From Clavibacter sepedonicus (GTDB taxonomy: Bacteria > Actinomycetota > Actinomycetes > Actinomycetales > Microbacteriaceae): DNA of 64,000 bases. Position numbers and translations under genes: made by a program. The stretch lies in contig NC_010407.1 of assembly GCF_000069225.1 (NCBI RefSeq), positions 2,294,001-2,358,000 of the forward strand. The letters run 5' to 3'. Of this stretch, positions 1 to 64,000 are shown piece by piece; position 1 is the stretch's first letter; each line of letters opens with the position of its first letter. Below the pieces are notes generated by a model, which worked only from the letters and a program-made list of their open reading frames with translations, was not told where the DNA came from and ran no database searches.

Positions 1-414
1 GTCCGCGGATTGGTCGACCAGCGCGGGCGCGGCGTCCGGCTCGGCGAGCGGCACGACCCGCAGCGGCACGTCGGCGACGCGCTCGTCCCAGGCGCGGGTC
101 CACTTGGCGACGGTGACGCCGGGCACGATCGCGACGACGAGCCCCCGCGGCGGCGCGGCGGCCTCCTCGGCCAGGCGCGCGTCCTCGGCGGCGATCGCGG
201 CGCGGGCCTCCGCGAGCCGTGCCTCGCCCGCGGGGCTGAGGCGCGTGGGCCCGTCGTCGCGCACGAACAGCTCGACGCCCCAGAGCGCCTCGAGGTCGAG
301 GATCGAGCGGCTCACGGCGATGCGCGAGACGTTGAGGGCCTTCGCGGCGCGGGCGAAGTGCAGCTCGTCGGCCACGGCGGCGAAGCGCCGGAGGGCGGTC
401 GGGTCGGCGTCCAC
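1..414 (-). CDS. LysR-family transcriptional regulator, N-terminal part (cut by window edge)
   Basis: The first 138 codons of a LysR-type DNA-binding regulator run off the left edge of the window. The translation has the standard winged-helix start: a helix with LRRFAAVADELHFARAAKAL, then the recognition helix VSRIAVSRSILDLE, then the LF..G..RLSPAGEA stretch that ends the domain. The first strand of the effector domain (LVVAIVPGVTVAKW) follows. I chose the GTG at 414 because GAGGGG lies seven bases upstream and because the family normally begins a few residues before this motif. It is divergent from the DUF5997 gene at 517, and the 102-bp gap probably holds both promoters. The effector is unknown. 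The assignment rests on the very typical HTH. Confidence 0.85.
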   Translation of the reverse strand, partial: MDADPTALRRFAAVADELHFARAAKALNVSRIAVSRSILDLEALWGVELFVRDDGPTRLSPAGEARLAEARAAIAAEDARLAEEAAAPPRGLVVAIVPGVTVAKWTRAWDERVADVPLRVVPLAEPDAAPALVDQSAD

Positions 415-504
415 GGGAGTCCCCTCGATCGCCCGCACGAAGGTGGCGCGGTGAGCGGCGGCGGGTCGATCCAGGCTAGTGCAGGGCGGTCGGGGCCCCG
501 ACGG

Positions 505-510
505 TACCCT
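505..510 (+). promoter_or_regulatory. -10 hexamer TACCCT of a leaderless promoter
   Basis: TACCCT ends exactly 6 nt before the ATG at 517. Transcription would begin at or within a base of the start codon, so the message would be leaderless. There is no Shine-Dalgarno sequence in this interval. The same spacing recurs at many genes in the window. Confidence 0.55.
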
Positions 511-516
511 GGGCAC

Positions 517-948
517 ATGACGAGCCCCGGATCCAGCCAGACGATGAAGGCCGCGACCGCGGCGAAGAAGCTGGGCGTGCACCTCCCGGCGACCCCCGTG
601 GAGTTCCAGGAGTCGACCCCGTCCCGCGCCGAGCTCGCCGAGATGCACGAGAACCCGCCCGAGTGGCTGGCCACGCTGCTGCGCGACGGCCCGCACCCGC
701 GCCAGGTCATCGCCGGCAAGCTCGGCGTCTCCATCGCCGGCCTGGCCCGCGGCGGCGTCGACGAGGCGCTCACCACCGCCCAGATCAAGGAGCTGCTGCA
801 GGCCCCGCCGCAGTGGCTCGTGCAGGAGCGCGCGACGCAGGCCGAGGTGCGCGAGGAGCAGATCCGCGTGAAGAACCGCGACGCCGGTCGCGCCGCGATG
901 GCCGCCGAGCGCGAGCGCCAGGACGGCGCCGGCGGCTCGCGCCGCTGA
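517..948 (+). CDS. DUF5997 family protein
   Basis: This is a 143-residue soluble protein of the actinobacterial DUF5997 type, with no known function. The sequence begins with a short basic stretch (MKAATAAKKLGVHLPATP) followed by a helical body. Residues about 65-95 (HPRQVIAGKLGVSIAGLARGG) look like a helix-turn-helix. The C-terminus is a charged helix rich in Glu and Arg. The ATG at 517 is preceded by a TACCCT hexamer at leaderless spacing, and coding character begins there. It is divergent from a LysR regulator, so the two may be linked by regulation. The family name is from recall of the sequence pattern. Any DNA-binding role is inference. Confidence 0.7.
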   Translation: MTSPGSSQTMKAATAAKKLGVHLPATPVEFQESTPSRAELAEMHENPPEWLATLLRDGPHPRQVIAGKLGVSIAGLARGGVDEALTTAQIKELLQAPPQWLVQERATQAEVREEQIRVKNRDAGRAAMAAERERQDGAGGSRR

Positions 949-1045
949 GCCGACCCGCGCCGAGCGGACACGACCCGCGCTCTGCCGACCCGCGCTGAGC
1001 GGATGGCCCCGGGGACCCCGCCGCCGCGAATTCGGCCCCGCGTGA

Positions 1046-1051
1046 GACCCT
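1046..1051 (+). promoter_or_regulatory. possible -10 (GACCCT) at leaderless spacing
   Basis: GACCCT lies 6 nt before the GTG at 1058. It departs from TAnnnT at the first base, so it is a weaker example of the leaderless pattern seen elsewhere in the window. Confidence 0.3.
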
Positions 1052-1057
1052 GATGCC

Positions 1058-2536
1058 GTGACCCGTACGAACGACACGGCCCGCCGCCGCCACGCCGCCG
1101 CCGCCACCGAGCCGGATCCCGCGGCCGCCGTCCCCGCGCCGATCACCGGATCCCGCGTGCCCGGCACCGTCGGCGTCGTGGTCGTCGCCGCCCTCGTCAC
1201 CGCCGTCTACGTGCTGTACTCCGCGCTCCAATGGCGCCGCTTCACCGTGAAGTCGTGGGACACCGGCATCTTCACGCAGCTCGCGCAGGACTACTCGCGC
1301 CTCCAGGCGCCGCTCGTCTCCATCAAGGGCGACGGCTTCAACCTCATGGGCGACCACTTCCACCCGATCCTCGTGCTGCTCGGCCCGGTCTACGCCGTGT
1401 GGCCGCACGCGTTCGCGCTGCTCGTGGTGCAGGCCGTGCTCATCGGGATCTCGGTGGTCGGCGTCGGCCGTCTGGCCGGCCGCGTCGTCGGGCGGTGGGG
1501 CGCGATCGTCGTCGCCGCGGCCTACGGGCTCAGCTGGGGGATCCAGGGCGCGGTCGCGTTCCAGTTCCACGAGATCGCGTTCGCCCTGCCGCTGCTGGCC
1601 TTCGCGCTCGACGCGGTGATCGCCCGCCGTGCGATGGCCGCCGCCGCATGGGCTGTGCCGCTCGTGTTCGTGAAGGAGGACCTCGGCCTCACCGTCGCGG
1701 TGCTCGGCGCGATCATCGCGCTCACGATGGACCGCCGCATCGGCGTCGCGCTCGCCGGGTGGGGCGTCGCCTGGTTCGTGCTCGCGACCACCGTGATCCT
1801 GCCCGCCTTCAACCGCGAGGCCCGCTGGGACTACGCGTCCAAGCTCGACGCGGGCGGCGCGCTCGCGGATCCCCTCGGCACCGTCGCCGGGCTCTTCGTC
1901 GCGCCGAAGCTCGAGACGGTGGCCTTCCTGATCCTCGCAGGGGCGCTGATAGCCGTGCGCTCGCCGCTGCTGCTCCTCGTGGTGCCGACGCTCGCCTGGC
2001 GCTTCCTCGCGCCGACCGAGGCCTACTGGGCGCCCGGCTACCACTACGACGCGGTGCTCATGCCGATCGTCTTCGCCGCGGCGATCGACGGCGTCGTGCG
2101 GGCGCGAGCGGGGCGCCAGCGCTGGCTGCGGTCGGCGTCGCGCCTCGCCGTGCCGGCGCTCGCGGTGGCGGCGATCGCGGTGGCGGCGATCGCCCTCTTC
2201 TTCCGCTCGCCCATGGTCGATCTCACGAAGCCGACCATCTGGGAGCCGGCGCCGCGGGCTGCCCAGGCGCAGGCCGCGCTCGACCAGGTGCCGGCCGGCG
2301 CATCCGTCCTCAGCGACATCGGCCTCATGTCGTACCTCGTCGACGACCACGAGGTCTACTGGCTCGGCAACCCGGGCAACCCGGCGCCGCAGTACGTCGT
2401 GATCGACACCCTCGGCGGCGGCCTCGGCCAGGGCGCGCTCAACGCCGACCAGTACGGCGAGGCGACGCAGGCGGGCACGACGTACGAGATCGTCTACGCC
2501 GACGCCGGGTACCAGGTCGCCCGTCGGATCCAGTAG
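1058..2536 (+). CDS. DUF2079 polytopic membrane protein
   Basis: This 492-residue integral membrane protein belongs to DUF2079, a family with a glycosyltransferase-C-like (Dol-P-mannose transferase-like) fold. After a disordered, Ala-rich, charged N-terminus there is a first membrane helix (about residues 30-55). The family hallmark loop follows (SWDTGIFTQLAQDYS and GFNLMGDHFHPILVLLGP), with acidic residues facing outside. About eight further hydrophobic helices come next, and then a small soluble C-terminal domain with VLSDIGLMSYLVDDHEVYWL. It could transfer a sugar from a lipid carrier to the envelope, but the substrate is unknown. It stands alone and converges on the CitMHS gene across a strong bidirectional terminator. 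Confidence 0.8.
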   Translation: MTRTNDTARRRHAAAATEPDPAAAVPAPITGSRVPGTVGVVVVAALVTAVYVLYSALQWRRFTVKSWDTGIFTQLAQDYSRLQAPLVSIKGDGFNLMGDHFHPILVLLGPVYAVWPHAFALLVVQAVLIGISVVGVGRLAGRVVGRWGAIVVAAAYGLSWGIQGAVAFQFHEIAFALPLLAFALDAVIARRAMAAAAWAVPLVFVKEDLGLTVAVLGAIIALTMDRRIGVALAGWGVAWFVLATTVILPAFNREARWDYASKLDAGGALADPLGTVAGLFVAPKLETVAFLILAGALIAVRSPLLLLVVPTLAWRFLAPTEAYWAPGYHYDAVLMPIVFAAAIDGVVRARAGRQRWLRSASRLAVPALAVAAIAVAAIALFFRSPMVDLTKPTIWEPAPRAAQAQAALDQVPAGASVLSDIGLMSYLVDDHEVYWLGNPGNPAPQYVVIDTLGGGLGQGALNADQYGEATQAGTTYEIVYADAGYQVARRIQ

Positions 2537-2560
2537 CCGGTACGCCGCCCCGCCCCGCCC

Positions 2561-2627
2561 GCACGCGAGGAGGCCGGGCGCTCCCCCGAGCCGCCCGGCC
2601 TCCGCGTGCGCGCTCCCGGAGGAGCGC
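2561..2627. terminator. double hairpin terminator between convergent genes
   Basis: Two adjacent inverted repeats fill the gap between two convergent genes. The first (2561-2609) pairs GCACGCG and GAGGCCGGGCG with CGCCCGGCCTC and CGCGTGC around an 11-base loop. The second (2610-2627) pairs GCGCTCC with GGAGCGC around CGGA. Neither has a U-tract, which is usual for actinobacterial terminators. The pair can stop transcription from both sides. Confidence 0.7.
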
Positions 2628-2632
2628 CCCGA

Positions 2633-4090
2633 TCAGATCGGGATCACCGCCGTGAGCACGCCCACGGCGAGCATCGTCAGCGACACGAGCACCGCGCGCC
2701 ACAGCACCTTGCGGTGGTGGTCGCCGAGGTTCACGTCCGCGAGCGAGACGAGCAGCAGGATCGCCGGCACGAGCGGGCTCTGCAGGTGCACGGGCTGCCC
2801 GGTGATGGACGCGCGCGCCATCTCGACCGGGTCGATGCCGTAGTTCGCGGCGCTCTCCGCGAGCACCGGGAGCATGCCGTAGTAGAAGGCGTCGTTGCTC
2901 ATGAAGAAGGTCATCGGGATGCTGAGCACGCCCGTGATGACCGCGAGGCCGGGGCCGAGGGCGTCCGGGATGATCGTCACGAGCCACGCGGACATCGCCG
3001 ACACCATCCCGGTGCCGTTGAGCACGCCGATGAGGACGCCCGCCGCGAGCACCATCGAGACCACGCCGACCACGCTGGGCGCGTGCGCCGCGATGCGCTC
3101 GCCCTGGTGCTTGAGGTCGCGGAAGTTGGCGATCAGCGCGATGGCAGCACCGACCATGAAGACGTAGGCGAGCGGCAGCTGGTCCATGATCAGCAGCGCG
3201 AGCACCACGATCGTGAGACCGAGGTTGAACCAGATCATGCGAGGGCGCAGGGTCTCGCGGTCGGGGTCGAGCATCGTGGTGCCGAGCGTGGAGACGGCGG
3301 CCGTCTCGGCGCGGACGAGCGCCGGGGCCATCGTGATGAGGCCGCCGCGCGGGGTCGCGGGGGCGCCGCGACCGGCGCGCCACCAGCCGGAGCCGCCCGT
3401 GGATCCGCCGACGCCTGCGCCTGACCCGCTGGCGCTGGCGGCGTCGAGGCCGCCCTCGGCGCGCGCCTCGCCGAGCGCCGCGAGGCGGCTGCGCTCGCGG
3501 AGGCCCATGGTCCAGGCGAAGCTCATGACGAGCGCGATGCCGACGAGGAGCGACGGGATCATCGGCACGAAGATGTCGGTCGGTGAGACCTTGAGCGCCG
3601 CCGCCGCGCGGACGGTCGGGCCGCCCCACGGGACGATGTTGAGCGTGCCGTTCGCGAGGCCGGCCGTGCAGGTGAGGACCACCGGGCTCATCCCGAGCTT
3701 GCGGTAGATCGGCAGCATGGCCGCCGTCGTGACGATGAAGGTCGTGGATCCGTCGCCGTCGAGGGAGACCGCGGCCGCGAGGATCGCCGTGCCGAGCACG
3801 ATCTTCGCCGGGTCGCCGCCCGCGAGGCGGAGGATGAGGCGCACCAGCGGGTCGAAGAGGCCGACGTCGATCATGATGCCGAAGTAGATGATGGCGAACA
3901 TCAGCAGCGCGGCCGTGGGCGCGAGGTCGCCGAGCGCCTCGATGACCATGTCGCCGATGCCGAGGCCCGCGCCCGCGAAGAGGCCGAAGATCGTCGGCAC
4001 GAGGATCAGGGCGACCATGGGCGTCAGCCGCTTGGTCATGATGAGCGCCATGAAGGTGAGGACCATGGCGAAGCCCAGGAATACCAGCAC
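2633..4090 (-). CDS. CitMHS-family citrate/carboxylate:cation symporter
   Basis: This 485-residue inner-membrane transporter of the CitMHS family (ion transporter superfamily) imports citrate complexed with a divalent metal, or a related carboxylate. It starts with the family signature LVFLGFAMVLTFMALIMTKR and has about twelve hydrophobic helices. GDGSTTFIVTTAAMLPIY and MSNDAFYYGMLPVLAE are recognisable substrate-site regions. Residues about 205-255 form a Gly/Ser/Ala-rich cytoplasmic insert, making it longer than the usual ~435 residues. I chose the GTG at 4090 because AAGGAG sits six bases upstream. It is divergent from a CitA-like sensor kinase, so the two-component system probably controls it. 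The exact substrate cannot be read from sequence. Confidence 0.88.
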   Translation of the reverse strand: MLVFLGFAMVLTFMALIMTKRLTPMVALILVPTIFGLFAGAGLGIGDMVIEALGDLAPTAALLMFAIIYFGIMIDVGLFDPLVRLILRLAGGDPAKIVLGTAILAAAVSLDGDGSTTFIVTTAAMLPIYRKLGMSPVVLTCTAGLANGTLNIVPWGGPTVRAAAALKVSPTDIFVPMIPSLLVGIALVMSFAWTMGLRERSRLAALGEARAEGGLDAASASGSGAGVGGSTGGSGWWRAGRGAPATPRGGLITMAPALVRAETAAVSTLGTTMLDPDRETLRPRMIWFNLGLTIVVLALLIMDQLPLAYVFMVGAAIALIANFRDLKHQGERIAAHAPSVVGVVSMVLAAGVLIGVLNGTGMVSAMSAWLVTIIPDALGPGLAVITGVLSIPMTFFMSNDAFYYGMLPVLAESAANYGIDPVEMARASITGQPVHLQSPLVPAILLLVSLADVNLGDHHRKVLWRAVLVSLTMLAVGVLTAVIPI

Positions 4091-4213
4091 GTGTGACTCC
4101 TTCGTCGGTGGGCGGGACGCCCGGCTGAACACCACACGCTAGGTGGGCGTCCGCGGTCCGTCGCGCTTGTGCCGCTTGATCGCGATAGTGCACGTAGACG
4201 ACGTTCTGCGCAT

Positions 4214-4219
4214 TATGCT
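4214..4219 (+). promoter_or_regulatory. -10 hexamer TATGCT, leaderless promoter of the sensor kinase
   Basis: TATGCT lies exactly 6 nt before the GTG at 4226. No ribosome binding site precedes that GTG, so a leaderless message is the simplest explanation, and this sets the start of the kinase. Confidence 0.5.
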
Positions 4220-4225
4220 CACCAG

Positions 4226-6163
4226 GTGGACCGAGCGACGGGGCGACGACGGGCGGGGCTCGACTTCGCGCGCCGCACCCTCGTCCTCCAGCTGCTCGTC
4301 GTGCTCGTGGTGGTGGGGATCGCGACCGTCGCCTACGGTCTGCTGAGCTCCTCCGAGAACCGCGAGGAGGCGCAGGCGACGGCGCTCGCGATCGCCAGGA
4401 CGGCCGCCGAGGATCCCGCGCTCCGGGCCGCCGTGACCGCCGAGACCGCGGATCCCGCGACGGCCACCTCCGCCGACCTCGCCGACGGGCCGGTGCAGCG
4501 CACGGCCGAGGCGGTGCGCGAGCGGACCGGCGCGCTGTTCGTCGTGGTCACCGACGACCGGGGGCTGCGGCTCGCGCACCCCGACCCGGCCGAGCTCGGG
4601 CAGCGGGTGAGCACGGATCCCGCCGCCGCGCTCTCGGGGCGCGAGGAGGTGACGTGGGCCACCGGCACGCTCGGGGAGTCGGCGCGGGCGAAGGTGCCGG
4701 TGCGGGCGCTGGCGGATGCGTCCGCGGGCGGCGACGACGACGGCGCCGCGGGCAGCGCGTCGAGCCGCGTCGTCGGCGAGGTCAGCGTCGGCTTCGCGGC
4801 GGCGACCGTGCGCGACTCCATCGGCGTCGACGTCGCGGCCATCGCGGTCGTCGCCCTGCTCGCGCTCGGCGTCGGGGCGGTGGCCAGCGGGATCCTCTCG
4901 CGGCGGCTCGCGCGCCTCACCCTCGGCCTCCAGCCGTCCGAGCTGGCGGGCCTCGTGCAGGACCAGGCGGCCGTGCTCTCCGGCGTCGGCGAGGGCGTCC
5001 TCGGGATCGGGCCCGACGGCCGGGTGACCGTCTGCAACCCGCGCGCCGCGGCGCTGCTCGGCCTCGAGGATCCGGTGGGCCGCACGCTCGCGGACCTCGA
5101 CGTCGCGCCGGTGCTGCGCGACGCGGTGGCCGAGGCGCAGGCCGGGGCCGCTGCCGGATCTCCGTCGCTGCGCGCCGTGGTCGACGACCGGCTGCTCTTC
5201 GTCGACGTCGCCCGCGTCGACCGCGACGGACGCGACCTCGGCACGGTGATGGTGCTGCGCGACGAGACCGACATCGAGGCGATGAGCCGCCGCCTCACGG
5301 CCGTCACCGCGATGTCCACGGCGCTCCGCGTGCAGCGTCACGAGTTCGCGAACCGCCTCCACGTCGTGCGCGGTCTCGTCGCCACCGGCCGGGTCGACGA
5401 GGCCGACAGCTACCTCGCGGGCGTGCTCGAGCAGGGGCCCGTGGCGTTCCCGACGGTCGACGCGGGGCTCGTCGACGAGCCGTACCTGCAGGCGTTCCTC
5501 GGGGCGAAGGCGATGGAGGCGGAGGAGCGCGGCGTGGCGCTGCGGGTCGGGCCCGGCACGCTCGTGCGCGGGATCCTGGTGCGGCCCGAGGAGGTCACGA
5601 CCGTGCTCGGCAACCTTGTCGACAACGCGGTGCACGCGGCCGTCCGCGGATCCCGCGCTGACAGGTGGGTGGAGGTGGAGGCGCTCGACGACGGGGTCGA
5701 CCTGCACCTCGCGGTCTCCGACTCGGGCGACGGGCTGGCCGCGTCCGACGCCGGGCGCGTGTTCCGCCGACGCCCCGACGACGTGGGTGCGGTGGCGGAG
5801 GCGCTGGCGGCGGAGGAGGACGCGGCGGCGGATGGGCCCGCCGCGGACGCACTCGCCGCGGACGCGCCGGTCGCGGGCGGCGCTGGCGACCGCGGGGGAG
5901 CGGATCCCGCGCACGGCCTCGGCTTCGGCCTCCCGCTCGTGCGCGACATCGCCCGGCGCGACGGGGGCGACGTGTGGGTCGCGGATCCCGGCGGCCCGCC
6001 GCCCCACGCGGAGGCCGGTGCCGTGTTCTGCGCGCGCCTCGCGGGCGTGGTGGAGCCGCCGGACGCGGATCCGCCCACGGCCGACGACGCCGACGCCCCT
6101 GCCGACCCCGACCCCGACCCCGACCGCCCCGACACCCGCGACCCCGACGGAGCCCCCGCATGA
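4226..6163 (+). CDS. CitA/DcuS-type sensor histidine kinase
   Basis: This 645-residue membrane sensor kinase pairs with the response regulator that overlaps its stop codon. In order it has TM helix 1 (about 18-41), an extracytoplasmic PAS-like ligand domain (about 42-200) and TM helix 2 (about 203-230). A cytoplasmic PAS domain follows from about 251 (GVGEGVLGIGPDGRVTVCNP), then the DcuS/CitA-type phosphoacceptor motif RHEFANRLH (His near 371). The ATPase domain has an N box LGNLVDNAVHAAV (about 460), DSGDGL, and GLGFGLPLVRDIARRDGG (about 566). A Pro/Asp-rich tail ends the protein. The GTG at 4226 is favoured by the leaderless -10 element. It is divergent from the CitMHS transporter and presumably senses a tricarboxylate or dicarboxylate; the ligand is inferred. 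Confidence 0.88.
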   Translation: MDRATGRRRAGLDFARRTLVLQLLVVLVVVGIATVAYGLLSSSENREEAQATALAIARTAAEDPALRAAVTAETADPATATSADLADGPVQRTAEAVRERTGALFVVVTDDRGLRLAHPDPAELGQRVSTDPAAALSGREEVTWATGTLGESARAKVPVRALADASAGGDDDGAAGSASSRVVGEVSVGFAAATVRDSIGVDVAAIAVVALLALGVGAVASGILSRRLARLTLGLQPSELAGLVQDQAAVLSGVGEGVLGIGPDGRVTVCNPRAAALLGLEDPVGRTLADLDVAPVLRDAVAEAQAGAAAGSPSLRAVVDDRLLFVDVARVDRDGRDLGTVMVLRDETDIEAMSRRLTAVTAMSTALRVQRHEFANRLHVVRGLVATGRVDEADSYLAGVLEQGPVAFPTVDAGLVDEPYLQAFLGAKAMEAEERGVALRVGPGTLVRGILVRPEEVTTVLGNLVDNAVHAAVRGSRADRWVEVEALDDGVDLHLAVSDSGDGLAASDAGRVFRRRPDDVGAVAEALAAEEDAAADGPAADALAADAPVAGGAGDRGGADPAHGLGFGLPLVRDIARRDGGDVWVADPGGPPPHAEAGAVFCARLAGVVEPPDADPPTADDADAPADPDPDPDRPDTRDPDGAPA

Positions 6164-6825
6164 CCGACGACCTCACCGTCCTCATCGTCGACGACGACTT
6201 CCGCATCGCCCGTCTGCACGAGGGCATCGTGGAGCAGGCCCCCGGGTTCCGCGCCGTCGGCACCGCGGGCAGCGTGCGGGCGGCGCTCGCCGTGCTCGAC
6301 ACGTCCCGCCCCGACCTCGTGCTCCTCGACGCGTACCTGCCCGACGGCAGCGGGATCGACCTGGTGCGGCGCATCGAGCCCGACGTGATCCTCGTCACGG
6401 CCGCCGACGACCCCGCCACCGTCCGCCGCGCCCTCCGCGGCGGTGCCGTCTCCTACCTCGTCAAGCCGTTCGCGCCCGAGCTGCTCACCGCGCGCCTCGC
6501 GGCCTACGCGGCCTTCCGCGCCGGGCTCGCGAGCGACCGCCCGCTCGACCAGGCCGGCATCGACCGCGCCATCCACGCGCTGCGGCCCGGCCGCGCGTCC
6601 GCGCAGGCCCGACCGGCGACCGAGCAGGCCGTGCTCGACGCCCTGTCCGCATCCGACGCGGAGCTCAGCGCCCCCGAGATCGCCGAGCGCGTCGGCGTCT
6701 CCCGCGCCACCGCGCAGCGCTACCTCGGCGCGCTCGCCCGCGACCGCGTGGTCGACGTGCAGCTCAACTACGGATCCACGGGCCGCCCGGAGCACCGCTA
6801 CCGGATCCTGCGGCCGCGCGGCTGA
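6160..6825 (+). CDS. CitB/DcuR-type response regulator
   Basis: This 221-residue response regulator is the partner of the kinase just upstream; its ATG overlaps the kinase stop (ATGA). The receiver domain (1-120) has the acidic pocket VDDDF, the phosphoacceptor Asp57 (LVLLDAYLPDGSGIDL), and the conserved Thr and Lys (VTAADD, YLVKPF). The C-terminal part (about 150-221) is a winged HTH of the kind found in CitB and DcuR (SAPEIAERVGVSRATAQRYL). The likely target is the divergent CitMHS promoter region at about 4091-4225. The sequence is intact, with no missing catalytic residue. Confidence 0.9.
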   Translation: MTDDLTVLIVDDDFRIARLHEGIVEQAPGFRAVGTAGSVRAALAVLDTSRPDLVLLDAYLPDGSGIDLVRRIEPDVILVTAADDPATVRRALRGGAVSYLVKPFAPELLTARLAAYAAFRAGLASDRPLDQAGIDRAIHALRPGRASAQARPATEQAVLDALSASDAELSAPEIAERVGVSRATAQRYLGALARDRVVDVQLNYGSTGRPEHRYRILRPRG

Positions 6826-6859
6826 AGCGGCCCTCCTCGACCGGCCCCGTCACCGCCCG

Positions 6860-6865
6860 TAGGCT
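6860..6865 (+). promoter_or_regulatory. -10 hexamer TAGGCT of a leaderless promoter
   Basis: TAGGCT ends 6 nt before the ATG of the ASCH gene at 6872, with no Shine-Dalgarno sequence between them. Confidence 0.5.
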
Positions 6866-6871
6866 CGTCGG

Positions 6872-7219
6872 ATGTCCGACGCAGGAGCCCAGGTGATCCA
6901 CTTCCATCGGAAGCACCACGACGTCATCGTGAGCGGCGAGAAGGCCACCACCGTGCGTTGGGGCGAGGACCTGCGGGTCGGCCCGGCGACGTTCGTCTTC
7001 GACGAGCACGCCACCGCCGTCCCGCTCGCCGGACGCGTCACCTCCGTGCGGCGGCACCTCCTCGCGGATCTCACGCCGGAGGACGCGCACCAGCCGCCCG
7101 GCACGGACATGGCCCGGTTCGCCGAGCAGCTCCGCGAGAACTACTACCCGACCATGCCGGCGTCGGCGGCCGTCGTGGTCGCGGAGATCGAGCTCGGGGG
7201 CGTCGCGCCCGTCGGCTGA
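6872..7219 (+). CDS. ASCH-domain protein
   Basis: This small 115-residue soluble protein has an ASCH-type beta-barrel (PUA-like fold), a family thought to bind RNA or modified nucleotides. The beginning IHFHRKHHDVIVSGEKATTVRWGE matches the usual ASCH start, in which a short helix is followed by Gly-x-Lys-x-x-T-x-R. Strand RVGPATFVFD and VAGR/TSV-like segments follow. The ATG at 6872 stands at leaderless distance from TAGGCT. There are no operon partners; the next 354 bases have no gene. The family is assigned by motif, and no substrate can be given. Confidence 0.7.
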   Translation: MSDAGAQVIHFHRKHHDVIVSGEKATTVRWGEDLRVGPATFVFDEHATAVPLAGRVTSVRRHLLADLTPEDAHQPPGTDMARFAEQLRENYYPTMPASAAVVVAEIELGGVAPVG

Positions 7220-7573
7220 GTGGAGGGCGCACCAAGTGGCATACGGCCGCCCCGCAGGCGGGGGTCAGCTCCCGACGGTCGCTGCACCTCGTCAGATCTA
7301 CTCGATCGCCGCTCGTCATCTCCGTCACGGTCGGCGGTGCTGGTGACGCTTGCACTGAATGATCGTCACTGCCGTCGTCGCTGGTGACACGTGCCCTGGA
7401 CAACTGTCACAGTCGTCGTTGTTGGTGACACTTGCTCTGAACAACTGTCACAGTCGGGCTCCGCAGGCACTCGTGTCGGTCATGTGCCTTCGCCTGCGGC
7501 GTCGACGCGCGAGTCCCCCAGCCGAAAGCGCATGCATGCGATGCAGCCGAGGAATGCACGGAAGCGCTGCTGG
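7220..7573. other. gene-free stretch between convergent genes
   Basis: This 354-bp stretch lies between the stops of the ASCH gene and the Nudix gene. It holds no open frame with coding character. Its only clear structure is the 41-bp tandem repeat at 7324-7455. No terminator hairpin stands out. Confidence 0.6.
7324..7455. repeat. 41-bp tandem repeat, three full units plus a partial fourth
   Basis: The units are 7324-7364, 7365-7405 and 7406-7446, each exactly 41 bp, and a fourth breaks off after GTCACAGTC at 7455. Each unit begins with GTCAC and contains TGGTGAC about 20 bases further on, so GTCAC and GTGAC alternate as inverted repeats. Units two and three differ at 7 of 41 positions; unit one is more diverged. 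The period is not a multiple of three, so this is not a coding repeat. Unit three carries GTTGGTGACACTT, identical to a terminal inverted repeat core of the IS at 21.3 kb. Confidence 0.8.
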
Positions 7574-7963
7574 TCAGATCAGCGCGTCGCGTATCAGCTG
7601 GGGATATCGGGCGTCCGCGAGGTCGAGCCCAGCCGCTTCCTCCGCCGTAAACCACCCGACCGCGTCGTGCTCCTCCGGGGCCGCATTCGTGATCACACCG
7701 GCCCAGCTGACGATCTGCCAGATCTCGATGCGGGCGTCTGCCATCTTGAGCACACGGATGGGGCCACCGGCCGGTGGGTCGATCTTCACGTCCAGCTCCT
7801 CGCGCAGCTCGCGCACCAGAGCGTGGAGGCTGCTCTCGCCCGGCTCGAGATGACCGCCCGGGAAGTCCCAGACGTGCGGGTACCAGGCCTTCGTCGCGGA
7901 ACGGTGAGCCAGCAGCACGTGAGCCGATCGGACGAGCAATCCGCAGGCGACTCGGTGCTCCAC
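7574..7963 (-). CDS. Nudix hydrolase
   Basis: This 129-residue protein hydrolyses a nucleoside-diphosphate-linked substrate. The complete Nudix box is visible: GGHLEPGESSLHALVRELREEL, that is Gly, five residues, Glu, seven residues, Arg-Glu, with Glu-Glu two residues on. Before it is the usual YPHVWDFPGG. The N-terminal strand VACGLLVRSAHVLLAHRS resembles MutT-like enzymes. I chose the GTG at 7963, just downstream of the ectB stop (17 bp), since further upstream starts would lie within ectB. It is probably co-transcribed behind the broken ectB. It could be a house-cleaning enzyme; the substrate is not predictable. Confidence 0.85.
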   Translation of the reverse strand: MEHRVACGLLVRSAHVLLAHRSATKAWYPHVWDFPGGHLEPGESSLHALVRELREELDVKIDPPAGGPIRVLKMADARIEIWQIVSWAGVITNAAPEEHDAVGWFTAEEAAGLDLADARYPQLIRDALI

Positions 7964-7980
7964 GCGTCCGTCGACGGGGA

Positions 7981-9292
7981 TCAGCTCCCGACGACCACCG
8001 GCAGCGGCACCTCGTCGGCCGCGAGCTCCTCGCTCGTGGAGCCCAGCACCTCGGCGACGGACGCGCGGATGATCGCGAGACCCTCCTCGACCTGCTCGTC
8101 GGTGATGGTGAGCGCGGGCAGCACCTTCATGACCGTGCCGCCGGCGCCCGAGGTCTCCATGAGCATGCCGCGCTCGAACGCCGCCCGGCAGACCGCGCCG
8201 GCGAGGTCGCCGGAGGGGAACTCGATGCCGCGCGCGAGGCCGCGGCCGCGCACCTTGAGCTGCGTCTGCGGCGCGGCGGAGGCGGCGATCTCGGTGAAGA
8301 CCTCGTGGATCCGCTCGCCCTTGCGCAGCGTCGACGCCTCGAGCTCGCCGTCGGCCCAGTACAGGCGGATGGCCTCGGCGCCCGTGAGGAACGCGGGCGC
8401 GATGCCGCGGAAGGTGCCGTTGTGCTCGCCGGGCTTCCACTGGTCGAGCTCGGGCTTGAGCAACGTGAGGGCCATGGGCAGGCCGTAGCCGCCGATGGAC
8501 TTGGAGAGCGTGACGATGTCGGGGACGATGCCCGACTCCTCGAAGCTGAAGAACCCGCCCGTGCGGCCGCAGCCCATCTGCACGTCGTCGACGATAAGCA
8601 CGATGCCGTGGCGCGTGGTCAGGTCCCGGAGCTTCCGCAGCCACTCAGGCGTAGCGACGTTGATGCCGCCCTCGCCCTGCGCGGTCTCGACGATGACGCC
8701 GGCGGGCAGGTCGACACCCGAGCCCGAGTCGTCGAGCAGCTTCTCGAAGTACGCGAGGGTGTCGGTCTCGCCGCCGAGGTAGCCGTCGAAGGGCACCGCG
8801 ACCGCGTGGTGCAGCGGGTGGCCGGCGCCGCCGCGCTTGAGCGCGTTGCCGGTGACCGCGAGCGCGCCCTCGGTCATGCCGTGGAACGAGTTGGTGAAAG
8901 TGGACGATCGTGGTGCGGCCGGTGACCTTGCGCGCGAGCTTCATCGCGGCCTCGACCGCGTTCGCGCCGCCCGGGCCGGGGAACATGATGCGGTAGTCGA
9001 GCCCGCGCGGCTGGAGGATCACGTCCTGGAACGTCTGCAGGAAGTCGCGGCGGGCCTCCGTGAACATGTCGAGGGAGTGCGTGACCCCGTCGCGGAGGAT
9101 GTAGTCGACCAGCTTCTGCTTGAGCGCCGGGTTGTTGTGCCCGTAGTTGAGCGCGCCGGCGCCCGCGAAGAAGTCGAGGTAGCGGTCGCCGTCGGCTGTG
9201 AACATCTCGCTGCCCACCGCGCGGTCGAAGACCACCGGCCAGCCGCGGCTGTAGCTCCGGACCTCGGACTCCATCTGCTCGAAGATCGTCAT
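7981..9292 (-). pseudogene. ectB: diaminobutyrate--2-oxoglutarate aminotransferase (EctB-like), frameshifted
   Basis: When intact, this is a class III PLP aminotransferase of about 436 residues that makes 2,4-diaminobutyrate, the first step of ectoine synthesis. The N-terminal frame from the ATG at 9292 (AAGGAG nine bases upstream) reads MTIFEQMESEVRSYSRGWP up to the motif GRTTIVHF. The remainder, from MTEGALAVTGNALKRGGAG to the stop, is in another frame and includes the PLP lysine region TLSKSIGGYGLP. The expected join reads TIVHFTNSFHGMTEG. One extra A in the plus-strand AAA at 8897-8899 accounts for the shift. No ectA or ectC lies nearby. Either the gene is dead or a sequencing error added a base. 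Confidence 0.88.
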
Positions 9293-9454
9293 GCGGTGTC
9301 GCTCCTTGATGCTCATCGGCGACCTGCGGGGACCGCCGCACGTCGGGCGGGGCTCGTGGCTCCGGGCGACGGGGAAGGGCGCTGCGATGCGCAGCTCCTC
9401 CATCGTCGCACCTCCGCCCGACATCGCCGGAATCCCTCGCGCGGGGGAACTCTG

Positions 9455-9460
9455 TAGGGT
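9455..9460 (+). promoter_or_regulatory. -10 hexamer TAGGGT of a leaderless promoter
   Basis: TAGGGT ends 6 nt before the ATG at 9467 with no ribosome binding site in between. Confidence 0.5.
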
Positions 9461-9466
9461 CGCGGC

Positions 9467-10372
9467 ATGGCCGCATCCGGGGACGTCGATCCGCTCCGGG
9501 CCCCGGGGACCGCGATGATCCGGGTCGGCGACCGCGACGTGCGGCACCGCGTGACCGGAACCGGGGATCCGCTCCTGCTCCTGCACGGCATCGGCCGCAG
9601 CCTCGAGGACTGGGAGGAGCAGCACGACCGCCTCTCCGCCGGCCATGCGCTGCACAGCCTCGACCTGCCGGGGTCCGGCTGGTCGGATCCGGTCGACGGC
9701 GGCACGACGCTCGAGTCGATCGCGGATGCGCTGCCCGCCTACCTCGACGCGGCGGGCGTGCGTGGCCCCGTGACCGTGGTCGGCAACTCGCTCGGCGGCG
9801 CGGTCGCGATGACCCTCGCGACCCGGCACCCGGATCGCGTGCGGGCGCTCGTGCTCGCGGACAGCGCGGGCTTCGGCCGGCAGGTCACCGTGGGCCTCCG
9901 GATGCTCGCGTTCGACCCGCTCGCGACGCTCCTCATGCGGCCGACGCCCGGCAACTCCCGGCGCTCGACCCGCACGATCTTCCACGACCCGGCGCTCACG
10001 ACCGACGAGCGCGTGCGGCACGCGCAGGCGCTGTCGGCCCGACCGGCCCACGCGGCCACGATGCTCGACATCGCGCGCGACCTCGGCACGGTCCGCGGCG
10101 TGAGCTCACGCTGGCGCCGGCCGCTGGTGGAGGGCGTGCGGGCGTCGGGCCTCCCGGTGCTCGCGCTGTGGGGCGATCGCGACCGGATTCTCCCGCCGGG
10201 CCACCTCGCGGCCGTCGCGCGGGAGCTGCCCGACGCGCTGACCCGCATGATCCCGGACTGCGGTCACATGCCGCAGATCGAGCGCCCTGACCTCTTCGCC
10301 GAGCTGGTGGGCGACTTCCTCGGCTCGCTGCCCCCCGCCGCAGCGGCACGCGCCGCCCCGCGGGAGCCCTGA
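9467..10372 (+). CDS. alpha/beta-fold hydrolase
   Basis: This 301-residue serine hydrolase of the alpha/beta fold probably acts in the cytoplasm. It shows the oxyanion HGIG motif (LLLLHGIGRSLEDW, about residue 43) and the nucleophile elbow GNSLGG (about 106-111, Ser the nucleophile). The late acid lies in the LALWGDRDRILPP region, and the catalytic His is in DCGHMPQIERP near 266. No signal peptide is present. The ATG at 9467 follows a TAGGGT hexamer at leaderless spacing. It is divergent from the broken ectB and stands alone. Esterase, lactonase and haloalkane-type activities are all possible; the substrate is not known. Confidence 0.85.
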   Translation: MAASGDVDPLRAPGTAMIRVGDRDVRHRVTGTGDPLLLLHGIGRSLEDWEEQHDRLSAGHALHSLDLPGSGWSDPVDGGTTLESIADALPAYLDAAGVRGPVTVVGNSLGGAVAMTLATRHPDRVRALVLADSAGFGRQVTVGLRMLAFDPLATLLMRPTPGNSRRSTRTIFHDPALTTDERVRHAQALSARPAHAATMLDIARDLGTVRGVSSRWRRPLVEGVRASGLPVLALWGDRDRILPPGHLAAVARELPDALTRMIPDCGHMPQIERPDLFAELVGDFLGSLPPAAAARAAPREP

Positions 10373-10517
10373 GCGGGTCGTCCGTCGCAGGGGGCGTCGG
10401 TGGAGGGGGCGCACGGCGTCGGTTCGCGGGCCGTACCGTAGGGGAATCCGTGCATTCTCGCGCCGACGTCGTCGGAGAACGCGGGCGGCGCGACTCCTCC
10501 AGGACGGACGATCCCTC

Positions 10518-12041
10518 ATGCGCCGACACGTCACCCTGCTCCTCCCCGCGCTCCTCCTCGCCGCCTGTCTCGCGGGCCACCCTCAGCCCGCACAGGCGAA
10601 CGAGGTCGCCCGCCCCGGCGCGGTGCTCCCGCCCACCGCCCCATGGGCCGCGACGCCTCGCGTGGATCGCGCATCCGAGGCCGGTGACCCCCTCACCGCC
10701 TCGCTGGTCGAGGCGGTGGGTGACCGACGTCATCCGAGCGCACCGCGCCCGCCCTCGACGACGTGCGCGACGATCCCCGCCCAACTGTCCATGCCGGGAC
10801 GGACCGCGAGCGCGGCCGAGGAGGCCTCCCCGCCGGACACCGCGCGCATCCAGCGCGGCCTCGACGCCTGCGCGGGCACGGGCGGAGCGGTGCGCCTCAG
10901 CACCTCCGGTGCCGCGACCGACTTCCTCAGCGGTCCGCTCGTCGTCCGACCGGGCGAGGTGCTGCTCGTCGACCCCGCTGCCACCCTCTTCGCGTCGCGG
11001 AACGCGGCTGCCTACCAGGTGGCCGGTCACGGCCGCTGCGGCACCATCGGGGGAGACGGCCTGGGGTGCGCGCCCTTCCTCGCCGTCGGATCCGGCTCCG
11101 GGGTGGAGTCCACCCGGGCCGCCGACGGTACCCAGGGGCGGATCGACGGGCGCGGCGACGCGACCCTGCTCGGATCCGCGACCACCTGGTGGGCCCTTTC
11201 CGCGCAGGCGAAGGCCGGGGGCAACCAGAACGTGCCGCGGCTCATCAAGGCACAGCGCTCGAACGACGTGACCGTGGCCGACGTCGACCTCATCGACTCG
11301 CCCGGGCAGCACATCTCCTTCAATGACGGCGTCGGCCTCACCGTGTGGGGCGTCGTGGTGTTCACCCCGGCGAACGCCCGCAACACCGATGGCATCGACC
11401 CGGCCGGCGCCCAGGACGTCACCATCGCCGACTCCTACATCATGGACGGCGACGACGGCATCGCCATCAAGGCCTCCGACGCCCCGTCGGCGCACATCAC
11501 GATCCGTGGCAACACGCTCACCGGCACGCACGGCATCTCCCTCGGTCGGCAGACCACCGCAGGGATCAGCGACGTGCTCATCGACGGCAACACCATCAGC
11601 GGCAAGGACAGGTACGGCAACCAGAGCGTCGCCGCCGGGGGGATCCGCATCAAGAGCTCGGCCGCGGCGGGCGGCCTGGTCCGCGACATCACGTTCCGCG
11701 ACACCTGCATCGACCTGGTCAAGGCACCCGTGGTGTTCGACTCGCGGTACGAGTCCGGCAGCGGGACGCACATCCCCAGCTTCACCGGGATCGTCGTCGA
11801 CGGCCTACGTGCCACGAACTCGGTGAAGGGGGCGGCGAGCGTGCTCGAGGGCTTCGATGCGGCGCATCCCCTCGGCCTGCTGCTACGGCGCGTGGACGTC
11901 GACGATCCGGACGTCCGCGCCGCGTACGCCGACATCACGACCCAGGGCGCCCACTTCGGCGGCGTGCCGCTCACGGCATCGGGGGCCGGGGTGCGGGTCA
12001 CGGCGCAGGCCGACGCCGGCGCGGCACCCGCCTGCGGCTGA
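10518..12041 (+). CDS. secreted polygalacturonase (glycoside hydrolase family 28)
   Basis: This 507-residue exported pectin-degrading enzyme hydrolyses alpha-1,4-galacturonan in plant cell walls and is a plausible virulence factor. The N-terminus is a signal sequence (MRRHVTLLLPALLLAACLAG); it contains LAAC, so lipoprotein processing cannot be excluded, although AQA further on fits a signal peptidase I site. The right-handed beta-helix carries all four family 28 motifs: NTDGID (about 291), DGDDGIAIK (about 309), GTHG (about 335) and IRIKSS (about 375). The catalytic Asp residues are therefore present. The ATG at 10518 is the first of the signal peptide. It is monocistronic, between a hydrolase and a broken protease. 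Confidence 0.92.
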   Translation: MRRHVTLLLPALLLAACLAGHPQPAQANEVARPGAVLPPTAPWAATPRVDRASEAGDPLTASLVEAVGDRRHPSAPRPPSTTCATIPAQLSMPGRTASAAEEASPPDTARIQRGLDACAGTGGAVRLSTSGAATDFLSGPLVVRPGEVLLVDPAATLFASRNAAAYQVAGHGRCGTIGGDGLGCAPFLAVGSGSGVESTRAADGTQGRIDGRGDATLLGSATTWWALSAQAKAGGNQNVPRLIKAQRSNDVTVADVDLIDSPGQHISFNDGVGLTVWGVVVFTPANARNTDGIDPAGAQDVTIADSYIMDGDDGIAIKASDAPSAHITIRGNTLTGTHGISLGRQTTAGISDVLIDGNTISGKDRYGNQSVAAGGIRIKSSAAAGGLVRDITFRDTCIDLVKAPVVFDSRYESGSGTHIPSFTGIVVDGLRATNSVKGAASVLEGFDAAHPLGLLLRRVDVDDPDVRAAYADITTQGAHFGGVPLTASGAGVRVTAQADAGAAPACG

Positions 12042-12113
12042 CGGGCTTCCGCGAGCGCGTGACACGCGGGGGATGCCGGTAGCCCGCGTGGGCGGGCCGC
12101 CCGCAGCCCCCGC

Positions 12114-13157
12114 TCACCAGCCGAGCGTGCGGAGCACCGCGACCGTCACGGGCCCGGGGCCGGGCACCGCGTGCCCGCGAGCGAGCACCGGGGTCATCAG
12201 CTCGTCCGGATCGCCCTCGGGGTAGGTGGCCTCGTCCAGGTGCGAGTAGCTGCTGCCGTCCCACGTCGTGGGTGCGTAGAGACGGGCGGCCTTGCCGCCT
12301 CCGGCCTGGCGCACCTGGGGACTGTCGAACACGAGACCGGGCGTCTGCAGCTGCGCAGCCAGCTGCACCGGATCCGCGATGGACAGCAGCGACCGGCCGT
12401 CGGCCGCGCGGGTGTACGTGTCGAAGGCGAGCGGGTACCCGGGCGTGCCCATTGCCCCGCGCCCGTGCTCCACGGTGGCCGCGCCGACGAAGCCGAGGCC
12501 GTGGCCGAGCTCGTGCAGGACGGCGGAGGCGAAGTCCACCTGATCGGGGCCGATCGGGCCCGTGCCGAAGTGGGTGTGGCTCGCGTCGGAGTCGAACTCC
12601 GCCTCGATGTCCGGGCTCGGATCGATCTGGTGCCCTGCCAGCTTGTTCGCCAGGGGCTCGGCGTAGAACGTGTGCGGTCGCGGGGCACCGCGGAAGTCGG
12701 TCCGGTAGGTCGACGGGCCCGCCTGTCCGCCGATGCCCGCGCCCAGGTGCTCGTACCGCGCGGAGACGGTGATGGGCACTGGCGAGCTGATGACGTGCGA
12801 CCAGACGTCGACCGCCCGCTGGAAGTCGGCGCGCGCCTGCACGGGAAGCCCACATAGGTGACCTGGAACGTCGCGGTCGCCGCGGCGTCCGTGGTGACGG
12901 TCGTGACGGTGTCCGGGCCGGTGGTGCGCGCGGCCTGGCGCAGCGTGACGGCATCTCGCGTCAGCAGCCGCGACGCGGCCGGCGGGGTCGCCGTGCCGTG
13001 GTGCTCGACGTGCAGCGCGGAGGCGTGCACGTGCGACCCCGCGGACGGAGGTGCCGCCTGACGCCGTCGCGGCGATGGCGGGCACCACCAGGCACGAGGC
13101 GGAGACGGCGGCGGCGGTCACGAGGAGCGCGGTGGACAGCTGGCGGGGAGTGGGCAT
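12114..13157 (-). pseudogene. secreted metzincin-like metalloprotease with two compensating frameshifts
   Basis: When joined, this is a 347-residue exported protein. It has a signal peptide (MPTPRQLSTALLVTAAAVSA), a middle region, then a catalytic region with the zinc motif HELGHGLGF and a C-terminal ELMTPVL segment typical of such actinobacterial proteases. The ATG at 13157 has GAGGTG six bases upstream. Homology-like sequence leaves the first frame near 13041 (an extra G in a GGGG run; expected SVRGSHVHASALHVEHHG). It continues in a second frame (TFQVTYVGFP) and returns to the first near 12847, where a G is missing before VQARADFQRAVDVW. The roughly 65 residues between the shifts are scrambled in the actual reading frame. 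Confidence 0.75.
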
Positions 13158-13409
13158 GTAGGCACCTCGGTCGGTTCCGCGCGATGCGCGGATGGGCGCC
13201 TGGCCCCTCGCGACGCCCGTGCCCCGTGGGGGACGGCTCTCCCAGATGGTGTCGAGGAGCGGATGCGTGGTAGCGAGGAGCGACGGCGTCCGCCGTCGGC
13301 GTGGGGTGAACTTAGCCCGGTGGGCGTCCCCGCCTCGCGTACCGCGCACAGGCACAGGCGCCGGCATCCCGTGCGGCCGGCGGCCCCGCGTCGCGACGGA
13401 TGGCGCAGG

Positions 13410-14072
13410 TCAGCTCCCGGCGTCAGCTCCGGCGTCAGCTCCCGCGTCCCGCTCGGGAGCGTCATCCGGGGCGTCCGGGGCGTCCGGGGGGCTCGCCTCC
13501 GCGGCCGCCGCCGCATGGCGGGCGGCGGGCGACCGCACCGAGTCGTGGCGCTCGGCCAGCGACTCGAAGCCGTCGTGCGCGGCGACGCGGACGGAGGTGT
13601 CGGGGTCGGTGAGCGCGCGGCGGATGACGTCCTCGTCGGAGGGTCCGCCGACGGCGCCGAGCGCACGGAGGGCGGCACCGCGGACGCGGGCGTTCTCGTC
13701 GGTGACGAGCACGGTGAGCGCGCGCACGAGCGGCAGCTGCCGGGTCGCGACGACCTTCGCGCACGCCTCGCGCACGCGCCAGGCGCGGTTCGTGAGGTTC
13801 TTCTCGACGACCTTCGCGGCCTCGGGCGTCCAGGCGTAGAGGAGCGCGCGGGCGCCCCAGGCCTCGGGCCAGTAGAGGGGAGGCGCGCCGTTGAGGATCC
13901 CGCGGGCGTGGCGCCCGCCGACCAGCAGCAGGAAGTCGTCGCCCTCGTACAGCCCGTCCAGCAGGCCCATCGCCCGCAGGGCGACCTCCCGCTCGCTCGT
14001 GCGCGACACCGCGTCGCTCATGCGCGTCGCGAGGGAGTCCTCGCGACGGCGGGGGTCATCTCCGTCAGCCAT
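13410..14072 (-). CDS. HEAT-repeat protein
   Basis: This 220-residue soluble protein is built mainly of HEAT/PBS-lyase-like helical repeats, from about residue 85 to 185: KVVEKNLTNRAWRVREACAK, then LTVLVTDENARVRGAALRAL, then IRRALTDPDTSVRVAAHDG. Such repeats bind proteins; no enzyme motif is seen. The N-terminal third holds a conserved-looking block (LLDGLYEGDDFLLLVGGRHARG). The tail is low-complexity, ending in GADAGADAGS encoded by an imperfect 12-bp DNA repeat. Start ATG 14072 is preceded by TACGGT seven bases upstream, again a leaderless arrangement. Its role is unknown. Confidence 0.75.
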   Translation of the reverse strand: MADGDDPRRREDSLATRMSDAVSRTSEREVALRAMGLLDGLYEGDDFLLLVGGRHARGILNGAPPLYWPEAWGARALLYAWTPEAAKVVEKNLTNRAWRVREACAKVVATRQLPLVRALTVLVTDENARVRGAALRALGAVGGPSDEDVIRRALTDPDTSVRVAAHDGFESLAERHDSVRSPAARHAAAAAEASPPDAPDAPDDAPERDAGADAGADAGS

Positions 14073-14079
14073 GCCGACA

Positions 14080-14085
14080 ACCGTA
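14080..14085 (-). promoter_or_regulatory. -10 hexamer TACGGT upstream of the HEAT gene
   Basis: On the minus strand TACGGT lies 7 nt before the ATG at 14072, close to the 6-nt spacing of the other leaderless promoters. Confidence 0.4.
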
Positions 14086-14102
14086 TCGGCTGCGGCAGGG
14101 CT

Positions 14103-14131
14103 GCCCCGCCGCCGGTCACGCGCGGCGGGGC
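14103..14131 (-). terminator. hairpin terminator after the VIT1-family gene
   Basis: GCCCCGCCGC (14103-14112) pairs perfectly with GCGGCGGGGC (14122-14131) around a 9-base loop, a few bases after the VIT1-family stop codon. There is no U-tract. Confidence 0.6.
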
Positions 14132-14138
14132 CGGCGGA

Positions 14139-15248
14139 TCAGCCGGCCTGCGTGTTGAAGAGCAGCCCCAGCAGGTAGGTGGCCCCGGCCGCGCCGAAGC
14201 CGATGAGCAGCTGGCGTCCTGCGCGACGCAGGGGCGGGCCGCCCGAGAGGAGGCCGGTGACCGCGCCCGTGATCGACAGCGCGATGGCCACGAGGACGCA
14301 GGCGATGGCGAGCGCCGCGAGGCCCTGCAGGCCGAAGAGGTACGGGAGCACGGGGATCACGGCGCCGGACGCGAAGAAGCAGAAGCTCGAGATGGCCGCG
14401 CCCCAGGCGGTGCCGACGCTCTCGTGGTCGTCCTCCGATGCGGCGACGCCCGCGATGCTGACGGGGATCGGCCGGGTCTCGGCCGCGAGGTCGCGCAGCA
14501 CCTCGGCGGCGTGCGCGAGCGCCTCGTCCTCCGTCATGCCGCGGGCGCGGTAGACGAGGGCGAGCTCGTTGGCGTCGACGTCGAGGTGGGGGAGCGCGTC
14601 GCGCGTGCCCGGATCCGGGGCCGACGCCTCGAGCAGCTCGCGCTGGGAGCGCACCGACACGAACTCGCCCGCGCCCATCGACAGCGCGCCGGCGAGCAGG
14701 CCCGCGAGACCCGTCGCGAGGATCACGGCGTTGGGCACGCCCGTGGCCGTGATGCCGAGGACGAGCGCCAGGTTGCTGACGAGCCCGTCGTTCGCGCCGA
14801 ACACGGCGGCGCGGAAGGTGCCGGAGAGGCGCATCCGGCCGCGGGTGGCGAGGCCGCGCACGACCTCCTCGTGCACGCGCTCGTCGGCGGCCATCGCGTC
14901 GGTGGCGTCGGCGTCGTCCGCGTACGGGGAGCGGCTCTCGGCGCGCTGCGCGAGGGCCAGCACGAACACGGATCCGAAGCGGCGAGCGAGGAGACCGAGG
15001 ATCCGCGTGCGGATGTCGCCGCGCACGGGCTTGCCGACGCTGTCGCCGAGCAGCTCGATCCAGTGGTCGGCGTGGCGGCCCTCCGCCTCGGCGAGGGCGA
15101 GCAGGATGTCGCGCTCCTCGCCCGTGCGGCGGCCGGCCAGGTCGCGGTAGACGGCGGCCTCGGCGCGCTCGTCGGCGAGGTACTGCCGCCAGCGGCGCAC
15201 CTGCGCGGGCGTCGGATCGGGCGTTCGGGCAGGGGGCATGGATGTCAT
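14139..15248 (-). CDS. VIT1/CCC1-family metal transporter with N-terminal ferritin-like domain
   Basis: This 369-residue membrane protein probably moves Fe2+ or Mn2+ out of the cytoplasm. Residues about 15-75 form a ferritin/rubrerythrin-like helical domain with diiron-type motifs (LADERAEAAVYRDLA and LAEAEGRHADHWIELL). The C-terminal half is the VIT1 domain: FGANDGLVSNLALVLGITA, MGAGEFVSVRSQRELLE, then three more helices to the end. The ATG at 15248 has GGAGG just upstream, which decides the start. A related fusion, MbfA, is an iron exporter in alphaproteobacteria; the direction here is inferred from that. It stands alone behind a 268-bp gap with no other gene. Confidence 0.85.
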   Translation of the reverse strand: MTSMPPARTPDPTPAQVRRWRQYLADERAEAAVYRDLAGRRTGEERDILLALAEAEGRHADHWIELLGDSVGKPVRGDIRTRILGLLARRFGSVFVLALAQRAESRSPYADDADATDAMAADERVHEEVVRGLATRGRMRLSGTFRAAVFGANDGLVSNLALVLGITATGVPNAVILATGLAGLLAGALSMGAGEFVSVRSQRELLEASAPDPGTRDALPHLDVDANELALVYRARGMTEDEALAHAAEVLRDLAAETRPIPVSIAGVAASEDDHESVGTAWGAAISSFCFFASGAVIPVLPYLFGLQGLAALAIACVLVAIALSITGAVTGLLSGGPPLRRAGRQLLIGFGAAGATYLLGLLFNTQAG

Positions 15249-15516
15249 GGGTCCTCCGGTCGGGCGACGGCCGGGAACCGGGAGGGCTCCGGCCGACGCG
15301 ACGGCGCGTGGTGCGCCTGTCGTTCGTCTGGCCGAAGGTCTCGTCCGCCCGCCGCCCTCACGGACTCTGGCGGGTGATGCACCGGGCCCGGGGGCCAGCA
15401 TGTCGACGCATCGCCGTCCGGCCCGAGGGCCGGGGGGGGACTACTCCCCTTCGAGAGGAGACCCTAGCGCACGGGTCCGAGCGGGCCGGCGGCGAGCGGC
15501 CCTGCGGCCAGCGGCG

Positions 15517-16386
15517 TCAGGCCGACGGCAGCAGCACGATCACCAGCGGCAGCACGGGCAGCGCGCACGCGACCGCGCACAGCAGCCGCAGCGCGACGCG
15601 GTGCCCGCCGCGGGGGTGGTCCATGCGGTCGGCGCGGAGCGCGGAGAGGCCGCCGTCGGGATCCAGCTTGCGGAGCGCCGAGGCGACCGTGGTCGGCCCG
15701 GAGACGCGGGCCGCGTGGTCGTCGGCGATGAACTCGATGGCGATGGTGGTGGACAGCGCGAGGCGCTGGCTCGCGGGCAGCGCCGGGAGGATCGCGCGCG
15801 AGACCTGGGCGATCCGCACCGCGACCGCGTGCCGCTGCTCCAGATGGGCGGTCTCGTGCTCGAGCACCGCCGCGAGCTCGTCGTCGTCGAGACGGGCGCG
15901 CGCCTCGGTGGTGAGGAGGATCACGCCGGTCGCGGGGGAGAGCGCGGCGAGCGGCACGTCCGACTCGACGAGGCGCGCGTCCCGCCCGGCCACCCGGTAC
16001 GGGCGCGACGCGAGCAGCAGCGTCGCCACCTCGCCCGCGCGGCGCCTGGCCTCGCGGACGACGCGCCCGCCCTCCTCCACGATGCGGAACAGCAGCACGC
16101 CCAGCACGCCCGCGGCCAGGTAGGCCAGCGGGATGGCGGCGACGGGCGCCGTGTCGGCGTCCTGCTGCGGGCCGGTGCCCGCCTGCATCGCCATGCCCTG
16201 GTGGATGAGGAGGCCGAGCCCGGACCCGAGGCTCAGCACCGCCGTGACGAGGAACCCGTGCCAGGCGGCGAGCATGGCGACGGGCCGCTGCGCGACGAGC
16301 GGCAGGCGGCCGAGGAGGAGCGGAGCCAGGAGCGTGACCGTGACGTAGCACTCCAGCAGAAGCACCGCGCGGACCGTGTCGCTCAC
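15517..16386 (-). CDS. M56-family (BlaR1-like) membrane metallopeptidase
   Basis: This 289-residue membrane protein has a zinc protease motif HETAH inside VLEHETAHLEQRHAVAV (about residue 176). Helices flank it: about residues 8-28, 38-62 and 85-105 before the catalytic domain, and one at the C-terminus. That is the usual layout of the stand-alone M56 peptidases of actinobacteria, which lack the sensor domain of BlaR1. A downstream Glu in FIADDHAA fits the third-ligand region. The start GTG at 16386 has GGAG about a dozen bases upstream. No BlaI-type repressor adjoins it; the next gene upstream is an OhrR-like MarR regulator. The substrate is unknown. Confidence 0.8.
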   Translation of the reverse strand: MSDTVRAVLLLECYVTVTLLAPLLLGRLPLVAQRPVAMLAAWHGFLVTAVLSLGSGLGLLIHQGMAMQAGTGPQQDADTAPVAAIPLAYLAAGVLGVLLFRIVEEGGRVVREARRRAGEVATLLLASRPYRVAGRDARLVESDVPLAALSPATGVILLTTEARARLDDDELAAVLEHETAHLEQRHAVAVRIAQVSRAILPALPASQRLALSTTIAIEFIADDHAARVSGPTTVASALRKLDPDGGLSALRADRMDHPRGGHRVALRLLCAVACALPVLPLVIVLLPSA

Positions 16387-16453
16387 TGGTCGCGCTCCGA
16401 TCGGGTGGTGCGGGGATGCCGGTGATGCGGGATGCGAGAGACCGGGGATCCGG

Positions 16454-16915
16454 TCAGATGGTCTCGGGGAGCGCCTTCGCGTTGTCGATGACCTGGCTCA
16501 GCACGGTCTTCAGCCCCTCGAGCTGCTCCTCCGTCATGGAGAGGCGGTCGCGGATCTGCTGCGGGATGGCGACGGCCTTCTCTCGGAGCTCGCGGCCCTG
16601 GTCGGTGAGGCCGATCTCCAGCACGCGCTCATCCGTGGCCCGGCGCACGCGCCACACGTGGCCCATGGCCTCCAGTCGCTTGAGGAGCGGGGACAGCGTG
16701 GCGCTGTCGAGCTGGAGCTCGTGGCTGAGGTCCTTGACCGAGCGCGGCCCGCGCGCCCAGAGCGCGAGGAGCACGAGGTACTGGGGGTGGGTGAGGCCCA
16801 GCGGGTCGAGGATGGGTCGGTAGAGGGCGGTCACGCTGCGTGCGGCGACGACGAGCGAGTAGCTGACCTGCCTGTCGAGCGCGAGCGGGTCCTGCAGGTC
16901 CTGCGGTGTTGACAT
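16454..16915 (-). CDS. MarR-family regulator of the OhrR type, lacking the sensing cysteine
   Basis: This 153-residue winged-helix repressor aligns along its length with OhrR (THPQYLVLLALW, DSATLSPLLKRLEAMGHV, RVRRATDERVLEIGLTDQGRELREKAV). In Bacillus OhrR the peroxide-reacting Cys15 follows ENQL. Here the position is Ser18 (LDRQVSYSL), the protein has no N-terminal Cys, and the positions of Tyr19 and Tyr40 are Val22 and His43, although Tyr29 is kept as Tyr32. The wing and recognition helix look intact. The start ATG 16915 is fixed by GGAGG just upstream. No ohr gene is in the neighbourhood. It probably senses something other than organic peroxide. Confidence 0.85.
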   Translation of the reverse strand: MSTPQDLQDPLALDRQVSYSLVVAARSVTALYRPILDPLGLTHPQYLVLLALWARGPRSVKDLSHELQLDSATLSPLLKRLEAMGHVWRVRRATDERVLEIGLTDQGRELREKAVAIPQQIRDRLSMTEEQLEGLKTVLSQVIDNAKALPETI

Positions 16916-17039
16916 GGTTCCTCCGCGGGTCATTCTGTCACTCCGTGTTGCTAACCCCGCCCGAACGGGGGCCAACAGCTGGATCTGTGGAAAAGCTCCG
17001 ACATGTGAGGCATTCGGAGCGGCGCGCTCAGGCGCCGGG

Positions 17040-17741
17040 TCACGCCGCGGGGAGCAGCCGGGCTTCGAGCTCGGCGGCCGTGTCGACCACCGCGATGGTG
17101 CCCGCCGCCTCCGCCGGGCTGCCGTAGCCCCAGCCGACCATCACGGTCGGGATCCCGTGGGCGGCGGCGCCGAGCACGTCGTGCTCGCGGTCGCCCACCA
17201 TCACCGCGTTGCCGAGGTCGACGCCCGCCGCGCGGAGTCGGCGCAGGGCCTCCTCGATGACGTCGGCCTTCGCGGATCGCACCTCGTCCTCGCTCGCGCC
17301 GCAGATCTCGGTGAACAGCTCGGTGAGGCCGTAGTGGTCGAGCACGCGGCGGGCCTGCGACTCGGGCTTGCTGGTGGCGAGGGAGAGCGGGATGCCGGCC
17401 GCGTGGATCGCGCGCAGCACCTCGGGCACGCCGACGTAGACCGAGCTGTCGAAGACGCCGCCGCCCGCGTAGCCCTCGCGGTAGTGGGCGAGCGCGCGCT
17501 GCTGGGCGTCGTCGTCCATGCCGGCGAGGTCGCGGAACGAGTCGAGGATGGGCGGACCCACGTACTCGAGGAGCTGGGCCGGGCCGGGCACGGGCAGGCC
17601 CATGAAGACGAGGGTCTTCGCGAGCTGGGCCGTGATCCCGGGGGCCGAGTCGGTGATGGTGCCGTCGAGGTCGAAGAGGATGCAGCTCCAGGGCGCGGAG
17701 CCCGCGACGGGGGACGGCGTGGACGTGTCGGGTGCGGTCAC
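17040..17741 (-). CDS. HAD-superfamily phosphatase, phosphoglycolate phosphatase-like
   Basis: This 233-residue cytoplasmic phosphatase has all four HAD motifs: FDLDGTITDS (about 24, the nucleophile Asp), LATSKPESQA (motif II Thr/Ser), the Lys in EVRSAKADVIEEAL, and MVGDREHDVLGA (motif IV acids). The helical cap between about 35 and 100 is of the PGP/Gph type, with ITAQLAKTLVFMGLPVPG. The GTG start at 17741 stands exactly six bases from a TAGGGT hexamer, indicating leaderless expression. Close relatives hydrolyse phosphoglycolate or act on nucleotides; the substrate is not assigned. Confidence 0.85.
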   Translation of the reverse strand: MTAPDTSTPSPVAGSAPWSCILFDLDGTITDSAPGITAQLAKTLVFMGLPVPGPAQLLEYVGPPILDSFRDLAGMDDDAQQRALAHYREGYAGGGVFDSSVYVGVPEVLRAIHAAGIPLSLATSKPESQARRVLDHYGLTELFTEICGASEDEVRSAKADVIEEALRRLRAAGVDLGNAVMVGDREHDVLGAAAHGIPTVMVGWGYGSPAEAAGTIAVVDTAAELEARLLPAA

Positions 17742-17747
17742 GCTGCC

Positions 17748-17753
17748 ACCCTA
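17748..17753 (-). promoter_or_regulatory. -10 hexamer TAGGGT, leaderless promoter of the HAD gene
   Basis: Read on the minus strand, TAGGGT lies 6 nt before the GTG at 17741 with no Shine-Dalgarno sequence. Confidence 0.5.
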
Positions 17754-17790
17754 CGAGGGTCGCGCGGGTGCCGGCCGGGAACGCGCACCG

Positions 17791-17997
17791 TCACTGCTGG
17801 GTGAGGCCGTGCTCGGTCTTCTCCCAGTAGTGCGGCCGTGTGAGCAGCTGCCAGAGGCCCTTGTACGCGGCGATGGAGTGCAGGATCCAGTACACGGGGT
17901 TCAGCAGCGACCACAGGATCAGGTGGAACGTGCCGCGCTTGAACGGCCCCATCATCGACACGTAGACCATGACCCCATCACATCGACCCCCGACCAT
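17791..17997 (-). pseudogene. C-terminal stub of a family 2 glycosyltransferase
   Basis: A 68-codon frame ends with LLNPVYWILHSIAAYKGL and RPHYWEKTEHGL, which I recognise as the last membrane helix and tail of membrane glycosyltransferases of the cellulose-synthase/GT2 type. Those proteins have several hundred residues, so only the extreme C-terminus is left. Upstream (17998-18132) there is no catalytic domain in any frame, only sequence without recognisable similarity. It is therefore a deletion remnant. A small membrane protein in its own right is the alternative. Confidence 0.65.
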
Positions 17998-18132
17998 GCG
18001 GCGGTGATGCGTCGCCCGTCCGACATTAGGGACGGGCTCGTAGCAGTGGACACCCCCGCGACGGGATGCGACCGTGGGCGGACAGGCGCCGCGGAGTCGC
18101 CCGTCGCGGGGCGGCCCGTCGCGGCAGGCGGA

Positions 18133-18828
18133 TCAGAACAGGCGGGAGTGCCCGTCGTCCATGCCGCGCATGGCGTCGTAGTCGAGGAGGAGGCAGCGGA
18201 TGCCGCGGTCCTCGGCGAGCGTGCGGGCCTGCGGCTTGATCTCCTGCGCGGCGTAGACGCCCGTGACCGGCGCGAGGTGCGGATCCCGGTTCATCAGCTC
18301 GAGGTAGCGCGTGAGCTGCTCGACGCCGTCGATGTCGCCGCGGCGCTTGAGCTCGACCGCGACCGACTTGCCCGCCGCGTCGCGCGCGAGGATGTCGACC
18401 GGTCCGATGGCCGTCATGTACTCGCGCCGCACCAGCTCGTGGCCGTCGCCCAGCAGGTGGATCTGCTCCGCCAGCAGCTTCTGCAGGTGCGCCTCCACGC
18501 CGTCCTTCACGAGGCCCGGGTCGACGCCGAGGTCGTGCGCGGAGTCGTGCAGCACCTCGTGGATGGAGACGACGAGCATGTCCGCGGTCTTCGGCTGGAT
18601 GACGCGCCAGATCTCGCGGACGCCCGCAAGCGCCTGGTCGTCGTCGGGCTCGACCTCGACGATGGAGCAGGGCGGGCTCATCCAGTTGAGGGGCTTGTAG
18701 GAGCCGCCGTCCGAGTGGACGAGGAGGCTCCCGTCGGCCTTGACCATGAGGAGGCGGGTGGCGAGGGGGAGATGCGCGCTGAGGCGGCCGGCGTAGTCGA
18801 CGGAGCAGCGGGCGATGACGAGACGCAC
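18133..18828 (-). CDS. nucS: endonuclease NucS (EndoMS), mismatch repair
   Basis: This 231-residue mismatch-specific double-strand endonuclease is the actinobacterial substitute for MutS/MutL and is usually helped by the beta clamp. The N-terminal DNA-binding domain begins [20 protein letters not shown] and includes [12 protein letters not shown]. The C-terminal RecB-like nuclease has the catalytic set VDILARD and [13 protein letters not shown] (Asp, then Glu-x-Lys), followed by the Gln-Tyr motif region [14 protein letters not shown]. Length and full motif set match the family. The GTG at 18828 lies six bases after TAGGCT, so a leaderless message is likely. Confidence 0.95.
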
Positions 18829-18834
18829 CCGGCG

Positions 18835-18840
18835 AGCCTA
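18835..18840 (-). promoter_or_regulatory. -10 hexamer TAGGCT, leaderless promoter of nucS
   Basis: On the minus strand TAGGCT lies 6 nt before the GTG at 18828. The hexamer overlaps the stop codon of the decayed toxin frame upstream. Confidence 0.5.
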
Positions 18841-18942
18841 TCCGGGCGTCGGCGGGGTGCGCGTCGCGGCCGTGTCCGTGGCGGCGGCGATGACGTCCTC
18901 GTCCGCCACGCCGTGCTTCCGCGCCGAAGCACGGACGATCAC
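18838..18942 (-). pseudogene. remnant of a toxin gene following an RHH antitoxin
   Basis: A 34-codon frame begins with a GTG that overlaps the antitoxin stop (GTGA). It reads VIVRASARKHGVADEDVIAAAT, then degenerates into a short Thr/Pro-rich tail. Small toxins encoded after such antitoxins in actinobacteria often begin with a similar HASA.KHGV..EDI stretch but run to about 80-90 residues. Only the first third survives here. The translational overlap is that of a functional TA pair, so I read this as a pair whose toxin was lost. The family attribution is from recall. Confidence 0.5.
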
Positions 18943-19199
18943 GCGGCGTGCGACCAGGCGTCGAGCGCAGCGCGGATGGCCTCGGAGCGGTTCAGCCCCT
19001 CGCGCTGCGCACGAGCCATCACGGCCTCGAGCTCGGCTTCCGTGAGTCGCACGGGGATGACCTTCGCGGCCGACTCCCCCCGGGGAGCGCGGCCCCAGCG
19101 AGAGCGGAGTGTGCCGACGTCGTATCCCGCCTCCGCCTCGTCGACCCACTCGTCGACCTGGGACTCGTCGACTTCCCTGCCGTTGATGATGCGCGCCAT
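18939..19199 (-). CDS. ribbon-helix-helix antitoxin-like protein
   Basis: This 86-residue DNA-binding protein has a C-terminal ribbon-helix-helix: strand VIPVRLTEAELEAVMARA, then the second helix EGLNRSEAIRAALDAW. The N-terminal half (INGREVDESQVDEWVDEAEAGYD) is acidic and matches a common actinobacterial antitoxin extension, which would bind the toxin. It lies directly before a truncated toxin frame whose start overlaps its stop. With the toxin gone it may persist as a self-regulating or orphan repressor. GACGAT lies six bases upstream of the ATG, a weak leaderless promoter. Confidence 0.75.
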   Translation of the reverse strand: MARIINGREVDESQVDEWVDEAEAGYDVGTLRSRWGRAPRGESAAKVIPVRLTEAELEAVMARAQREGLNRSEAIRAALDAWSHAA

Positions 19200-19226
19200 G
19201 CACTCATCGTCATACGGAAGTGCGCA

Positions 19227-20240
19227 TCAGACCATGGTCGGCGCGGTGGATCCGCGCGCGGCACGGCGGCGCCCCTGCGAGAGGAGCACGCCGAGCAGCA
19301 CGAGGGCCGCGCCCGCGGGCTCGTTCCAGTGCAGGGTCTCGCCGAGCACGAGGATCCCGAGCGCGACGCCGACCACGGGCGTGATGTACGTGACGGTCGA
19401 TGTGGCGGTGGGGCCCCAGGCGAGCAGCACGTTCATGTTCCAGAGGTAGGCGAGGCCCGTGCCGACGACCCCGAGCACCACGAGGCTGAGGACCACGGGG
19501 AGGTCGAGCGCCACCGGGCCGGTCGCGAGGAACGGGGTCGCGAGGATCATCGCCGCCGCGCCCATGCCGATCTGCATGAAGGCGGTGACGACGCCGGGGA
19601 TGCCGCGGTGCGTGAGGAAGCGGCGGAGGTAGCCGAACGTGATCCCGTAGCAGAGGGCCGCGCCGAGGCACGCGAGCTGGCCGGCGAGCTCGAGCGGCGG
19701 CTCGCCGGACGCGGCCGCCTCGGCGCTCGGGGCGAGGCGCCACGGGCCGATGATCACGACCACGCCGACGATGCCCAGCGCGATGCCCGCGAGCTGCCGC
19801 CGCCCGAGCTTCTCGACGCGGAACGCGAGGGTGGCGAGGAGCGCGGTCATGATCGGCGTGGTCGCGTTGTAGATGCTCGCGACGCCCGAGGTGACGTGCT
19901 GCTCGGCCCAGGCAAACAGCGAGTACGGGACGGCGGATCCGACGACGCCGACGACCGCGAAGTGCAGCCACACGACGCGCTCCTTCGGCAGCGGCAGGCG
20001 GCGCGCCGCGACGATGAGGCCGAGCGCGACGGCGCCGAGCACGAGCCGCGTCCACGAGACCTGGCCGAACGAGACGCCCTCGAGCGCCACCTTCATGAAG
20101 AGGAAGCTCGCGCCCCAGACCGTGCCCATCGCGGCGAACTGCACGGCGATGCGGCGGCCGCCGGGAGCGGAGAGCGCGGCGACGGGCGATGCGGGCGGGG
20201 TGGCGGATGCGGAGGGCGCCGATGCGCCGCGGGGTGTCAC
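19227..20240 (-). CDS. EamA/DMT-superfamily transporter
   Basis: This 337-residue inner-membrane permease of the drug/metabolite transporter superfamily has ten predicted helices in two EamA repeats. The first repeat begins AVQFAAMGTVWGASFLFMKVAL (about 30) and ends near 160 with LAGIALGIVGVVVIIGPW. The second begins LACLGAALCYGITFGYLRRF (about 190) and ends TVTYITPVVGVALGILVLGE and ALVLLGVLLSQGRR. It is probably an exporter of an amino acid or metabolite; the substrate is not predictable. The GTG at 20240 sits six bases after TACGCT, a leaderless arrangement. Its 5' end abuts a truncated hydrolase on the other strand. Confidence 0.88.
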   Translation of the reverse strand: MTPRGASAPSASATPPASPVAALSAPGGRRIAVQFAAMGTVWGASFLFMKVALEGVSFGQVSWTRLVLGAVALGLIVAARRLPLPKERVVWLHFAVVGVVGSAVPYSLFAWAEQHVTSGVASIYNATTPIMTALLATLAFRVEKLGRRQLAGIALGIVGVVVIIGPWRLAPSAEAAASGEPPLELAGQLACLGAALCYGITFGYLRRFLTHRGIPGVVTAFMQIGMGAAAMILATPFLATGPVALDLPVVLSLVVLGVVGTGLAYLWNMNVLLAWGPTATSTVTYITPVVGVALGILVLGETLHWNEPAGAALVLLGVLLSQGRRRAARGSTAPTMV

Positions 20241-20246
20241 GTCGTC

Positions 20247-20252
20247 AGCGTA
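20247..20252 (-). promoter_or_regulatory. -10 hexamer TACGCT, leaderless promoter of the EamA gene
   Basis: On the minus strand TACGCT ends 6 nt before the GTG at 20240. Confidence 0.5.
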
Positions 20253-20260
20253 TCGGCGGG

Positions 20261-20752
20261 GTGCGACGGGGACGACGGCCGGCGCTCGCCATCGGGCACT
20301 CGTTCGGCGGGATCGTGCTCGGGGAGGCATTCCCGGAGCGGCGACCCGACGTGGTCGTCTACGTGGACGCGCCGCTCGAGGTCCTCGGCAGCGAGGATCC
20401 GGTCGAGGTGGCCGCCGCCTACGAGCACGACCGCTGGGGCCGCACCGCCGAGGCGCTGCGGATCTCGCGGCCCGAGTACTCCGAGCGCGACCGGGAGGTC
20501 GAGGGCCGTGCCGCCGAGCGCTTCGACCCGGCGACCGCCGCGGCGCTCGCCGCGGTCCCGTCGTACGCGTGGGAGCCCGAGCCGGGATCCATCGTCGTGC
20601 GCGCGGATCCGAGCCGCTTCGTGAGCGCGGAGGAGGCTGCGCGCCTCGCCGCGTCGGGCGTCGACGTGCGCAGCATCCCGGGGGCCGCGCACTCCGTCTG
20701 GTACAGCCGCTTCGACGAGTTCACGGCGGCGCTGCCGGAGGCGTTCGGCTGA
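20261..20752 (+). pseudogene. 5'-truncated alpha/beta hydrolase
   Basis: The frame has the second half of an alpha/beta hydrolase: the nucleophile elbow GHSFGG, then VVVYVDAPLEVLG and a terminal catalytic-His region GAAHSVWYSRFDEF. The first strands, the oxyanion HG motif and the normal 60-80 residues before the elbow are absent. The sequence upstream of the elbow is only 12 residues from a possible GTG at 20261, and beyond that it runs into the start of the divergent EamA gene. I read it as an N-terminal deletion. A short natural protein is possible but would lack the core strand order. Confidence 0.65.
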
Positions 20753-20796
20753 GCTCGGCGGTCCCTCACCCGGACGGCGCGTGGGAGGCTCGGGCG

Positions 20797-21315
20797 ATGA
20801 CGATGTCGCCGGCTCCCGTGCTCGTCACGGCGCGGTTCGCGCTCGAGCCGCTGGTGGTCGGGCACGCGGGGGAGATGGTCGGGGTGCTCGCGGATCCGGC
20901 GCTGTACCGCTTCACCGGGGGCGAGCCGCCGACGCTCGACGTGCTGCGGGAGCGGTTCGCGCGGCAGGCTGCGGGGCGCTCGCCGGACGGATCCGCGCGC
21001 TGGCTGGTGTGGGTGCTCCGCGAGCGCGCGTCCGGGCGGGCGGCGGGGTTCGTGCAGGCGACGGTGACGGTCGAGCGCGACGCGCGCGTGGCGGCGGTCG
21101 CGTGGCTCGTCGGGACCGCGGCTCAGGGATCCGGCGCGGCGGCGGAGTGCGCGGCCGCGATGGTCGCGTGGCTGCGGGAGGACGGCGTCGCGATCGTGCG
21201 GGCGCACATCCACCCGGATCACGCGGCATCCGGGGCCGTGGCGCGCCGGCTCGGGCTCAGGCCGACGGACGCGCGCGTCGACGGCGAGGTGCGCTGGGAG
21301 CTCCGAGCGGGCTAG
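20797..21315 (+). CDS. GNAT-family N-acetyltransferase
   Basis: This 172-residue acetyl-CoA-dependent acyltransferase is of the RimJ/RimL-like type. It begins TARFALEPLVVGHAGEM and continues through YRFTGGEPPTLDVLRERF. The acetyl-CoA loop is degenerate (GTAAQGSGAAAECAAAMVAWL), but helix and strand order are right. IVRAHIHPDHAASGAVARRLGL is the usual strand 5/helix segment before the end. The ATG at 20797 has GGGAGG eight bases upstream. The stop TAG is part of a CTAG that originally also contained the stop of the convergent OsmC gene, and two insertion sequences now sit there. The acceptor substrate is unknown. Confidence 0.8.
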   Translation: MTMSPAPVLVTARFALEPLVVGHAGEMVGVLADPALYRFTGGEPPTLDVLRERFARQAAGRSPDGSARWLVWVLRERASGRAAGFVQATVTVERDARVAAVAWLVGTAAQGSGAAAECAAAMVAWLREDGVAIVRAHIHPDHAASGAVARRLGLRPTDARVDGEVRWELRAG

Positions 21316-22393
21316 CTGTACCGGGTCATGACGTTGGTGACACTCGGGCCGCGGGCGTGAGCCCGTGGCTTGAGTGGATTCGTTCAGTGTTGTAGTGCTC
21401 GATGAAGGGGTCAAGCGCGTCGGCCCGGTGTTGGTTGCCGGTGAAGGGTTGCCGGTAGGCCCACTCGGTCGCGAGGGTCCGGTTGAAGCGCTCGACCTTG
21501 CCGTTCTGCCAGGGGCAGTGCGGGCGGATGAACTTCTGCCGCGCGCCCAGGTCCTGGACGGCGTTCTTGAACACGGTCGAGTGCCGGTAGGCGAACGCGT
21601 TGTCCGTGATGACCCGCTCGATCCGGGTGATCCCGCGCCCGGCGAAGTACGCCGCTGCGCGGGTCAGGAACCCGGCCGCGGTCGCGCCTTTCTCATCGGG
21701 ATGGATCTCCGCGTAGGCGAGACGGGTGTGGTCATCGACCGCGGCATGGACGTAATCGAACCCGATCCCGCGGCCGCGGACCTGCTCGCTGCGCCCGTGG
21801 ACCCGCCAGCCGCCTCCGTCCGGGATCCTCCCGAGCTTCTTCACGTCCACGTGGATCAGATCACCCGGATGCTCGTGCTCATACCGGTGCGCCGTTGACC
21901 GGGATGCCCGGATCACGGCCCCGGTGACGGGGTCCAACCATGCCAACGGCGGCGCCCCGTGCCGGCGCAGGATCCGGGAGATCGTGCGGGCCGGAACGCT
22001 CGTCACCGGAGCCAGCCGGGCGGGCCCGAACCGAAGTTCCGCGCGCGCAGCCAGCACGGCGCCTTCCTGTTCCGGACTCGTCCTCGCCGGCATCGACCGT
22101 GGTCTCGAGGACCGATCCGCGAGCCCCGCGACACCCTCCTGACGGAACCGGGCCACCCACCGATGCGCGCACTGACGCGACACCCCGAGCTCGCGAGCCA
22201 CATGCGACACCGGACGACGATCCTCGACTACCCGGCGAACGAGGAGAAGACGGCCATGAACAGTCAACCGGGCATTAGCGTGGGACATCGAGGCCTCCTG
22301 GCGATGGTTGAACTAGACAGCTCCATCAAGCCAGGAGGCCTCTTCACGCCGCCAGAAGTGTCACCAACGTCACGGCCGGGTACAGCAGCGCGG
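21316..22393 (-). mobile_element. IS481-family insertion sequence A
   Basis: The element encodes one transposase and is bounded by inverted repeats 21317-21344 and 22357-22384, both beginning TGTACC and both ending in TGACGTTGGTGACACT, with 25 of 28 matches. GCGGGCTAG occurs just outside on the left (21307-21315) and again on the right (22394-22402). It may be a 9-bp target duplication, although on the right it stands nine bases away from the end of the repeat. The limits given run between these direct repeats, and the strict repeat-to-repeat element is 21317-22384. Insertion lies right after the GNAT stop codon. Confidence 0.85.
21326..22288 (-). CDS. IS481-family transposase (element A)
   Basis: This 320-residue DDE transposase catalyses movement of element A. 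The N-terminal HTH (VVEDRRPVSHVARELGVSRQ and CAHRWVARFRQEGVAGL) binds the ends. The catalytic core has the first Asp in LIHVDVKKLGRIPDGGG, the second in RVITDNAFAYR and the Glu in WQNGKVERFNRTLATEW, so the triad is complete. The length is normal and the frame is open, so the element may still be active. The stop codon lies within the left inverted repeat. It is only distantly similar to the transposase of element B, though they share the LGRIPDGGG and NGKVERFNRTLATEWAY blocks. Confidence 0.92.
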   Translation of the reverse strand: MSHANARLTVHGRLLLVRRVVEDRRPVSHVARELGVSRQCAHRWVARFRQEGVAGLADRSSRPRSMPARTSPEQEGAVLAARAELRFGPARLAPVTSVPARTISRILRRHGAPPLAWLDPVTGAVIRASRSTAHRYEHEHPGDLIHVDVKKLGRIPDGGGWRVHGRSEQVRGRGIGFDYVHAAVDDHTRLAYAEIHPDEKGATAAGFLTRAAAYFAGRGITRIERVITDNAFAYRHSTVFKNAVQDLGARQKFIRPHCPWQNGKVERFNRTLATEWAYRQPFTGNQHRADALDPFIEHYNTERIHSSHGLTPAARVSPTS

Positions 22394-22398
22394 GCGGG

Positions 22399-22402
22399 CT
22401 AG
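22399..22402. repeat. CTAG target duplication, left copy for element B
   Basis: CTAG directly precedes the left end of element B, and CTAG again directly follows its right end (23458-23461). A 4-bp duplication fits IS481-family elements. Confidence 0.6.
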
Positions 22403-23457
22403 GTGTAGTTCCTCGGGAGGTTGTGAACGCGTGAGCGGATAGCGAAGACCTCCGGGACGATGTGAGTTACCAAGCACACGTCATCACCGGAGGTCTTCGT
22501 GACTCACGCTAATGCCCCGTTCACTCCCGTGGGCAGGGTTCGGCTTGCTCGGTTGATCGTTGAGGACGGGTGGCCGGTCCGGCGTGCGGCGGAGAGGTTC
22601 CAGTGCTCGCCGGCGACGGCGTCGAGATGGGCTCGCCGGTATCGGGCCGGGTTGCCGATGACGGACCGCTCATCCCGCCCGCACCGGCAACCGACCCGCA
22701 CGAGTCGGCGTCGGGAGCGGCGGATCGTCGCGCTGAGATTCACTCGCCGGTGGGGCCCGCACCGCATCAGCTACCACCTGCGTATCCCCCGTTCCACGGT
22801 CGAGCGGGTCCTCCGTCGCTACCGGATGCCGTTGCTCACGCACCTGGATTCCGCGACGGGACTCCCCGTCCGACGCTCGCCCGCGCGACGTTACGAGCAC
22901 TCCTCACCGGGAGATCTGGTCCACGTCGACATCAAGAAGCTCGGCCGCATCCCGGACGGCGGCGGGCACCGAGTCCTCGGCAGAGCGGCCGGCCGGAGGA
23001 ACACTCCCCGGACCGGGCGGGGATACGCGTTCCTGCACCACGCCGTGGATGACCACTCCCGACTCGCGTACTCCGAGATCCTCACCGACGAGCGCAAGGA
23101 GACCGCCGCCGCGTTCTGGGCCCGCGCGAACGCGTTCTTCACCACCGCGGGCATCACCGTGATCCGTGTCCTGACGGACAACGGCTCCTGCTACCGCTCC
23201 CACGCCTTCACCGAGGCGCTCGGATCGATCACGCACAAACGCACCCGCCCGTACCGGCCCCAGACGAACGGGAAGGTCGAGCGCTTCAACCGCACCCTCG
23301 CCACGGAATGGGCTTACGCCCATCCCTATCGCACCGACGAGGCCCGCGCCGCGACCTACCCTGCCTGGCTGCATCACTACAACCACCACCGCCCCCACAC
23401 CGGCATCGGCGGACTCACGCCCGCCGAACGCGTTCACAACCTCACTGGGAACTACAC
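22403..23457 (+). mobile_element. IS481-family insertion sequence B
   Basis: This 1055-bp element has imperfect terminal inverted repeats that begin GTGTAGTTCC and continue GAGGTTGTGAACGCG (26 of 29 matches), at 22403-22431 and 23429-23457. CTAG stands on both sides. It carries one intact transposase gene. The size and host recall IS1121 of Clavibacter, but I cannot confirm identity. It lies directly next to element A, at the point where GNAT and OsmC genes originally converged. Confidence 0.88.
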
Positions 23458-23461
23458 CTAG
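22499..23461 (+). CDS. IS481-family transposase (element B)
   Basis: This 320-residue DDE transposase starts with an HTH (IVEDGWPVRRAAERFQCSPA, TASRWARRYRAG). The catalytic Asp residues are in LVHVDIKKLGRIPDGGG and RVLTDNGSCYR and the Glu in TNGKVERFNRTLATEW. HHYNHHRPHTGIGGLTPAERV is the usual IS481 C-terminus. The frame is complete. Its last bases, including the TAG stop at 23459-23461, run through the right inverted repeat into the flanking CTAG, so the stop codon is supplied by the target duplication. Confidence 0.93.
   Translation: MTHANAPFTPVGRVRLARLIVEDGWPVRRAAERFQCSPATASRWARRYRAGLPMTDRSSRPHRQPTRTSRRRERRIVALRFTRRWGPHRISYHLRIPRSTVERVLRRYRMPLLTHLDSATGLPVRRSPARRYEHSSPGDLVHVDIKKLGRIPDGGGHRVLGRAAGRRNTPRTGRGYAFLHHAVDDHSRLAYSEILTDERKETAAAFWARANAFFTTAGITVIRVLTDNGSCYRSHAFTEALGSITHKRTRPYRPQTNGKVERFNRTLATEWAYAHPYRTDEARAATYPAWLHHYNHHRPHTGIGGLTPAERVHNLTGNYT
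23458..23461. repeat. CTAG target duplication, right copy for element B
   Basis: This CTAG gives the stop codon of the transposase on the plus strand (TAG 23459-23461) and of the OsmC gene on the minus strand (TAG 23460-23458). Confidence 0.6.
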
Positions 23462-23949
23462 GCGTCGGGCTCGGCCTCGGCCTCGAGCACCGTGCGCGGC
23501 TCGTGGCGCACGGGGAAGTTGACGCTCGACGCGATGAAGCAGCGCTCGGAGGCGCCCTGGTGCAGCGACGTCGCGAGCTCGACGTGCGCGGGATCCCGCA
23601 CCGTGACGACGGGACGCAGGGTGACCTCGACGAAGTGCCCGCCCCCGCCGTCCGTCTGCCGCATGGTGCCGGTGGGCTCGTCGCTGTAGCCCACGACCAC
23701 GACGCCCGCCGTCGCAGCCGCGTGCAGGTAGCTGAGCAGGTGGCACTGCGCGAGCGCGGAGATGAGGGTCTCCTCGGGATTCCAGCGGTCGACGTCCCCG
23801 CGGAACGGACGGTCGGCGGATCCGAGGAGGTCGGGCTTGCCCGCCGCGCGGACGACGTGGTCGCGGCCGTAGGAGCGGTGGTCGGACGTGCCGGATCCGC
23901 GGTCGCCCGTCCACTCGACGGACAGGGCGTAGCGGTGCTCGATCTGCAT
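23458..23949 (-). CDS. OsmC-family protein (thiol peroxidase-like)
   Basis: This 163-residue protein of the OsmC/Ohr fold reduces organic peroxides with a pair of cysteines. The first Cys is in the buried helix PEETLISALAQCHLLSYL, preceded by the charge-relay region FRGDVDRWNPEE. The second is in ERCFIASSVNFPVRHEP. Both are present, so activity is likely. The ATG at 23949 lies six bases after TACCGT, a leaderless arrangement. It shares a 71-bp intergenic region with the divergent gabT. The stop codon lies inside the CTAG duplicated by IS element B; the coding sequence remains complete. Confidence 0.88.
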   Translation of the reverse strand: MQIEHRYALSVEWTGDRGSGTSDHRSYGRDHVVRAAGKPDLLGSADRPFRGDVDRWNPEETLISALAQCHLLSYLHAAATAGVVVVGYSDEPTGTMRQTDGGGGHFVEVTLRPVVTVRDPAHVELATSLHQGASERCFIASSVNFPVRHEPRTVLEAEAEPDA

Positions 23950-23955
23950 GGGATC

Positions 23956-23961
23956 ACGGTA
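23956..23961 (-). promoter_or_regulatory. -10 hexamer TACCGT, leaderless promoter of the OsmC gene
   Basis: On the minus strand TACCGT ends 6 nt before the ATG at 23949. Confidence 0.5.
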
Positions 23962-24005
23962 GCGAACGGGGCCGCGACCCTCCCGGATCCCGCTGCCCGC
24001 GCGGG

Positions 24006-24011
24006 TAAACT
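24006..24011 (+). promoter_or_regulatory. -10 hexamer TAAACT upstream of gabT
   Basis: TAAACT ends 9 nt before the ATG at 24021, so the message would have no leader or one of only a few bases. No -35 TTGACA-like element is clear. Confidence 0.45.
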
Positions 24012-24020
24012 CGCCGGATC

Positions 24021-25436
24021 ATGACAGACACCCTGGACTCCGCCCGCGTCGGCACCCCTGCCGGCTCCGCCTCCGACTCCCCCGCCGCGTCCGCCCGCGA
24101 CGCGCGCCCCCAGGTGCCGCAGGAGCGACGCATCGTGACGGAGATCCCCGGCCCGCTCTCGCGCGAGCTGCACGAGCGCCGGAAGCGCGTGGTGCCGCCC
24201 GGCGTCTCCTCCCTGCTGCCCGTCTACATCTCCCGCGCGCACGGCGCGATCGTGGAGGACGTGGACGGCAACCGCTTCATCGACCTGGGCGCCGGCATCG
24301 GCGTGACCACCGTCGGCCACACCCGCCAGGAGGTCGTGGACGCGGCGACCGCGCAGCTCGGCGACGTGATCCACACGCTCTTCACCGTCACCCCGTACGA
24401 GGAGTACGTGCGCGTGGCGGAGCTGCTCGCGGAGCACACGCCCGGCACGCACGAGAAGCGCACGGTGCTCGTGAACTCGGGCGCGGAGGCCGTGGAGAAC
24501 GGCGTGAAGATCGCGCGCAAGCACACCGGACGGCGCGCGGTGGCGGTGCTCGACCACGGCTACCACGGCCGCACCAACCTGACGATGGCGATGAACTACA
24601 AGGCGTCGCCCTACGGCACCGGCTTCGGCCCCTTCGCCGGCGACGTGTACCACGCGCCCAGCTCCTACCCCTATCACGACGGCCTCTCGGGAGCCGAGGC
24701 CGCGGCCCGCACGATCTCGTACCTCGAGAAGCGCATCGGCGCGACCGACCTCGCGTGCGTCGTCGCCGAGCCCATCCAGGGCGAGGGCGGCTTCATGGTG
24801 CCGGCCGACGGCTTCCTTCCCGCGCTCCAGGAGTGGTGCACGGCGAACGGCGTGGTCTTCATCGCCGACGAGATCCAGTCGGGACTCGCGCGCACCGGCC
24901 GCTTCTTCGCGAGCGAGCACCTCGGCCTCGTGCCCGACCTCGTGCTCACGGCCAAGGGCATCGCGGGCGGCCTGCCGCTCGCGGGCGTGACCGGACGCGC
25001 GGAGATCATGGACTCCGCGCTCCCCGGCGGGCTCGGCGGCACGTTCGGCGGCAACCCCGTCGCGGCAGCTGCCGCGGTGGCCGTGTTCGAGGCGATCGAG
25101 ACGCACGGCCTGCTCGACGAGGCCACGCGCATCGGCGACCACCTGCACCGCGCGCTCACCGAGCTGCAGCAGGAGCACGACATCATCGGCGACGTGCGCG
25201 GCATCGGCGCGATGATCGCGATCGAGCTCGTGCAGCCGGGCACGGGATCCACCACGAAGGAGCCGAACGCGGACGCGGTCGCGGCCATCGCGGCGTACTG
25301 CCACGCGCACGGCGTGATCATCCTCACGGCCGGCACGTACGGCAACGTGCTGCGCTTCCTGCCGAGCCTCGCGATCTCCGAGGAGCTGCTCGGCGACGCC
25401 CTCGGCGTGCTCGCCGACGCGTTCCGGGCCCTCTGA
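24021..25436 (+). CDS. gabT: 4-aminobutyrate--2-oxoglutarate transaminase
   Basis: This 471-residue class III PLP aminotransferase transfers the amino group of GABA to 2-oxoglutarate, giving succinate semialdehyde. GRRAVAVLDHGYHGRTNLTM and VVAEPIQGEGGFMVP are typical, with VFIADEIQSGLARTGRFF for the PLP Asp and LTAKGIAGGLPLAGVTGR for the PLP Lys. The first 35 residues are a disordered Ser/Ala-rich extension, so the true start could be slightly later, but the ATG at 24021 is right behind a -10-like TAAACT. The stop overlaps the ATG of the asparaginase gene (TGATG), so the two are translated together. Confidence 0.9.
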   Translation: MTDTLDSARVGTPAGSASDSPAASARDARPQVPQERRIVTEIPGPLSRELHERRKRVVPPGVSSLLPVYISRAHGAIVEDVDGNRFIDLGAGIGVTTVGHTRQEVVDAATAQLGDVIHTLFTVTPYEEYVRVAELLAEHTPGTHEKRTVLVNSGAEAVENGVKIARKHTGRRAVAVLDHGYHGRTNLTMAMNYKASPYGTGFGPFAGDVYHAPSSYPYHDGLSGAEAAARTISYLEKRIGATDLACVVAEPIQGEGGFMVPADGFLPALQEWCTANGVVFIADEIQSGLARTGRFFASEHLGLVPDLVLTAKGIAGGLPLAGVTGRAEIMDSALPGGLGGTFGGNPVAAAAAVAVFEAIETHGLLDEATRIGDHLHRALTELQQEHDIIGDVRGIGAMIAIELVQPGTGSTTKEPNADAVAAIAAYCHAHGVIILTAGTYGNVLRFLPSLAISEELLGDALGVLADAFRAL

Positions 25437-26446
25437 TGGGGACGTCCGTCGAGACTATCGCCGTCCAAGGCGCCGTGGAGCTCGCGGTGCTCGAGCGCAG
25501 CGGCTTCGTGGAGTCGCGCCACATCGGCGCGGCCGTCGTGCTGTCGCCCGCGGGCGAGGTGCTGCGCGAGGTGGGCGACGCGACCACGCCCGTGTTCCCG
25601 CGCTCGAGCATGAAGCCGTTCCAGGCGCTCGCCGTGCTCGCGAGCGGCGCGGAGCTCACCGAGGAGGAGCACGTGCTGGCGACCGCCAGCCACGCCGCGA
25701 CCGCGCGTCACGTCGAGGTCGTGCGCGGGATCCTCGCGAAGGCCGGCCTCGACGAGTCCGCTCTCCGCTGCCCCGCCGACTGGCCGCTCGACCGGGCCGC
25801 GCGCGACGAGCTCGTGCGGGCCGGGATCCCCGCGTCGCCCGTCTACATGAACTGCTCCGGCAAGCACGCCGCGATGCTGCTCGCCTGCGTGACCAACGGC
25901 TGGTCGACCGACGACTACCTGCACCCGGACCACCCCCTGCAGGTGCGGATCCGCGACGTCGTCGAGCGCTTCACGGGCGAGCGGATCGCCACGACGGGCA
26001 TCGACGGGTGCGGCGCGCCCGTGCACGCGATGTCGCTGACGGCGCTCGCCCGCGGGATCCACCGCATCGCGACCTCCGCGCCCGGCTCGCCGTTCGCGCT
26101 GTACCGGCACGCGGCGGCGCTGACCGCGGCGGTGCGCGCCCATGGCTGGGCCATCGACGGCCCCGGCCGCGCGAACACCGTCGTGATCGAGCATCTCGGC
26201 CTGTTCGCCAAGGGCGGGGCCGAGGGGATCATGATCATGACCGCCCCCGACGGCACGACGGTGGCATCGAAGACGCTCGACGGCAGCCTCCGGGCATCCA
26301 CGATCGTGGCGCTGGAGCTGCTGGCCCAGGCCGGCGCGATCACGCGGGACGACGTGGAGCGCGTGCGCCCCGAGCTCGACCTCGCGGTGCTCGGCGGCGG
26401 CGTGCCTGTGGGCGAGATCCGGGTGTCCCCGGCGCTCATCGGCTGA
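25436..26446 (+). CDS. asparaginase (plant/rhizobial type II family)
   Basis: This 336-residue protein of the asparaginase II family (the thermolabile Rhizobium type, unrelated to E. coli AnsA/AnsB) would hydrolyse asparagine to aspartate and ammonia. Family blocks are VFPRSSMKPFQALAVL (about 54-70), CSGKHAAMLLAC (about 140-152) and GIDGCGAPVHAMSLTALARG (about 188-207). GRANTVVIEHLGLFAKGGAEG follows. The Ser-x-x-Lys in SSMK, the Cys-Ser-Gly-Lys and the GCGAP motif are complete. Coupled to gabT by a TGATG overlap, it suggests use of plant-derived asparagine and GABA as nitrogen sources. Its 3' end overlaps the convergent FtsK-like gene by 11 bp. Confidence 0.88.
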   Translation: MGTSVETIAVQGAVELAVLERSGFVESRHIGAAVVLSPAGEVLREVGDATTPVFPRSSMKPFQALAVLASGAELTEEEHVLATASHAATARHVEVVRGILAKAGLDESALRCPADWPLDRAARDELVRAGIPASPVYMNCSGKHAAMLLACVTNGWSTDDYLHPDHPLQVRIRDVVERFTGERIATTGIDGCGAPVHAMSLTALARGIHRIATSAPGSPFALYRHAAALTAAVRAHGWAIDGPGRANTVVIEHLGLFAKGGAEGIMIMTAPDGTTVASKTLDGSLRASTIVALELLAQAGAITRDDVERVRPELDLAVLGGGVPVGEIRVSPALIG

Positions 26447-29400
26447 CCCCGGCGGGCTGCACGGGGGCTGTTGCTGCTGCTGTCGCCGCCGCTTCCGCCT
26501 GCGCGGGGGCGACCGGCAGCCCGGGCATCACCGGGGGCCACGAGCAGCGGCGCACGTCGCCGTCCGGGGTGATGCGCCAGGCGCGGCCGGGGACCGGGGC
26601 GAGCGGCGGCGGCACCGCGCGGACGCGCAGGAGCGTGCGCGCGTCCCGCGGGGTGCAGCCCTCCATCACGACGTCGCCGATGCGGCGGAGATCCGCGAGG
26701 AGCGGAGCGCGCAGCAGCCAGGCGTCGGGATCCCCGACCACGACGCGGGGGCGCGCCGCGCGGCCGCCGTCCGGGTGCCCGCCGTGGCCGACCTCGGGTC
26801 GCGTCGCCGCGCCGTCTCCGGCCGCGCCGGGGAACGGCTGATCCGGGGACCAGCCCGGCGGGATCCGGGTGGCCTCGACGGCGTCGACGCCCATCTCCCG
26901 GAGGCGCGCGACCTGGACGACGGGCGACGGCGTGACGAGCGCGTGGACGGCACCGCCCGCGAGGACCGCGCGCGGCGCGGGATCCACGACGCCCGGACGG
27001 CTGGCCGCGCGTCCGCGCCGGGCGGACTCGGCTTCGGGCTCGGCCTCGACCTCGGGCGGCTGCGCGACCTGGATCCGCTCGCCGCGCCACTCCCCCGCAC
27101 CCGGCGTGGCACGGGCGTCGAAGAGGCGGCCGTCACCGCCCGCCAGCACGTGCTCCTGGCGGCTTGGGAGAGCGAGGATCACCGGCGGGCCCGCGGCGGC
27201 GGCCACGGCCTGGAGCGGCCCGCCCGCCCGACGTCCCGAGACGGCGAGCGCCACCCCGGCGTGCGGTCCCTCGCGGACGACCGCGGCCATCCCCTCGAGC
27301 AGGGCGGCCTGGTGCTCGGGATCGAGCCGGGAGACGGCGACGTCGAGGTCGTCGGCCAGCACGAGGAGCGGATCCCGGGCGCGGCGCGGGTCGCGGATGC
27401 GGGAGACGACGGCGGCGACCGCGTCCCAGCAGCCCTCCGCGTCCGCCGGCACGTGGACCACGTCGACGCCGGACGCGGCGGCGGACGCGGCGATGGTGCG
27501 CAGGCATGTGCTGCGGCCGGATCCCGGGCCGCCGATGACGAGCAGGTGGCCGTCCGTCGCCGGGCACCACTCGGCCGTCGCCCGGCGCTGCTCCGCGGGC
27601 AGGTCGACGAGGGCGAACGGGACGGCGGGCGCACCGACCCCGGGGGACGCGGATCCGTGCTTGGCGAGGGGCGGCACCGCGGCGAGGTCGGCGAGCGGGA
27701 CGCACGCGGGCAGCGGATCCAGCCACGGGCGCCGGACGGGGGCGGATGTCGCGCGGGCGGCGGCGATGCGGGCGAGGTCGTCCGCCGTCGTCACCCCCAC
27801 CTGGAACGGGCGCGTCGGCGCGCCGTGCGCCCCGACCAGGCACCGCCCGGCGGGCGCGTCGGAGAGGCGGGCCGCCTCGGCGGTGCCGAGGAGCGCCCGG
27901 CTGTCGGCCTCGTTGTTGACGCGGAGCGAGAGGCGGAGGTCGCAGTTGGCGAGCACCGCGTCGCGCACGACACCGGACGGGCGCTGGGTGCAGAGCACGA
28001 GGTGCATGCCGAGCGATCGGCCCCGTGCGGCGATGTCGGCGACGACCTCGTGCAGGCCGTCCTGATCGGCGAGGAGGGCAGCCAGCTCGTCGACGACGAT
28101 GACGAGGCGAGGCAGGACGCCCGCGGCGGCGGGGTCGTCGACGTCGCGGGCGCCGGCCTCGCGGAGGACGCGCTCGCGATGGCGGATCTCCGCGCGCAAG
28201 CTCTCGAGCGCGCGCCGCGCACCTTGCCCGTCGAGGTCGGTGACCAGGCCGACGGCGTGCGGGAGGACGAGCAGCGGGTCGAACGCCGCGCCGCCCTTGA
28301 AGTCGACGAGGAGCACGGTGACCTCCTCGGGCGGGTGCGCCGCGGCGAGCGCCGCCATCCACGTGACGAGGAGCTCGCTCTTGCCGCTGCCCGTGGTGCC
28401 GGCGACGACGGCGTGCGGGCCGTCCGCGACGAGGTCCACGGCCACGGGACCGGCGTGCCCGATACCGATGACGGCAGCCAGCGTGCGCGGTCGGCGGGTG
28501 GGCGCGACGCCGTCCCAGCCGGCGTCGGATCCGTCGCCCGCCGCGAGCCCGAGGGTCGACGTCCCCGGGGCTCCCGCGACCGGCAGCTCCGCGAACGGCA
28601 CACGCGAGGGCAGGGGCGCCCGCGCCGCCGCCAGGCCGCGCCGCCGCGCGAGGTCGGCGAGCTCGTCGGCGAGGCGCTCCACCTCCGTGAGGGACACGAG
28701 GTCGGGCCGCACGAGGCCCGTGCGGGTGACGCGCGGGGACGGGATCCCGACGCGGCCGCCGACGGGCGGGAGCACGTGGGACGGGGCTGTCGCCGTGGAC
28801 GGCAGGGCGTCGAGGGCGAGGAGGGCGTCCGGGGCGTCCGGCACGGTGTCGGCCGCGAGGATCCGCGCCGTTCCCGGGGTGCGCACGTCGAGCACCGTGC
28901 GGCACGCCGCCGGGAGCGACTCGACCCGCGGCGCCGCGGCGAGCACGACCTCCCGCGCGCCGAGCACGAGGCGGATCGCCGAGGCGCCCGGCTCCCCCGG
29001 CACCGCGCCCGGCACGACGCCCGGCGCGGCGGGGCGGTCCGCGCCGGTCCGCGCCTCGCGCAGCCCCTCCGCCGCGTGCGGGAGCCGCTCGAGCCAGTCC
29101 CACTCGGGCCCGGCCGGGCGCGACGCGATGCGGAGGTCGTCCGGCGGCAGGGCGTGCACGAGCTGGACGACGACGCCCCGGAGCACGGGCTCGACCAGGG
29201 CGGGAGCCCCGCGCAGCCCGAGGCCGCCGGCGGCGGGGACGAAGACGGGGGCGTCGGGGACCCAGCGGACGAGATCCGCCCACCGGGCAGGGTCGTGCGC
29301 GGCCGAGGACGCCACCGCTGCTCGGGCGTCGACCCGAGCCCGCCTGATGCGCCGCAGCGGGGAGCGGCCGGACAGGCGGGCCCGGAGCGTGCCGCCTCCG

Positions 29401-29921
29401 GAGCGCTCCTCGGCGTCGGGCACCCGCGCGTCCGGATCCCCGCGCCAGACCAGGCCGCTCGGCACCTCGCCCGTGCCGAGGGCGATGGGGAGCGTGCCGC
29501 CGTCGCCCGGATCCGCCCGCCAGAGGAGCGCGGGGTTCGCGCTGCCGTCGAGGATCTCGCGCGCGGACGGAGCCCGGGAGCGCAGGGCGGTGCGGGCGGC
29601 GGCGACGCGGGCCCGCACCTCGGCGTGCAGGCGCGCCAACGCGGCGCGGGACTCGCGTTCGACCCGGCGGGCCGAGCGGCGGCCGGAGATGCGCTGGTCC
29701 GCGACGCCCGCGACCGCTACCACGGGACCCAGCGCCGCGAACAGCAGCGCGTACGGGGAGCGCGTGACGGCCCAGACGGCGACGCTGACGACGAGGGGCG
29801 CCGCGACGCCGAGCACGGGGAACGGGGGCGGCGGGGCGGGTACGGGCGACGGGGGCGGGGAGATGTCCACCGGCCGAGGACACCACGAGCACGGCGACGC
29901 GGCGGGCGGGCGTCCGCGCAT
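26436..29921 (-). CDS. FtsK/SpoIIIE-domain ATPase, EccC-like
   Basis: This 1161-residue membrane-associated ATPase is of the FtsK/SpoIIIE/EccC class, which powers type VII secretion or DNA translocation. An N-terminal pair of hydrophobic helices (about 35-72) is followed by a linker. A first ATPase has Walker A VAGTTGSGKSELLVTW (about 505) and Walker B LVIVVDELAALL. A second ATPase begins near 797 with GGPGSGRSTCLR (the Walker Lys replaced by Arg) and LLVLADDLDVAV. This matches EccC-like proteins, in which only the first site is fully canonical. It lies at the 3' end of the operon. The ATG at 29921 is used; a GTG at 29870 is an alternative. No WXG100 gene lies nearby. Confidence 0.85.
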   Translation of the reverse strand: MRGRPPAASPCSWCPRPVDISPPPSPVPAPPPPFPVLGVAAPLVVSVAVWAVTRSPYALLFAALGPVVAVAGVADQRISGRRSARRVERESRAALARLHAEVRARVAAARTALRSRAPSAREILDGSANPALLWRADPGDGGTLPIALGTGEVPSGLVWRGDPDARVPDAEERSGGGTLRARLSGRSPLRRIRRARVDARAAVASSAAHDPARWADLVRWVPDAPVFVPAAGGLGLRGAPALVEPVLRGVVVQLVHALPPDDLRIASRPAGPEWDWLERLPHAAEGLREARTGADRPAAPGVVPGAVPGEPGASAIRLVLGAREVVLAAAPRVESLPAACRTVLDVRTPGTARILAADTVPDAPDALLALDALPSTATAPSHVLPPVGGRVGIPSPRVTRTGLVRPDLVSLTEVERLADELADLARRRGLAAARAPLPSRVPFAELPVAGAPGTSTLGLAAGDGSDAGWDGVAPTRRPRTLAAVIGIGHAGPVAVDLVADGPHAVVAGTTGSGKSELLVTWMAALAAAHPPEEVTVLLVDFKGGAAFDPLLVLPHAVGLVTDLDGQGARRALESLRAEIRHRERVLREAGARDVDDPAAAGVLPRLVIVVDELAALLADQDGLHEVVADIAARGRSLGMHLVLCTQRPSGVVRDAVLANCDLRLSLRVNNEADSRALLGTAEAARLSDAPAGRCLVGAHGAPTRPFQVGVTTADDLARIAAARATSAPVRRPWLDPLPACVPLADLAAVPPLAKHGSASPGVGAPAVPFALVDLPAEQRRATAEWCPATDGHLLVIGGPGSGRSTCLRTIAASAAASGVDVVHVPADAEGCWDAVAAVVSRIRDPRRARDPLLVLADDLDVAVSRLDPEHQAALLEGMAAVVREGPHAGVALAVSGRRAGGPLQAVAAAAGPPVILALPSRQEHVLAGGDGRLFDARATPGAGEWRGERIQVAQPPEVEAEPEAESARRGRAASRPGVVDPAPRAVLAGGAVHALVTPSPVVQVARLREMGVDAVEATRIPPGWSPDQPFPGAAGDGAATRPEVGHGGHPDGGRAARPRVVVGDPDAWLLRAPLLADLRRIGDVVMEGCTPRDARTLLRVRAVPPPLAPVPGRAWRITPDGDVRRCSWPPVMPGLPVAPAQAEAAATAAATAPVQPAGVSR

Positions 29922-29960
29922 CGTGGACCGCGGCAGCCTCCTGGCCCTGGGGAGGAGGCG

Positions 29961-32474
29961 TCAGGGACGCGGAGGACGCCGCACAGCAGGCCCGCCAGGA
30001 GCCCGCGAGCCCGCGCCGCCCGCCCGCCCGCCGCTCGCCCGCCGCAGCGACGCGAGCGACACCATCGCCCGGATCCGCTGCCGCCGGGAGCGGCCCGCGT
30101 CCATGCGCGCCGCCAGCTCGTCGACGCGGCGCCAGGCGGCGTCGGCGAGCGGATCCGGCACGTCGCCCGGCGCGAACGCCGACTCGTCGGCCATGTCCGC
30201 GAGCCCGCGCGCGCCGCCCACGCCCACGAGCCGCGCCACCTCGCGACGCGTGGCGGCGACGGCCGGCACGAGGCCGCGGTCGAGCGCGCCATCGCGGAAC
30301 TCGTCCCATGCTCCGCCGACCCGGTCGCGCGCCGCCGACGCCCTGCGCCGCCGACGCCGCCGGGAGACCTTGGCGCCCACCACTGCCAGGAAGGGCGACG
30401 CCGCGAGCCCGAGCCCGAGGAGCGACCAGCCGGCGACGCGCACGGCGGCGAGCACGGCCTGGAGCGCGGGATCCGCCTCGGGCCGGTCGTCGCGGCCCGT
30501 GTCCGGCGGCGTGCGGTCCTCGGGCTCGGCTTGCTCCTCGGCGGGCGGCGGCAGCACGGTCTGCGGACGGGCGACCTCGGTGGGCTCGTCGGGCAGGGCG
30601 TCGGGGACGTCGCGGACGGGCGGGTTCGGATCCACCGCGACCCAGCCGGACGACGCCGTGTCGACCTCGATCCACGCCGTGACGTCGGATCCGCGGACCG
30701 CGACCGGGCCGCCGTCGGCCTCGCGCACGGCCGCCTCGCCGGGCGCGAACCCCATCACGACGCGGACGGGGAAGCCGAGGTCGTCGGCCATGAGCGCGGC
30801 CGCGACCGCGTACTGCTCCGCGTCGCCCAGCATGGGGCGGGTGGTGAGGAGGTCGGCGATCCGCTCGGCCGAGTGCCCCGACCGGCTGAAGGGCGCGTCG
30901 CCGACGCCGTGGCTGACGTAGCCGTCGGCGCGGAGGGCGGAGATCGCGGCGACGAGCTGCGCCCCGGGCGAGGCGGAGGTGCCGGCGCCCGCGTCGGCGC
31001 CGCCCGCGGTCGCGCCGTCGGGGGCCGCGGTCGAGGCCTCGACGCGCGCGGCGACCTCGTCGGGCACGCTCGTGGGGCGCGGGGCCACGGCATCGCCCGG
31101 GCGCTCGTCCGCGAGCGCCTCGAGCGGCGGGGTGGACGCGACGACGGCCTCGATCTCGTACGCGTCGCCCGTGGTCAGCCCGCCGATGACGGCGCCGGTG
31201 GCGGTCGCGTCGTCGTAGTAGAAGGAGTCGGCGAGGCGCCCGCCGCCGTCACCCGCGAAGGCGATGCGCTCGAGGCGGCCCGCGCCCGGGAGCCACACGC
31301 CGCGGTAGGAGTCGATGACGACGTCGAGGGTCACGTCGTCGCCGGCGACGCCCGTCTGGTCGAGCCGGTAGGGCACGCGCGCGAAGGTGCCGGACGCCTG
31401 ACCCGTGCGCGACGCGTCGACGCTGCCGCGCGCGCCGCCCGTGCCGTAGACGACGCCGTCGTACGTGTCGAGCGCGGCGAGGCGCACCCGGCCGCCCGCG
31501 GGCAGGCCCGCGACGGTGAGCAGCGTGCCGTCCACCGCCGGGGTCTTCCAGTAGGTGCGGAAGGAGGAGAGCGGGCTGACCTGCTCGCGCGGGTCGAAGG
31601 GCTGCTCGACCGCGGATCGGAGGCCGGTGCGGGACGCGTCGGGCGGGGCGGCGCCCGTGGCGGCCACCCCGGCGACGAGCGCGACGGCGAGCACGACGGC
31701 CGCGGCCGCCCCGGCCCGCGTCCCCGAGCGGCGCCGGTCGGACGCGGACTCCGCGGGGATCCCCGACTGCCGGCCGAGGCGGCGCACGGCGCGGTGCCGA
31801 CGGCGCCAGCGGCAGCGCGCGATCCAGAGCAGGGCGGTCGCGAGCCAGGCCAGCGCGACGGGGACGAGGAGGCCGGAGACGTCCGGCGCATCCGGGCCCT
31901 GGCTGCGGTCGGGGCCGAGGGCGGCGGCGGCGAGGAGGATCACGAGGGACGGGATCACCGCGAGCTCCGGCCTCTGGGCGCGCAGCGCCACCGAGACGCC
32001 GATCACGGAGCCGAGCAGCACGAGCGCGAACGCGGGCACGAGGAGCGCCTGGTAGTCGCCGACGGGGAGCGCGATGGTCAGCAGCCGGACGACGCCGAGC
32101 GACGCGCCCTCGACGAGCTCGCCGAGTCCCGCGAGCGTGGGCCGCCAGCCGTCGACCGCCCCGGTGGGCACCGCGAGCGGCACGCCGAGCGCGAGGAAGG
32201 CGACGAGGACCGCGCCCGCGACGACCGCGCTCCCCCAGCGGAACCGCGCGCCCGCGACCGCGACGAGCGCGCCGACGACCAGCGTGATCCCCGCCATCCG
32301 CACGAACGACGCATCGCGGTAGACGGGCCAGAAGGCCGCGGCGGCGAGGCCGGTGAGGAGCGCGATCGCGAGGACGGGGACGAGCGTGCGGCCCGGGTCG
32401 CGGGATCCGGCCGGGACGCGGGGGCGGCCCGCGTCGCGACCGGGAGCCGCGCGGCGGGAACCCGCGGCGCTCAC
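29961..32474 (-). CDS. TgpA-like membrane protein with degenerate transglutaminase domain
   Basis: This 837-residue protein starts with about six membrane helices (first 230 residues). A large extracytoplasmic region (about 260-690) follows, then a further membrane helix (about 700-725) and a basic, Ala-rich cytoplasmic tail. The extracytoplasmic region contains the transglutaminase-like fold (MLGDAEQYAVAAALMADDLG, about 546-565, then VRVVMGFAPGE, SDVTAWIEVDTASSGWVAVD). In active relatives the first segment reads with Cys where Ala stands (GDAEQYA), and the His before AW is Thr here, so catalysis is unlikely. The GTG at 32474 overlaps the DUF58 stop (GTGA). It is likely a structural partner of the MoxR/DUF58 pair. 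Confidence 0.85.
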   Translation of the reverse strand: MSAAGSRRAAPGRDAGRPRVPAGSRDPGRTLVPVLAIALLTGLAAAAFWPVYRDASFVRMAGITLVVGALVAVAGARFRWGSAVVAGAVLVAFLALGVPLAVPTGAVDGWRPTLAGLGELVEGASLGVVRLLTIALPVGDYQALLVPAFALVLLGSVIGVSVALRAQRPELAVIPSLVILLAAAALGPDRSQGPDAPDVSGLLVPVALAWLATALLWIARCRWRRRHRAVRRLGRQSGIPAESASDRRRSGTRAGAAAAVVLAVALVAGVAATGAAPPDASRTGLRSAVEQPFDPREQVSPLSSFRTYWKTPAVDGTLLTVAGLPAGGRVRLAALDTYDGVVYGTGGARGSVDASRTGQASGTFARVPYRLDQTGVAGDDVTLDVVIDSYRGVWLPGAGRLERIAFAGDGGGRLADSFYYDDATATGAVIGGLTTGDAYEIEAVVASTPPLEALADERPGDAVAPRPTSVPDEVAARVEASTAAPDGATAGGADAGAGTSASPGAQLVAAISALRADGYVSHGVGDAPFSRSGHSAERIADLLTTRPMLGDAEQYAVAAALMADDLGFPVRVVMGFAPGEAAVREADGGPVAVRGSDVTAWIEVDTASSGWVAVDPNPPVRDVPDALPDEPTEVARPQTVLPPPAEEQAEPEDRTPPDTGRDDRPEADPALQAVLAAVRVAGWSLLGLGLAASPFLAVVGAKVSRRRRRRRASAARDRVGGAWDEFRDGALDRGLVPAVAATRREVARLVGVGGARGLADMADESAFAPGDVPDPLADAAWRRVDELAARMDAGRSRRQRIRAMVSLASLRRASGGRAGGAGSRAPGGPAVRRPPRP

Positions 32475-34048
32475 GACGCGCTCCGCTGGAGGGCGCCGCG
32501 GAGGTCGTCGAGGTAGCCGATCGTGAGGACGGAGAGGTCGCCGAGGCGGCGGAGTCCCGGCTCGACCTCGGGGTCGCAGACCACCGCGACCACCTGCACG
32601 CCGGGCGGGAAGCCGACGGCGGCCGAGCGGATCGCGGCGGGTGCGGCCCCGGTGCCGCAGACGAGGAACACGACGGACACGCCCGCGACCTCGTCGGACG
32701 CGGCCCGGGCGAGCTCCACGAGCGACGCCGCCCGGTCGGATGCGGTGATCTCGGCGAGGTCGTCGAGGAGGCGGTCGCGCGTGACGGTGGCGAGGCGGCG
32801 GAGGCGGGCGGAGCGGGATCCGGGCGGGCCGGAGCGGGCCACGGTGCGGGCGAGGCCGGGCAGCGTCGGCACGGTCGGGAGGCGGCGCACGCGCCGTGCC
32901 GTGCGGTCGGCGCTCGCGACGACCTGGAGGGTGCGCGCGTCGACGATGGCGCGCGCCCCCAGGGATCCGACGACGCTCACGGCCAGCTCGAACTCGGCGT
33001 CGGCGGTGGATCCGGCGAGCGCGCCCGCCGCGTGCCCGGCCGCGACCGTGGTACCGCCCGCGGGGATCGCCCCGGCGCCGCCCGCCGGCGCGCCCGCCTC
33101 CGCGACGGCCGCCTCCCCGTCCCCGTAGTCCCCCGCGTGCAGCGACAGCGCGACCATGATGTGGCTCCGCCGAATCTCCTCGAACCGCCGCACCATGTGC
33201 ACGCCGGTCTTCGCGGTAGAGCGCCAGTGGATGTGCCGCACCGGGTCGCCCGGCACGTACTCGCGGAGCGACTGGAAGGACACGTCGCTGTCGGTGAGGT
33301 CGCGTGTGGCGCGGCCCTCGAGGTCGCGGACGAAGCCCGTGCTCGTGCTGGGCATCGCGAGCGTGCGCGGGTGCACGAGCAGCCGGGTCGCGGCGGCCTC
33401 GGCGGACTCGCGGCGCACCAGGCCGATCGGGTCGCCCCGGACGATGCGCGCGGGGCCGAGCGCGATCACGCCGCGGCGCGAGGTGGGCACCACGAACACG
33501 TCCTCGTGGGTGTGGCCGTGCGCGAGGGACGGCACGTGGACCTCGGCGAGACCGGATCCGACCGGCACCTCCACCGTGAGCCCGACGGCCCGGCGGCGCA
33601 GCGGGTTCCGGACGGCGACGGTCGCGGGCGCGCGCTCCCCCGCCACCACGCGGTCGCGCGGGAGGCGCAGCGACACCTCGACGCCGGACGACCCGACGAG
33701 GTGGAGAAGCGCGATGAGCCAGAGGGCGCCGGCGGTCCACCCGACCGCGACGAGCTCGCGCCAGCCCAGCGCGTAGCCGGCCGCGCCCGCGAGGACGGCG
33801 CCCAGCGCGACGACGCGGCCGAGCGGCGTGACGACCGCGACCAGGCGCGCGAGCGCGTGGCGCGGCCGGGCGACGGCAGGGGCGGGGCCGGCAGCACCGG
33901 CAGCAGCGGCAGCGGCGGCAGCACCGGCAGCACCGGCAGCACCGGCGACGGCAGGGGCGGCGCCGGGCTCGGGAGCGGGCGCGACGGCGCGCGCGACGGC
34001 GGCGGGATCCGCGGCGTCGGCGCCGCCGCGCGTCCCGACCGCGCTCAT
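32471..34048 (-). CDS. DUF58 family protein
   Basis: This 525-residue protein with a DUF58 (von Willebrand A-like) domain is the standard partner of MoxR ATPases. After an Ala/Pro-rich N-terminus (about 15-60, encoded by a GGCAGCACC-type repeat) come two membrane helices (about 75-120) and a beta-rich extracellular or periplasmic stretch. The DUF58 core is DLEGRATRDLTDSDVSFQSL then REYVPGDPVRHIHWRSTAK (about 290), followed by the MIDAS-like region HIMVALSLHAGD. The ATG at 34048 overlaps the moxR stop and its own stop overlaps the next gene, so expression is translationally coupled. Its exact role is unknown; it may assemble or act on the neighbouring envelope proteins. Confidence 0.88.
   Translation of the reverse strand: MSAVGTRGGADAADPAAVARAVAPAPEPGAAPAVAGAAGAAGAAAAAAAAGAAGPAPAVARPRHALARLVAVVTPLGRVVALGAVLAGAAGYALGWRELVAVGWTAGALWLIALLHLVGSSGVEVSLRLPRDRVVAGERAPATVAVRNPLRRRAVGLTVEVPVGSGLAEVHVPSLAHGHTHEDVFVVPTSRRGVIALGPARIVRGDPIGLVRRESAEAAATRLLVHPRTLAMPSTSTGFVRDLEGRATRDLTDSDVSFQSLREYVPGDPVRHIHWRSTAKTGVHMVRRFEEIRRSHIMVALSLHAGDYGDGEAAVAEAGAPAGGAGAIPAGGTTVAAGHAAGALAGSTADAEFELAVSVVGSLGARAIVDARTLQVVASADRTARRVRRLPTVPTLPGLARTVARSGPPGSRSARLRRLATVTRDRLLDDLAEITASDRAASLVELARAASDEVAGVSVVFLVCGTGAAPAAIRSAAVGFPPGVQVVAVVCDPEVEPGLRRLGDLSVLTIGYLDDLRGALQRSAS
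33880..33960. repeat. low-complexity CCGGCAGCA-type repeat within the DUF58 gene
   Basis: A run of imperfect 9-base units (CCGGCAGCA and variants) encodes the Ala/Gly-rich N-terminus of the DUF58 protein. It is likely to vary in copy number between strains. Confidence 0.6.
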
Positions 34049-35055
34049 CCGCCCGGCCGCGCGGCGGACGGCCCCGCGGCCCGCGCCCCCGCGTGCCCGT
34101 CGCGCGGCGGCGCGGTCTCGATGAGGATCTGCGACAGCACGCTCGTGGGCGTCACGCCGTCGAACTCGGCCTCGGGATCCAGCAGCAGGCGGTGCGCGAG
34201 CACGGGCTCGGCGAGCGCCTTCACGTCGTCGGGCACCACGTAGTGCCGGCCGTCGGCGGCGGCCCAGGTACGGGACGCGCGCACGAGGGCGAGGGCACCG
34301 CGCACGCTCGCGCCCAGCCGCACCTCGGGCGCGGCGCGGGTCGCGTCGACGAGGCGCACCACGTAGTCGGCGACCGCGGGATCCACGTGCACGGTCCCCG
34401 CGCGCTCCTGCAGCGCCCGCACGGCCGCCGCCGACGCGACGGGCGCGAGCGTCACGTCGTGCGCGCTCACGGACGCGCCCTGCAGGATCCGCAGCATCGA
34501 CTCGTGGTCCGGGTACCCGATGGAGGTGCGGAGCAGGAACCGGTCGAGCTGCGCCTCGGGCAGCGCGTAGGTGCCTGCCTGCTCGATCGGGTTCTGCGTG
34601 GCGATGACCATGAACGGGTGCCCGACGTCGTACGGCGTGCCGTCGACCGTGACGCGGCCCTCCTCCATCACCTCGAGGAGCGCCGACTGGGTCTTCGGGC
34701 TCGCGCGGTTGATCTCGTCGGCCAGCACGATGCTCGCGAACACCGGCCCGCGGTGGAACTCGAACTCGCCCGTGCGCTGGTCGTAGACGCTGACGCCCGT
34801 GATGTCGCCGGGCAGCACGTCGGGCGTGAACTGCACGCGGCTGTGCGTGCCGTCGACGGTCTGCGCTATGGCGCGCGCGAGGGACGTCTTGCCGATGCCG
34901 GGCACGTCCTCGAGCAGCAGGTGCCCGCCCGTGACCATGGCGGTGAAGGCGAGGCGCACCACGTGGGACTTCCCGAGCAGCACCTGCTCGACGTTGCGCA
35001 CCAGGCGCGCGAACTCGTCCTGGAAGGCGCGGGCCTCGTCGGCGGTCATCGTCAT
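34045..35055 (-). CDS. MoxR-family AAA+ ATPase
   Basis: This 336-residue cytoplasmic AAA+ chaperone has Walker A DVPGIGKTSLARA (about 50-60), Walker B SIVLADEINRA (about 108) and sensor 1 MVIATQNPIEQAGTYALPEA (about 150). The Arg finger lies in QLDRFLLR. The C-terminal lid ends with a basic tail. The MoxR/DUF58 pairing is very widespread, and the ATPase is thought to help fold or activate a substrate, here perhaps the Ig-like protein or the TgpA-like protein. ATG 35055 lies 60 bp after the preceding gene and overlaps the next by ATGA. The protein is complete. Confidence 0.93.
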   Translation of the reverse strand: MTMTADEARAFQDEFARLVRNVEQVLLGKSHVVRLAFTAMVTGGHLLLEDVPGIGKTSLARAIAQTVDGTHSRVQFTPDVLPGDITGVSVYDQRTGEFEFHRGPVFASIVLADEINRASPKTQSALLEVMEEGRVTVDGTPYDVGHPFMVIATQNPIEQAGTYALPEAQLDRFLLRTSIGYPDHESMLRILQGASVSAHDVTLAPVASAAAVRALQERAGTVHVDPAVADYVVRLVDATRAAPEVRLGASVRGALALVRASRTWAAADGRHYVVPDDVKALAEPVLAHRLLLDPEAEFDGVTPTSVLSQILIETAPPRDGHAGARAAGPSAARPGG

Positions 35056-35115
35056 GGGGGGCGTGCCTCTCGGGTGCGGCCGCGTCGTCCGGCGGGATGG
35101 CCGCGGGTTCGGCCG

Positions 35116-38100
35116 TCATCCGCGGTGGGCGTACGTGTACAGGGTGCCCGAGTTCGCGGTGACCCGCACCTCCAGGATCCGCTCGCCGCCCGCGGGGACC
35201 GCGCACGACCCGGCCGCGCCCGAGGACGCGTCGGTCCACGCGCCCTGGCCGCCGCAGCGCCACTCGCTGCGCGCGTACCCGCTGCCGTCGCCGACGCGCG
35301 CGCCGCGACCCGCGGCCGGCGGCATCGAGGTCCACGAGAAGGCCGTGACGCCGGCGTCGTCGGTCGCCGAGCGCACGTCGCCCGCGCGCGCGTCGACGGC
35401 GGTGCCGGCGGAGACCGGATCCGACCAGCCGCTCGAGCGCTGGCGCCCGTCGCCCGAGTCCTCCACGACGCGCACCTGGATCGTCGCGCCGACGCCCGTG
35501 CGCGGCAGCGTGAGCGCCTGGCCCACGCCGATGGGGACGCCGTCGCCCTGCCCGTCGACCCGGTACAGCAGCAGCGCCGACGCGGACGGGTCGCCCGGCC
35601 GGTAGCGGGCGTCGGCGAGGACCGCGCGGAAGACGCCGTCGCTCCCGCGGTCCGGGCTCGGCAGGTCGACCGTGACGACGGGCGTCGACGGCGCCGTGCG
35701 CGGGATCAGCTGGCCGGCCTCGACGACCGTGCAGCCCTGGCTGTTGGCGGCGAGCACCGCGAAGGCGACCGGCTGATCCGTGGCGAGGCCCGTGAACACG
35801 TGGCTGGTCGCGCCGCCGACGTCGACCGCGGGTCCGTGCTCGGCCGACCACGGCGAGACGCCCTCGGTGGGCACGGAGCAGCCGGGCGCGGAGCCGGGGG
35901 CGTACGCGGCGACGAGGTAGCGGATCCCGTCGACGCCCTGGCCCTGGAACGCGGGCCAGGACACAGTGACGCGCGTCTCGTCGGCCGGGTCGGCCACGGC
36001 GCCGGGCACGCCCGTCGCGGTCGGAGCGCCGCGCGGCGTGCCGGTCGCGGTGGCGGCGAGCCACGCGGATGCGTCCTGCACCTGGGCGCTGTTGCGCGCG
36101 GCCACCGCGACGGCGACGGGCACCTCGGCGACGAGCGACGGATCCCGCACCTCGACGCTCGTGGCGTCGGCCGCGACCTGCCGGGTGATGCCGCCCACCC
36201 CCACGACGTACTGCGTGACGGGGCTCGACGACGACGGCACCGCCGACGGCTGCCACGAGACGCGGAGCCCGTCGACGAGCGGCTCGATCGCGAGGCCGGC
36301 GGGGGCGGCCGGGAGCACGTCCGACCACAGGCCCGAGATCGACACCGGGTCCGAGGTGCCGACCCCGTTGATCGCCACCACCTCCACCTGCACCGAGGCC
36401 GCGGGGCCGTTGCCGGGCGTCGGCACGGTGCACGTCGTCGACGGGCAGACGACGGCCGCGGTCGCGGTGCCGCCGCGGAGGACGCGCACCTGGTAGCCCG
36501 TGATGGCGGATCCGTTGAAGGCGCCCGGCTCGAACGCGACCGTGAGCGACCGGTCCGCGAAGCCGGACGCGCGGAGGGCCGAGACGGGCCCCGGGCGGTC
36601 CTGCACGTGGATCACGACGGTGCCGAACGCGGCCCGCCCCGCGTCGCCCGTCGCGTCGCGCACCTCGTACTGCACGCGCACGTCGCCGGGCTCGGCGTCG
36701 GCGGACGCGTTGACGGCGAGGGTGGCGCGGTCGGCCGACGGCGTCACCGTCACTCCGGCAGGGAGGCTCGCGCCGTCGGCGCCGCGGATGGAGGCGACCG
36801 TGAGCGGCGTGCCCGGGAACGGGTTGCCCGCCTGGTCGTTGGCGAGCACGTCGATGGACGTGGAGGATCCGCGGGTCACCTCGCCCTCGTCGGTCGCGGG
36901 CTCGGCGAGCGGGCGCGTCGACGGCACCACGCGGAGGTCCACGCGGCCCGCCCGCCCGGTCTGCGTGGCGTCGCGGACGCTCACCGGGAACGACGCGGCC
37001 TGTCCCGTCGCCGCGGCCTCGTCGGCCGAGATGCGGAGCGTGCCGCCGTCGACCGACGCGCGGAAGCCGGCGGCGACGGCCCCCTCCAGCGCGAAGGCGA
37101 GCTGCCCGCGGTCGTCCTGGTACGGGTAGGTGGTGAGGCGGCCGAGGTCGACGTCCTTGGACTGCCCGGGCTCCAGGTCGATGACCGCGCCCGTGAACAC
37201 GGGCGGCTGGTTCTCGGTGGGCGTGACCGTGATGGGGAGCACGAGCGCGGCCGTGCGCCCGCCGTCGGCGCCGGATCCGGATCCGTCGGTCACCGTGAAC
37301 GAGATCGCCGCCGGCCCGAAGTACCCCGGCTCGCTCCGGTACGCGACGGTGTCCTCGTCCACGAGCTCCACGGGTCCGTCGGCGTGCGTCGCCTGGGGCG
37401 AGTTCGGGTCGGCGATGCGCACGGCCCGGCCGCCCGCGGCGACCACCTGCTGGTCGAGCTCGACCACGAGCCGCTCGCCGCTCGCCACGGTCGGGCGCGG
37501 CACGCCCACGCGCAGCTGCGGCAGCGTGTCCTCGAAGCCGGGCACCCAGACGAAGGCCGTCGCCGAGATCGAGGGGTCGTCCGGCTGCGCCACCGTGAAC
37601 GGGACGATCCGGCGCTCGTCGCCGACCTCGACGCGGATCCGCCCGTCGGCCGTCACGCGCGCCACGTCCTCGTAGCCCGCGCCGACCGCGAGCACGAGCG
37701 ACGACGCGTCGCCCTCCGCGGAGAAGACGCTGCGCATCACGTCCACGTCGACGCTCGACCGGTCGAGCACGTCGGAGAGCTGCAGCACCGTGTCGCGCGC
37801 GATGGGCCGGGTGGGCGGCGCGGCGGGATCCACGATCACGGTGAGGAACGCCTCGTCGCTCCCGCCGCGCGCGTTGCGCACGCCGTAGACGAAGCCGTAG
37901 CGCCCGGCCTGCTCGGGCGCGACGACGCGGACGGTGTCGCCGTCGAGGCCCGCGACGAGCCCCTCGGCCTGCGGCTGCACCGACACGAGCTCGAGCGCGC
38001 CGCCGTCGGGATCCGTGTCGTTCGCGAGCACCTGCACGCGCAGCACGCGGCCGGGCCGCACGGTCACGGTGTCGGCGGTCGCGACGGGGTTCCTGGCGCC

Positions 38101-41100
38101 CTCGACGCGCGTGCTGATGCCCACGCGGATCGTGCCGGTCGCCCGGGCGCCGAGCCCGTCGACCACGGCGTACGCGAACGCGTCGGTGCCGGTGGAGTAG
38201 TCGCCCGCCTGGTAGTCGATCCAGTCCGGCCCGACCTCGATGACCTGCCCCTTCTCCGGCCCGCTGTCCTGCCCGAGCAGCCGCACGGAGTCGCCGTCGG
38301 GGTCGATGCCGGTGAGCGGCACCGGGATCCGCACGGTCTCCCCCGCGAGCACGCGCGCCGTGAGCGGGCGCGGCACGGGCGCCGCGTTGGTCGCGACGTC
38401 GGCCTCGCGCACGGACACGGTGAGGGTCGCGGTCGCCCACTGCCCGTCGGGCGCGACCGCGCGGTAGACGGCCGTGTAGTCGCCCGTGCGGTCGGGCGCG
38501 AGGTAGCGGAGGCGGTCCTCGCTCGCGAAGAGGAGGCCGGCGCCCTCGGGCAGCGGATCCACGAGCACGGGGTCGAGGCGCAGCGCGTCGCCGTCGGGCT
38601 GCTCGTCGTTGGCGAGCACCGGGATGTCCACGGCGTCGCCCACGCGCACGGCGACGCGGTCGTCGGTCGCGACGGGCGGCTGGCGGACGGCCGGCTCGGG
38701 CACCTCGATCACGGTGATCACGCCGGTCGCCTCGGCCACGCCGTTGCTCACGCGGTACGCGACGTCCACGGGTCCGTCGAGCGGCCGCGTCAGGCTGATC
38801 CGCACGAGCCGCTGCCCGACGACCTCCGCGCGCACGCCCACGGCGTCGTCGGGCGATGTCGCGTCGGTGATCACGAGCACGCCGCCCGCGGGGTCGAAGT
38901 CGGCCTGGAGCACGTCCACGTCCTGCGCCTGGAGCGCGCGCACGAACACGGTGTGCGGCACGGTCACGGGCCGTCCGTCGGACTCGACGGCCCCGCGCAC
39001 CTCGACGCGCACGACGCCCGTGGCCGTGGTCCGCCCGTCGGTCACCGTGTACTCGAGCAGGTGCGTGCCGGCCTGGCCGCCCTGCAGGCGGAAGGTGCCG
39101 GCCTCGAGGTCGGGCGTGATCTGCACGCCGGCCCGCGCGGGGACGGCCGCCAGCCGGATCGCGCCGCTCCCGCCGCGCGCGTGCGTCAGCGGCTCCACCG
39201 TGATCTCGCGCCCGAGCGACGCCTGCACGACGAAGCCCTCGGCCACGAGCGGCACGTCCCCTTCGCGGCGCACGGTGACGACCAGCTCCCCGGATCCCTC
39301 CTCGCGCCCGTCGGACACCTGCAGCGCGACCGTGCGCGTGTCGCCGCCGGCCCCCGCGTCCGTGTAGACGACGCGCCCCTCGGGCTTCCAGCTGACGGCG
39401 TCGGGCGCGGCGACGCTCGCGCGCGTGAGGTACACGGGATCCCCGTCGGGGTCGTACCACCCGCCCAGCACGTCGGTCTGCAGCCGGTCGCCCTCGGCCA
39501 CGGATCCGGTCGCCGGCCGCACCTGCACGGGCGGCGCGTTCTCGTCGGGCGCGCGCACGGCGACCCGCACGTCCGCCGTCGCCGTGCCTCCGCGCCCGTC
39601 GCTCACGACGTACGAGAACCGCACCGTGCCGGACGCGCGCGCGGCGAGCGCGAGCTGGAGGCCCTGGCCGTCGTCCACGACGTCGACCGCGCCGACCTCG
39701 GCGTCCACGGGTGTGACGGAGTCGATCACGAGCACGTCGCCGTTCGGGTCGTGGTCGTTGAGCAGCACGGGCAGCGCGGTGGTGCGGCCGGGCCGCGCCC
39801 CGAGGTCGTCGTCGACCGCGACGGGCGGCTGCTGCACGCGGTCGGTCTCGGGCGGGGTGTCCGCGGTGTTCTGCTCGACGACGGTGTCGGAGCGGTCGCG
39901 GTCGATGAGGTCCGACCAGTTGTCGATGCGGCCCGCGTCGCGCTGCACGGCCCAGGCGGTGCCGCCGCGCGTGTCGTTGAGCACGACGCGCGCGCCGTCG
40001 ACGACGAAGCGCAGGGACGCCTGCTGCGGCATGGATCCGAGGTCGCCGGTCGCGCCCGCCGCCGTGCGCCGCGCGTCCTGGTCGACCTCGCCCGCACCCG
40101 GGAGCACGGCGGGGGCCAGGCACCGCTGCCAGCCGGATCCGTCGGTCCAGCCCGCGTACTCGCAGCCGGCCACGCGGACGGGGCGCGCGGGCTCGCCGCG
40201 CGCGTCGCCGGAGACGACGACCGGCTCGCCGCCCGCGACGGGCACGTCGACGAGTCCGCCCGAGTGCGCGACGAGCACGCCGCTCCCGTCCGAGGAGGCG
40301 CGCTGGAGGGCGACGCGCGCGTCCGCGGCCACGGATCCGGCGAGGTCGACCGTGCGCCCGTCGACGAGGAGGGCGCGCGCGTCGGCGTCGTAGAGCGCCC
40401 AGTGGTCGCCGACGGAGGCGAGCGCGAGCCGCTGCCCGGCGGGTCGGCCGGAATCCCCCGCCTGGACGGTCTCGCCCGCGAGCGCGGCCGCGGGGTCGGC
40501 GAGGGCGTCGGCCGCCTCGTCCACGGGCGCGCCGACGGGCCCGACGTCCACGGTCTCGCTCACCGTGTCCTCGGTGGCGGCCTGGATACGCGACAGCGCG
40601 CCCGTCGCGGCCGAGTACACGAGGAGCGTCCCGTCGTCGCCCATCGACGCGACGGCGTCGGTCCCGAGGAGGAGCGCGGGCGCGCTCGCGGCGTCGAACG
40701 CGGAGAGGCCCGCCACCGGCACGAGCCACAGCTGGCCGGTCGCCGGCACGAGGATCGCGGCGCGGGATCCCGCGAGCATGACCTCGGCGCCCGCGGGCAG
40801 CGGCGCCGTGTCGACCACCGCGCTCGTCGCGTCGTCGACCACGTCGAGGCGCGAACTGCCGCGGTCGGCGAGCAGCACGGTGGATCCGGCCTGCAGCACG
40901 TCGATGTCCTCGCTGCGGGAGTCGACGACGCTGTCGAGCTCGAGCACGGACGTGTTGGCGCGGCCGATGGCCTGCTGCGCCGAGTTGACGACCCACACGG
41001 ATCCGTCGTCGAGGTCGACCCGCTGCGCCTGGTAGCCGTCCGACACGAGCGCGAAGCCCGTGAGGAGGGCGAGCACGACGGCCCCGCCGGTGACGGTCGT

Positions 41101-41139
41101 CGCGGCCTGGCGGTGGCGGCGGATCCACTCGCGGATCAT
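35116..41139 (-). CDS. giant membrane-anchored Ig-like/fibronectin III repeat protein
   Basis: This 2007-residue protein starts with a short basic cytoplasmic tail and one membrane helix (TTVTGGAVVLALLTGFALV, about 15-35), so the rest is outside. Residues about 40-400 look like a beta-propeller-type domain. From about 435 to 1510 there are tandem Ig/cadherin-like domains, each ending near NDxDPDGD (LLNDHDPNGD, LANDTDPDGG and others), motifs that bind Ca2+ in relatives. From about 1513 come at least three fibronectin III domains (PGPVSALRASGFADR, APAGLAIEPLVDGLRVSW, ETRVTVSWPAF). A Cys pair lies in the last 50 residues. No LPxTG or second membrane helix is seen. ATG 41139 overlaps the kinase stop. 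It may be a surface adhesin or the scaffold of the operon product. Confidence 0.88.
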   Translation of the reverse strand: MIREWIRRHRQAATTVTGGAVVLALLTGFALVSDGYQAQRVDLDDGSVWVVNSAQQAIGRANTSVLELDSVVDSRSEDIDVLQAGSTVLLADRGSSRLDVVDDATSAVVDTAPLPAGAEVMLAGSRAAILVPATGQLWLVPVAGLSAFDAASAPALLLGTDAVASMGDDGTLLVYSAATGALSRIQAATEDTVSETVDVGPVGAPVDEAADALADPAAALAGETVQAGDSGRPAGQRLALASVGDHWALYDADARALLVDGRTVDLAGSVAADARVALQRASSDGSGVLVAHSGGLVDVPVAGGEPVVVSGDARGEPARPVRVAGCEYAGWTDGSGWQRCLAPAVLPGAGEVDQDARRTAAGATGDLGSMPQQASLRFVVDGARVVLNDTRGGTAWAVQRDAGRIDNWSDLIDRDRSDTVVEQNTADTPPETDRVQQPPVAVDDDLGARPGRTTALPVLLNDHDPNGDVLVIDSVTPVDAEVGAVDVVDDGQGLQLALAARASGTVRFSYVVSDGRGGTATADVRVAVRAPDENAPPVQVRPATGSVAEGDRLQTDVLGGWYDPDGDPVYLTRASVAAPDAVSWKPEGRVVYTDAGAGGDTRTVALQVSDGREEGSGELVVTVRREGDVPLVAEGFVVQASLGREITVEPLTHARGGSGAIRLAAVPARAGVQITPDLEAGTFRLQGGQAGTHLLEYTVTDGRTTATGVVRVEVRGAVESDGRPVTVPHTVFVRALQAQDVDVLQADFDPAGGVLVITDATSPDDAVGVRAEVVGQRLVRISLTRPLDGPVDVAYRVSNGVAEATGVITVIEVPEPAVRQPPVATDDRVAVRVGDAVDIPVLANDEQPDGDALRLDPVLVDPLPEGAGLLFASEDRLRYLAPDRTGDYTAVYRAVAPDGQWATATLTVSVREADVATNAAPVPRPLTARVLAGETVRIPVPLTGIDPDGDSVRLLGQDSGPEKGQVIEVGPDWIDYQAGDYSTGTDAFAYAVVDGLGARATGTIRVGISTRVEGARNPVATADTVTVRPGRVLRVQVLANDTDPDGGALELVSVQPQAEGLVAGLDGDTVRVVAPEQAGRYGFVYGVRNARGGSDEAFLTVIVDPAAPPTRPIARDTVLQLSDVLDRSSVDVDVMRSVFSAEGDASSLVLAVGAGYEDVARVTADGRIRVEVGDERRIVPFTVAQPDDPSISATAFVWVPGFEDTLPQLRVGVPRPTVASGERLVVELDQQVVAAGGRAVRIADPNSPQATHADGPVELVDEDTVAYRSEPGYFGPAAISFTVTDGSGSGADGGRTAALVLPITVTPTENQPPVFTGAVIDLEPGQSKDVDLGRLTTYPYQDDRGQLAFALEGAVAAGFRASVDGGTLRISADEAAATGQAASFPVSVRDATQTGRAGRVDLRVVPSTRPLAEPATDEGEVTRGSSTSIDVLANDQAGNPFPGTPLTVASIRGADGASLPAGVTVTPSADRATLAVNASADAEPGDVRVQYEVRDATGDAGRAAFGTVVIHVQDRPGPVSALRASGFADRSLTVAFEPGAFNGSAITGYQVRVLRGGTATAAVVCPSTTCTVPTPGNGPAASVQVEVVAINGVGTSDPVSISGLWSDVLPAAPAGLAIEPLVDGLRVSWQPSAVPSSSSPVTQYVVGVGGITRQVAADATSVEVRDPSLVAEVPVAVAVAARNSAQVQDASAWLAATATGTPRGAPTATGVPGAVADPADETRVTVSWPAFQGQGVDGIRYLVAAYAPGSAPGCSVPTEGVSPWSAEHGPAVDVGGATSHVFTGLATDQPVAFAVLAANSQGCTVVEAGQLIPRTAPSTPVVTVDLPSPDRGSDGVFRAVLADARYRPGDPSASALLLYRVDGQGDGVPIGVGQALTLPRTGVGATIQVRVVEDSGDGRQRSSGWSDPVSAGTAVDARAGDVRSATDDAGVTAFSWTSMPPAAGRGARVGDGSGYARSEWRCGGQGAWTDASSGAAGSCAVPAGGERILEVRVTANSGTLYTYAHRG

Positions 41140-42694
41140 CGCGGCAGCTCCGCGCACTTCTCGGTCGACGCGTCCCCGGCGACGCCGTCGCGCGTGACGG
41201 TGACGCGGATGCAGGCGCGCTCGCCCGCGGCGCCGCCCGCCCCGCCGGCGCCGGCCGTCACGCGGAAGGTCGTGTCGCGCTGCGTGCTCGGCAGGCCGCC
41301 GTCGCGGACCACCTGGTAGGCGTCGTCGGCGCCGAGACCGGGGTCGCTCCAGGAGAACAGCACGCCGTCGGCCGCCGCGGACGCCCGGATCTCGTCCACC
41401 ACCGGGATGTCGCGCGCCGCGGTGCCGGTGCCCGACCCGCCGAGCAGCATGCCGACGATCACGCTCGCGACGACCGCGCCGGCCGCCGCCGCCGCGATCG
41501 CGACGCGGTGCCTGCCGAGGAACGCGCGCCGGCCGGCGGCCGCGGGCCGCACGGGGGCGGACAGGCCGACGGGCCCGGATCCCGACCGGCCGAGGGAGGT
41601 GGACGCGGATCCCGCGCGCACCGGGTCGGAGGCGGTCGCCGGGACGCCGGGACGAGCAGCCCCGGCCCCGGCCGTCGCGCGCGCGGACGCGGGTGCCGCC
41701 TTCCGCCTCGCCCGCCGGACGCCGCCCGCGCCGCCCGACCCGGTCGTCCCCGGATCCACCTGCACGATGCCGCGCACGCGCGTCGGGTCGTCGTCCTCGT
41801 CGACGCCGGCCGCCACGGCCGACGCCCACTCCTCGCTCGCGACCTCGAGCGGCGTCTGCGCGAGCCGCAGCTCCGCCTCCACCGCCTGCAGCTCGCGGAC
41901 GAACGCGAGCGCCGACTCCGGCCGCGCCGACGGCTGCCGGGACATCGCGCGGCGCAGCACCAGCTCGAGCCGCTCGGGCACGTCGTCGCGCCCGGTCGGC
42001 AGGGGCCTGGCCCTCTGGATCCTCGCGACGAGGTCGGCGGGCGCGTTCTGCCCGCCCGGCACCTCGAACGGGCTGCGGCCAGCGAGTACACGGTCGCCGC
42101 GAGCGACCACACCTCGCTCCGCACGGTGCCGGGGCTCTCGTCGGCGAGCACCTCGGGCGCCGACCACGGGATCGAGAGGCCCACCGCGTCGGTCGCGGCC
42201 GCGTCCTCGAGCGTCGAGGCGATGCCGAAGTCGCTGAGCACGGGATGCCCGAACGCGGTCGTGAGGATGTTCGCCGGCTTGATGTCACGGTGCAGCACGC
42301 CCGCGCGGTGGGCGGTCTCCACGGCGCTCGCGATGCGGATCCCCACGCGCAGCACCTCCGCGACGCCCAGCGGCTCGCGCCGGTACCGGTCGCTGAGGCT
42401 CGACGAGCACAGCTCCATCACGAGGTACGGGCGGCCGTCGGCGGCGACGGATGCCTGGTGCACGGTGAGCACGGACGGGTGGGCGCTGAGCTGCGCCATG
42501 AGGTCGGCCTCGGCGCGGAACATGGCGCGGAGGCGCTCGGTCACGATCTCCGCGAGCATCACCTTCACGGCGACCTGGCGGCGCGGCATGTCCTGCTCGT
42601 AGAGGAACACGTCGGCGAAGCCCCCGGAACCGAGGACCGTCACGTACGTGAACCCCGGCAGCACCGGCGGGGAGGACGGCAGGCGTCTGGCCAT
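41136..42694 (-). pseudogene. membrane Ser/Thr protein kinase (PknB-like), frameshifted
   Basis: The first frame (MARRLPSSPPVLPGFTYV, ATP loop GSGGFADVFLY, VAVKVML, catalytic VLHRDIKPANIL, DFG in LSDFGIAS, SIPWSAPEVLAD) is a normal Hanks-type kinase to about residue 205. The expected SLLAGRSPFEVPGG then appears in another frame: after AATVYSL the reading shifts near 42077-42085. The sequence is consistent with loss of 7 bases from a CTG/GGCC-rich stretch. The second frame contains the C-lobe (GRDDVPERLELVLRRAMSRQ), a membrane helix (VAIAAAAAGAVVASVIVGML) and an extracellular Fn3-like domain to CAELPR. As written the kinase loses its C-lobe. It is the first gene of the operon that follows. Confidence 0.85.
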
Positions 42695-42851
42695 GGCCCC
42701 CTCTTCGGGTCGGGACCGACGGCAGGGGCTGTTGCGGGCGGCGGATGGATCTCTCGCTGTGAGACGAGTCTAGGTCGCCGATCCGCGCGGGTACACGGGT
42801 CTGCGGCCTCAGGACGCCCCCTCTTCGGGAGCGCCCGTCATCCTCGTCCCG

Positions 42852-44177
42852 CTAGTCGCGCGGCGGGAGGTCGCGCGCGGGCTGGCCGATGTAGAGCTGC
42901 TGCGGACGGCCGATCTTCGTCGACCGGTCCTCGTTCATCTCGCGCCAGTGCGCGATCCAGCCCGGCAGGCGCCCGATGGTGAACAGGGCGGTGAACATGC
43001 GCGTGGGGAAGCCCATCGCCTTGTAGATCACGCCCGTGTAGAAGTCCACGTTGGGGTAGAGCTTCCGCTCGATGAAGTAGTCGTCGGCGAGCGCGACCGC
43101 CTCGAGCTCCTTGGCGATGTCGAGCAGCGGGTCCTGGATCCCGAGGGCCTCGAGCACCTCGTCGGCGCTCTCCTTCACGAGGCGGGCGCGCGGGTCGAAG
43201 TTCTTGTAGACGCGGTGCCCGAAGCCCATGAGGCGGACGCCGTCCTCCTTGTTCTTCACGCGCTCGACGTAGCGGTCGACGCCCTCGCCGGAGTCGCGGA
43301 TGCGGCCGAGCATCGCGAGCACGGCCTCGTTCGCGCCGCCGTGCAGCGGGCCGAAGAGCGCGCCGATGCCGGCCGAGACGGAGGAGAACATGTTCGCCTC
43401 GGTGGATCCGACGAGCCGCACGGTCGACGTCGACGCGTTCTGCTCGTGGTCCTCGTGCAGGATCAGCAGGCGCTCGAGCGCGCGGCTGACCACCGGGTCC
43501 ACCTCGTACCGTTCCGCGTTGTTGCCGAAGTTCAGGCGCAGGAAGTTGTCGACGAAGCCCAGCGAGTTGTCCGGGTAGAGGAACGCCTGGCCGAGGCTCT
43601 TCTTGTGGGCGTACGCCGCGATGACCGGCAGCTTCGCCAGCAGGCGGAGGGTCGAGATCTCGACCTGCTCCGGGTCGTGGACGCTCAGCGAGTCCTCGTA
43701 GTAGGTGGAGAGCGCGGAGACCGCGCTCGAGAGCACCGACATGGGGTGCGCGTTGGTGGGCAGCGCGCGGAACAGGCCCTTGAAGTCCTCGTGCAGGAGC
43801 GTGTGGCGGCGGATGTCGTCCTCGAACCCGGCGAGCTCGTCGCTCGTGGGCAGCTCGCCGTGGATGAGGAGCCAGGCCACCTCGAGGTAGCTCGAGTGGC
43901 GCGCGAGCTGCTCGATGGGGTAGCCGCGGTAGCGGAGGATCCCCTGCTCGCCGTCGATGTACGTGATGGCCGAGCGGGTCGACGCGGTGTTGACGAAGCC
44001 GTTGTCGAGCGTCGTCAGCCCGGTCTTCTTCGTGAGCGCCGAGATGTCGATGCTGGACGCGCCCTCGACCGCGGGGAGGATGGGGAACTCCATCCGGCCG
44101 CCCGGGTACGTCAGGGTCGCCGTGGGCTTCTCGTCCGCCTTCGGCCGGTCGTCCGCCTGCTGCCCGCCATCGGTCAC
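42852..44177 (-). CDS. gltA: citrate synthase
   Basis: This 441-residue type II citrate synthase condenses oxaloacetate with acetyl-CoA in the TCA cycle. The catalytic residues are in ILHEDHEQNASTST (His), LMGFGHRVYKNFDPRAR (His and Asp region) and SVSAGIGALFGPLHGGANE. The N-terminal GITYIDGEQG-like block (ITYIDGEQGILRYRGYPIE) is normal and the C-terminus is complete. The first 25 residues are a charged extension. The GTG at 44177 has AGGAGG a few bases upstream. It is monocistronic, downstream of the kinase start on the same strand (157 bp). Confidence 0.96.
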   Translation of the reverse strand: MTDGGQQADDRPKADEKPTATLTYPGGRMEFPILPAVEGASSIDISALTKKTGLTTLDNGFVNTASTRSAITYIDGEQGILRYRGYPIEQLARHSSYLEVAWLLIHGELPTSDELAGFEDDIRRHTLLHEDFKGLFRALPTNAHPMSVLSSAVSALSTYYEDSLSVHDPEQVEISTLRLLAKLPVIAAYAHKKSLGQAFLYPDNSLGFVDNFLRLNFGNNAERYEVDPVVSRALERLLILHEDHEQNASTSTVRLVGSTEANMFSSVSAGIGALFGPLHGGANEAVLAMLGRIRDSGEGVDRYVERVKNKEDGVRLMGFGHRVYKNFDPRARLVKESADEVLEALGIQDPLLDIAKELEAVALADDYFIERKLYPNVDFYTGVIYKAMGFPTRMFTALFTIGRLPGWIAHWREMNEDRSTKIGRPQQLYIGQPARDLPPRD

Positions 44178-44339
44178 GGCGCCTCCTCGAGTCTGGGTGG
44201 ATGGCCCGGAGGGGGATGCGCGCCGCGGGACGCTCGTGACGCCGTCGCGGCGTCGGGATCCGAGCCGACTACAGCCTAAAGGGCCGACCGGGACACTGTC
44301 GCCTCCGCCAGCATCCGTGCGCGTCCGTTGGAGGTCGTG
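44178..44339. other. intergenic region upstream of gltA
   Basis: This 162-bp interval between gltA and the end of dapC would hold the gltA promoter. I see no clear operator, riboswitch or terminator in it. Confidence 0.4.
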
Positions 44340-45464
44340 CTACGCGGTCCGCCCGGTGGTCGCACCGGCGCGGAGCCGCGCCGCCGCCTGGGCGATCCGC
44401 TCGTCCGTGGCCGTGAGCGACAGGCGCACGTGCTCGGGCGACGCGTCCCCGTAGAACGGGCCGGGGCCCGCGAGGATCCCGAGGTCGGCGAGCTCGGCGA
44501 TGCCCTCCCAGGCGCCCTGCCCGCGGGTCGCCCAGAGGTAGAGGCCGGCCTCGCTGCGGTCGATGCGCCAGCCGGCGTCCTCAAGCGCGGGACGCAGCAC
44601 GTCGCGGCGCGCGCGGTAGAGCTCGCGCTGGACGCGCACGTGCGCGTCGTCGCCGAGCGCCACGGTCATGGCGTGCTGCAGCGGCGCGGGCGGGAGGAGC
44701 CCCGCGTGCTTGCGGACGCGGATGAGGCGGGCGATGAGCTCCCGGTCGCCCGCGACGAGCGCGGCCCGGTAGCCGGCGAGGTTCGACTGCTTGCTGAGCG
44801 AGTACAGCGCGAGGACGCCCGCGTGGTCGTCGCCGACGACGCGCGCGTCGAGGATCGAGGGCGTCGGCCCCAAGGCCCACTCCCCGTCCCAGCCGAGCTC
44901 GGCGTAGCACTCGTCGCTCGCGATGACGGCGCCGAGCTCGCGCGCGCGGGCGACCGCGGCGCGCAGCTCGTCGACGCCGAGGACCCGGCCGTCGGGGTTG
45001 CCGGGCGAGTTCAGCCAGACGAGGCGGGTGTGCGCGGGCCACTCGGCGGGATCGTCGGCGGGCACGCTCTCCGCGCCGGCGAGCGCCGCGCCGATCGCGT
45101 AGGTCGGGTAGGAGACGCGGGGGTGCACGACCGCGTCCCCCTCGCCGAGGCCGAGCATGAACGGCAGCCAGGCCACCATCTCCTTCGACCCGATGGTCGG
45201 CAGCACCTGGTCGGTGCCGAGCGTCGCGTTCCGCCGACGCGCGTGCCAGTCGACCATCGCCTGCCGGAGCTCCGGCGTGCCGACGGTGGTGGGGTACGCG
45301 TGCGCGTCCGTCGCCCAGGCGAGCGCGTCGCGGATGAGCGTGGGCGTCGGATCCACGGGCGACCCGATGCTGAGGTCGACGATGCCGTCGGGGTGGCGGC
45401 GCGCCCGCTCGGCGTACGGGGCCATCTGGTCCCAGGGGTAGTCGGGGAGCTCGCCGAGGGCCAC
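44340..45464 (-). CDS. dapC: succinyldiaminopimelate transaminase
   Basis: This 374-residue class I PLP aminotransferase is of the actinobacterial DapC type and makes N-succinyl-diaminopimelate for lysine and peptidoglycan. It begins LGELPDYPWDQMAPYAERA and includes IVDLSIGSPVDPTPTLIRDAL. NSPGNPDGRVL holds the conserved Asn, SDECYAELGW the PLP-binding Asp and Tyr, and LYSLSKQSNLAGYR the PLP Lys. The start GTG at 45464 is six bases past the fdxA stop. The ferredoxin/DapC order is a well-known conserved actinobacterial pair. The ribosome binding site is weak, so translation may depend on fdxA. Confidence 0.92.
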   Translation of the reverse strand: MALGELPDYPWDQMAPYAERARRHPDGIVDLSIGSPVDPTPTLIRDALAWATDAHAYPTTVGTPELRQAMVDWHARRRNATLGTDQVLPTIGSKEMVAWLPFMLGLGEGDAVVHPRVSYPTYAIGAALAGAESVPADDPAEWPAHTRLVWLNSPGNPDGRVLGVDELRAAVARARELGAVIASDECYAELGWDGEWALGPTPSILDARVVGDDHAGVLALYSLSKQSNLAGYRAALVAGDRELIARLIRVRKHAGLLPPAPLQHAMTVALGDDAHVRVQRELYRARRDVLRPALEDAGWRIDRSEAGLYLWATRGQGAWEGIAELADLGILAGPGPFYGDASPEHVRLSLTATDERIAQAAARLRAGATTGRTA

Positions 45465-45469
45465 GCGCG

Positions 45470-45790
45470 TCAGCCGTTCTGGATGGGGAGGGCAGCGATC
45501 ACGGGGTGGTCGCCCGCGGTGACGCCGACCTTCGTCGCGCCGCCCGGGGATCCCATCTCGGCGAAGAACTCGACGTTGGCCGTGTAGTAGTCCGACCACT
45601 TCTCGGGCAGGTCGTCCTCGTAGTAGATCGCCTCGACGGGGCACACCGGCTCGCACGCACCGCAGTCCACGCACTCGTCGGGGTGGATGTACAGGCTCCG
45701 CTCGCCCTCGTAGATGCAGTCCACCGGGCACTCGTCGATGCAGGCGCGGTCCTTCACGTCGACACAGGGCAGAGCGATGACGTAGGTCAC
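45470..45790 (-). CDS. fdxA: 7Fe/8Fe ferredoxin
   Basis: This 106-residue electron carrier has two Fe-S cluster sites. The first is [21 protein letters not shown]: the middle Cys spacing is longer, as in 7Fe ferredoxins with a 3Fe-4S cluster. The second is the regular [16 protein letters not shown] for 4Fe-4S. The C-terminal half ([20 protein letters not shown]) is the usual actinobacterial extension. The GTG at 45790 is preceded by GGAAGGA at good spacing. It forms an operon with dapC and supplies electrons to unidentified oxidoreductases. Confidence 0.95.
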
Positions 45791-45830
45791 TTCGGGCGGG
45801 TCCTTCCGGGAGCGGTGCGGCGCGACGAGT

Positions 45831-47189
45831 CTACGCGGCGCGCGAACCGGTCCCGGCCGGGGCCGGGGCGCCGGATCCCGCGGCAGCGGCGGCATCCGGG
45901 CGGGCCGCGGAGCCGGGCGCGCGGTTCGAGAACCGCGGCCACACGACGACGGCCGCGACGAGGATCGCGGGCGCGATCGCCCAGACCTGGCTCAGCCCGT
46001 CGTCGGGGAACAGCACGGATCCGCTCGGCCCCTGCGTGCCGAGCACCGCGACGGCGGCGACGACGCCGAGCCCGAGGCAGAGCGCGTGCAGGCGGTCGAC
46101 GAGGAGCAGGCGGAACGCGACCAGCAGGCACGCGAGCGTCGCGAGCGCGAGCACGAGGCCCACCGGCAGCGGGATCCCGCCCACGGGCAGCGTGGCGCGG
46201 TGCGCGGCCGTTCCGACCGCGCCCACCAGCAGGCCGAGCACGAGCGACGCGACCGCCGTGCCGATGCGCTGCGCGCCGCGCGGGGGCCGCGGTGCGCCGT
46301 CGTCCGGCGTCGCGCCGGCGGGCCGGTGGAGCCGGAACAGCTCGACGGGCGCGATGGGCGCGCCGATGCCGTGCGAGAGCGCGAACTGGTCGCCGTCGAC
46401 GACGGTCTGGGTGCGGTACGCGGCGATCGCGCGGATCTTCGCGTCGAGCACCTCGGACGCGTCCACGGCGAGGTCGACCTGGTCGTCCGGCAGCACGAGC
46501 GTGCCGGCGGGATCGGCGTCGGGCGCGGGGAACCGACCGCGCGCGGCCACGAGCTCGTGCGCCTCGCGTGCCGACGACGCGGTCGTCGTGATGAGGTACG
46601 CGGGGATCCCCGCCTCCTCGGCCGCCCAGGTCGCGATGAGGTGCGTGCGCACGTGGTCCGGGTGTCCGTAGCCGCCGTGGTCGTCGTAGGTGATCACGCT
46701 CGTGGCGTCGACGTCCGCGATCACCGCGAGCACGTCGCGCGCCTCGTCGGCCTCGTCGCCCGCGCACAGCGAGTCGGGATCGAGCGGGCGCAGCGCCACG
46801 GGCACGCCGTCGTCGCCCCACTCCATGCCGGAGTCGACGTAGCGGCGCGCCTCGAGGCCGCGCCAGCGCGCGTCGGCGTCGCCGAGGAATCGGTGGTCGG
46901 TGACGCCGAGCGCGGCCATGGCGTCGGCCAGCTCGGTCTCGCGGTGGTCGGCGAGCGCGCGCAGGTCGCCCTCCAGGTAGCGGAGCTCCTCGGGGATGAC
47001 GTCGCCGCGCTCCCCGCGCGTGCAGGTGAGCACGGTGACGGGCACGCCGTCGCGCACGAGCTTGGCGATGGTGCCGCCTGTGACGATGCTCTCGTCGTCG
47101 GGGTGGGCGTGCACGAGGAGGACGTGCTCACGCTCGGGACGGGCGGTGCGGGCGGCCCGATCGGGGCGTCGGGACGTGCCGGATGTCAT
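45831..47189 (-). CDS. MshB-like PIG-L deacetylase with C-terminal membrane domain
   Basis: This 452-residue protein joins two parts. The N-terminal 300 residues are a zinc-dependent N-acetylglucosaminyl deacetylase of the LmbE/MshB family: [16 protein letters not shown] supplies His and Asp, and [16 protein letters not shown] supplies the third ligand. MshB removes acetate from the mycothiol precursor GlcNAc-Ins. The last 150 residues contain four hydrophobic helices (for example [17 protein letters not shown] and [18 protein letters not shown]), not found in the classic ~290-residue enzyme. The ATG at 47189 lies six bases after TAGGAT (leaderless). I leave the name open between MshB and a related deacetylase, but a mycothiol role is likely. 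Confidence 0.85.
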
Positions 47190-47195
47190 CCGGCG

Positions 47196-47201
47196 ATCCT
47201 A
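47196..47201 (-). promoter_or_regulatory. -10 hexamer TAGGAT, leaderless promoter of the MshB-like gene
   Basis: On the minus strand TAGGAT ends 6 nt before the ATG at 47189. Confidence 0.5.
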
Positions 47202-47287
47202 GCCGCGGGCCGCGAACCGCTCCCTGGGCGCTGCCCGGGGAGGATCGACTGGACGCGCCCCCCGCCCCCGCGCTACTGTGCACGAGG

Positions 47288-47306
47288 TAAGGCAAGCCTC
47301 ACCTAC
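47288..47306. promoter_or_regulatory. DtxR/IdeR-like iron box upstream of efeU
   Basis: TAAGGCAAGCCTCACCTAC matches the 19-bp DtxR/IdeR operator consensus at about 13 of 19 positions and lies 62 bp before efeU. It has the typical AGG and ACCT half sites. An iron-loaded regulator bound here would block the operon when iron is plentiful. Confidence 0.65.
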
Positions 47307-47368
47307 ATTTCCCCAGACTCAGCAATAGGGCGCATCCCGTCGCGCCCTCCGCCCGGAGAGGCGCACGC

Positions 47369-48268
47369 GTGTTCGCGAACTACCTGATCGGCCTGCGCGA
47401 GGGCCTCGAGGCCGCGCTGGTCGTCACCATCCTCATCGCCTACGTCGTCAAGATCGGCCGTCGCGACGTGCTCGGCCGGCTCTGGCTCGGCGTCGGGCTC
47501 GCGGTCCTGCTCGCGCTCTCCATCGGCGCGATCCTCACCTACGGCGCCTACGGCCTCACGTTCGAGGCGCAGGAGGCCATCGGCGGATCCCTCTCCATCG
47601 TCGCGACGGGCCTCGTCACCTGGATGGTGTTCTGGATGCTCCGCACCGCGAAGGACATGCGCTCCGAGCTGCAGGGCGCGGTCGACCGGGCCATCGCGGG
47701 TGCGGCGTGGGGCCTCGTCGCCGTCGCCTTCCTCGCCGTCGGCCGCGAGGGCATCGAGACGGCCCTGTTCCTCTGGTCGGCCGTGCAGGCCACCGGCGCC
47801 ACCACGATGCCGCTCGTCGGCGCGGGCCTCGGGCTCGTCACCGCGGTCGCGCTCGGCTGGCTCGTCTACCGCGGGGTGCTCCGCATCGACCTCGCGCGCT
47901 TCTTCACCTGGACCGGCGCGCTCCTCATCGTCGTGGCCGGCGGCGTGCTCGCGTACGGGGTGCACGACCTGCAGGAGGCGGGGATCCTCCCGGGCCTCGG
48001 CGCGCTCGCGTTCGACGTCTCCGGCGCTGTCCCGCCCGGATCCTGGTACGGCACGCTCCTCAAGGGCACCGTCAACTTCTCCCCCGCCACCACCTGGCTC
48101 GAGGCCATCACGTGGGTGCTGTACGTCGTGCCCACGCTCACCGTCTACCTGACGCTCGCGCGACGGGGGCGGCGGGCGCGACCGGCCGACGCACCCCCGG
48201 CCGCCCGCGTCGACACCGCTCCCGCGGGCGACGCACCCCGCGTCGCCGACGCACCCGCCGCGCGCTGA
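47369..48268 (+). CDS. efeU: ferrous iron permease EfeU (FTR1 family)
   Basis: This 299-residue inner-membrane permease of the FTR1/Fth1 family has seven helices. Both iron-binding REGLE-type motifs are present: GLREGLEAALVV in helix 1 and VGREGIETALFLW in helix 4. The final helices are AITWVLYVVPTLTVYLTLA, followed by an Ala/Pro-rich cytoplasmic tail. The GTG at 47369 follows GGAGAGG at suitable spacing. It is the first gene of the efeUOB operon and is preceded by an iron box. Together these genes import Fe2+ (or extract iron from haem, as has been proposed for EfeB). Confidence 0.93.
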   Translation: MFANYLIGLREGLEAALVVTILIAYVVKIGRRDVLGRLWLGVGLAVLLALSIGAILTYGAYGLTFEAQEAIGGSLSIVATGLVTWMVFWMLRTAKDMRSELQGAVDRAIAGAAWGLVAVAFLAVGREGIETALFLWSAVQATGATTMPLVGAGLGLVTAVALGWLVYRGVLRIDLARFFTWTGALLIVVAGGVLAYGVHDLQEAGILPGLGALAFDVSGAVPPGSWYGTLLKGTVNFSPATTWLEAITWVLYVVPTLTVYLTLARRGRRARPADAPPAARVDTAPAGDAPRVADAPAAR

Positions 48269-48338
48269 CGCCCGCATCCCTCCCGCTCTCCCGCTCCATC
48301 CACCGCCCGGCACCGCCGGCCCGCTCCCCCGAGGTCCC

Positions 48339-49556
48339 ATGAAGCGCTCGACCCTCCCCGCCGCCGCCCTGCTCGCCGGCGCCGCCCTCGCCCTGTCCGG
48401 CTGCGTCGCGAACGCCCCGACCGGATCCGCCGACGCCGGCGCCGGTGCCGCCTCCGCGGACTCCGGCGTCACGCAGCTCACGGTCGACAGCTCCGCCGAC
48501 GCGTGCACCGTGTCCGCCGCGACCGCCCCCAGCGGCACGGTCTCGTTCCACGTCACGAACTCCACCGACCAGGTCACCGAGTTCTACCTGCTCGCGGATG
48601 ACGGCCTCCGCATCGTCGGCGAGGTCGAGAACGTGAGCCCCGGGATCGAGCGCGACCTCGTGCTCACCGCCCAGCCCGGCAGCTACTACACGGTCTGCAA
48701 GCCCGGCATGGTCGGTGACGGCGTGGGCCGCGCGCCCTTCACCGTCACGGGCGACCAGGTCGCGCTCGCGGGCGACGCCGAGCAGCAGGGCCAGGACGCG
48801 GCCGCTGCGTACCTCGCCTACGTCAAGGACCAGGTCGGCCGCCTGCTCCCGGCCACGCAGGAGTTCGCCGACGCGTACCTCGCGAGCGACGACGACAGAG
48901 CCCGCTCCCTCTACCCCACGGCCCGCGCGTACTACGAGCGCGTCGAGCCCGTCGCAGAGTCCTTCGGCGACCTCGACCCAGAGATCGACTTCCGCGAGGC
49001 CGACGTCGAGCCCGGCACCGAGTGGACCGGGTGGCACCGCATCGAGAAGGACCTCTGGCAGCCCTCGCCCGACGCGAACGGCGGCGACGTCTACACGCCG
49101 CTCGGCACCGCGGATCGCGCGCACTTCGCCCAGGAGCTGACCGCCGACACGCAGGAGCTCTACGACGCGGTGCACGCGGACGGCTTCTCGGTCGACATCT
49201 CCACGGTCTCCAACGGCGCGGTCGGGCTGATGGACGAGGTCGCCTCCGGCAAGATCACCGGCGAGGAGGAGATCTGGTCGCACACCGACCTTTGGGACTT
49301 CCAGGCCAACCTCGAGGGCGCGCGCGTCGCGTACGAGGGCGTCCGCGACATCGTCGCCCCGAAGGACCCGCAGCTCGTGGCCACGCTCGACGCGCAGTTC
49401 GCGTCGCTCGAGACGGAGCTCGCCGCCTACGGAACCCTCGACAAGGGCTTCACGACCTACGACAGGCTCACCACCGAGCAGGTCAAGGGCCTCGCGGACG
49501 GCGTCAACGCGCTGGCCGAGCCGCTGTCGAAGCTCACCGGCGCGCTTGTCGGCTGA
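48339..49556 (+). CDS. efeO: iron uptake protein EfeO (cupredoxin plus imelysin domain)
   Basis: This 405-residue exported protein has a lipoprotein signal (lipobox LSGC at about 20-23). It then has an N-terminal cupredoxin domain (about 50-145, ACTVSAATAPSGTVSFHVTN and SYYTVCKPGM) and a C-terminal M75/imelysin domain with the metal motif WTGWHRIEKDLW (His-x-x-Glu, about 235). It binds iron outside the membrane and passes it to EfeU. The gene lies 70 bp after efeU and its stop overlaps the efeB start (TGATG), giving translational coupling. All key motifs are intact. Confidence 0.93.
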   Translation: MKRSTLPAAALLAGAALALSGCVANAPTGSADAGAGAASADSGVTQLTVDSSADACTVSAATAPSGTVSFHVTNSTDQVTEFYLLADDGLRIVGEVENVSPGIERDLVLTAQPGSYYTVCKPGMVGDGVGRAPFTVTGDQVALAGDAEQQGQDAAAAYLAYVKDQVGRLLPATQEFADAYLASDDDRARSLYPTARAYYERVEPVAESFGDLDPEIDFREADVEPGTEWTGWHRIEKDLWQPSPDANGGDVYTPLGTADRAHFAQELTADTQELYDAVHADGFSVDISTVSNGAVGLMDEVASGKITGEEEIWSHTDLWDFQANLEGARVAYEGVRDIVAPKDPQLVATLDAQFASLETELAAYGTLDKGFTTYDRLTTEQVKGLADGVNALAEPLSKLTGALVG

Positions 49557-50908
49557 TGACGGACCACGAGACCACGGCGGCCGACGACGCTCCCGCGCCC
49601 GCTCCCGCGACCCCCGCTCCCCCGGCCGCCTCGGCACCCGCCGGCATCTCCCGCCGCGGGATCCTCGGCCTCCTCGGCGCGGGCGCGCTCGGCGGCGGCC
49701 TGGTCGGCTCGGCCGGCGGCGTCCTGGCCGACCGCGCCTTCGCGGGCGTGCGCCAGGCCGCGGGCGGCGCTACGTACGCGTTCCACGGCGCGCACCAGGC
49801 GGGCATCACGACCCCTGCCCAGGACCGCCTGCACTTCGCCGCGTTCGACGTCGCCGACATCGACCGCGCGGGGCTGATCTCGCTGCTCAAGGACTGGAGC
49901 GCCGCGGCCGCGCGCATGACGGCCGGCGGATCCGCGGGCACGCTCGGCGCGGTCGACGGCCCGTACGACTCCCCGCCCGACGACACGGGCGAGGCTCTGG
50001 ACCTGCCGCCCGCCGGCCTCACCATCACGTTCGGCCTCGGCCCCTCGCTGTTCACGACCGCCGACGGCGTCGACCGCTTCGGCATCGCCGACCGCCGGCC
50101 CGCCGCGCTCGTCGACCTCCCGCGCTTCCCGGGCGAGGCCCTCATCCCGCAGGCCACGGGCGGCGACCTCTGCATCCAGGCGTGCAGCGATGACCCGCAG
50201 GTGGCCGTGCACGCGATCCGCAACCTGTCGCGCATCGCGTTCGGCCGCGCCTCCATCCGCTGGTCGCAGCTCGGCTTCGGCCGCACCTCCTCGACGAGCC
50301 GCGCGCAGGTCACCCCGCGGAACCTGTTCGGCTTCAAGGACGGCACCGCGAACGTGAAGTCGGAGGACACGCGCCAGGTCGACGACCACGTCTGGGCCGA
50401 CGCGGGATCCTCCCCCGCCGAGGCGTGGATGCAGGGCGGCTCGTACCTGGTCGCCCGCCGCATCCGCATGACCATCGAGACGTGGGACCGCTCGTCGCTC
50501 CGCGAGCAGGAGCGCGTCGTCGGCCGCACGAAGGGATCCGGCGCGCCCCTCAGCGGCGGCACCGAGATGACCGCGCCCGACTTCCACGCCGTCGGGCGCG
50601 GGGGCGCACCGCTCATCGACCCCGCGTCGCATGTGCGCCTCGCGCACCCGGACGCCAACGACGGCGCGGTGCTCCTGCGCCGCGGCTACAACTTCGTCGA
50701 CGGCAACGACGACCTCGGGCGACTGAACGCGGGCCTGTTCTTCCTGGCGTTCCAGCGGGATCCGCGCACGCAGTTCATCCCCATCCAGCGGAGCCTCGCC
50801 CGCGACGCGATGAACGAGTACCTGCGGCACGTGGGCAGCGGGATCTGGGCGGTGCCGCCGGGCGCGACGCGCGACGGGTACGTCGGGGAGACGCTTTTCG
50901 CGTCCTGA
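49556..50908 (+). CDS. efeB: deferrochelatase/peroxidase EfeB (Dyp-type, Tat-exported)
   Basis: This 450-residue haem peroxidase of the DyP family has an N-terminal Tat signal (SRRGILGLLGAGALGGG, about 33-49), so it is exported folded with haem. The family motif GFKDGTANVKSED (about 262) contains the catalytic Asp. The proximal His lies in DPASHVRLAHPDAND and the distal region in LRRGYNFVDG. It follows efeO with a TGATG overlap. In the EfeUOB system it oxidises Fe2+ or releases iron from haem. Length and motifs are complete. Confidence 0.94.
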   Translation: MTDHETTAADDAPAPAPATPAPPAASAPAGISRRGILGLLGAGALGGGLVGSAGGVLADRAFAGVRQAAGGATYAFHGAHQAGITTPAQDRLHFAAFDVADIDRAGLISLLKDWSAAAARMTAGGSAGTLGAVDGPYDSPPDDTGEALDLPPAGLTITFGLGPSLFTTADGVDRFGIADRRPAALVDLPRFPGEALIPQATGGDLCIQACSDDPQVAVHAIRNLSRIAFGRASIRWSQLGFGRTSSTSRAQVTPRNLFGFKDGTANVKSEDTRQVDDHVWADAGSSPAEAWMQGGSYLVARRIRMTIETWDRSSLREQERVVGRTKGSGAPLSGGTEMTAPDFHAVGRGGAPLIDPASHVRLAHPDANDGAVLLRRGYNFVDGNDDLGRLNAGLFFLAFQRDPRTQFIPIQRSLARDAMNEYLRHVGSGIWAVPPGATRDGYVGETLFAS

Positions 50909-50937
50909 GCCCGGGCGGCGCCCGACCGGCCCGGATC

Positions 50938-51447
50938 TCAGCCCGCGGGCAGGACCACGTACGTGGCGACGGGCGAGCCCGGATCCGCCGACACCGTGAC
51001 GATGACCGAGTACGCGTCGGTCGTGAACCGCCCGTATCCGCTCTGCGCGTCGCTCGCCACGTCGCTCGAGGCGTAGCCGGCGGCCTCGAGCCGCGCCTGC
51101 GCGTCGGCGAACCCGCCCGCGACGTCCGGCACGGCGACCTGCGCCACCCAGCCGGCGCCCTCGGGCGCAGCTCCCCCGCCGAGCAGCTTGCCCTCGGCGA
51201 AGGGCACGGCATCCGTCGGGAAGGAGGGCGGGACGTGGCCGTCCGTGGAGACCTGCACCTTGCCGAGCGTGTCGCCGATCACGTCCTCGACGCTGTGGCG
51301 CACCTGCTTCGCGCCCTCGTGGGCGGCGTCGCGGACGACCTCGCCCACCTGGCTGCACCCCGTGAGGAACAGGGCGGGGACGAGGACGAGCCCGGCCGCC
51401 AACTCCCTCCTGCGGAGGGACCTGCCGGACGGGCTCGTCGGGGTCAT
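50938..51447 (-). CDS. putative lipoprotein of unknown function
   Basis: This 169-residue exported lipoprotein has a basic N-terminus (MTPTSPSGRSLRRREL), then a hydrophobic segment ending in the lipobox LTGC at about 28-31. The mature part has an amphipathic helix (VVRDAAHEGAKQVRHSVEDV) and a mixed alpha/beta domain ending in SPVATYVVLPAG. I do not recognise a named family. It lies six bases after typA on the same strand, so it is probably transcribed with typA, and it converges with efeB. Confidence 0.7.
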   Translation of the reverse strand: MTPTSPSGRSLRRRELAAGLVLVPALFLTGCSQVGEVVRDAAHEGAKQVRHSVEDVIGDTLGKVQVSTDGHVPPSFPTDAVPFAEGKLLGGGAAPEGAGWVAQVAVPDVAGGFADAQARLEAAGYASSDVASDAQSGYGRFTTDAYSVIVTVSADPGSPVATYVVLPAG

Positions 51448-51453
51448 GCTGCG

Positions 51454-53361
<1,908 letters not shown>

Positions 53362-53475
53362 AGTGCTGTCCTTCAGTGGAGAGGGTGCCGGCCTTGTCAT
53401 CAAGGGAGGAGGGCGAAGAGCCGCCGTCTGCTATTCCCAGCGACCACCAGCCTACCGTGCCGATGCAAGCCGGGC

Positions 53476-55329
53476 TCAGGGAGCGTCGGGAGAGAGGGTC
53501 CAGCGCCAGGCGTCGTCGAGGATCCCGGCCTGGTGCGGCGAGACCTGCACCCCGCCGACCCGGTCGCGCACGGCCGCGAGCGCGGGCAGCTGGTAGAGCG
53601 GGAGGCCGGCGCGGTCGCCGTACATGCGCCGGTCCAGGCGCAGGAGGAGCTCGTCGCGCGCGTCCGCGTCCTCCGTGCGGCTGAGCGAGGAGAAGAGGGA
53701 CGCGACGTCGGGGTCGGCCGTCGCCTGTCCGTCGCGCGCGTCGGCCCTGGCCTCGTGCGCGGCGCGGATCCCGGCGACGGAGGGGTACGCGTCCTCCGAC
53801 GAGACGAGCGCGGCGTCGTAGGCGCCCGGCTGGTCGAGGACGCTCTCCCACTGCGGGGTCGAGCAGTCGGTCACGACGAAGCCGGACTTCTCGGCGGAGT
53901 CGCGGATCGCGTCGAACGCGGCCACCTTGCGGGGGTCGGCGGGGTCGAAGAGCACGCACACCTCGGGGGCCGCCCGCCCGACCGACGCGAGCAGCTGCCG
54001 CGCCTCGTCGAGGTCGACGTCGCCGAAGCGGCTGGACCCGTTCGCGCGCACCTGGTCGGCATACCCGTCCGTGCCGGGCGCGAGCACGAAGGAGTCGCGC
54101 GTCGTCGCGTCGGGATCCACGGGCAGCGCGGCCTCGCGGACGATCGCGTCGCGCGGGATGGTGGAGAGGAAGGCCGTGCGGACCGCGGCGTCGGACATGG
54201 CGGGGTCGCGCGCGCCGAGCGTCTGCAGGTCGAGGCGCTCCCAGGAGGCGGAGGATCCGCGCACGACCTGCACGCCGTCGATCCCGGACAGCGCGTCGGC
54301 CACCTCCGCGTCGGCCGCTGGCGCGATGACGTCGACGTCCCCCGCCTGGAGGGCGGCGACGGCGGCGTCCGGATCCTCGATCGTGGACACGACGATGCGC
54401 TCGACCGACGGCCGGTGCAGCCCCGTGTAGAAGCGGTTGGCGCGCAGCGTGATGGAGGTCCCCGGGTCGATCGACTCGATGGCGTACGGGCCCGAGCCCA
54501 CGGCGCGATCGGGGTGCGCCGCGATCTCGGCCACGCCGAAGCCCCGGTTCCACGCGTCGGAGATGGGCGACAGGAGCTCGGGGGCGCGATCCTGCACGGC
54601 GTCCACCAGCGTCTGCTTCGCACGGCCGGGGCTCGACATGTCGAGCGCGAGCTGCGCCACGCTGTGCGCGGGCAGGCCCACCTCGAACGCGAGGCGCCAG
54701 TCCGGCGTGTACTGGTCGAACACCATGGTGATCGACCGGCCGCCGTCCCCGATCTCGGGCGTGCGGGTGACGTGGGTGAGCGCCTCGTCGGCGGCCGCGT
54801 CGAAGAAGACGGTCTGCTCGGGGAGCGGACCCGTGTAGCCGCCCGTCGCATCGTCGACGTACCCGGCCGGGTCGTAGCCGGGGGTGTCGAGCGCGCCGGA
54901 TCCGGCGGCCCACGCGAGCAGGAGGTCCGCCGCGTCGACGGGCTCGCCGTCGGACCAGCGGACGCCCTCCGCGACGGTGTACTCGACGGTGAAGGGGTCG
55001 CGCGAGACGACCCGCGCGGATCCGTAGCCCGGGTCGGTGGCGACCGTGCCGTCGGCGGCGACCTCGGAGAACCGCGAGTTCGTCGCGTGCACGATCTCCC
55101 GGTTGCCCTCGGTGCCGCCCGTGCGCGACGCCGCGTTGTACGAGGTGAAGGTGGTGGGGACGGCGGCGCGGATCTCCGTGTCGGCGACCATGCCGGTGGT
55201 CGGCGAGCAGGCGGCGAGGCCGGCGACGAGCGCAACGGCGACGGCGGCGGATGCGCCCCGGACGACCCGGCGGATCCCTCGCGGGCGCCGGGCTCCTATG
55301 GCCTCGGGGCCTCGCGTGTCGCTGTCCAT
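53476..55329 (-). CDS. family 5 extracellular solute-binding protein (peptide ABC transporter)
   Basis: This 617-residue lipoprotein is of the DppA/OppA type: a basic Tat-free N-terminus, hydrophobic segment ALVAGLAACS with lipobox LAAC near 38-41, then the large two-lobed binding domain. Family 5 landmarks are VEYTVAEGVRWSDGEPVDAA (about 113-132), AHPDRAVGSGPYAIESIDPG and LPLYQLPALAAVRDRV. The frame is intact. ATCCTA on the plus strand (TAGGAT) lies eight bases before the ATG, so a leaderless message is possible. It follows the double ATPase at 55429 by 99 bp on the same strand and resembles the broken binding protein at 60740-62581, perhaps as its functional replacement. Confidence 0.88.
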   Translation of the reverse strand: MDSDTRGPEAIGARRPRGIRRVVRGASAAVAVALVAGLAACSPTTGMVADTEIRAAVPTTFTSYNAASRTGGTEGNREIVHATNSRFSEVAADGTVATDPGYGSARVVSRDPFTVEYTVAEGVRWSDGEPVDAADLLLAWAAGSGALDTPGYDPAGYVDDATGGYTGPLPEQTVFFDAAADEALTHVTRTPEIGDGGRSITMVFDQYTPDWRLAFEVGLPAHSVAQLALDMSSPGRAKQTLVDAVQDRAPELLSPISDAWNRGFGVAEIAAHPDRAVGSGPYAIESIDPGTSITLRANRFYTGLHRPSVERIVVSTIEDPDAAVAALQAGDVDVIAPAADAEVADALSGIDGVQVVRGSSASWERLDLQTLGARDPAMSDAAVRTAFLSTIPRDAIVREAALPVDPDATTRDSFVLAPGTDGYADQVRANGSSRFGDVDLDEARQLLASVGRAAPEVCVLFDPADPRKVAAFDAIRDSAEKSGFVVTDCSTPQWESVLDQPGAYDAALVSSEDAYPSVAGIRAAHEARADARDGQATADPDVASLFSSLSRTEDADARDELLLRLDRRMYGDRAGLPLYQLPALAAVRDRVGGVQVSPHQAGILDDAWRWTLSPDAP

Positions 55330-55428
55330 CGCCGTCGATCCTACGCGAGCGGCACGACGAGGCCCGCCGCCCGCGCGCCCCCGCGAGGGGGGGCGCTATG
55401 GGCGGCGAGCCGGGTCGTGCGGCGCGGA

Positions 55429-57120
55429 TCAGGCCGCGGGCGGCTGCTGGTCCCGCAGGGCCTCGCGGAGCTCGCGGCGCTCCTTCTGCTGGTCGGGATC
55501 CGGCAGCGGCACGGCGGCGATGAGCTTCTGCGTGTACGGGTGCTGGGGGTTCCGGAGGATCGACTCGGTCGGCCCCTGCTCGACGATCTTGCCGTGGTTC
55601 ATCACGACGATGCGGTCGGCGAGCAAGTCGACCACTGCGAGGTCGTGGCTGACGAACAGGCACGCGAACTGGAGCTCCTTCTGGATCTCCTGCAGCAGCG
55701 CGAGCACGCGGGCCTGCACCGACACATCGAGCGCCGACGTGGGCTCGTCGGCGACGAGCACCTTGGGCCGGAGCGCGAGGGCCCGGGCGATGCCGACGCG
55801 CTGGCGCTGGCCGCCGGAGAGCTCGTTCGGGTAGCGGTTGCGGAAGCTGCGCGGCAGCTCCACCTGCTCGAGGAGCTCCTCGACCCGGTCGCTCTGCTGC
55901 TTCTTCGAGAACTGGCCCGAGAGCTCGAGCGGCTCGCCGATGCTCTGGCCGATGGGCCAGCGCGGGTTGAGCGAGGAGCCCGGGTCCTGGAACACGATGC
56001 CGATCTCGCGGCGCACGGCCCGGAGGTCCTTCGCCGAGATCCCGGTCATGCGCCGACCGGCGACGGTGAGCTCGCCGCCCGCGACGGGCAGGAGGCCCAC
56101 CGCGGCGCGCGCGATGGTCGTCTTGCCGGATCCCGACTCACCCACGACGCCGACGACCTCGCCGGGGTGGATGTCGAACGACGCGCCCGTGACCGCCCGG
56201 AACGCCGGCACGCGGCCGAGCTTCGGGTAGTCGATGTCCACCTCCTTGAGGGAGATGGCGGGCTCGGTGGTGCGCTCGGCGATCTCGACCTGCGAGGCCT
56301 CGCCCGTGCCGAGGTGCGGCACCGACGCGAGCAGCTGCTTCGTGTACGGGTCCTTGGGCGCCTGGAAGATCTCGCGCACCGAGCCGCGCTCGACGATGCG
56401 GCCGCTCTTCATCACGATGACGTTGGTCGCGAGGTCGGCCACCACGCCCATGTCGTGCGTGATGATCACGATCGCGCTGTTGAGGCGCTGGTGAAGTCTG
56501 CGCAGCAGGTCGAGGATCTCGGCCTGGATCGTCACGTTGAGCGCCGTGGTGGGCTCGTCCGCGATGAGCATGTCGGGGTCGCACGACAGCGACTGGGCGA
56601 TCATCGCGCGCTGGCGCTGGCCGCCGGACAGCTGGTGCGGGTAGGAGTCGAACGCCTTCTCGGGATCCGGCATCTCGACGAGCTTCAGCAGCTCGAGCGC
56701 GCGCACCTTGGCGGCCGACGGGATGATCGAGTTGTGGACCCGAAGGGCCTCGACGATCTGGAAACCCACCGTGTACACGGGGTTGAGCGCCGTCATCGGC
56801 TCCTGGAAGATCACGGCGATGTCGTTGCCGCGTGCCTTCCGCAGCGTGGCCTGGTCGGCGCCCACCATCTCGACGCCCTTGAGCTTCGCGCTCCCCCGGA
56901 CCCGGCCGTTCTTCGGCAGGAGGCCGAGCAGCGACATGGAGCTGACGGACTTGCCGGAGCCGGACTCGCCCACGATCGCGAGGACCTCGCCCGGGTTGAC
57001 CTTGTAGTCGAGGTCGATGGCCGCGGGGATCCACTCGTCGCCGACCCAGAAGTCGACTCCGAGGCCGGAGACCTCGAGGATGGGGACGATCGGGTCCGTC
57101 CCGTTCGCGTGAGCGCTCAT
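55429..57120 (-). CDS. double ATP-binding subunit of a peptide ABC transporter (DppDF fusion)
   Basis: This 563-residue cytoplasmic ATPase has two ABC domains joined in one chain. The first has Walker [17 protein letters not shown] (about 50), signature [16 protein letters not shown] and Walker [13 protein letters not shown]. The second has Walker [18 protein letters not shown] (about 327), signature [15 protein letters not shown] and Walker [14 protein letters not shown]. Such fusions drive dipeptide or oligopeptide importers. The ATG at 57120 has AGGAG ten bases upstream. The permease genes lie on the far side of a gene in the opposite direction, so this gene needs its own promoter. It is intact. 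Confidence 0.93.
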
Positions 57121-57179
57121 GCTGCGTACTCCTGGCTGCTGGAAGTGGGGGTGTCGAGGGGTGCCGAGGCGGGCCGTGG

Positions 57180-57185
57180 GACGAT
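57180..57185 (+). promoter_or_regulatory. possible -10 (GACGAT) of the PH-domain gene
   Basis: GACGAT lies 6 nt before the ATG at 57192. The spacing is that of the leaderless promoters, but the hexamer is weak. Confidence 0.3.
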
Positions 57186-57191
57186 GAGGCC

Positions 57192-57797
57192 ATGGATCAG
57201 CCCGTCGTCATCCGCCCGTCGTTCGGACGCCTGCTGACCGTGATCGTCTCGGCGATCGCGGTCCTGGTGCTCGTGAGCACCGTGGTCGGGGGTCGGGCCG
57301 ACCTCCTGCCGACGGCGGTGTGGGGCCCGGTCATGCTGGCCTACGCGTCGTGGCTCGTCTTCTGGCACCCGCGCGTGCGCATCGCGACCGAGGGCATCGA
57401 AATCCGCAACGTCTTCCGCACGCACGAGTTCTCGTGGCCCGCGATCCGCGAGGTCGACACCAAGTGGGCTCTGAACATCACCACCGCGCACGAACGCGTC
57501 ACGGCCTGGGCCGCCCCGGCGCCCGGCCGGCACTCGAACGCCTACATCACGACGAAGGAGGAGCGGAACCAGCCGTATCTCAGCGCCATGATGCAGGACG
57601 CGCGCCGCGGCGACCTGCCCCGCACCGACTCCGGCGACGCGGCCACGGTGATCCGCCTGCACCTGGCCGACCTCCGCGAGGCGGGCCACCTGGGCGGCCC
57701 GGTGGAGGAGGAGGCCCCGCGCGTGCGAACGCACTGGGCGGAGATCGCCGTGCTCGCGGTGCTCGTCGCGGCGACGGTGCTGACCGGCCCGATCTGA
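57192..57797 (+). CDS. PH-domain-like membrane protein
   Basis: This 201-residue protein has two membrane helices near the N-terminus (LLTVIVSAIAVLVLVSTVV and WGPVMLAYASWLVFW). They are followed by a bacterial pleckstrin-homology-like domain (PRVRIATEGIEIRNVFRTHEF, SWPAIREVDTKWALNITTAH) and a final helix (IAVLAVLVAATVLTGPI). Such proteins are common in actinobacteria, with unknown role. It lies on the opposite strand from the transporter genes and separates the permeases from the ATPase. The ATG at 57192 is preceded by GACGAT at leaderless distance. Confidence 0.8.
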   Translation: MDQPVVIRPSFGRLLTVIVSAIAVLVLVSTVVGGRADLLPTAVWGPVMLAYASWLVFWHPRVRIATEGIEIRNVFRTHEFSWPAIREVDTKWALNITTAHERVTAWAAPAPGRHSNAYITTKEERNQPYLSAMMQDARRGDLPRTDSGDAATVIRLHLADLREAGHLGGPVEEEAPRVRTHWAEIAVLAVLVAATVLTGPI

Positions 57798-57850
57798 GGC
57801 GCGACCCGCGGCGAGCCCGCGGCTGAGGGCCCGGCTCGCCGCCGGGACCG

Positions 57851-59030
57851 TCATCGGCCGTCCGTGCTATCGGGCGCCTGGCCGTCGGCCTGGGCGTCCG
57901 GTCGCGCGGAGCCGACGGGCGGCGGCACGCGCACTCCCGCGGCACCGGAGCCGGTCGCAGGACCCGCGTCGCGGCGGTTCCGCCCGGTGAGCATGGCGAA
58001 CATCTGCTTGTAGGGCCCCTGTCCGCCGGGCATGCGCCGCTGGCGCGGGTCGAACGCGTCGCGCAGGCCGTCGCCGATGAAGTTGATGGTCAGCGCGATG
58101 ATGATGATGAACAGGCCCGGGAACCAGAACAGCCACGGCCGGGTCGCGAAGGCTCCCTGGTATTCGTTGATGATCTGCCCGAGCGAGACGTCGGGCTTCT
58201 TGATGCCGAAGCCGAGGAAGGAAAGCGCCGCCTCGAGCAGGATGGCCGCGCTCATGAGCAGGGTCGTGGACACGATGACCACGCCGATGGCGTTCGGCAG
58301 GATGTGCCGGAACACGATTCGGCTGTTCGACGCCCCGGCGACTCGGGCCGCGTCTACGAACTCTCGCTCGCGGAGGCTGAGGAACTCGCCGCGCACCAAG
58401 CGCGCGAGGCTCGGCCAGCCGACCACGCCGAGGACTAGTCCGAGCACGGCCGCTCCGAGGCTCCCGAAGGTCTGGCCGAGGACCGCCGCGATGACGATGA
58501 CCGGGATCACGATGATGAGGTCCGTGAAGCGCATGAGCAGAGAGTCGATGCGACCGCGGAAGAAGCCCGAGACGGCGCCGACGACGATGCCGATGAACGC
58601 GGCGATGATGCCGTACAGCACCATGACGACTATGGACTGCTGGGTGCCGCGCATGACGCGGGCGAAGATGTCGCGCCCGATCTCGTCCTGGCCGAAGGGG
58701 TGGGTACCGAACTGGAACGGCAGCTGCCAGGTGGGGTTGCCGCCGTTGACGACGGGCGAGACGTCCTCGTAGTTCCACATCCACCAGCCGGGGACGCGGA
58801 CGCCGAAGAGCTGGATGCCGACGGACGAGTACACGAGAGCCGCCATGAGCAGCAGGACGACAACCGAGGTCATCGCGCCCTTGTGGCGGAGGAACCGGCG
58901 GCGGACGACGGTGCCCTGGCTGAGCCCCTCCACCTCGCGCTGCTCGATCGTCAGCTCGGAGTTGCCCCCCCTCCGGGAGGTGCGGGTCGTTGTGGGGGTC
59001 GTTGGGGTTCCCCATCAGTGCGTTGGACAT
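57851..59030 (-). pseudogene. peptide ABC transporter permease (DppC-like), N-terminal frameshift in a G7 tract
   Basis: The body is a complete DppC/OppC-type permease (392 residues when corrected): a first membrane helix after QGTVVRRRFLRHKGAM, then five more, and the EAA loop EFVDAARVAGASNSRIVFRH. The ATG at 59030, three bases after the dppB stop, begins MSNALMGNPNDPHNDPHLPE. It then meets seven G's at 58971-58965 (C7 on the plus strand) and goes out of frame. Six G's would give GGNSELTIEQREVEGLSQG. A GTG at 58933 could restart translation without the first 33 residues, with a weak ribosome binding site. It is broken or sequencing-affected, with possible slippage. Confidence 0.75.
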
Positions 59031-59033
59031 GTG

Positions 59034-60545
59034 TCAGCTCACCCGGATTCGAGGATCGAGGACCGAGTACAGGATGTCGGCCAGCATGTTGAAGATCACG
59101 GTGAGGATGCTCGTGATCAGGATGAACCCCATCAGCGGGTTGAGGTCGGTCTTGTTCAGGGCGTCCTGGAACACGGAGCCCATGCCCTTCCAGGCGAAGA
59201 TCGTCTCGGTGATCACCGCGCCGCCGATGAGCCCGCCCACGTCGAACGCGATGACGGTGGCGACGGGGATCATGGCGTTGCGGAACGCGTGGCGCATGAT
59301 CACGGTGCGCTCGGTGAGGCCCTTGGCGCGTGCGGTGCGCACGTAGTCCTGGTTCATCACCTCGAGGAGGCTCGCCCGCGAGTAGCGGGAGTAGCTCGCG
59401 ACGGAGATGAGGAGGATCGCGATGGTCGGCAGCAGGAGGTGCGTGTAGCTGTCGAGCATGCCCTGCCAGACCGAGCCGTTGAGCCCGGGGGTCACGGCAC
59501 CGACCGTGGCGATGGGGCGGCCACGCGTGTTGGTCGCGTAGTCGGGCCACACCTGCATGACGCGGTCGACGATGATCAGCAGCGCGACGAGGCCACCGGT
59601 GATGCCGGCGCCGCGGGCGACGATGGGCTTGTCGTTCTGGCCGACGACGTAGCCGACGACCACGCCGACGACGACGAAGGCGACGATCAGCACGATGGTG
59701 ATCCACCAGGGGGCGGAGACGGTCAGCACGTACTGCAGCGGGTACCAGAGCGCGGCGCCGAGGACGGCCATGGCGAGCGCGGAGTAGAAGGCCCGTCGGT
59801 TGCGCAACCCGGTCGAGAGCGACGTGATGAGCACCGCGACGAGGGCGCCGAGCGCGGCGATGAGCAGGATGCCGAGGCCGGGGCGCGAGAACCAGTCCGT
59901 GGCGAGCAGGTAGATGAGCACGACCGCGGTGATGACCGTGGCGGAGCCGAAGACGATGAGGCGCGGCTTCGGGTCGCCGCCGATGATGCTCATCCAGACG
60001 AAGCCCGAGACGAGCGAGAGGACCACGATCATGATCGGCGGGATCGACGGGTTCACGAGGAAGTCGTTGAAGCCGATGGCGACGTACTGCTTGAGCAGCA
60101 CGGCCACGAAGAAGATCGGCAGGGAGAAGAAGAGGAACGACGCGAAGGTGACCGTGTAGTCGTAGCCGCTGTACTGGCGGAGCGCGGTCGTCATGCCGAT
60201 GGAGACGCCGATGAGCACGGCGATGATCGTGGCGATCGTCACCAGCTGGATCGTCTGCCCGGCGGCGTTGGCGATGATCTCGTTGACCTCGCGGCCGTCG
60301 ATGGCCTTGCCGAGGTCGACCTGGCCGATGAAGACCTTGAACACCCCACCGAGCCAGATGAAGTAGCGCAGCGGCGACGGCACGTCGAGGTCGAGGAGGT
60401 CGACTCGAGCGGCGATGAGCGCATCGCGGTTCGGCGACGGGTTCTCGCGCAGATCCTGAAGGGGATCACCGGAATTGGCCGCCAGGTTGTAGATGATGAA
60501 GCTGGCGCCCAGGAGGACGAAGAACGACGCGACGAGACGTCTCAA
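59034..60545 (-). CDS. peptide ABC transporter permease (DppB-like), doubtful start
   Basis: This is a 503-residue membrane permease of the DppB/OppB family: N-terminal helix LVASFFVLLGASFIIYNLAA, GQVDLGKAIDGREVNEIIAN, and a long central segment with several helices. The EAA loop is DYVRTARAKGLTERTVIMRH. It is longer than the usual 310-340 residues because of extra central helices (about 190-330), as in many actinobacterial relatives. The given start is TTG 60545, without a ribosome binding site. The family normally begins MLTYVLRRLVAS, and this could be read from GTG 60561 if one base were removed from the GTAAGGTAAG stretch (60549-60558). A start-proximal frameshift is likely; the remainder is intact. 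Confidence 0.8.
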   Translation of the reverse strand: MRRLVASFFVLLGASFIIYNLAANSGDPLQDLRENPSPNRDALIAARVDLLDLDVPSPLRYFIWLGGVFKVFIGQVDLGKAIDGREVNEIIANAAGQTIQLVTIATIIAVLIGVSIGMTTALRQYSGYDYTVTFASFLFFSLPIFFVAVLLKQYVAIGFNDFLVNPSIPPIMIVVLSLVSGFVWMSIIGGDPKPRLIVFGSATVITAVVLIYLLATDWFSRPGLGILLIAALGALVAVLITSLSTGLRNRRAFYSALAMAVLGAALWYPLQYVLTVSAPWWITIVLIVAFVVVGVVVGYVVGQNDKPIVARGAGITGGLVALLIIVDRVMQVWPDYATNTRGRPIATVGAVTPGLNGSVWQGMLDSYTHLLLPTIAILLISVASYSRYSRASLLEVMNQDYVRTARAKGLTERTVIMRHAFRNAMIPVATVIAFDVGGLIGGAVITETIFAWKGMGSVFQDALNKTDLNPLMGFILITSILTVIFNMLADILYSVLDPRIRVS

Positions 60546-60665
60546 GACGTAAGGTAAGCACAGGGCGACGACGTCCCTTTCTGTGTTCGGCCAGGGCTCG
60601 TGACCCGGCCCGACGAGAGCATACGCGGCCGGATCCGCGGATCACGAATCGGCAACGGACATGGA

Positions 60666-60699
60666 GAGGGTGCCGAGGCCAGGCGGCCTCGGCACCCTC
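60666..60699 (-). terminator. 15-bp stem terminator between the binding protein and the permeases
   Basis: GAGGGTGCCGAGGCC (60666-60680) pairs perfectly with GGCCTCGGCACCCTC (60685-60699) around AGGC. It lies 40 bp after the binding-protein stop and 120 bp before dppB. There is no U-tract. It probably lets the binding protein be made in excess over the permeases. Confidence 0.75.
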
Positions 60700-60739
60700 G
60701 CACCCTCCCGTTCAATGGACGGTGCTCACTGCTGTCGTG

Positions 60740-62581
60740 CTACTGCGCGACTGCCTGCGCCGGGGCCCAATCCCAGTGGTTCCAGAACCAGTTGGGCGAC
60801 AGGAACGCGGGCTTGACGCCCGACACCGTCTTGCTCCAGGCGGTGAGGCCGGGGAACTGGTAGATGGGCGTCGTCCAACTCTGCTGCTGGATGAGGGTCT
60901 CGGCCTGAATGACCAGCGCGAGCTGCTTGTCCTTGTCCGTCTCCGTGTCCAGCTGCTTGAACAGCGAGTCGATCTCGGGGTTCGACCAGCCGTAGTAGTT
61001 GTTGATGCCACCGGTCTGGTAGTTCGGGCCGGACTCGCCGACACCGAGGCTCACCGACTGCCATCCGAAGAGGGCGATGTCGTAGGAGCCCGTCTTGCTG
61101 GACAGGTCGGCGCCCCACGTGGCGCTGTTCACGTCGATGAGGTTGAAGCCGGCCAGCGCGGCCGACTGGCGCATGAGTTAGAACTCCTGCTGGCGGCGCG
61201 TGTTGCCCTGGCCGTAGATGACGCGGGCGTCGATCGTGCCCGTGACGCCGGCCTTCGCGAGGTCCGCCTTGGCACCGTCGATGTCGACCGCCTGGTCCTT
61301 GTAGCCGTTCTTCTCGACGGACGCCTCGTACTCCGGCGTGCCGGGCACGTAGACGTTCGAGTTGCGGAGCTCCGCGTCCGACTGGAGGGGCTTGATCAGC
61401 TTGTCGAGGATCTCCTCGCGCGGCAGCGTCTTGAAGAACGCCTGACGGACGAGCTTGGCCTTCTCGGCGTCGCCGCCGTACTTCGCCGGGTCGAATGGGC
61501 CGCCGTTGGTGACCTGGAGGTCGACGTGCTCATACGTGCCCTCGGCCTGGCCCTTGTACTCGATGCCGCTGAGTCCCTGGACCTGCTGGAGGAGGTCGGC
61601 CGTGGGCTGACCGGACGCGATCTGGACCTCGCCGTTGGAGAGGGCCTGGATCTGCGCCTGCGGGTCGGCGATGAAGCGGACGGTGATCTTCTCGTACTTC
61701 GGCTTCTTGGTTCCGGTGTACTCCTTGTTGGCCGTCAGGGTGACGTACTGGTCGGCCTTGAGGTCCGTGATCGTGTATGCGCCGTCGCCCAGGGTCTTCT
61801 GCGGCTCCGTGGGCATGTCCGAGAAGCGGTAGCCGTCGTTCCATACATGCGAGATGCGGGAGAGGACCTTCGCGTCCTTGTCCTGGATCGCCGTGATCAG
61901 TTTCTTCTTGGCGTCCTCGGGCGAGAGGTTCTCGTCGGGGAACGCGAGCTGCGTGGTGCCGTGCGCGGAGACGCCGACGCCGTTGCCGGTCGCGATCTCC
62001 CAGTCCACGTAGGGCTGGTCGTACGTGTAGGTGAGGCTCCGGCCGTCGTCGCCGATCTCGGGGGTCTTGGTGACCAGGCCGAGGCGGGTGTTTGGCACGG
62101 CGCCCGAGTTGAAGAAGACCTGGTCGTCGCCGACCGTCGCCGCGCCGGTGTCGTCCTTCTTGACGGCGTCGTCGCCCACGGTGTTGACATTCGTCGTGTT
62201 CGCGGCCCAGTTCAGGAGCATGTCCGCAGCGTCGACGGGGGTGCCGTCGCTCCACTTGACTCCGTCGTTGATCGTGAACTTCACGACCAGCGGGTTGTCG
62301 GACACCTTCTCGTAGGTGCCGAAGTCGGTGTTCTTGACAAGCGACGGGCCGTCGTCGTAGTAGTTGAAGGACTGGTTCGTCAGGTACACGATGTTCGTGT
62401 TGGCGGACGCGTTTCCGGTCGCCGAACCGTTGTTGTACTCGAGGAACGGGTCGTTCCAGGCCACGGTGATCTCAGTGCCGGCGATGACCTCGGACTCCTG
62501 GGCGGGCGCAGAGCAGCCGCTGAGTACGAGGGCACCGGAGACGATGACGGCACCAGCCGCTGCGAGGCGTCTGATTTTCAA
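60740..62581 (-). pseudogene. family 5 solute-binding lipoprotein with an in-frame stop
   Basis: This peptide-binding lipoprotein (about 613 codons) has a signal segment (MKIRRLAAAGAVIVSGALVL) and the lipobox LSGC. The DppA/OppA fold follows, including KFTINDGVKWSDGTPVDAAD and WGADLSSKTGSYDIALFGWQ. The TTG at 62581 is set by AGGAGG five bases upstream. At 61180-61178 a TAA interrupts the frame between TRRQQEF and LMRQSAALAGFN. The frame simply continues after it, so a point mutation such as CAA to TAA explains it. The product ends at 467 residues without its last 145, including the final strands of the fold. Transport function should be lost unless the stop is read through. Confidence 0.85.
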
Positions 62582-62858
62582 GGGTCCTCCTGTGCATGGG
62601 AATGGCGCGGACCGACCGTGCGTGCGGTCGACCGCGCAGATAAGAATGACCCTAGGTACGGCTGGGAGTCTTTGCAAAAACTGGGCCCAAACGTTACACA
62701 CCGGTAACGCGGACGCGTGGATCCGCGCGCGGCAGTCCGGATCCGTGCGTCTGGACGGTCGGGATCGCGCGTTCCCGCTGACCGCGGCGACGGATCGCGT
62801 CGTCAGGGGCCTCACCAGCCACGTCCGGGCCGCGGGCGGCCGGCCGGCATCCCGCGCC

Positions 62859-62864
62859 TAGGAT
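62859..62864 (+). promoter_or_regulatory. -10 hexamer TAGGAT, leaderless promoter of the CPBP gene
   Basis: TAGGAT ends 6 nt before the GTG at 62871. Confidence 0.5.
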
Positions 62865-62870
62865 CGGCCC

Positions 62871-63686
62871 GTGCCCGACGCTCCCGCCATCCCCCGCGCT
62901 CCCCGCCCGCCACTGGAGCGTGCCACGCGGACGCGGCTGCGGTGGGAGATCGCCATCGTGCTCGGGCTGTCGCTCGGGGCGAGCGCCGTGTACTCGGTGC
63001 TGCGCATCGTCGACCTGTCCACGCGGCAGGAGGCCCTCGGCTCGCAGAGCGCGACCATCAACCGGAGCCTGAACGACCGGCAGGCGTTCGATCTCCTGTA
63101 CCAGCTGCTCGACATCGCGACGGCCCTGGTCCCCGTGGCCCTCGTGCTCTTCCTGCTGTGGCAGCCGGGGCGGAGCGCCTTCCGGCGCATCGGGTTCGAC
63201 CTCGCGAGTCCGGGGCGCGACGTCGCCGCCGGGTTCGGCCTCGCGGCCCTCATCGGCGTGCCCGGACTCGGCCTGTACTTCGCCGGCCGCGCGCTCGGGA
63301 TCACGGTGGACGTGGTGCCGACCGCGCTCGACTCGTACTGGTGGACCGTACCGGTGCTCGTGCTCGTGGCCCTCCGTGCCGCGCTGCAGGAGGAGGTGAT
63401 CGTGGTCGGCTACCTCTTCACGCGGCTGCGCGAGCTCGGCTGGGGTCACGGGCGGATCGGCATGTGGACCGTCATCCTCGCGGCGGCCGTGCTGCGCGGG
63501 AGCTACCACCTCTACCAGGGCTACGGGCCCTTCTTCGGGAACGTCGCGATGGGGGTCGTGTTCGGCTGGTGCTACGTGCGCTTCGGCCGCACGGCGCCGC
63601 TCGTGGTGGCGCACCTGATCCTCGACGTCGTGAGCTTCGTGGGATACCCGGTCGCGCTGGCGCTGCTGCCGGGGCTGTTCGGCTGA
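62871..63686 (+). CDS. CPBP-family intramembrane protease-like protein
   Basis: This 271-residue membrane protein of the CPBP/Abi family, related to eukaryotic CAAX prenyl proteases (Rce1), has about seven to eight helices. The motif EEVIVVGYLFTRLREL (about 173) supplies the two Glu residues, GSYHLYQGYGPFF the His and LVVAHLILDVVSF the second His and Asp. In the standard EExxxR motif an Arg follows; here Val stands at that position, and the nearest Arg is six residues later. The GTG at 62871 lies six bases after TAGGAT. There is no operon partner. Such proteins are implicated in bacteriocin immunity or envelope processing; the substrate is unknown. Confidence 0.85.
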   Translation: MPDAPAIPRAPRPPLERATRTRLRWEIAIVLGLSLGASAVYSVLRIVDLSTRQEALGSQSATINRSLNDRQAFDLLYQLLDIATALVPVALVLFLLWQPGRSAFRRIGFDLASPGRDVAAGFGLAALIGVPGLGLYFAGRALGITVDVVPTALDSYWWTVPVLVLVALRAALQEEVIVVGYLFTRLRELGWGHGRIGMWTVILAAAVLRGSYHLYQGYGPFFGNVAMGVVFGWCYVRFGRTAPLVVAHLILDVVSFVGYPVALALLPGLFG

Positions 63687-63752
63687 CAGGCGTTCGCGCG
63701 CCGTCGGGGGCGCGGGCCTGGCGCATCACCCGCACCTGTGCCTAACCTGGGA

Positions 63753-63776
63753 AAGCCGCACGACGATGTGCGGCTT
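63753..63776. promoter_or_regulatory. hairpin or palindromic operator in the DUF485 leader
   Basis: AAGCCGCAC (63753-63761) pairs perfectly with GTGCGGCTT (63768-63776) around GACGAT, 17 bp before the ATG at 63794. A -10-like TAACCT lies just upstream (63743-63748). Transcription would start at or in the left arm, so it could be an operator or a 5' hairpin. Confidence 0.45.
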
Positions 63777-63793
63777 CATCTCGAGGAGATCTC

Positions 63794-64000
63794 ATGGGCG
63801 ACGCCGCTCATCCGACCGGGGACCCCCGGCCGGCCATCGACTACCTGGAGGTCGAGGACTCGGCCCGGTTCCGCGAGCTGAAGCGTGCGCATCGCAGCTT
63901 CGTCTTCCCGCTCGCCGTGGCATTCCTCGTCTGGTACTTCGCGTTCGTGCTGCTGTCGGACTACGCGCACGACTTCATGTCCACGCCCGTCATCGGGAAC
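63794..64000 (+). CDS. DUF485 family membrane protein, N-terminal part (cut by window edge)
   Basis: The first 69 residues of a small inner-membrane protein. DSARFRELKRAHRSFVFPLAVA and FLVWYFAFVLLSDYAHDFMS are the standard DUF485 first helix and motif. The complete family has two helices and about 100-120 residues. DUF485 genes nearly always precede an ActP/MctC-type sodium:solute symporter for acetate or other monocarboxylates, so one is expected beyond the edge. The ATG at 63794 has GAGGAG six bases upstream. Confidence 0.88.
   Translation, partial: MGDAAHPTGDPRPAIDYLEVEDSARFRELKRAHRSFVFPLAVAFLVWYFAFVLLSDYAHDFMSTPVIGN

What the first reader, a model, noticed from the sequence alone, without database searches (positions are those of the whole stretch)
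26436..42694. Candidate novel system: kinase, giant Ig/Fn3 protein, MoxR, DUF58, TgpA-like and EccC-like ATPase in one operon
Six genes on one strand are joined by ATGA or GTGA overlaps or short gaps (the longest 60 bp). MoxR with DUF58 and transglutaminase-fold protein is a known trio; adding an EccC-like secretion ATPase, a membrane kinase and a 2007-residue external Ig-like protein suggests a machine that assembles or exports surface protein, a type VII-like system without the usual WXG100 substrate or EccB/D/E parts nearby. The coupling implies fixed stoichiometry. I do not know of a described function for the whole set.
Basis: partly seen in the sequence, partly recalled or inferred. Interest (0 to 1): 0.85.

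Follow-up and report, generated by a model that had tools for sequence, protein, structure and literature searches.

The report
Actinobacterial kinase-giant-protein type VII-like operon
A six-gene operon in a plant-associated bacterium matches a gene cluster that gut-microbiome papers describe as a bifidobacterial immune sensor, and here it also carries a motor protein of the type VII secretion family, which suggests an envelope-spanning machine found in many actinobacteria.

Summary
The six minus-strand genes are real, but the kinase frame is broken in this assembly; that region is open in 9 of 9 other Clavibacter genomes checked. Five genes match, in kind and order, the PFNA cluster described for Bifidobacterium. 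Kinase, giant Ig protein and EssC-type ATPase match the published subtype T7SSd in kind. Two searches for papers joining the two found none. All 22 strong MoxR hits in other genomes of the order were examined: 21 loci, from 12 families, carry the five core genes on one strand, against the printed claim that PFNA occurs only in bifidobacteria. The ATPase lies in 11 of 22. In six of the ten whose ATPase is of the window's clade, WXG100-like genes lie beside it; none were found in the ten complete loci without it. The 'transglutaminase' lacks its catalytic cysteine in 22 of 22 aligned sequences and 120 of 120 listed homologues: a conserved pseudoenzyme. Best reading: a kinase-regulated, T7SSd-like envelope machine with MoxR, DUF58 and pseudo-TgpA as parts; Clavibacter has a reduced form. 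Against: half the core loci lack the ATPase, and bifidobacteria are reported to have T7SS clusters only rarely. Secretion is untested.

The parts
41459..42694 (-). Ser/Thr kinase, catalytic half (frame is good from 42694 down to about 42.1 kb; the rest of this frame is out of frame); counterpart in kind of T7SSd TsdD and PFNA Pkb2
   Evidence: Pkinase 4.8e-33; HRD, DFG and lysine motifs seen in the translation; frame broken here, open across this place in 9 of 9 other Clavibacter genomes
41136..42167 (-). Ser/Thr kinase, C-terminal half in another frame: rest of the kinase domain, a hydrophobic stretch and a Fn3-like end (last two by reading, no Pfam hit)
   Evidence: Matches the C-terminal half of the open frame in relatives; no Pfam family alone; stop overlaps the start of the Ig gene
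35116..41139 (-). 2007-aa giant envelope protein: N-terminal helix, propeller-like domain, Big_9 Ig domains (five stretches), C-terminal region where relatives score as Fn3; PFNA FN3 counterpart, TsdI-like
   Evidence: Big_9 1.1e-69; full-length colinear relatives, PF00041 in many; AF2 model of residues 1-450 with propellers as best PDB matches
34045..35055 (-). MoxR AAA+ ATPase
   Evidence: AAA_3 3.7e-62, AAA_lid_2 1.1e-24; PDB 2r44 3.9e-71
32471..34048 (-). DUF58 protein
   Evidence: DUF58 5.7e-8; coordinates
29961..32474 (-). TgpA-like polytopic protein with a transglutaminase fold that lacks the catalytic Cys and His (pseudoenzyme)
   Evidence: Transglut_core; 6g49 alignment; Cys absent 22/22 and 120/120; fold match 6g49
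26436..29921 (-). EssC/EccC-type ATPase, reduced form: intact D1, shortened D2 with degenerate Walker A, no FHA domain and no third ATPase domain found; TsdC-like
   Evidence: TIGR03928/TIGR03924 hits; 4nh0, YukB, EccC5 as nearest PDB chains; D1 motifs invariant in 108 of 108 sequences, the window's own included; domain comparison; tree

Best explanation
The operon encodes a kinase-regulated, envelope-spanning machine of the T7SSd kind, built on the module that the Bifidobacterium literature calls PFNA. Proposed working: the EssC-type ATPase is the membrane motor; the giant propeller/Ig/Fn3 protein, anchored by one N-terminal helix, forms the external stalk or conduit; the transmembrane kinase (with PP2C and FHA proteins in most relatives) switches assembly by phosphorylation; MoxR and DUF58, with the catalytically dead TgpA-like protein as a membrane scaffold, assemble or remodel the complex. 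A WXG100 protein is the likely substrate or co-factor: beside the ATPase in several relatives, encoded elsewhere in Clavibacter (beside groEL in the two genomes looked at). Shown here: homology, order, linkage, loss of the TgpA cysteine, the domain make-up of the ATPase. Inferred: that the parts form one complex, that it exports anything, and that the WXG100 is its client. The window's version is reduced (no FHA and no third ATPase domain on the ATPase, no local phosphatase or FHA gene) and its kinase frame is broken in this assembly.
For: Core five genes on one strand in 21 of 22 loci from 12 families. ATPase in the same locus and strand in 11 of 22; 10 of these 11 plus the window fall on one side of the tree (support 98), apart from EccC and from other EssC-type paralogues. 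WXG100-like genes beside the ATPase in G019, G020, G021, G023, G035, G041, with the Pfam cut-off reached in G021, G035, G041, none in the ten complete loci without ATPase (Fisher p 0.011). Among 13 genomes of the genus a WXG100 of E about 1e-19 is in 13, the operon ATPase in 12, EccC in 2, the same two that hold a second WXG100: in ten of the other eleven the operon ATPase is the only EccC/EssC-type match. T7SSd as published has WXG100, FHA-ATPase, kinase and giant Ig protein. RDD plus FHA proteins lie in the PFNA loci G017 and G019 and in the ESX-like locus (FHA below the cut-off in the last).
Against: Ten of 21 complete core loci have no such ATPase in the stretch fetched (up to 20 kb either side), so the core may work without it. 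In Bifidobacterium, PFNA is reported in all gut-dwelling autochthonous human species (abstract passage), while a WXG100 cluster was reported as unique to one strand and shared with B. dentium (passage); the two do not go together there. The window's ATPase lacks the third ATPase domain that docks WXG100 in EccC (docking recalled, not from a call) and has a degenerate second one. No WXG100 lies in the window's operon. WXG100 scores in G019, G020 and G023 are below the Pfam cut-off, and the home-made profile contained some of the sequences it then found. In G013, G015, G016 and G018 the EssC-type ATPase that accompanies the WXG100 is of other clades, so co-occurrence there does not speak for this operon. 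Homology of the giant protein to TsdI was not tested. G050, with the strongest WXG100 neighbours, carries an ATPase of another clade. In G034 the kinase call is weak (53 bits, no HRD or DFG motif).
Confidence: 0.43

Rival explanations
1. A surface-protein assembly operon: MoxR, DUF58 and the dead TgpA mature and anchor the giant Ig/Fn3 protein, which serves as adhesin or wall stalk; the kinase regulates it; the ATPase is an accessory that joined in some lineages and exports nothing of its own.
For: Core five without ATPase in 10 of 21 complete loci; reduced ATPase in Microbacteriaceae; PFNA without a T7SS cluster in most bifidobacteria, as the papers read; adhesion reported for the bifidobacterial FN3 protein (PMC6803598, passage).
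Against: The ATPase clade is found with the operon in eight families; D1 Walker motifs are invariant in 108 of 108 sequences; WXG100-like genes lie beside it.
Confidence: 0.36
2. A host-signal sensor: as proposed for Bifidobacterium, the kinase and the FN3 protein sense host cytokines and signal inward.
For: TNF-alpha binding by a FN3 fragment and phosphorylation of MoxR by Pkb2 are reported for B. longum (PMC8430577, PMC10688814; passages).
Against: The giant protein and TgpA have full-length relatives in many named Microbacteriaceae, mostly soil and plant genera by recall, and the operon is in 12 families of the order, so cytokine sensing is unlikely to be the ancestral role.
Confidence: 0.08
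3. Spare parts of an ordinary ESX (T7SSa) system whose other genes lie elsewhere in the genome.
For: A separate locus with EccC, EccD, WXG100-like genes and a nuclease-ended candidate effector is present in this genome.
Against: That locus has its own EccC, found in 2 of 13 genomes of the genus, while the operon ATPase is in 12 of 13; the tree separates the two ATPases.
Confidence: 0.03
4. An anti-phage or conflict system of the MoxR-vWA kind.
For: MoxR scores above the cut-off of the bpMoxR model (46 against 27 bits), and the giant protein starts with a propeller-like domain.
Against: PADLOC gives only generic kinase and FtsK/HerA-type matches and nothing for the other four genes; the operon ATPase is in 12 of 13 genomes of the genus rather than patchy.
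Confidence: 0.04

Closest known systems
PFNA cluster of Bifidobacterium (pkb2, fn3, aaa-atp, duf58, tgm, in some species prpC, a hypothetical gene and fha; PMC8430577, PMC6803598, PMC10688814, all seen as passages)
   Same: Same five kinds of gene in the same order; MoxR-type ATPase; giant protein of similar size (1994 aa reported in PMC10688814, 2007 aa here); PP2C and FHA-type neighbours in most relatives outside Clavibacter.
   Different: The window has an EssC-type ATPase as sixth gene and no phosphatase or FHA gene. The word FtsK does not occur in the PFNA papers checked. [quoted passage not shown] here the cysteine is missing throughout.
T7SSd (TsdA, TsdC, TsdD, TsdH, TsdI; Garrett, Higginson and Palmer 2024, PMC11217815)
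   Same: EssC-type ATPase, membrane Ser/Thr kinase, giant Ig-like envelope protein; FHA domain on the ATPase and WXG100-like genes in relatives.
   Different: MoxR, DUF58, transglutaminase and fibronectin are not mentioned there. [quoted passage not shown] TsdH was not looked for.
Type VII/WXG100 cluster of Bifidobacterium choerinum AGR2158 and B. dentium Bd1 (PMC4965825, passage)
   Same: A WXG100 cluster in the genus where PFNA was described.
   Different: Described as a separate 15-gene cluster found in few bifidobacteria; its genes are in a supplementary figure that I could not see, so whether it contains PFNA genes is unknown.
MoxR-DUF58-transglutaminase (MRP) operons
   Same: Gene trio and order.
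   Different: The transglutaminase-fold protein is a conserved pseudoenzyme, and the trio is embedded with kinase, giant protein and ATPase.
T7SSa / ESX
   Same: Membrane FtsK/SpoIIIE-type ATPase.
   Different: No Ecc part but the ATPase was recognised in the operon; the ATPase groups apart from EccC.

Membership tests
[quoted passage not shown]
   Order in the window; the kinase frame is broken here but open across that place in 9 of 9 other Clavibacter genomes
PFNA cluster | Restriction to Bifidobacterium (claimed in PMC10688814) | tested here: not met
   21 of 22 loci from 12 families of the order carry the core; this is a claim about distribution, not about kind
PFNA cluster | Sequence homology to the bifidobacterial proteins themselves | tested here: inconclusive
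T7SSd | EssC-type membrane ATPase (TsdC) | tested here: met
   TIGR03928 best in NCBIfam, below the equivalog cut-off; EccC and YukB chains nearest in the PDB
T7SSd | N-terminal FHA domain on the ATPase | tested here: not met
   No FHA hit in the window's protein; present in the two relatives scanned, G017 and G019
T7SSd | WXG100 protein (TsdA) in the cluster | tested here: not met
   None in the window; two elsewhere in the genome; beside the ATPase in several relatives
T7SSd | Transmembrane Ser/Thr kinase (TsdD) | tested here: met
   Pkinase hit; membrane part by reading, in the other frame
T7SSd | Giant Ig-like envelope protein (TsdI) | tested here: met
   Big_9 repeats; homology to Olsenella TsdI itself not tested
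T7SSd | Single-helix protein TsdH | not tested
   No profile or sequence in hand
T7SSa (ESX) | EccB, EccD, EccE with EccC | tested here: not met
   No such family among the six genes; EccD and an EccC lie in another locus; EccB and EccE were not searched genome-wide
TgpA transglutaminase / cysteine protease | Catalytic Cys and His | tested here: not met
   Ala and Thr in the window; Cys absent in 22 of 22 loci sequences and 120 of 120 listed homologues, the window's own counted in both

The most novel reading that the evidence does not exclude
The PFNA operon and T7SSd are two views of one phospho-regulated secretion machine that is widespread in Actinomycetales. MoxR, DUF58 and a catalytically dead TgpA are unrecognised core parts of it, the ATPase may carry its ubiquitin-like partner fused at its N-terminus, and the cytokine binding reported for the bifidobacterial protein is a late use of an export apparatus whose motor was lost or moved in most bifidobacteria. 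Clavibacter and its family carry a reduced version that works with an unlinked WXG100.
Probability: 0.32. Interest if true: 0.8.

Novelty: new variant of a known kind. Interest (0 to 1): 0.6.

Why it matters
It joins two literatures that, in the texts I could search, do not refer to each other: a 'species-specific immune-sensing operon' of bifidobacteria and a computed type VII subtype. If right, the work on cytokine binding and on Tgm as a cysteine protease needs re-reading, and a regulated envelope machine becomes testable in easily grown, harmless actinobacteria. It makes a sharp prediction: secretion of a WXG100 protein should need a MoxR and a dead transglutaminase.

Tried and rejected
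Rejected: chance grouping; ordinary ESX parts; active transglutaminase; defence system. Tried without result: a fused ubiquitin-like (YukD) domain at the ATPase N-terminus of relatives. Profile comparison with two EccD N-termini gave a probability of 1%; Pfam gave one weak YukD hit (E 0.015) among four N-termini scanned. Kept as a lead only. Linkage of the WXG100 of the genus to the ATPase: they are far apart, so only co-occurrence supports a link. A reading of the window ATPase as domains D1+D3 was dropped after one search showed the second domain to be a shortened D2.

Limits: the survey took all 22 MoxR hits with E of 3.7e-104 or better outside G000, from 19 of the other 38 genomes; weaker MoxR hits were not examined, so the count of genomes with PFNA is a lower bound. 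One locus (G031) shows only MoxR, PP2C and FHA-type genes. Protein lists are the best 120 of 270, 730 and 244.
Full report
What is there. The window lies in G000:C2:2294001-2358000 of a 3.4-Mb genome. The named relatives of the ATPase found in genome contigs are all Clavibacter (5 loci), as are the nearest named proteins. Six genes run on the minus strand from 42694 to 26436. Downstream, on the other strand, lie a class III aminotransferase and an asparaginase-like gene; upstream a citrate synthase. These three names come from reading the translations, not from a family search.

Kinase. The catalytic half and the membrane half are in different frames. In nine other Clavibacter genomes fetched for the purpose (a tenth region did not exist) the frame is open across this place. 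In eight it ends at the usual stop; in the ninth (L028) it shifts further on and runs into the Ig frame. I cannot tell a mutation from an assembly error.

Giant protein. The listed relatives are colinear: outside Clavibacter mostly 45-52% identical over 90-100% of the length, at about 1860-2000 aa. That is much conservation for an adhesin. An AlphaFold2 model of residues 1-450 (mean pLDDT 78, pTM 0.74) has an N-terminal helix and a series of beta sheets. The best PDB matches are propellers, first an archaeal surface-layer YVTN propeller with PKD domain (E 3.1e-9, TM 0.38 by query), then BamB. TM-scores are below 0.5 by query, so the fold class is likely but the blade count is open.

TgpA-like protein. 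The P. aeruginosa TgpA domain (6g49) is its only PDB relative by sequence at E up to 1 (E 0.0012) and its best by fold (E 6.6e-8; model pLDDT 73, pTM 0.48). The position aligned with the catalytic cysteine is Ala in the window. Of 22 sequences (window and 21 loci) none has Cys there; of 120 listed homologues, the window's own included, none has (A 92, Q 18, E 4, D 3, G 3); His is kept in 3 of 120 and Asp in 118 of 120. Among the loci, His is kept in some (for example G017, G036, G042, G050). Which residues are catalytic rests on the alignment with 6g49 and on recall. [quoted passage not shown]

ATPase. Best NCBIfam models are EssC (239.9 bits) and EccCa (216.3), below the equivalog cut-offs. 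In 108 sequences (P0001-P0108, the first the window's own) the D1 Walker A Gly-Lys-Ser and Walker B Asp-Glu are invariant; the second P-loop has Lys in 27. In relatives outside the family the orthologue is about 1470-1550 aa where complete, with three P-loop domains and, in the two scanned, an FHA domain. The window's form has no FHA hit, a shortened second domain with a degenerate Walker A, and no third.

Other type VII genes in this genome. PF06013 finds two WXG100 genes. One is at C2:2901410, next to groEL and a sensor kinase by reading. The other, at C2:1122372, is in an ESX-like locus with a three-domain EccC, EccD (5.3e-21; YukD 6.6e-14), an RDD protein with a sub-threshold FHA hit, a second small helical protein, DUF6177 and a protein ending in a non-specific endonuclease domain. 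Over 13 genomes of the genus: a WXG100 of E about 1e-19 in 13 of 13, a second in 2 of 13; operon ATPase in 12 of 13 (missing in G002, which has 620 contigs; split into pieces in G003, G004, G007, G008), EccC in 2 of 13, the same two. Whether the first WXG100 is beside groEL was seen in G000 and G004 only. Of seven genomes of other families, six have a WXG100 and an EssC-type ATPase and one (G014) has no WXG100 and only a match at the level of cell-division FtsK; but in G013, G015, G016 and G018 that ATPase is of other clades.

Survey. MoxR of the operon was searched in 39 genomes of the order. I examined all 22 hits with E of 3.7e-104 or better outside G000, from 19 genomes. Home-made profiles (built from the window, G017, G019 and a few others, so those two loci match by construction) found all five core genes on one strand within about 12-18 kb in 21 of 22. 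These come from 12 families by tool label, the window's own included. In G034 the kinase call is weak (53 bits; no HRD or DFG), in G032 the HRD pattern is missing; the other 19 have HRD and DFG. PP2C lies in 20 of the 21, FHA or RDD-FHA profile hits likewise in 20 (G034 has neither). The ATPase is in the same locus and strand in 11 of 22. G032 and G049 have kinase, Ig, MoxR, DUF58, TgpA, PP2C, then an RDD/FHA hit, which is the published bifidobacterial order; I infer that their family is Bifidobacteriaceae but no call names it. [quoted passage not shown] these loci, and the named Microbacteriaceae relatives, contradict it.

Tree. On 479 columns around D1 (32 sequences, IQ-TREE, ultrafast bootstrap) the long ATPases of PFNA loci form a clade (100), the short Microbacteriaceae forms another, and with EccC as root the two are sisters (98). 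Apart stand EccC and paralogues that lie beside whiB-like, sigma/anti-sigma-like or Tad-pilus-like genes (named by reading). The ATPase of G050 falls among the latter, so its WXG100 neighbours do not count for this clade.

WXG100 beside the ATPase. With a profile that included sequences of G020, G021, G035 and G050, small WXG100-like genes were found near the ATPase in G019, G020, G021, G023, G035, G041 (and G050), not in G017, G033a, G036 or the window; in G042 the contig ends within the ATPase. By PF06013 the cut-off of 27.3 bits is reached in G021 (56.6), G035 (32.2) and G041 (30.8 and 27.3) and missed in G019 (26), G023 (25.2) and G020 (21.5). Other small proteins there gave no PF06013 hit (one each in G023, G041 and G050). 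None of the ten complete PFNA loci without ATPase showed a match. Fisher 6/10 against 0/10 gives p 0.011; related genomes and the make-up of the profile weaken this.

Literature. T7SSd was read in PMC11217815 (outline, sections 5, 7 and 9, passages): five core parts, WXG100, FHA-ATPase, kinase, a single-helix protein and a giant Ig-like protein thought to span the envelope; MoxR, DUF58, transglutaminase and fibronectin do not occur. The abstract names Bifidobacterium among the hosts of T7SSd. PFNA papers were seen as passages; FtsK does not occur in the PFNA papers that one search counted. Searches for papers joining the two found none; searches gave none that I recognised in their listings, which for 45 and 86 were capped at 20 of 39 and 20 of 34. 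PMC4965825 reports a 15-gene type VII/WXG100 cluster in B. choerinum AGR2158, also in B. dentium, as the first in the genus (passage); fibronectin and MoxR do not occur in its text. PMC5720513 reports an Esx locus in Actinotignum (passages). PMC12067865 compares the mycobacterial moxR operon with PFNA (passages). The MoxR-vWA paper PMC7159879 was seen as passages.

Judgement. Membership in PFNA by gene content and order is met. Membership in T7SSd is not met for the window as it stands (no FHA, no linked WXG100), though relatives with the same operon come close. It works most likely like a T7SSd machine in a reduced form; that is inference, and the surface-assembly reading is nearly as likely.

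Noticed in passing
window 41136-42694: The kinase gene is split between two frames in this assembly, while the frame is open across this place in nine other Clavibacter genomes; mutation or assembly error is undecided.
   Followed up: partly
L004:1-12110 with L010 (G000:C2:1114400-1127109): Separate ESX-like locus with EccC, EccD, RDD protein, WXG100, DUF6177 and a candidate secreted protein ending in an Endonuclea_NS_2 domain; its EccC and WXG100 are in 2 of 13 Clavibacter genomes.
   Followed up: partly
L003:8384-8674 (G000:C2:2901410): Canonical WXG100 with no secretion gene beside it, next to groEL and a sensor kinase; a WXG100 of the same score is in 13 of 13 genomes of the genus, and groEL or sensor-kinase neighbours were read in several other families.
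   Followed up: partly
L020, L022, L024, L025, L027: Further EssC-type FtsK paralogues lie beside whiB-like, sigma/anti-sigma-like or Tad-pilus-like genes in other families: another uncharacterised neighbourhood.
   Followed up: no
L071:15313-15612 and 15963-16262; L061:18483-18752 and 19483-19752: Repeated copies of WXG100-like genes downstream of the ATPase in G020 and G023, identical in the part printed.
   Followed up: no
L050 (G033) 5511-7876: An aminotransferase and an asparaginase-like gene lie about 4 kb beyond the ATPase end of the operon, as directly beside it in the window, which suggests vertical inheritance in the family.
   Followed up: no
L050, L052, L054 (G033): One genome of the window's family carries three PFNA loci, only one of them with the ATPase.
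   Followed up: no
window 21326-22288 and 22499-23461: Two integrase-like ORFs of 320 aa on opposite strands; a near copy of the second lies at G000:C2:1110681-1111643, close to the ESX-like locus.
   Followed up: no
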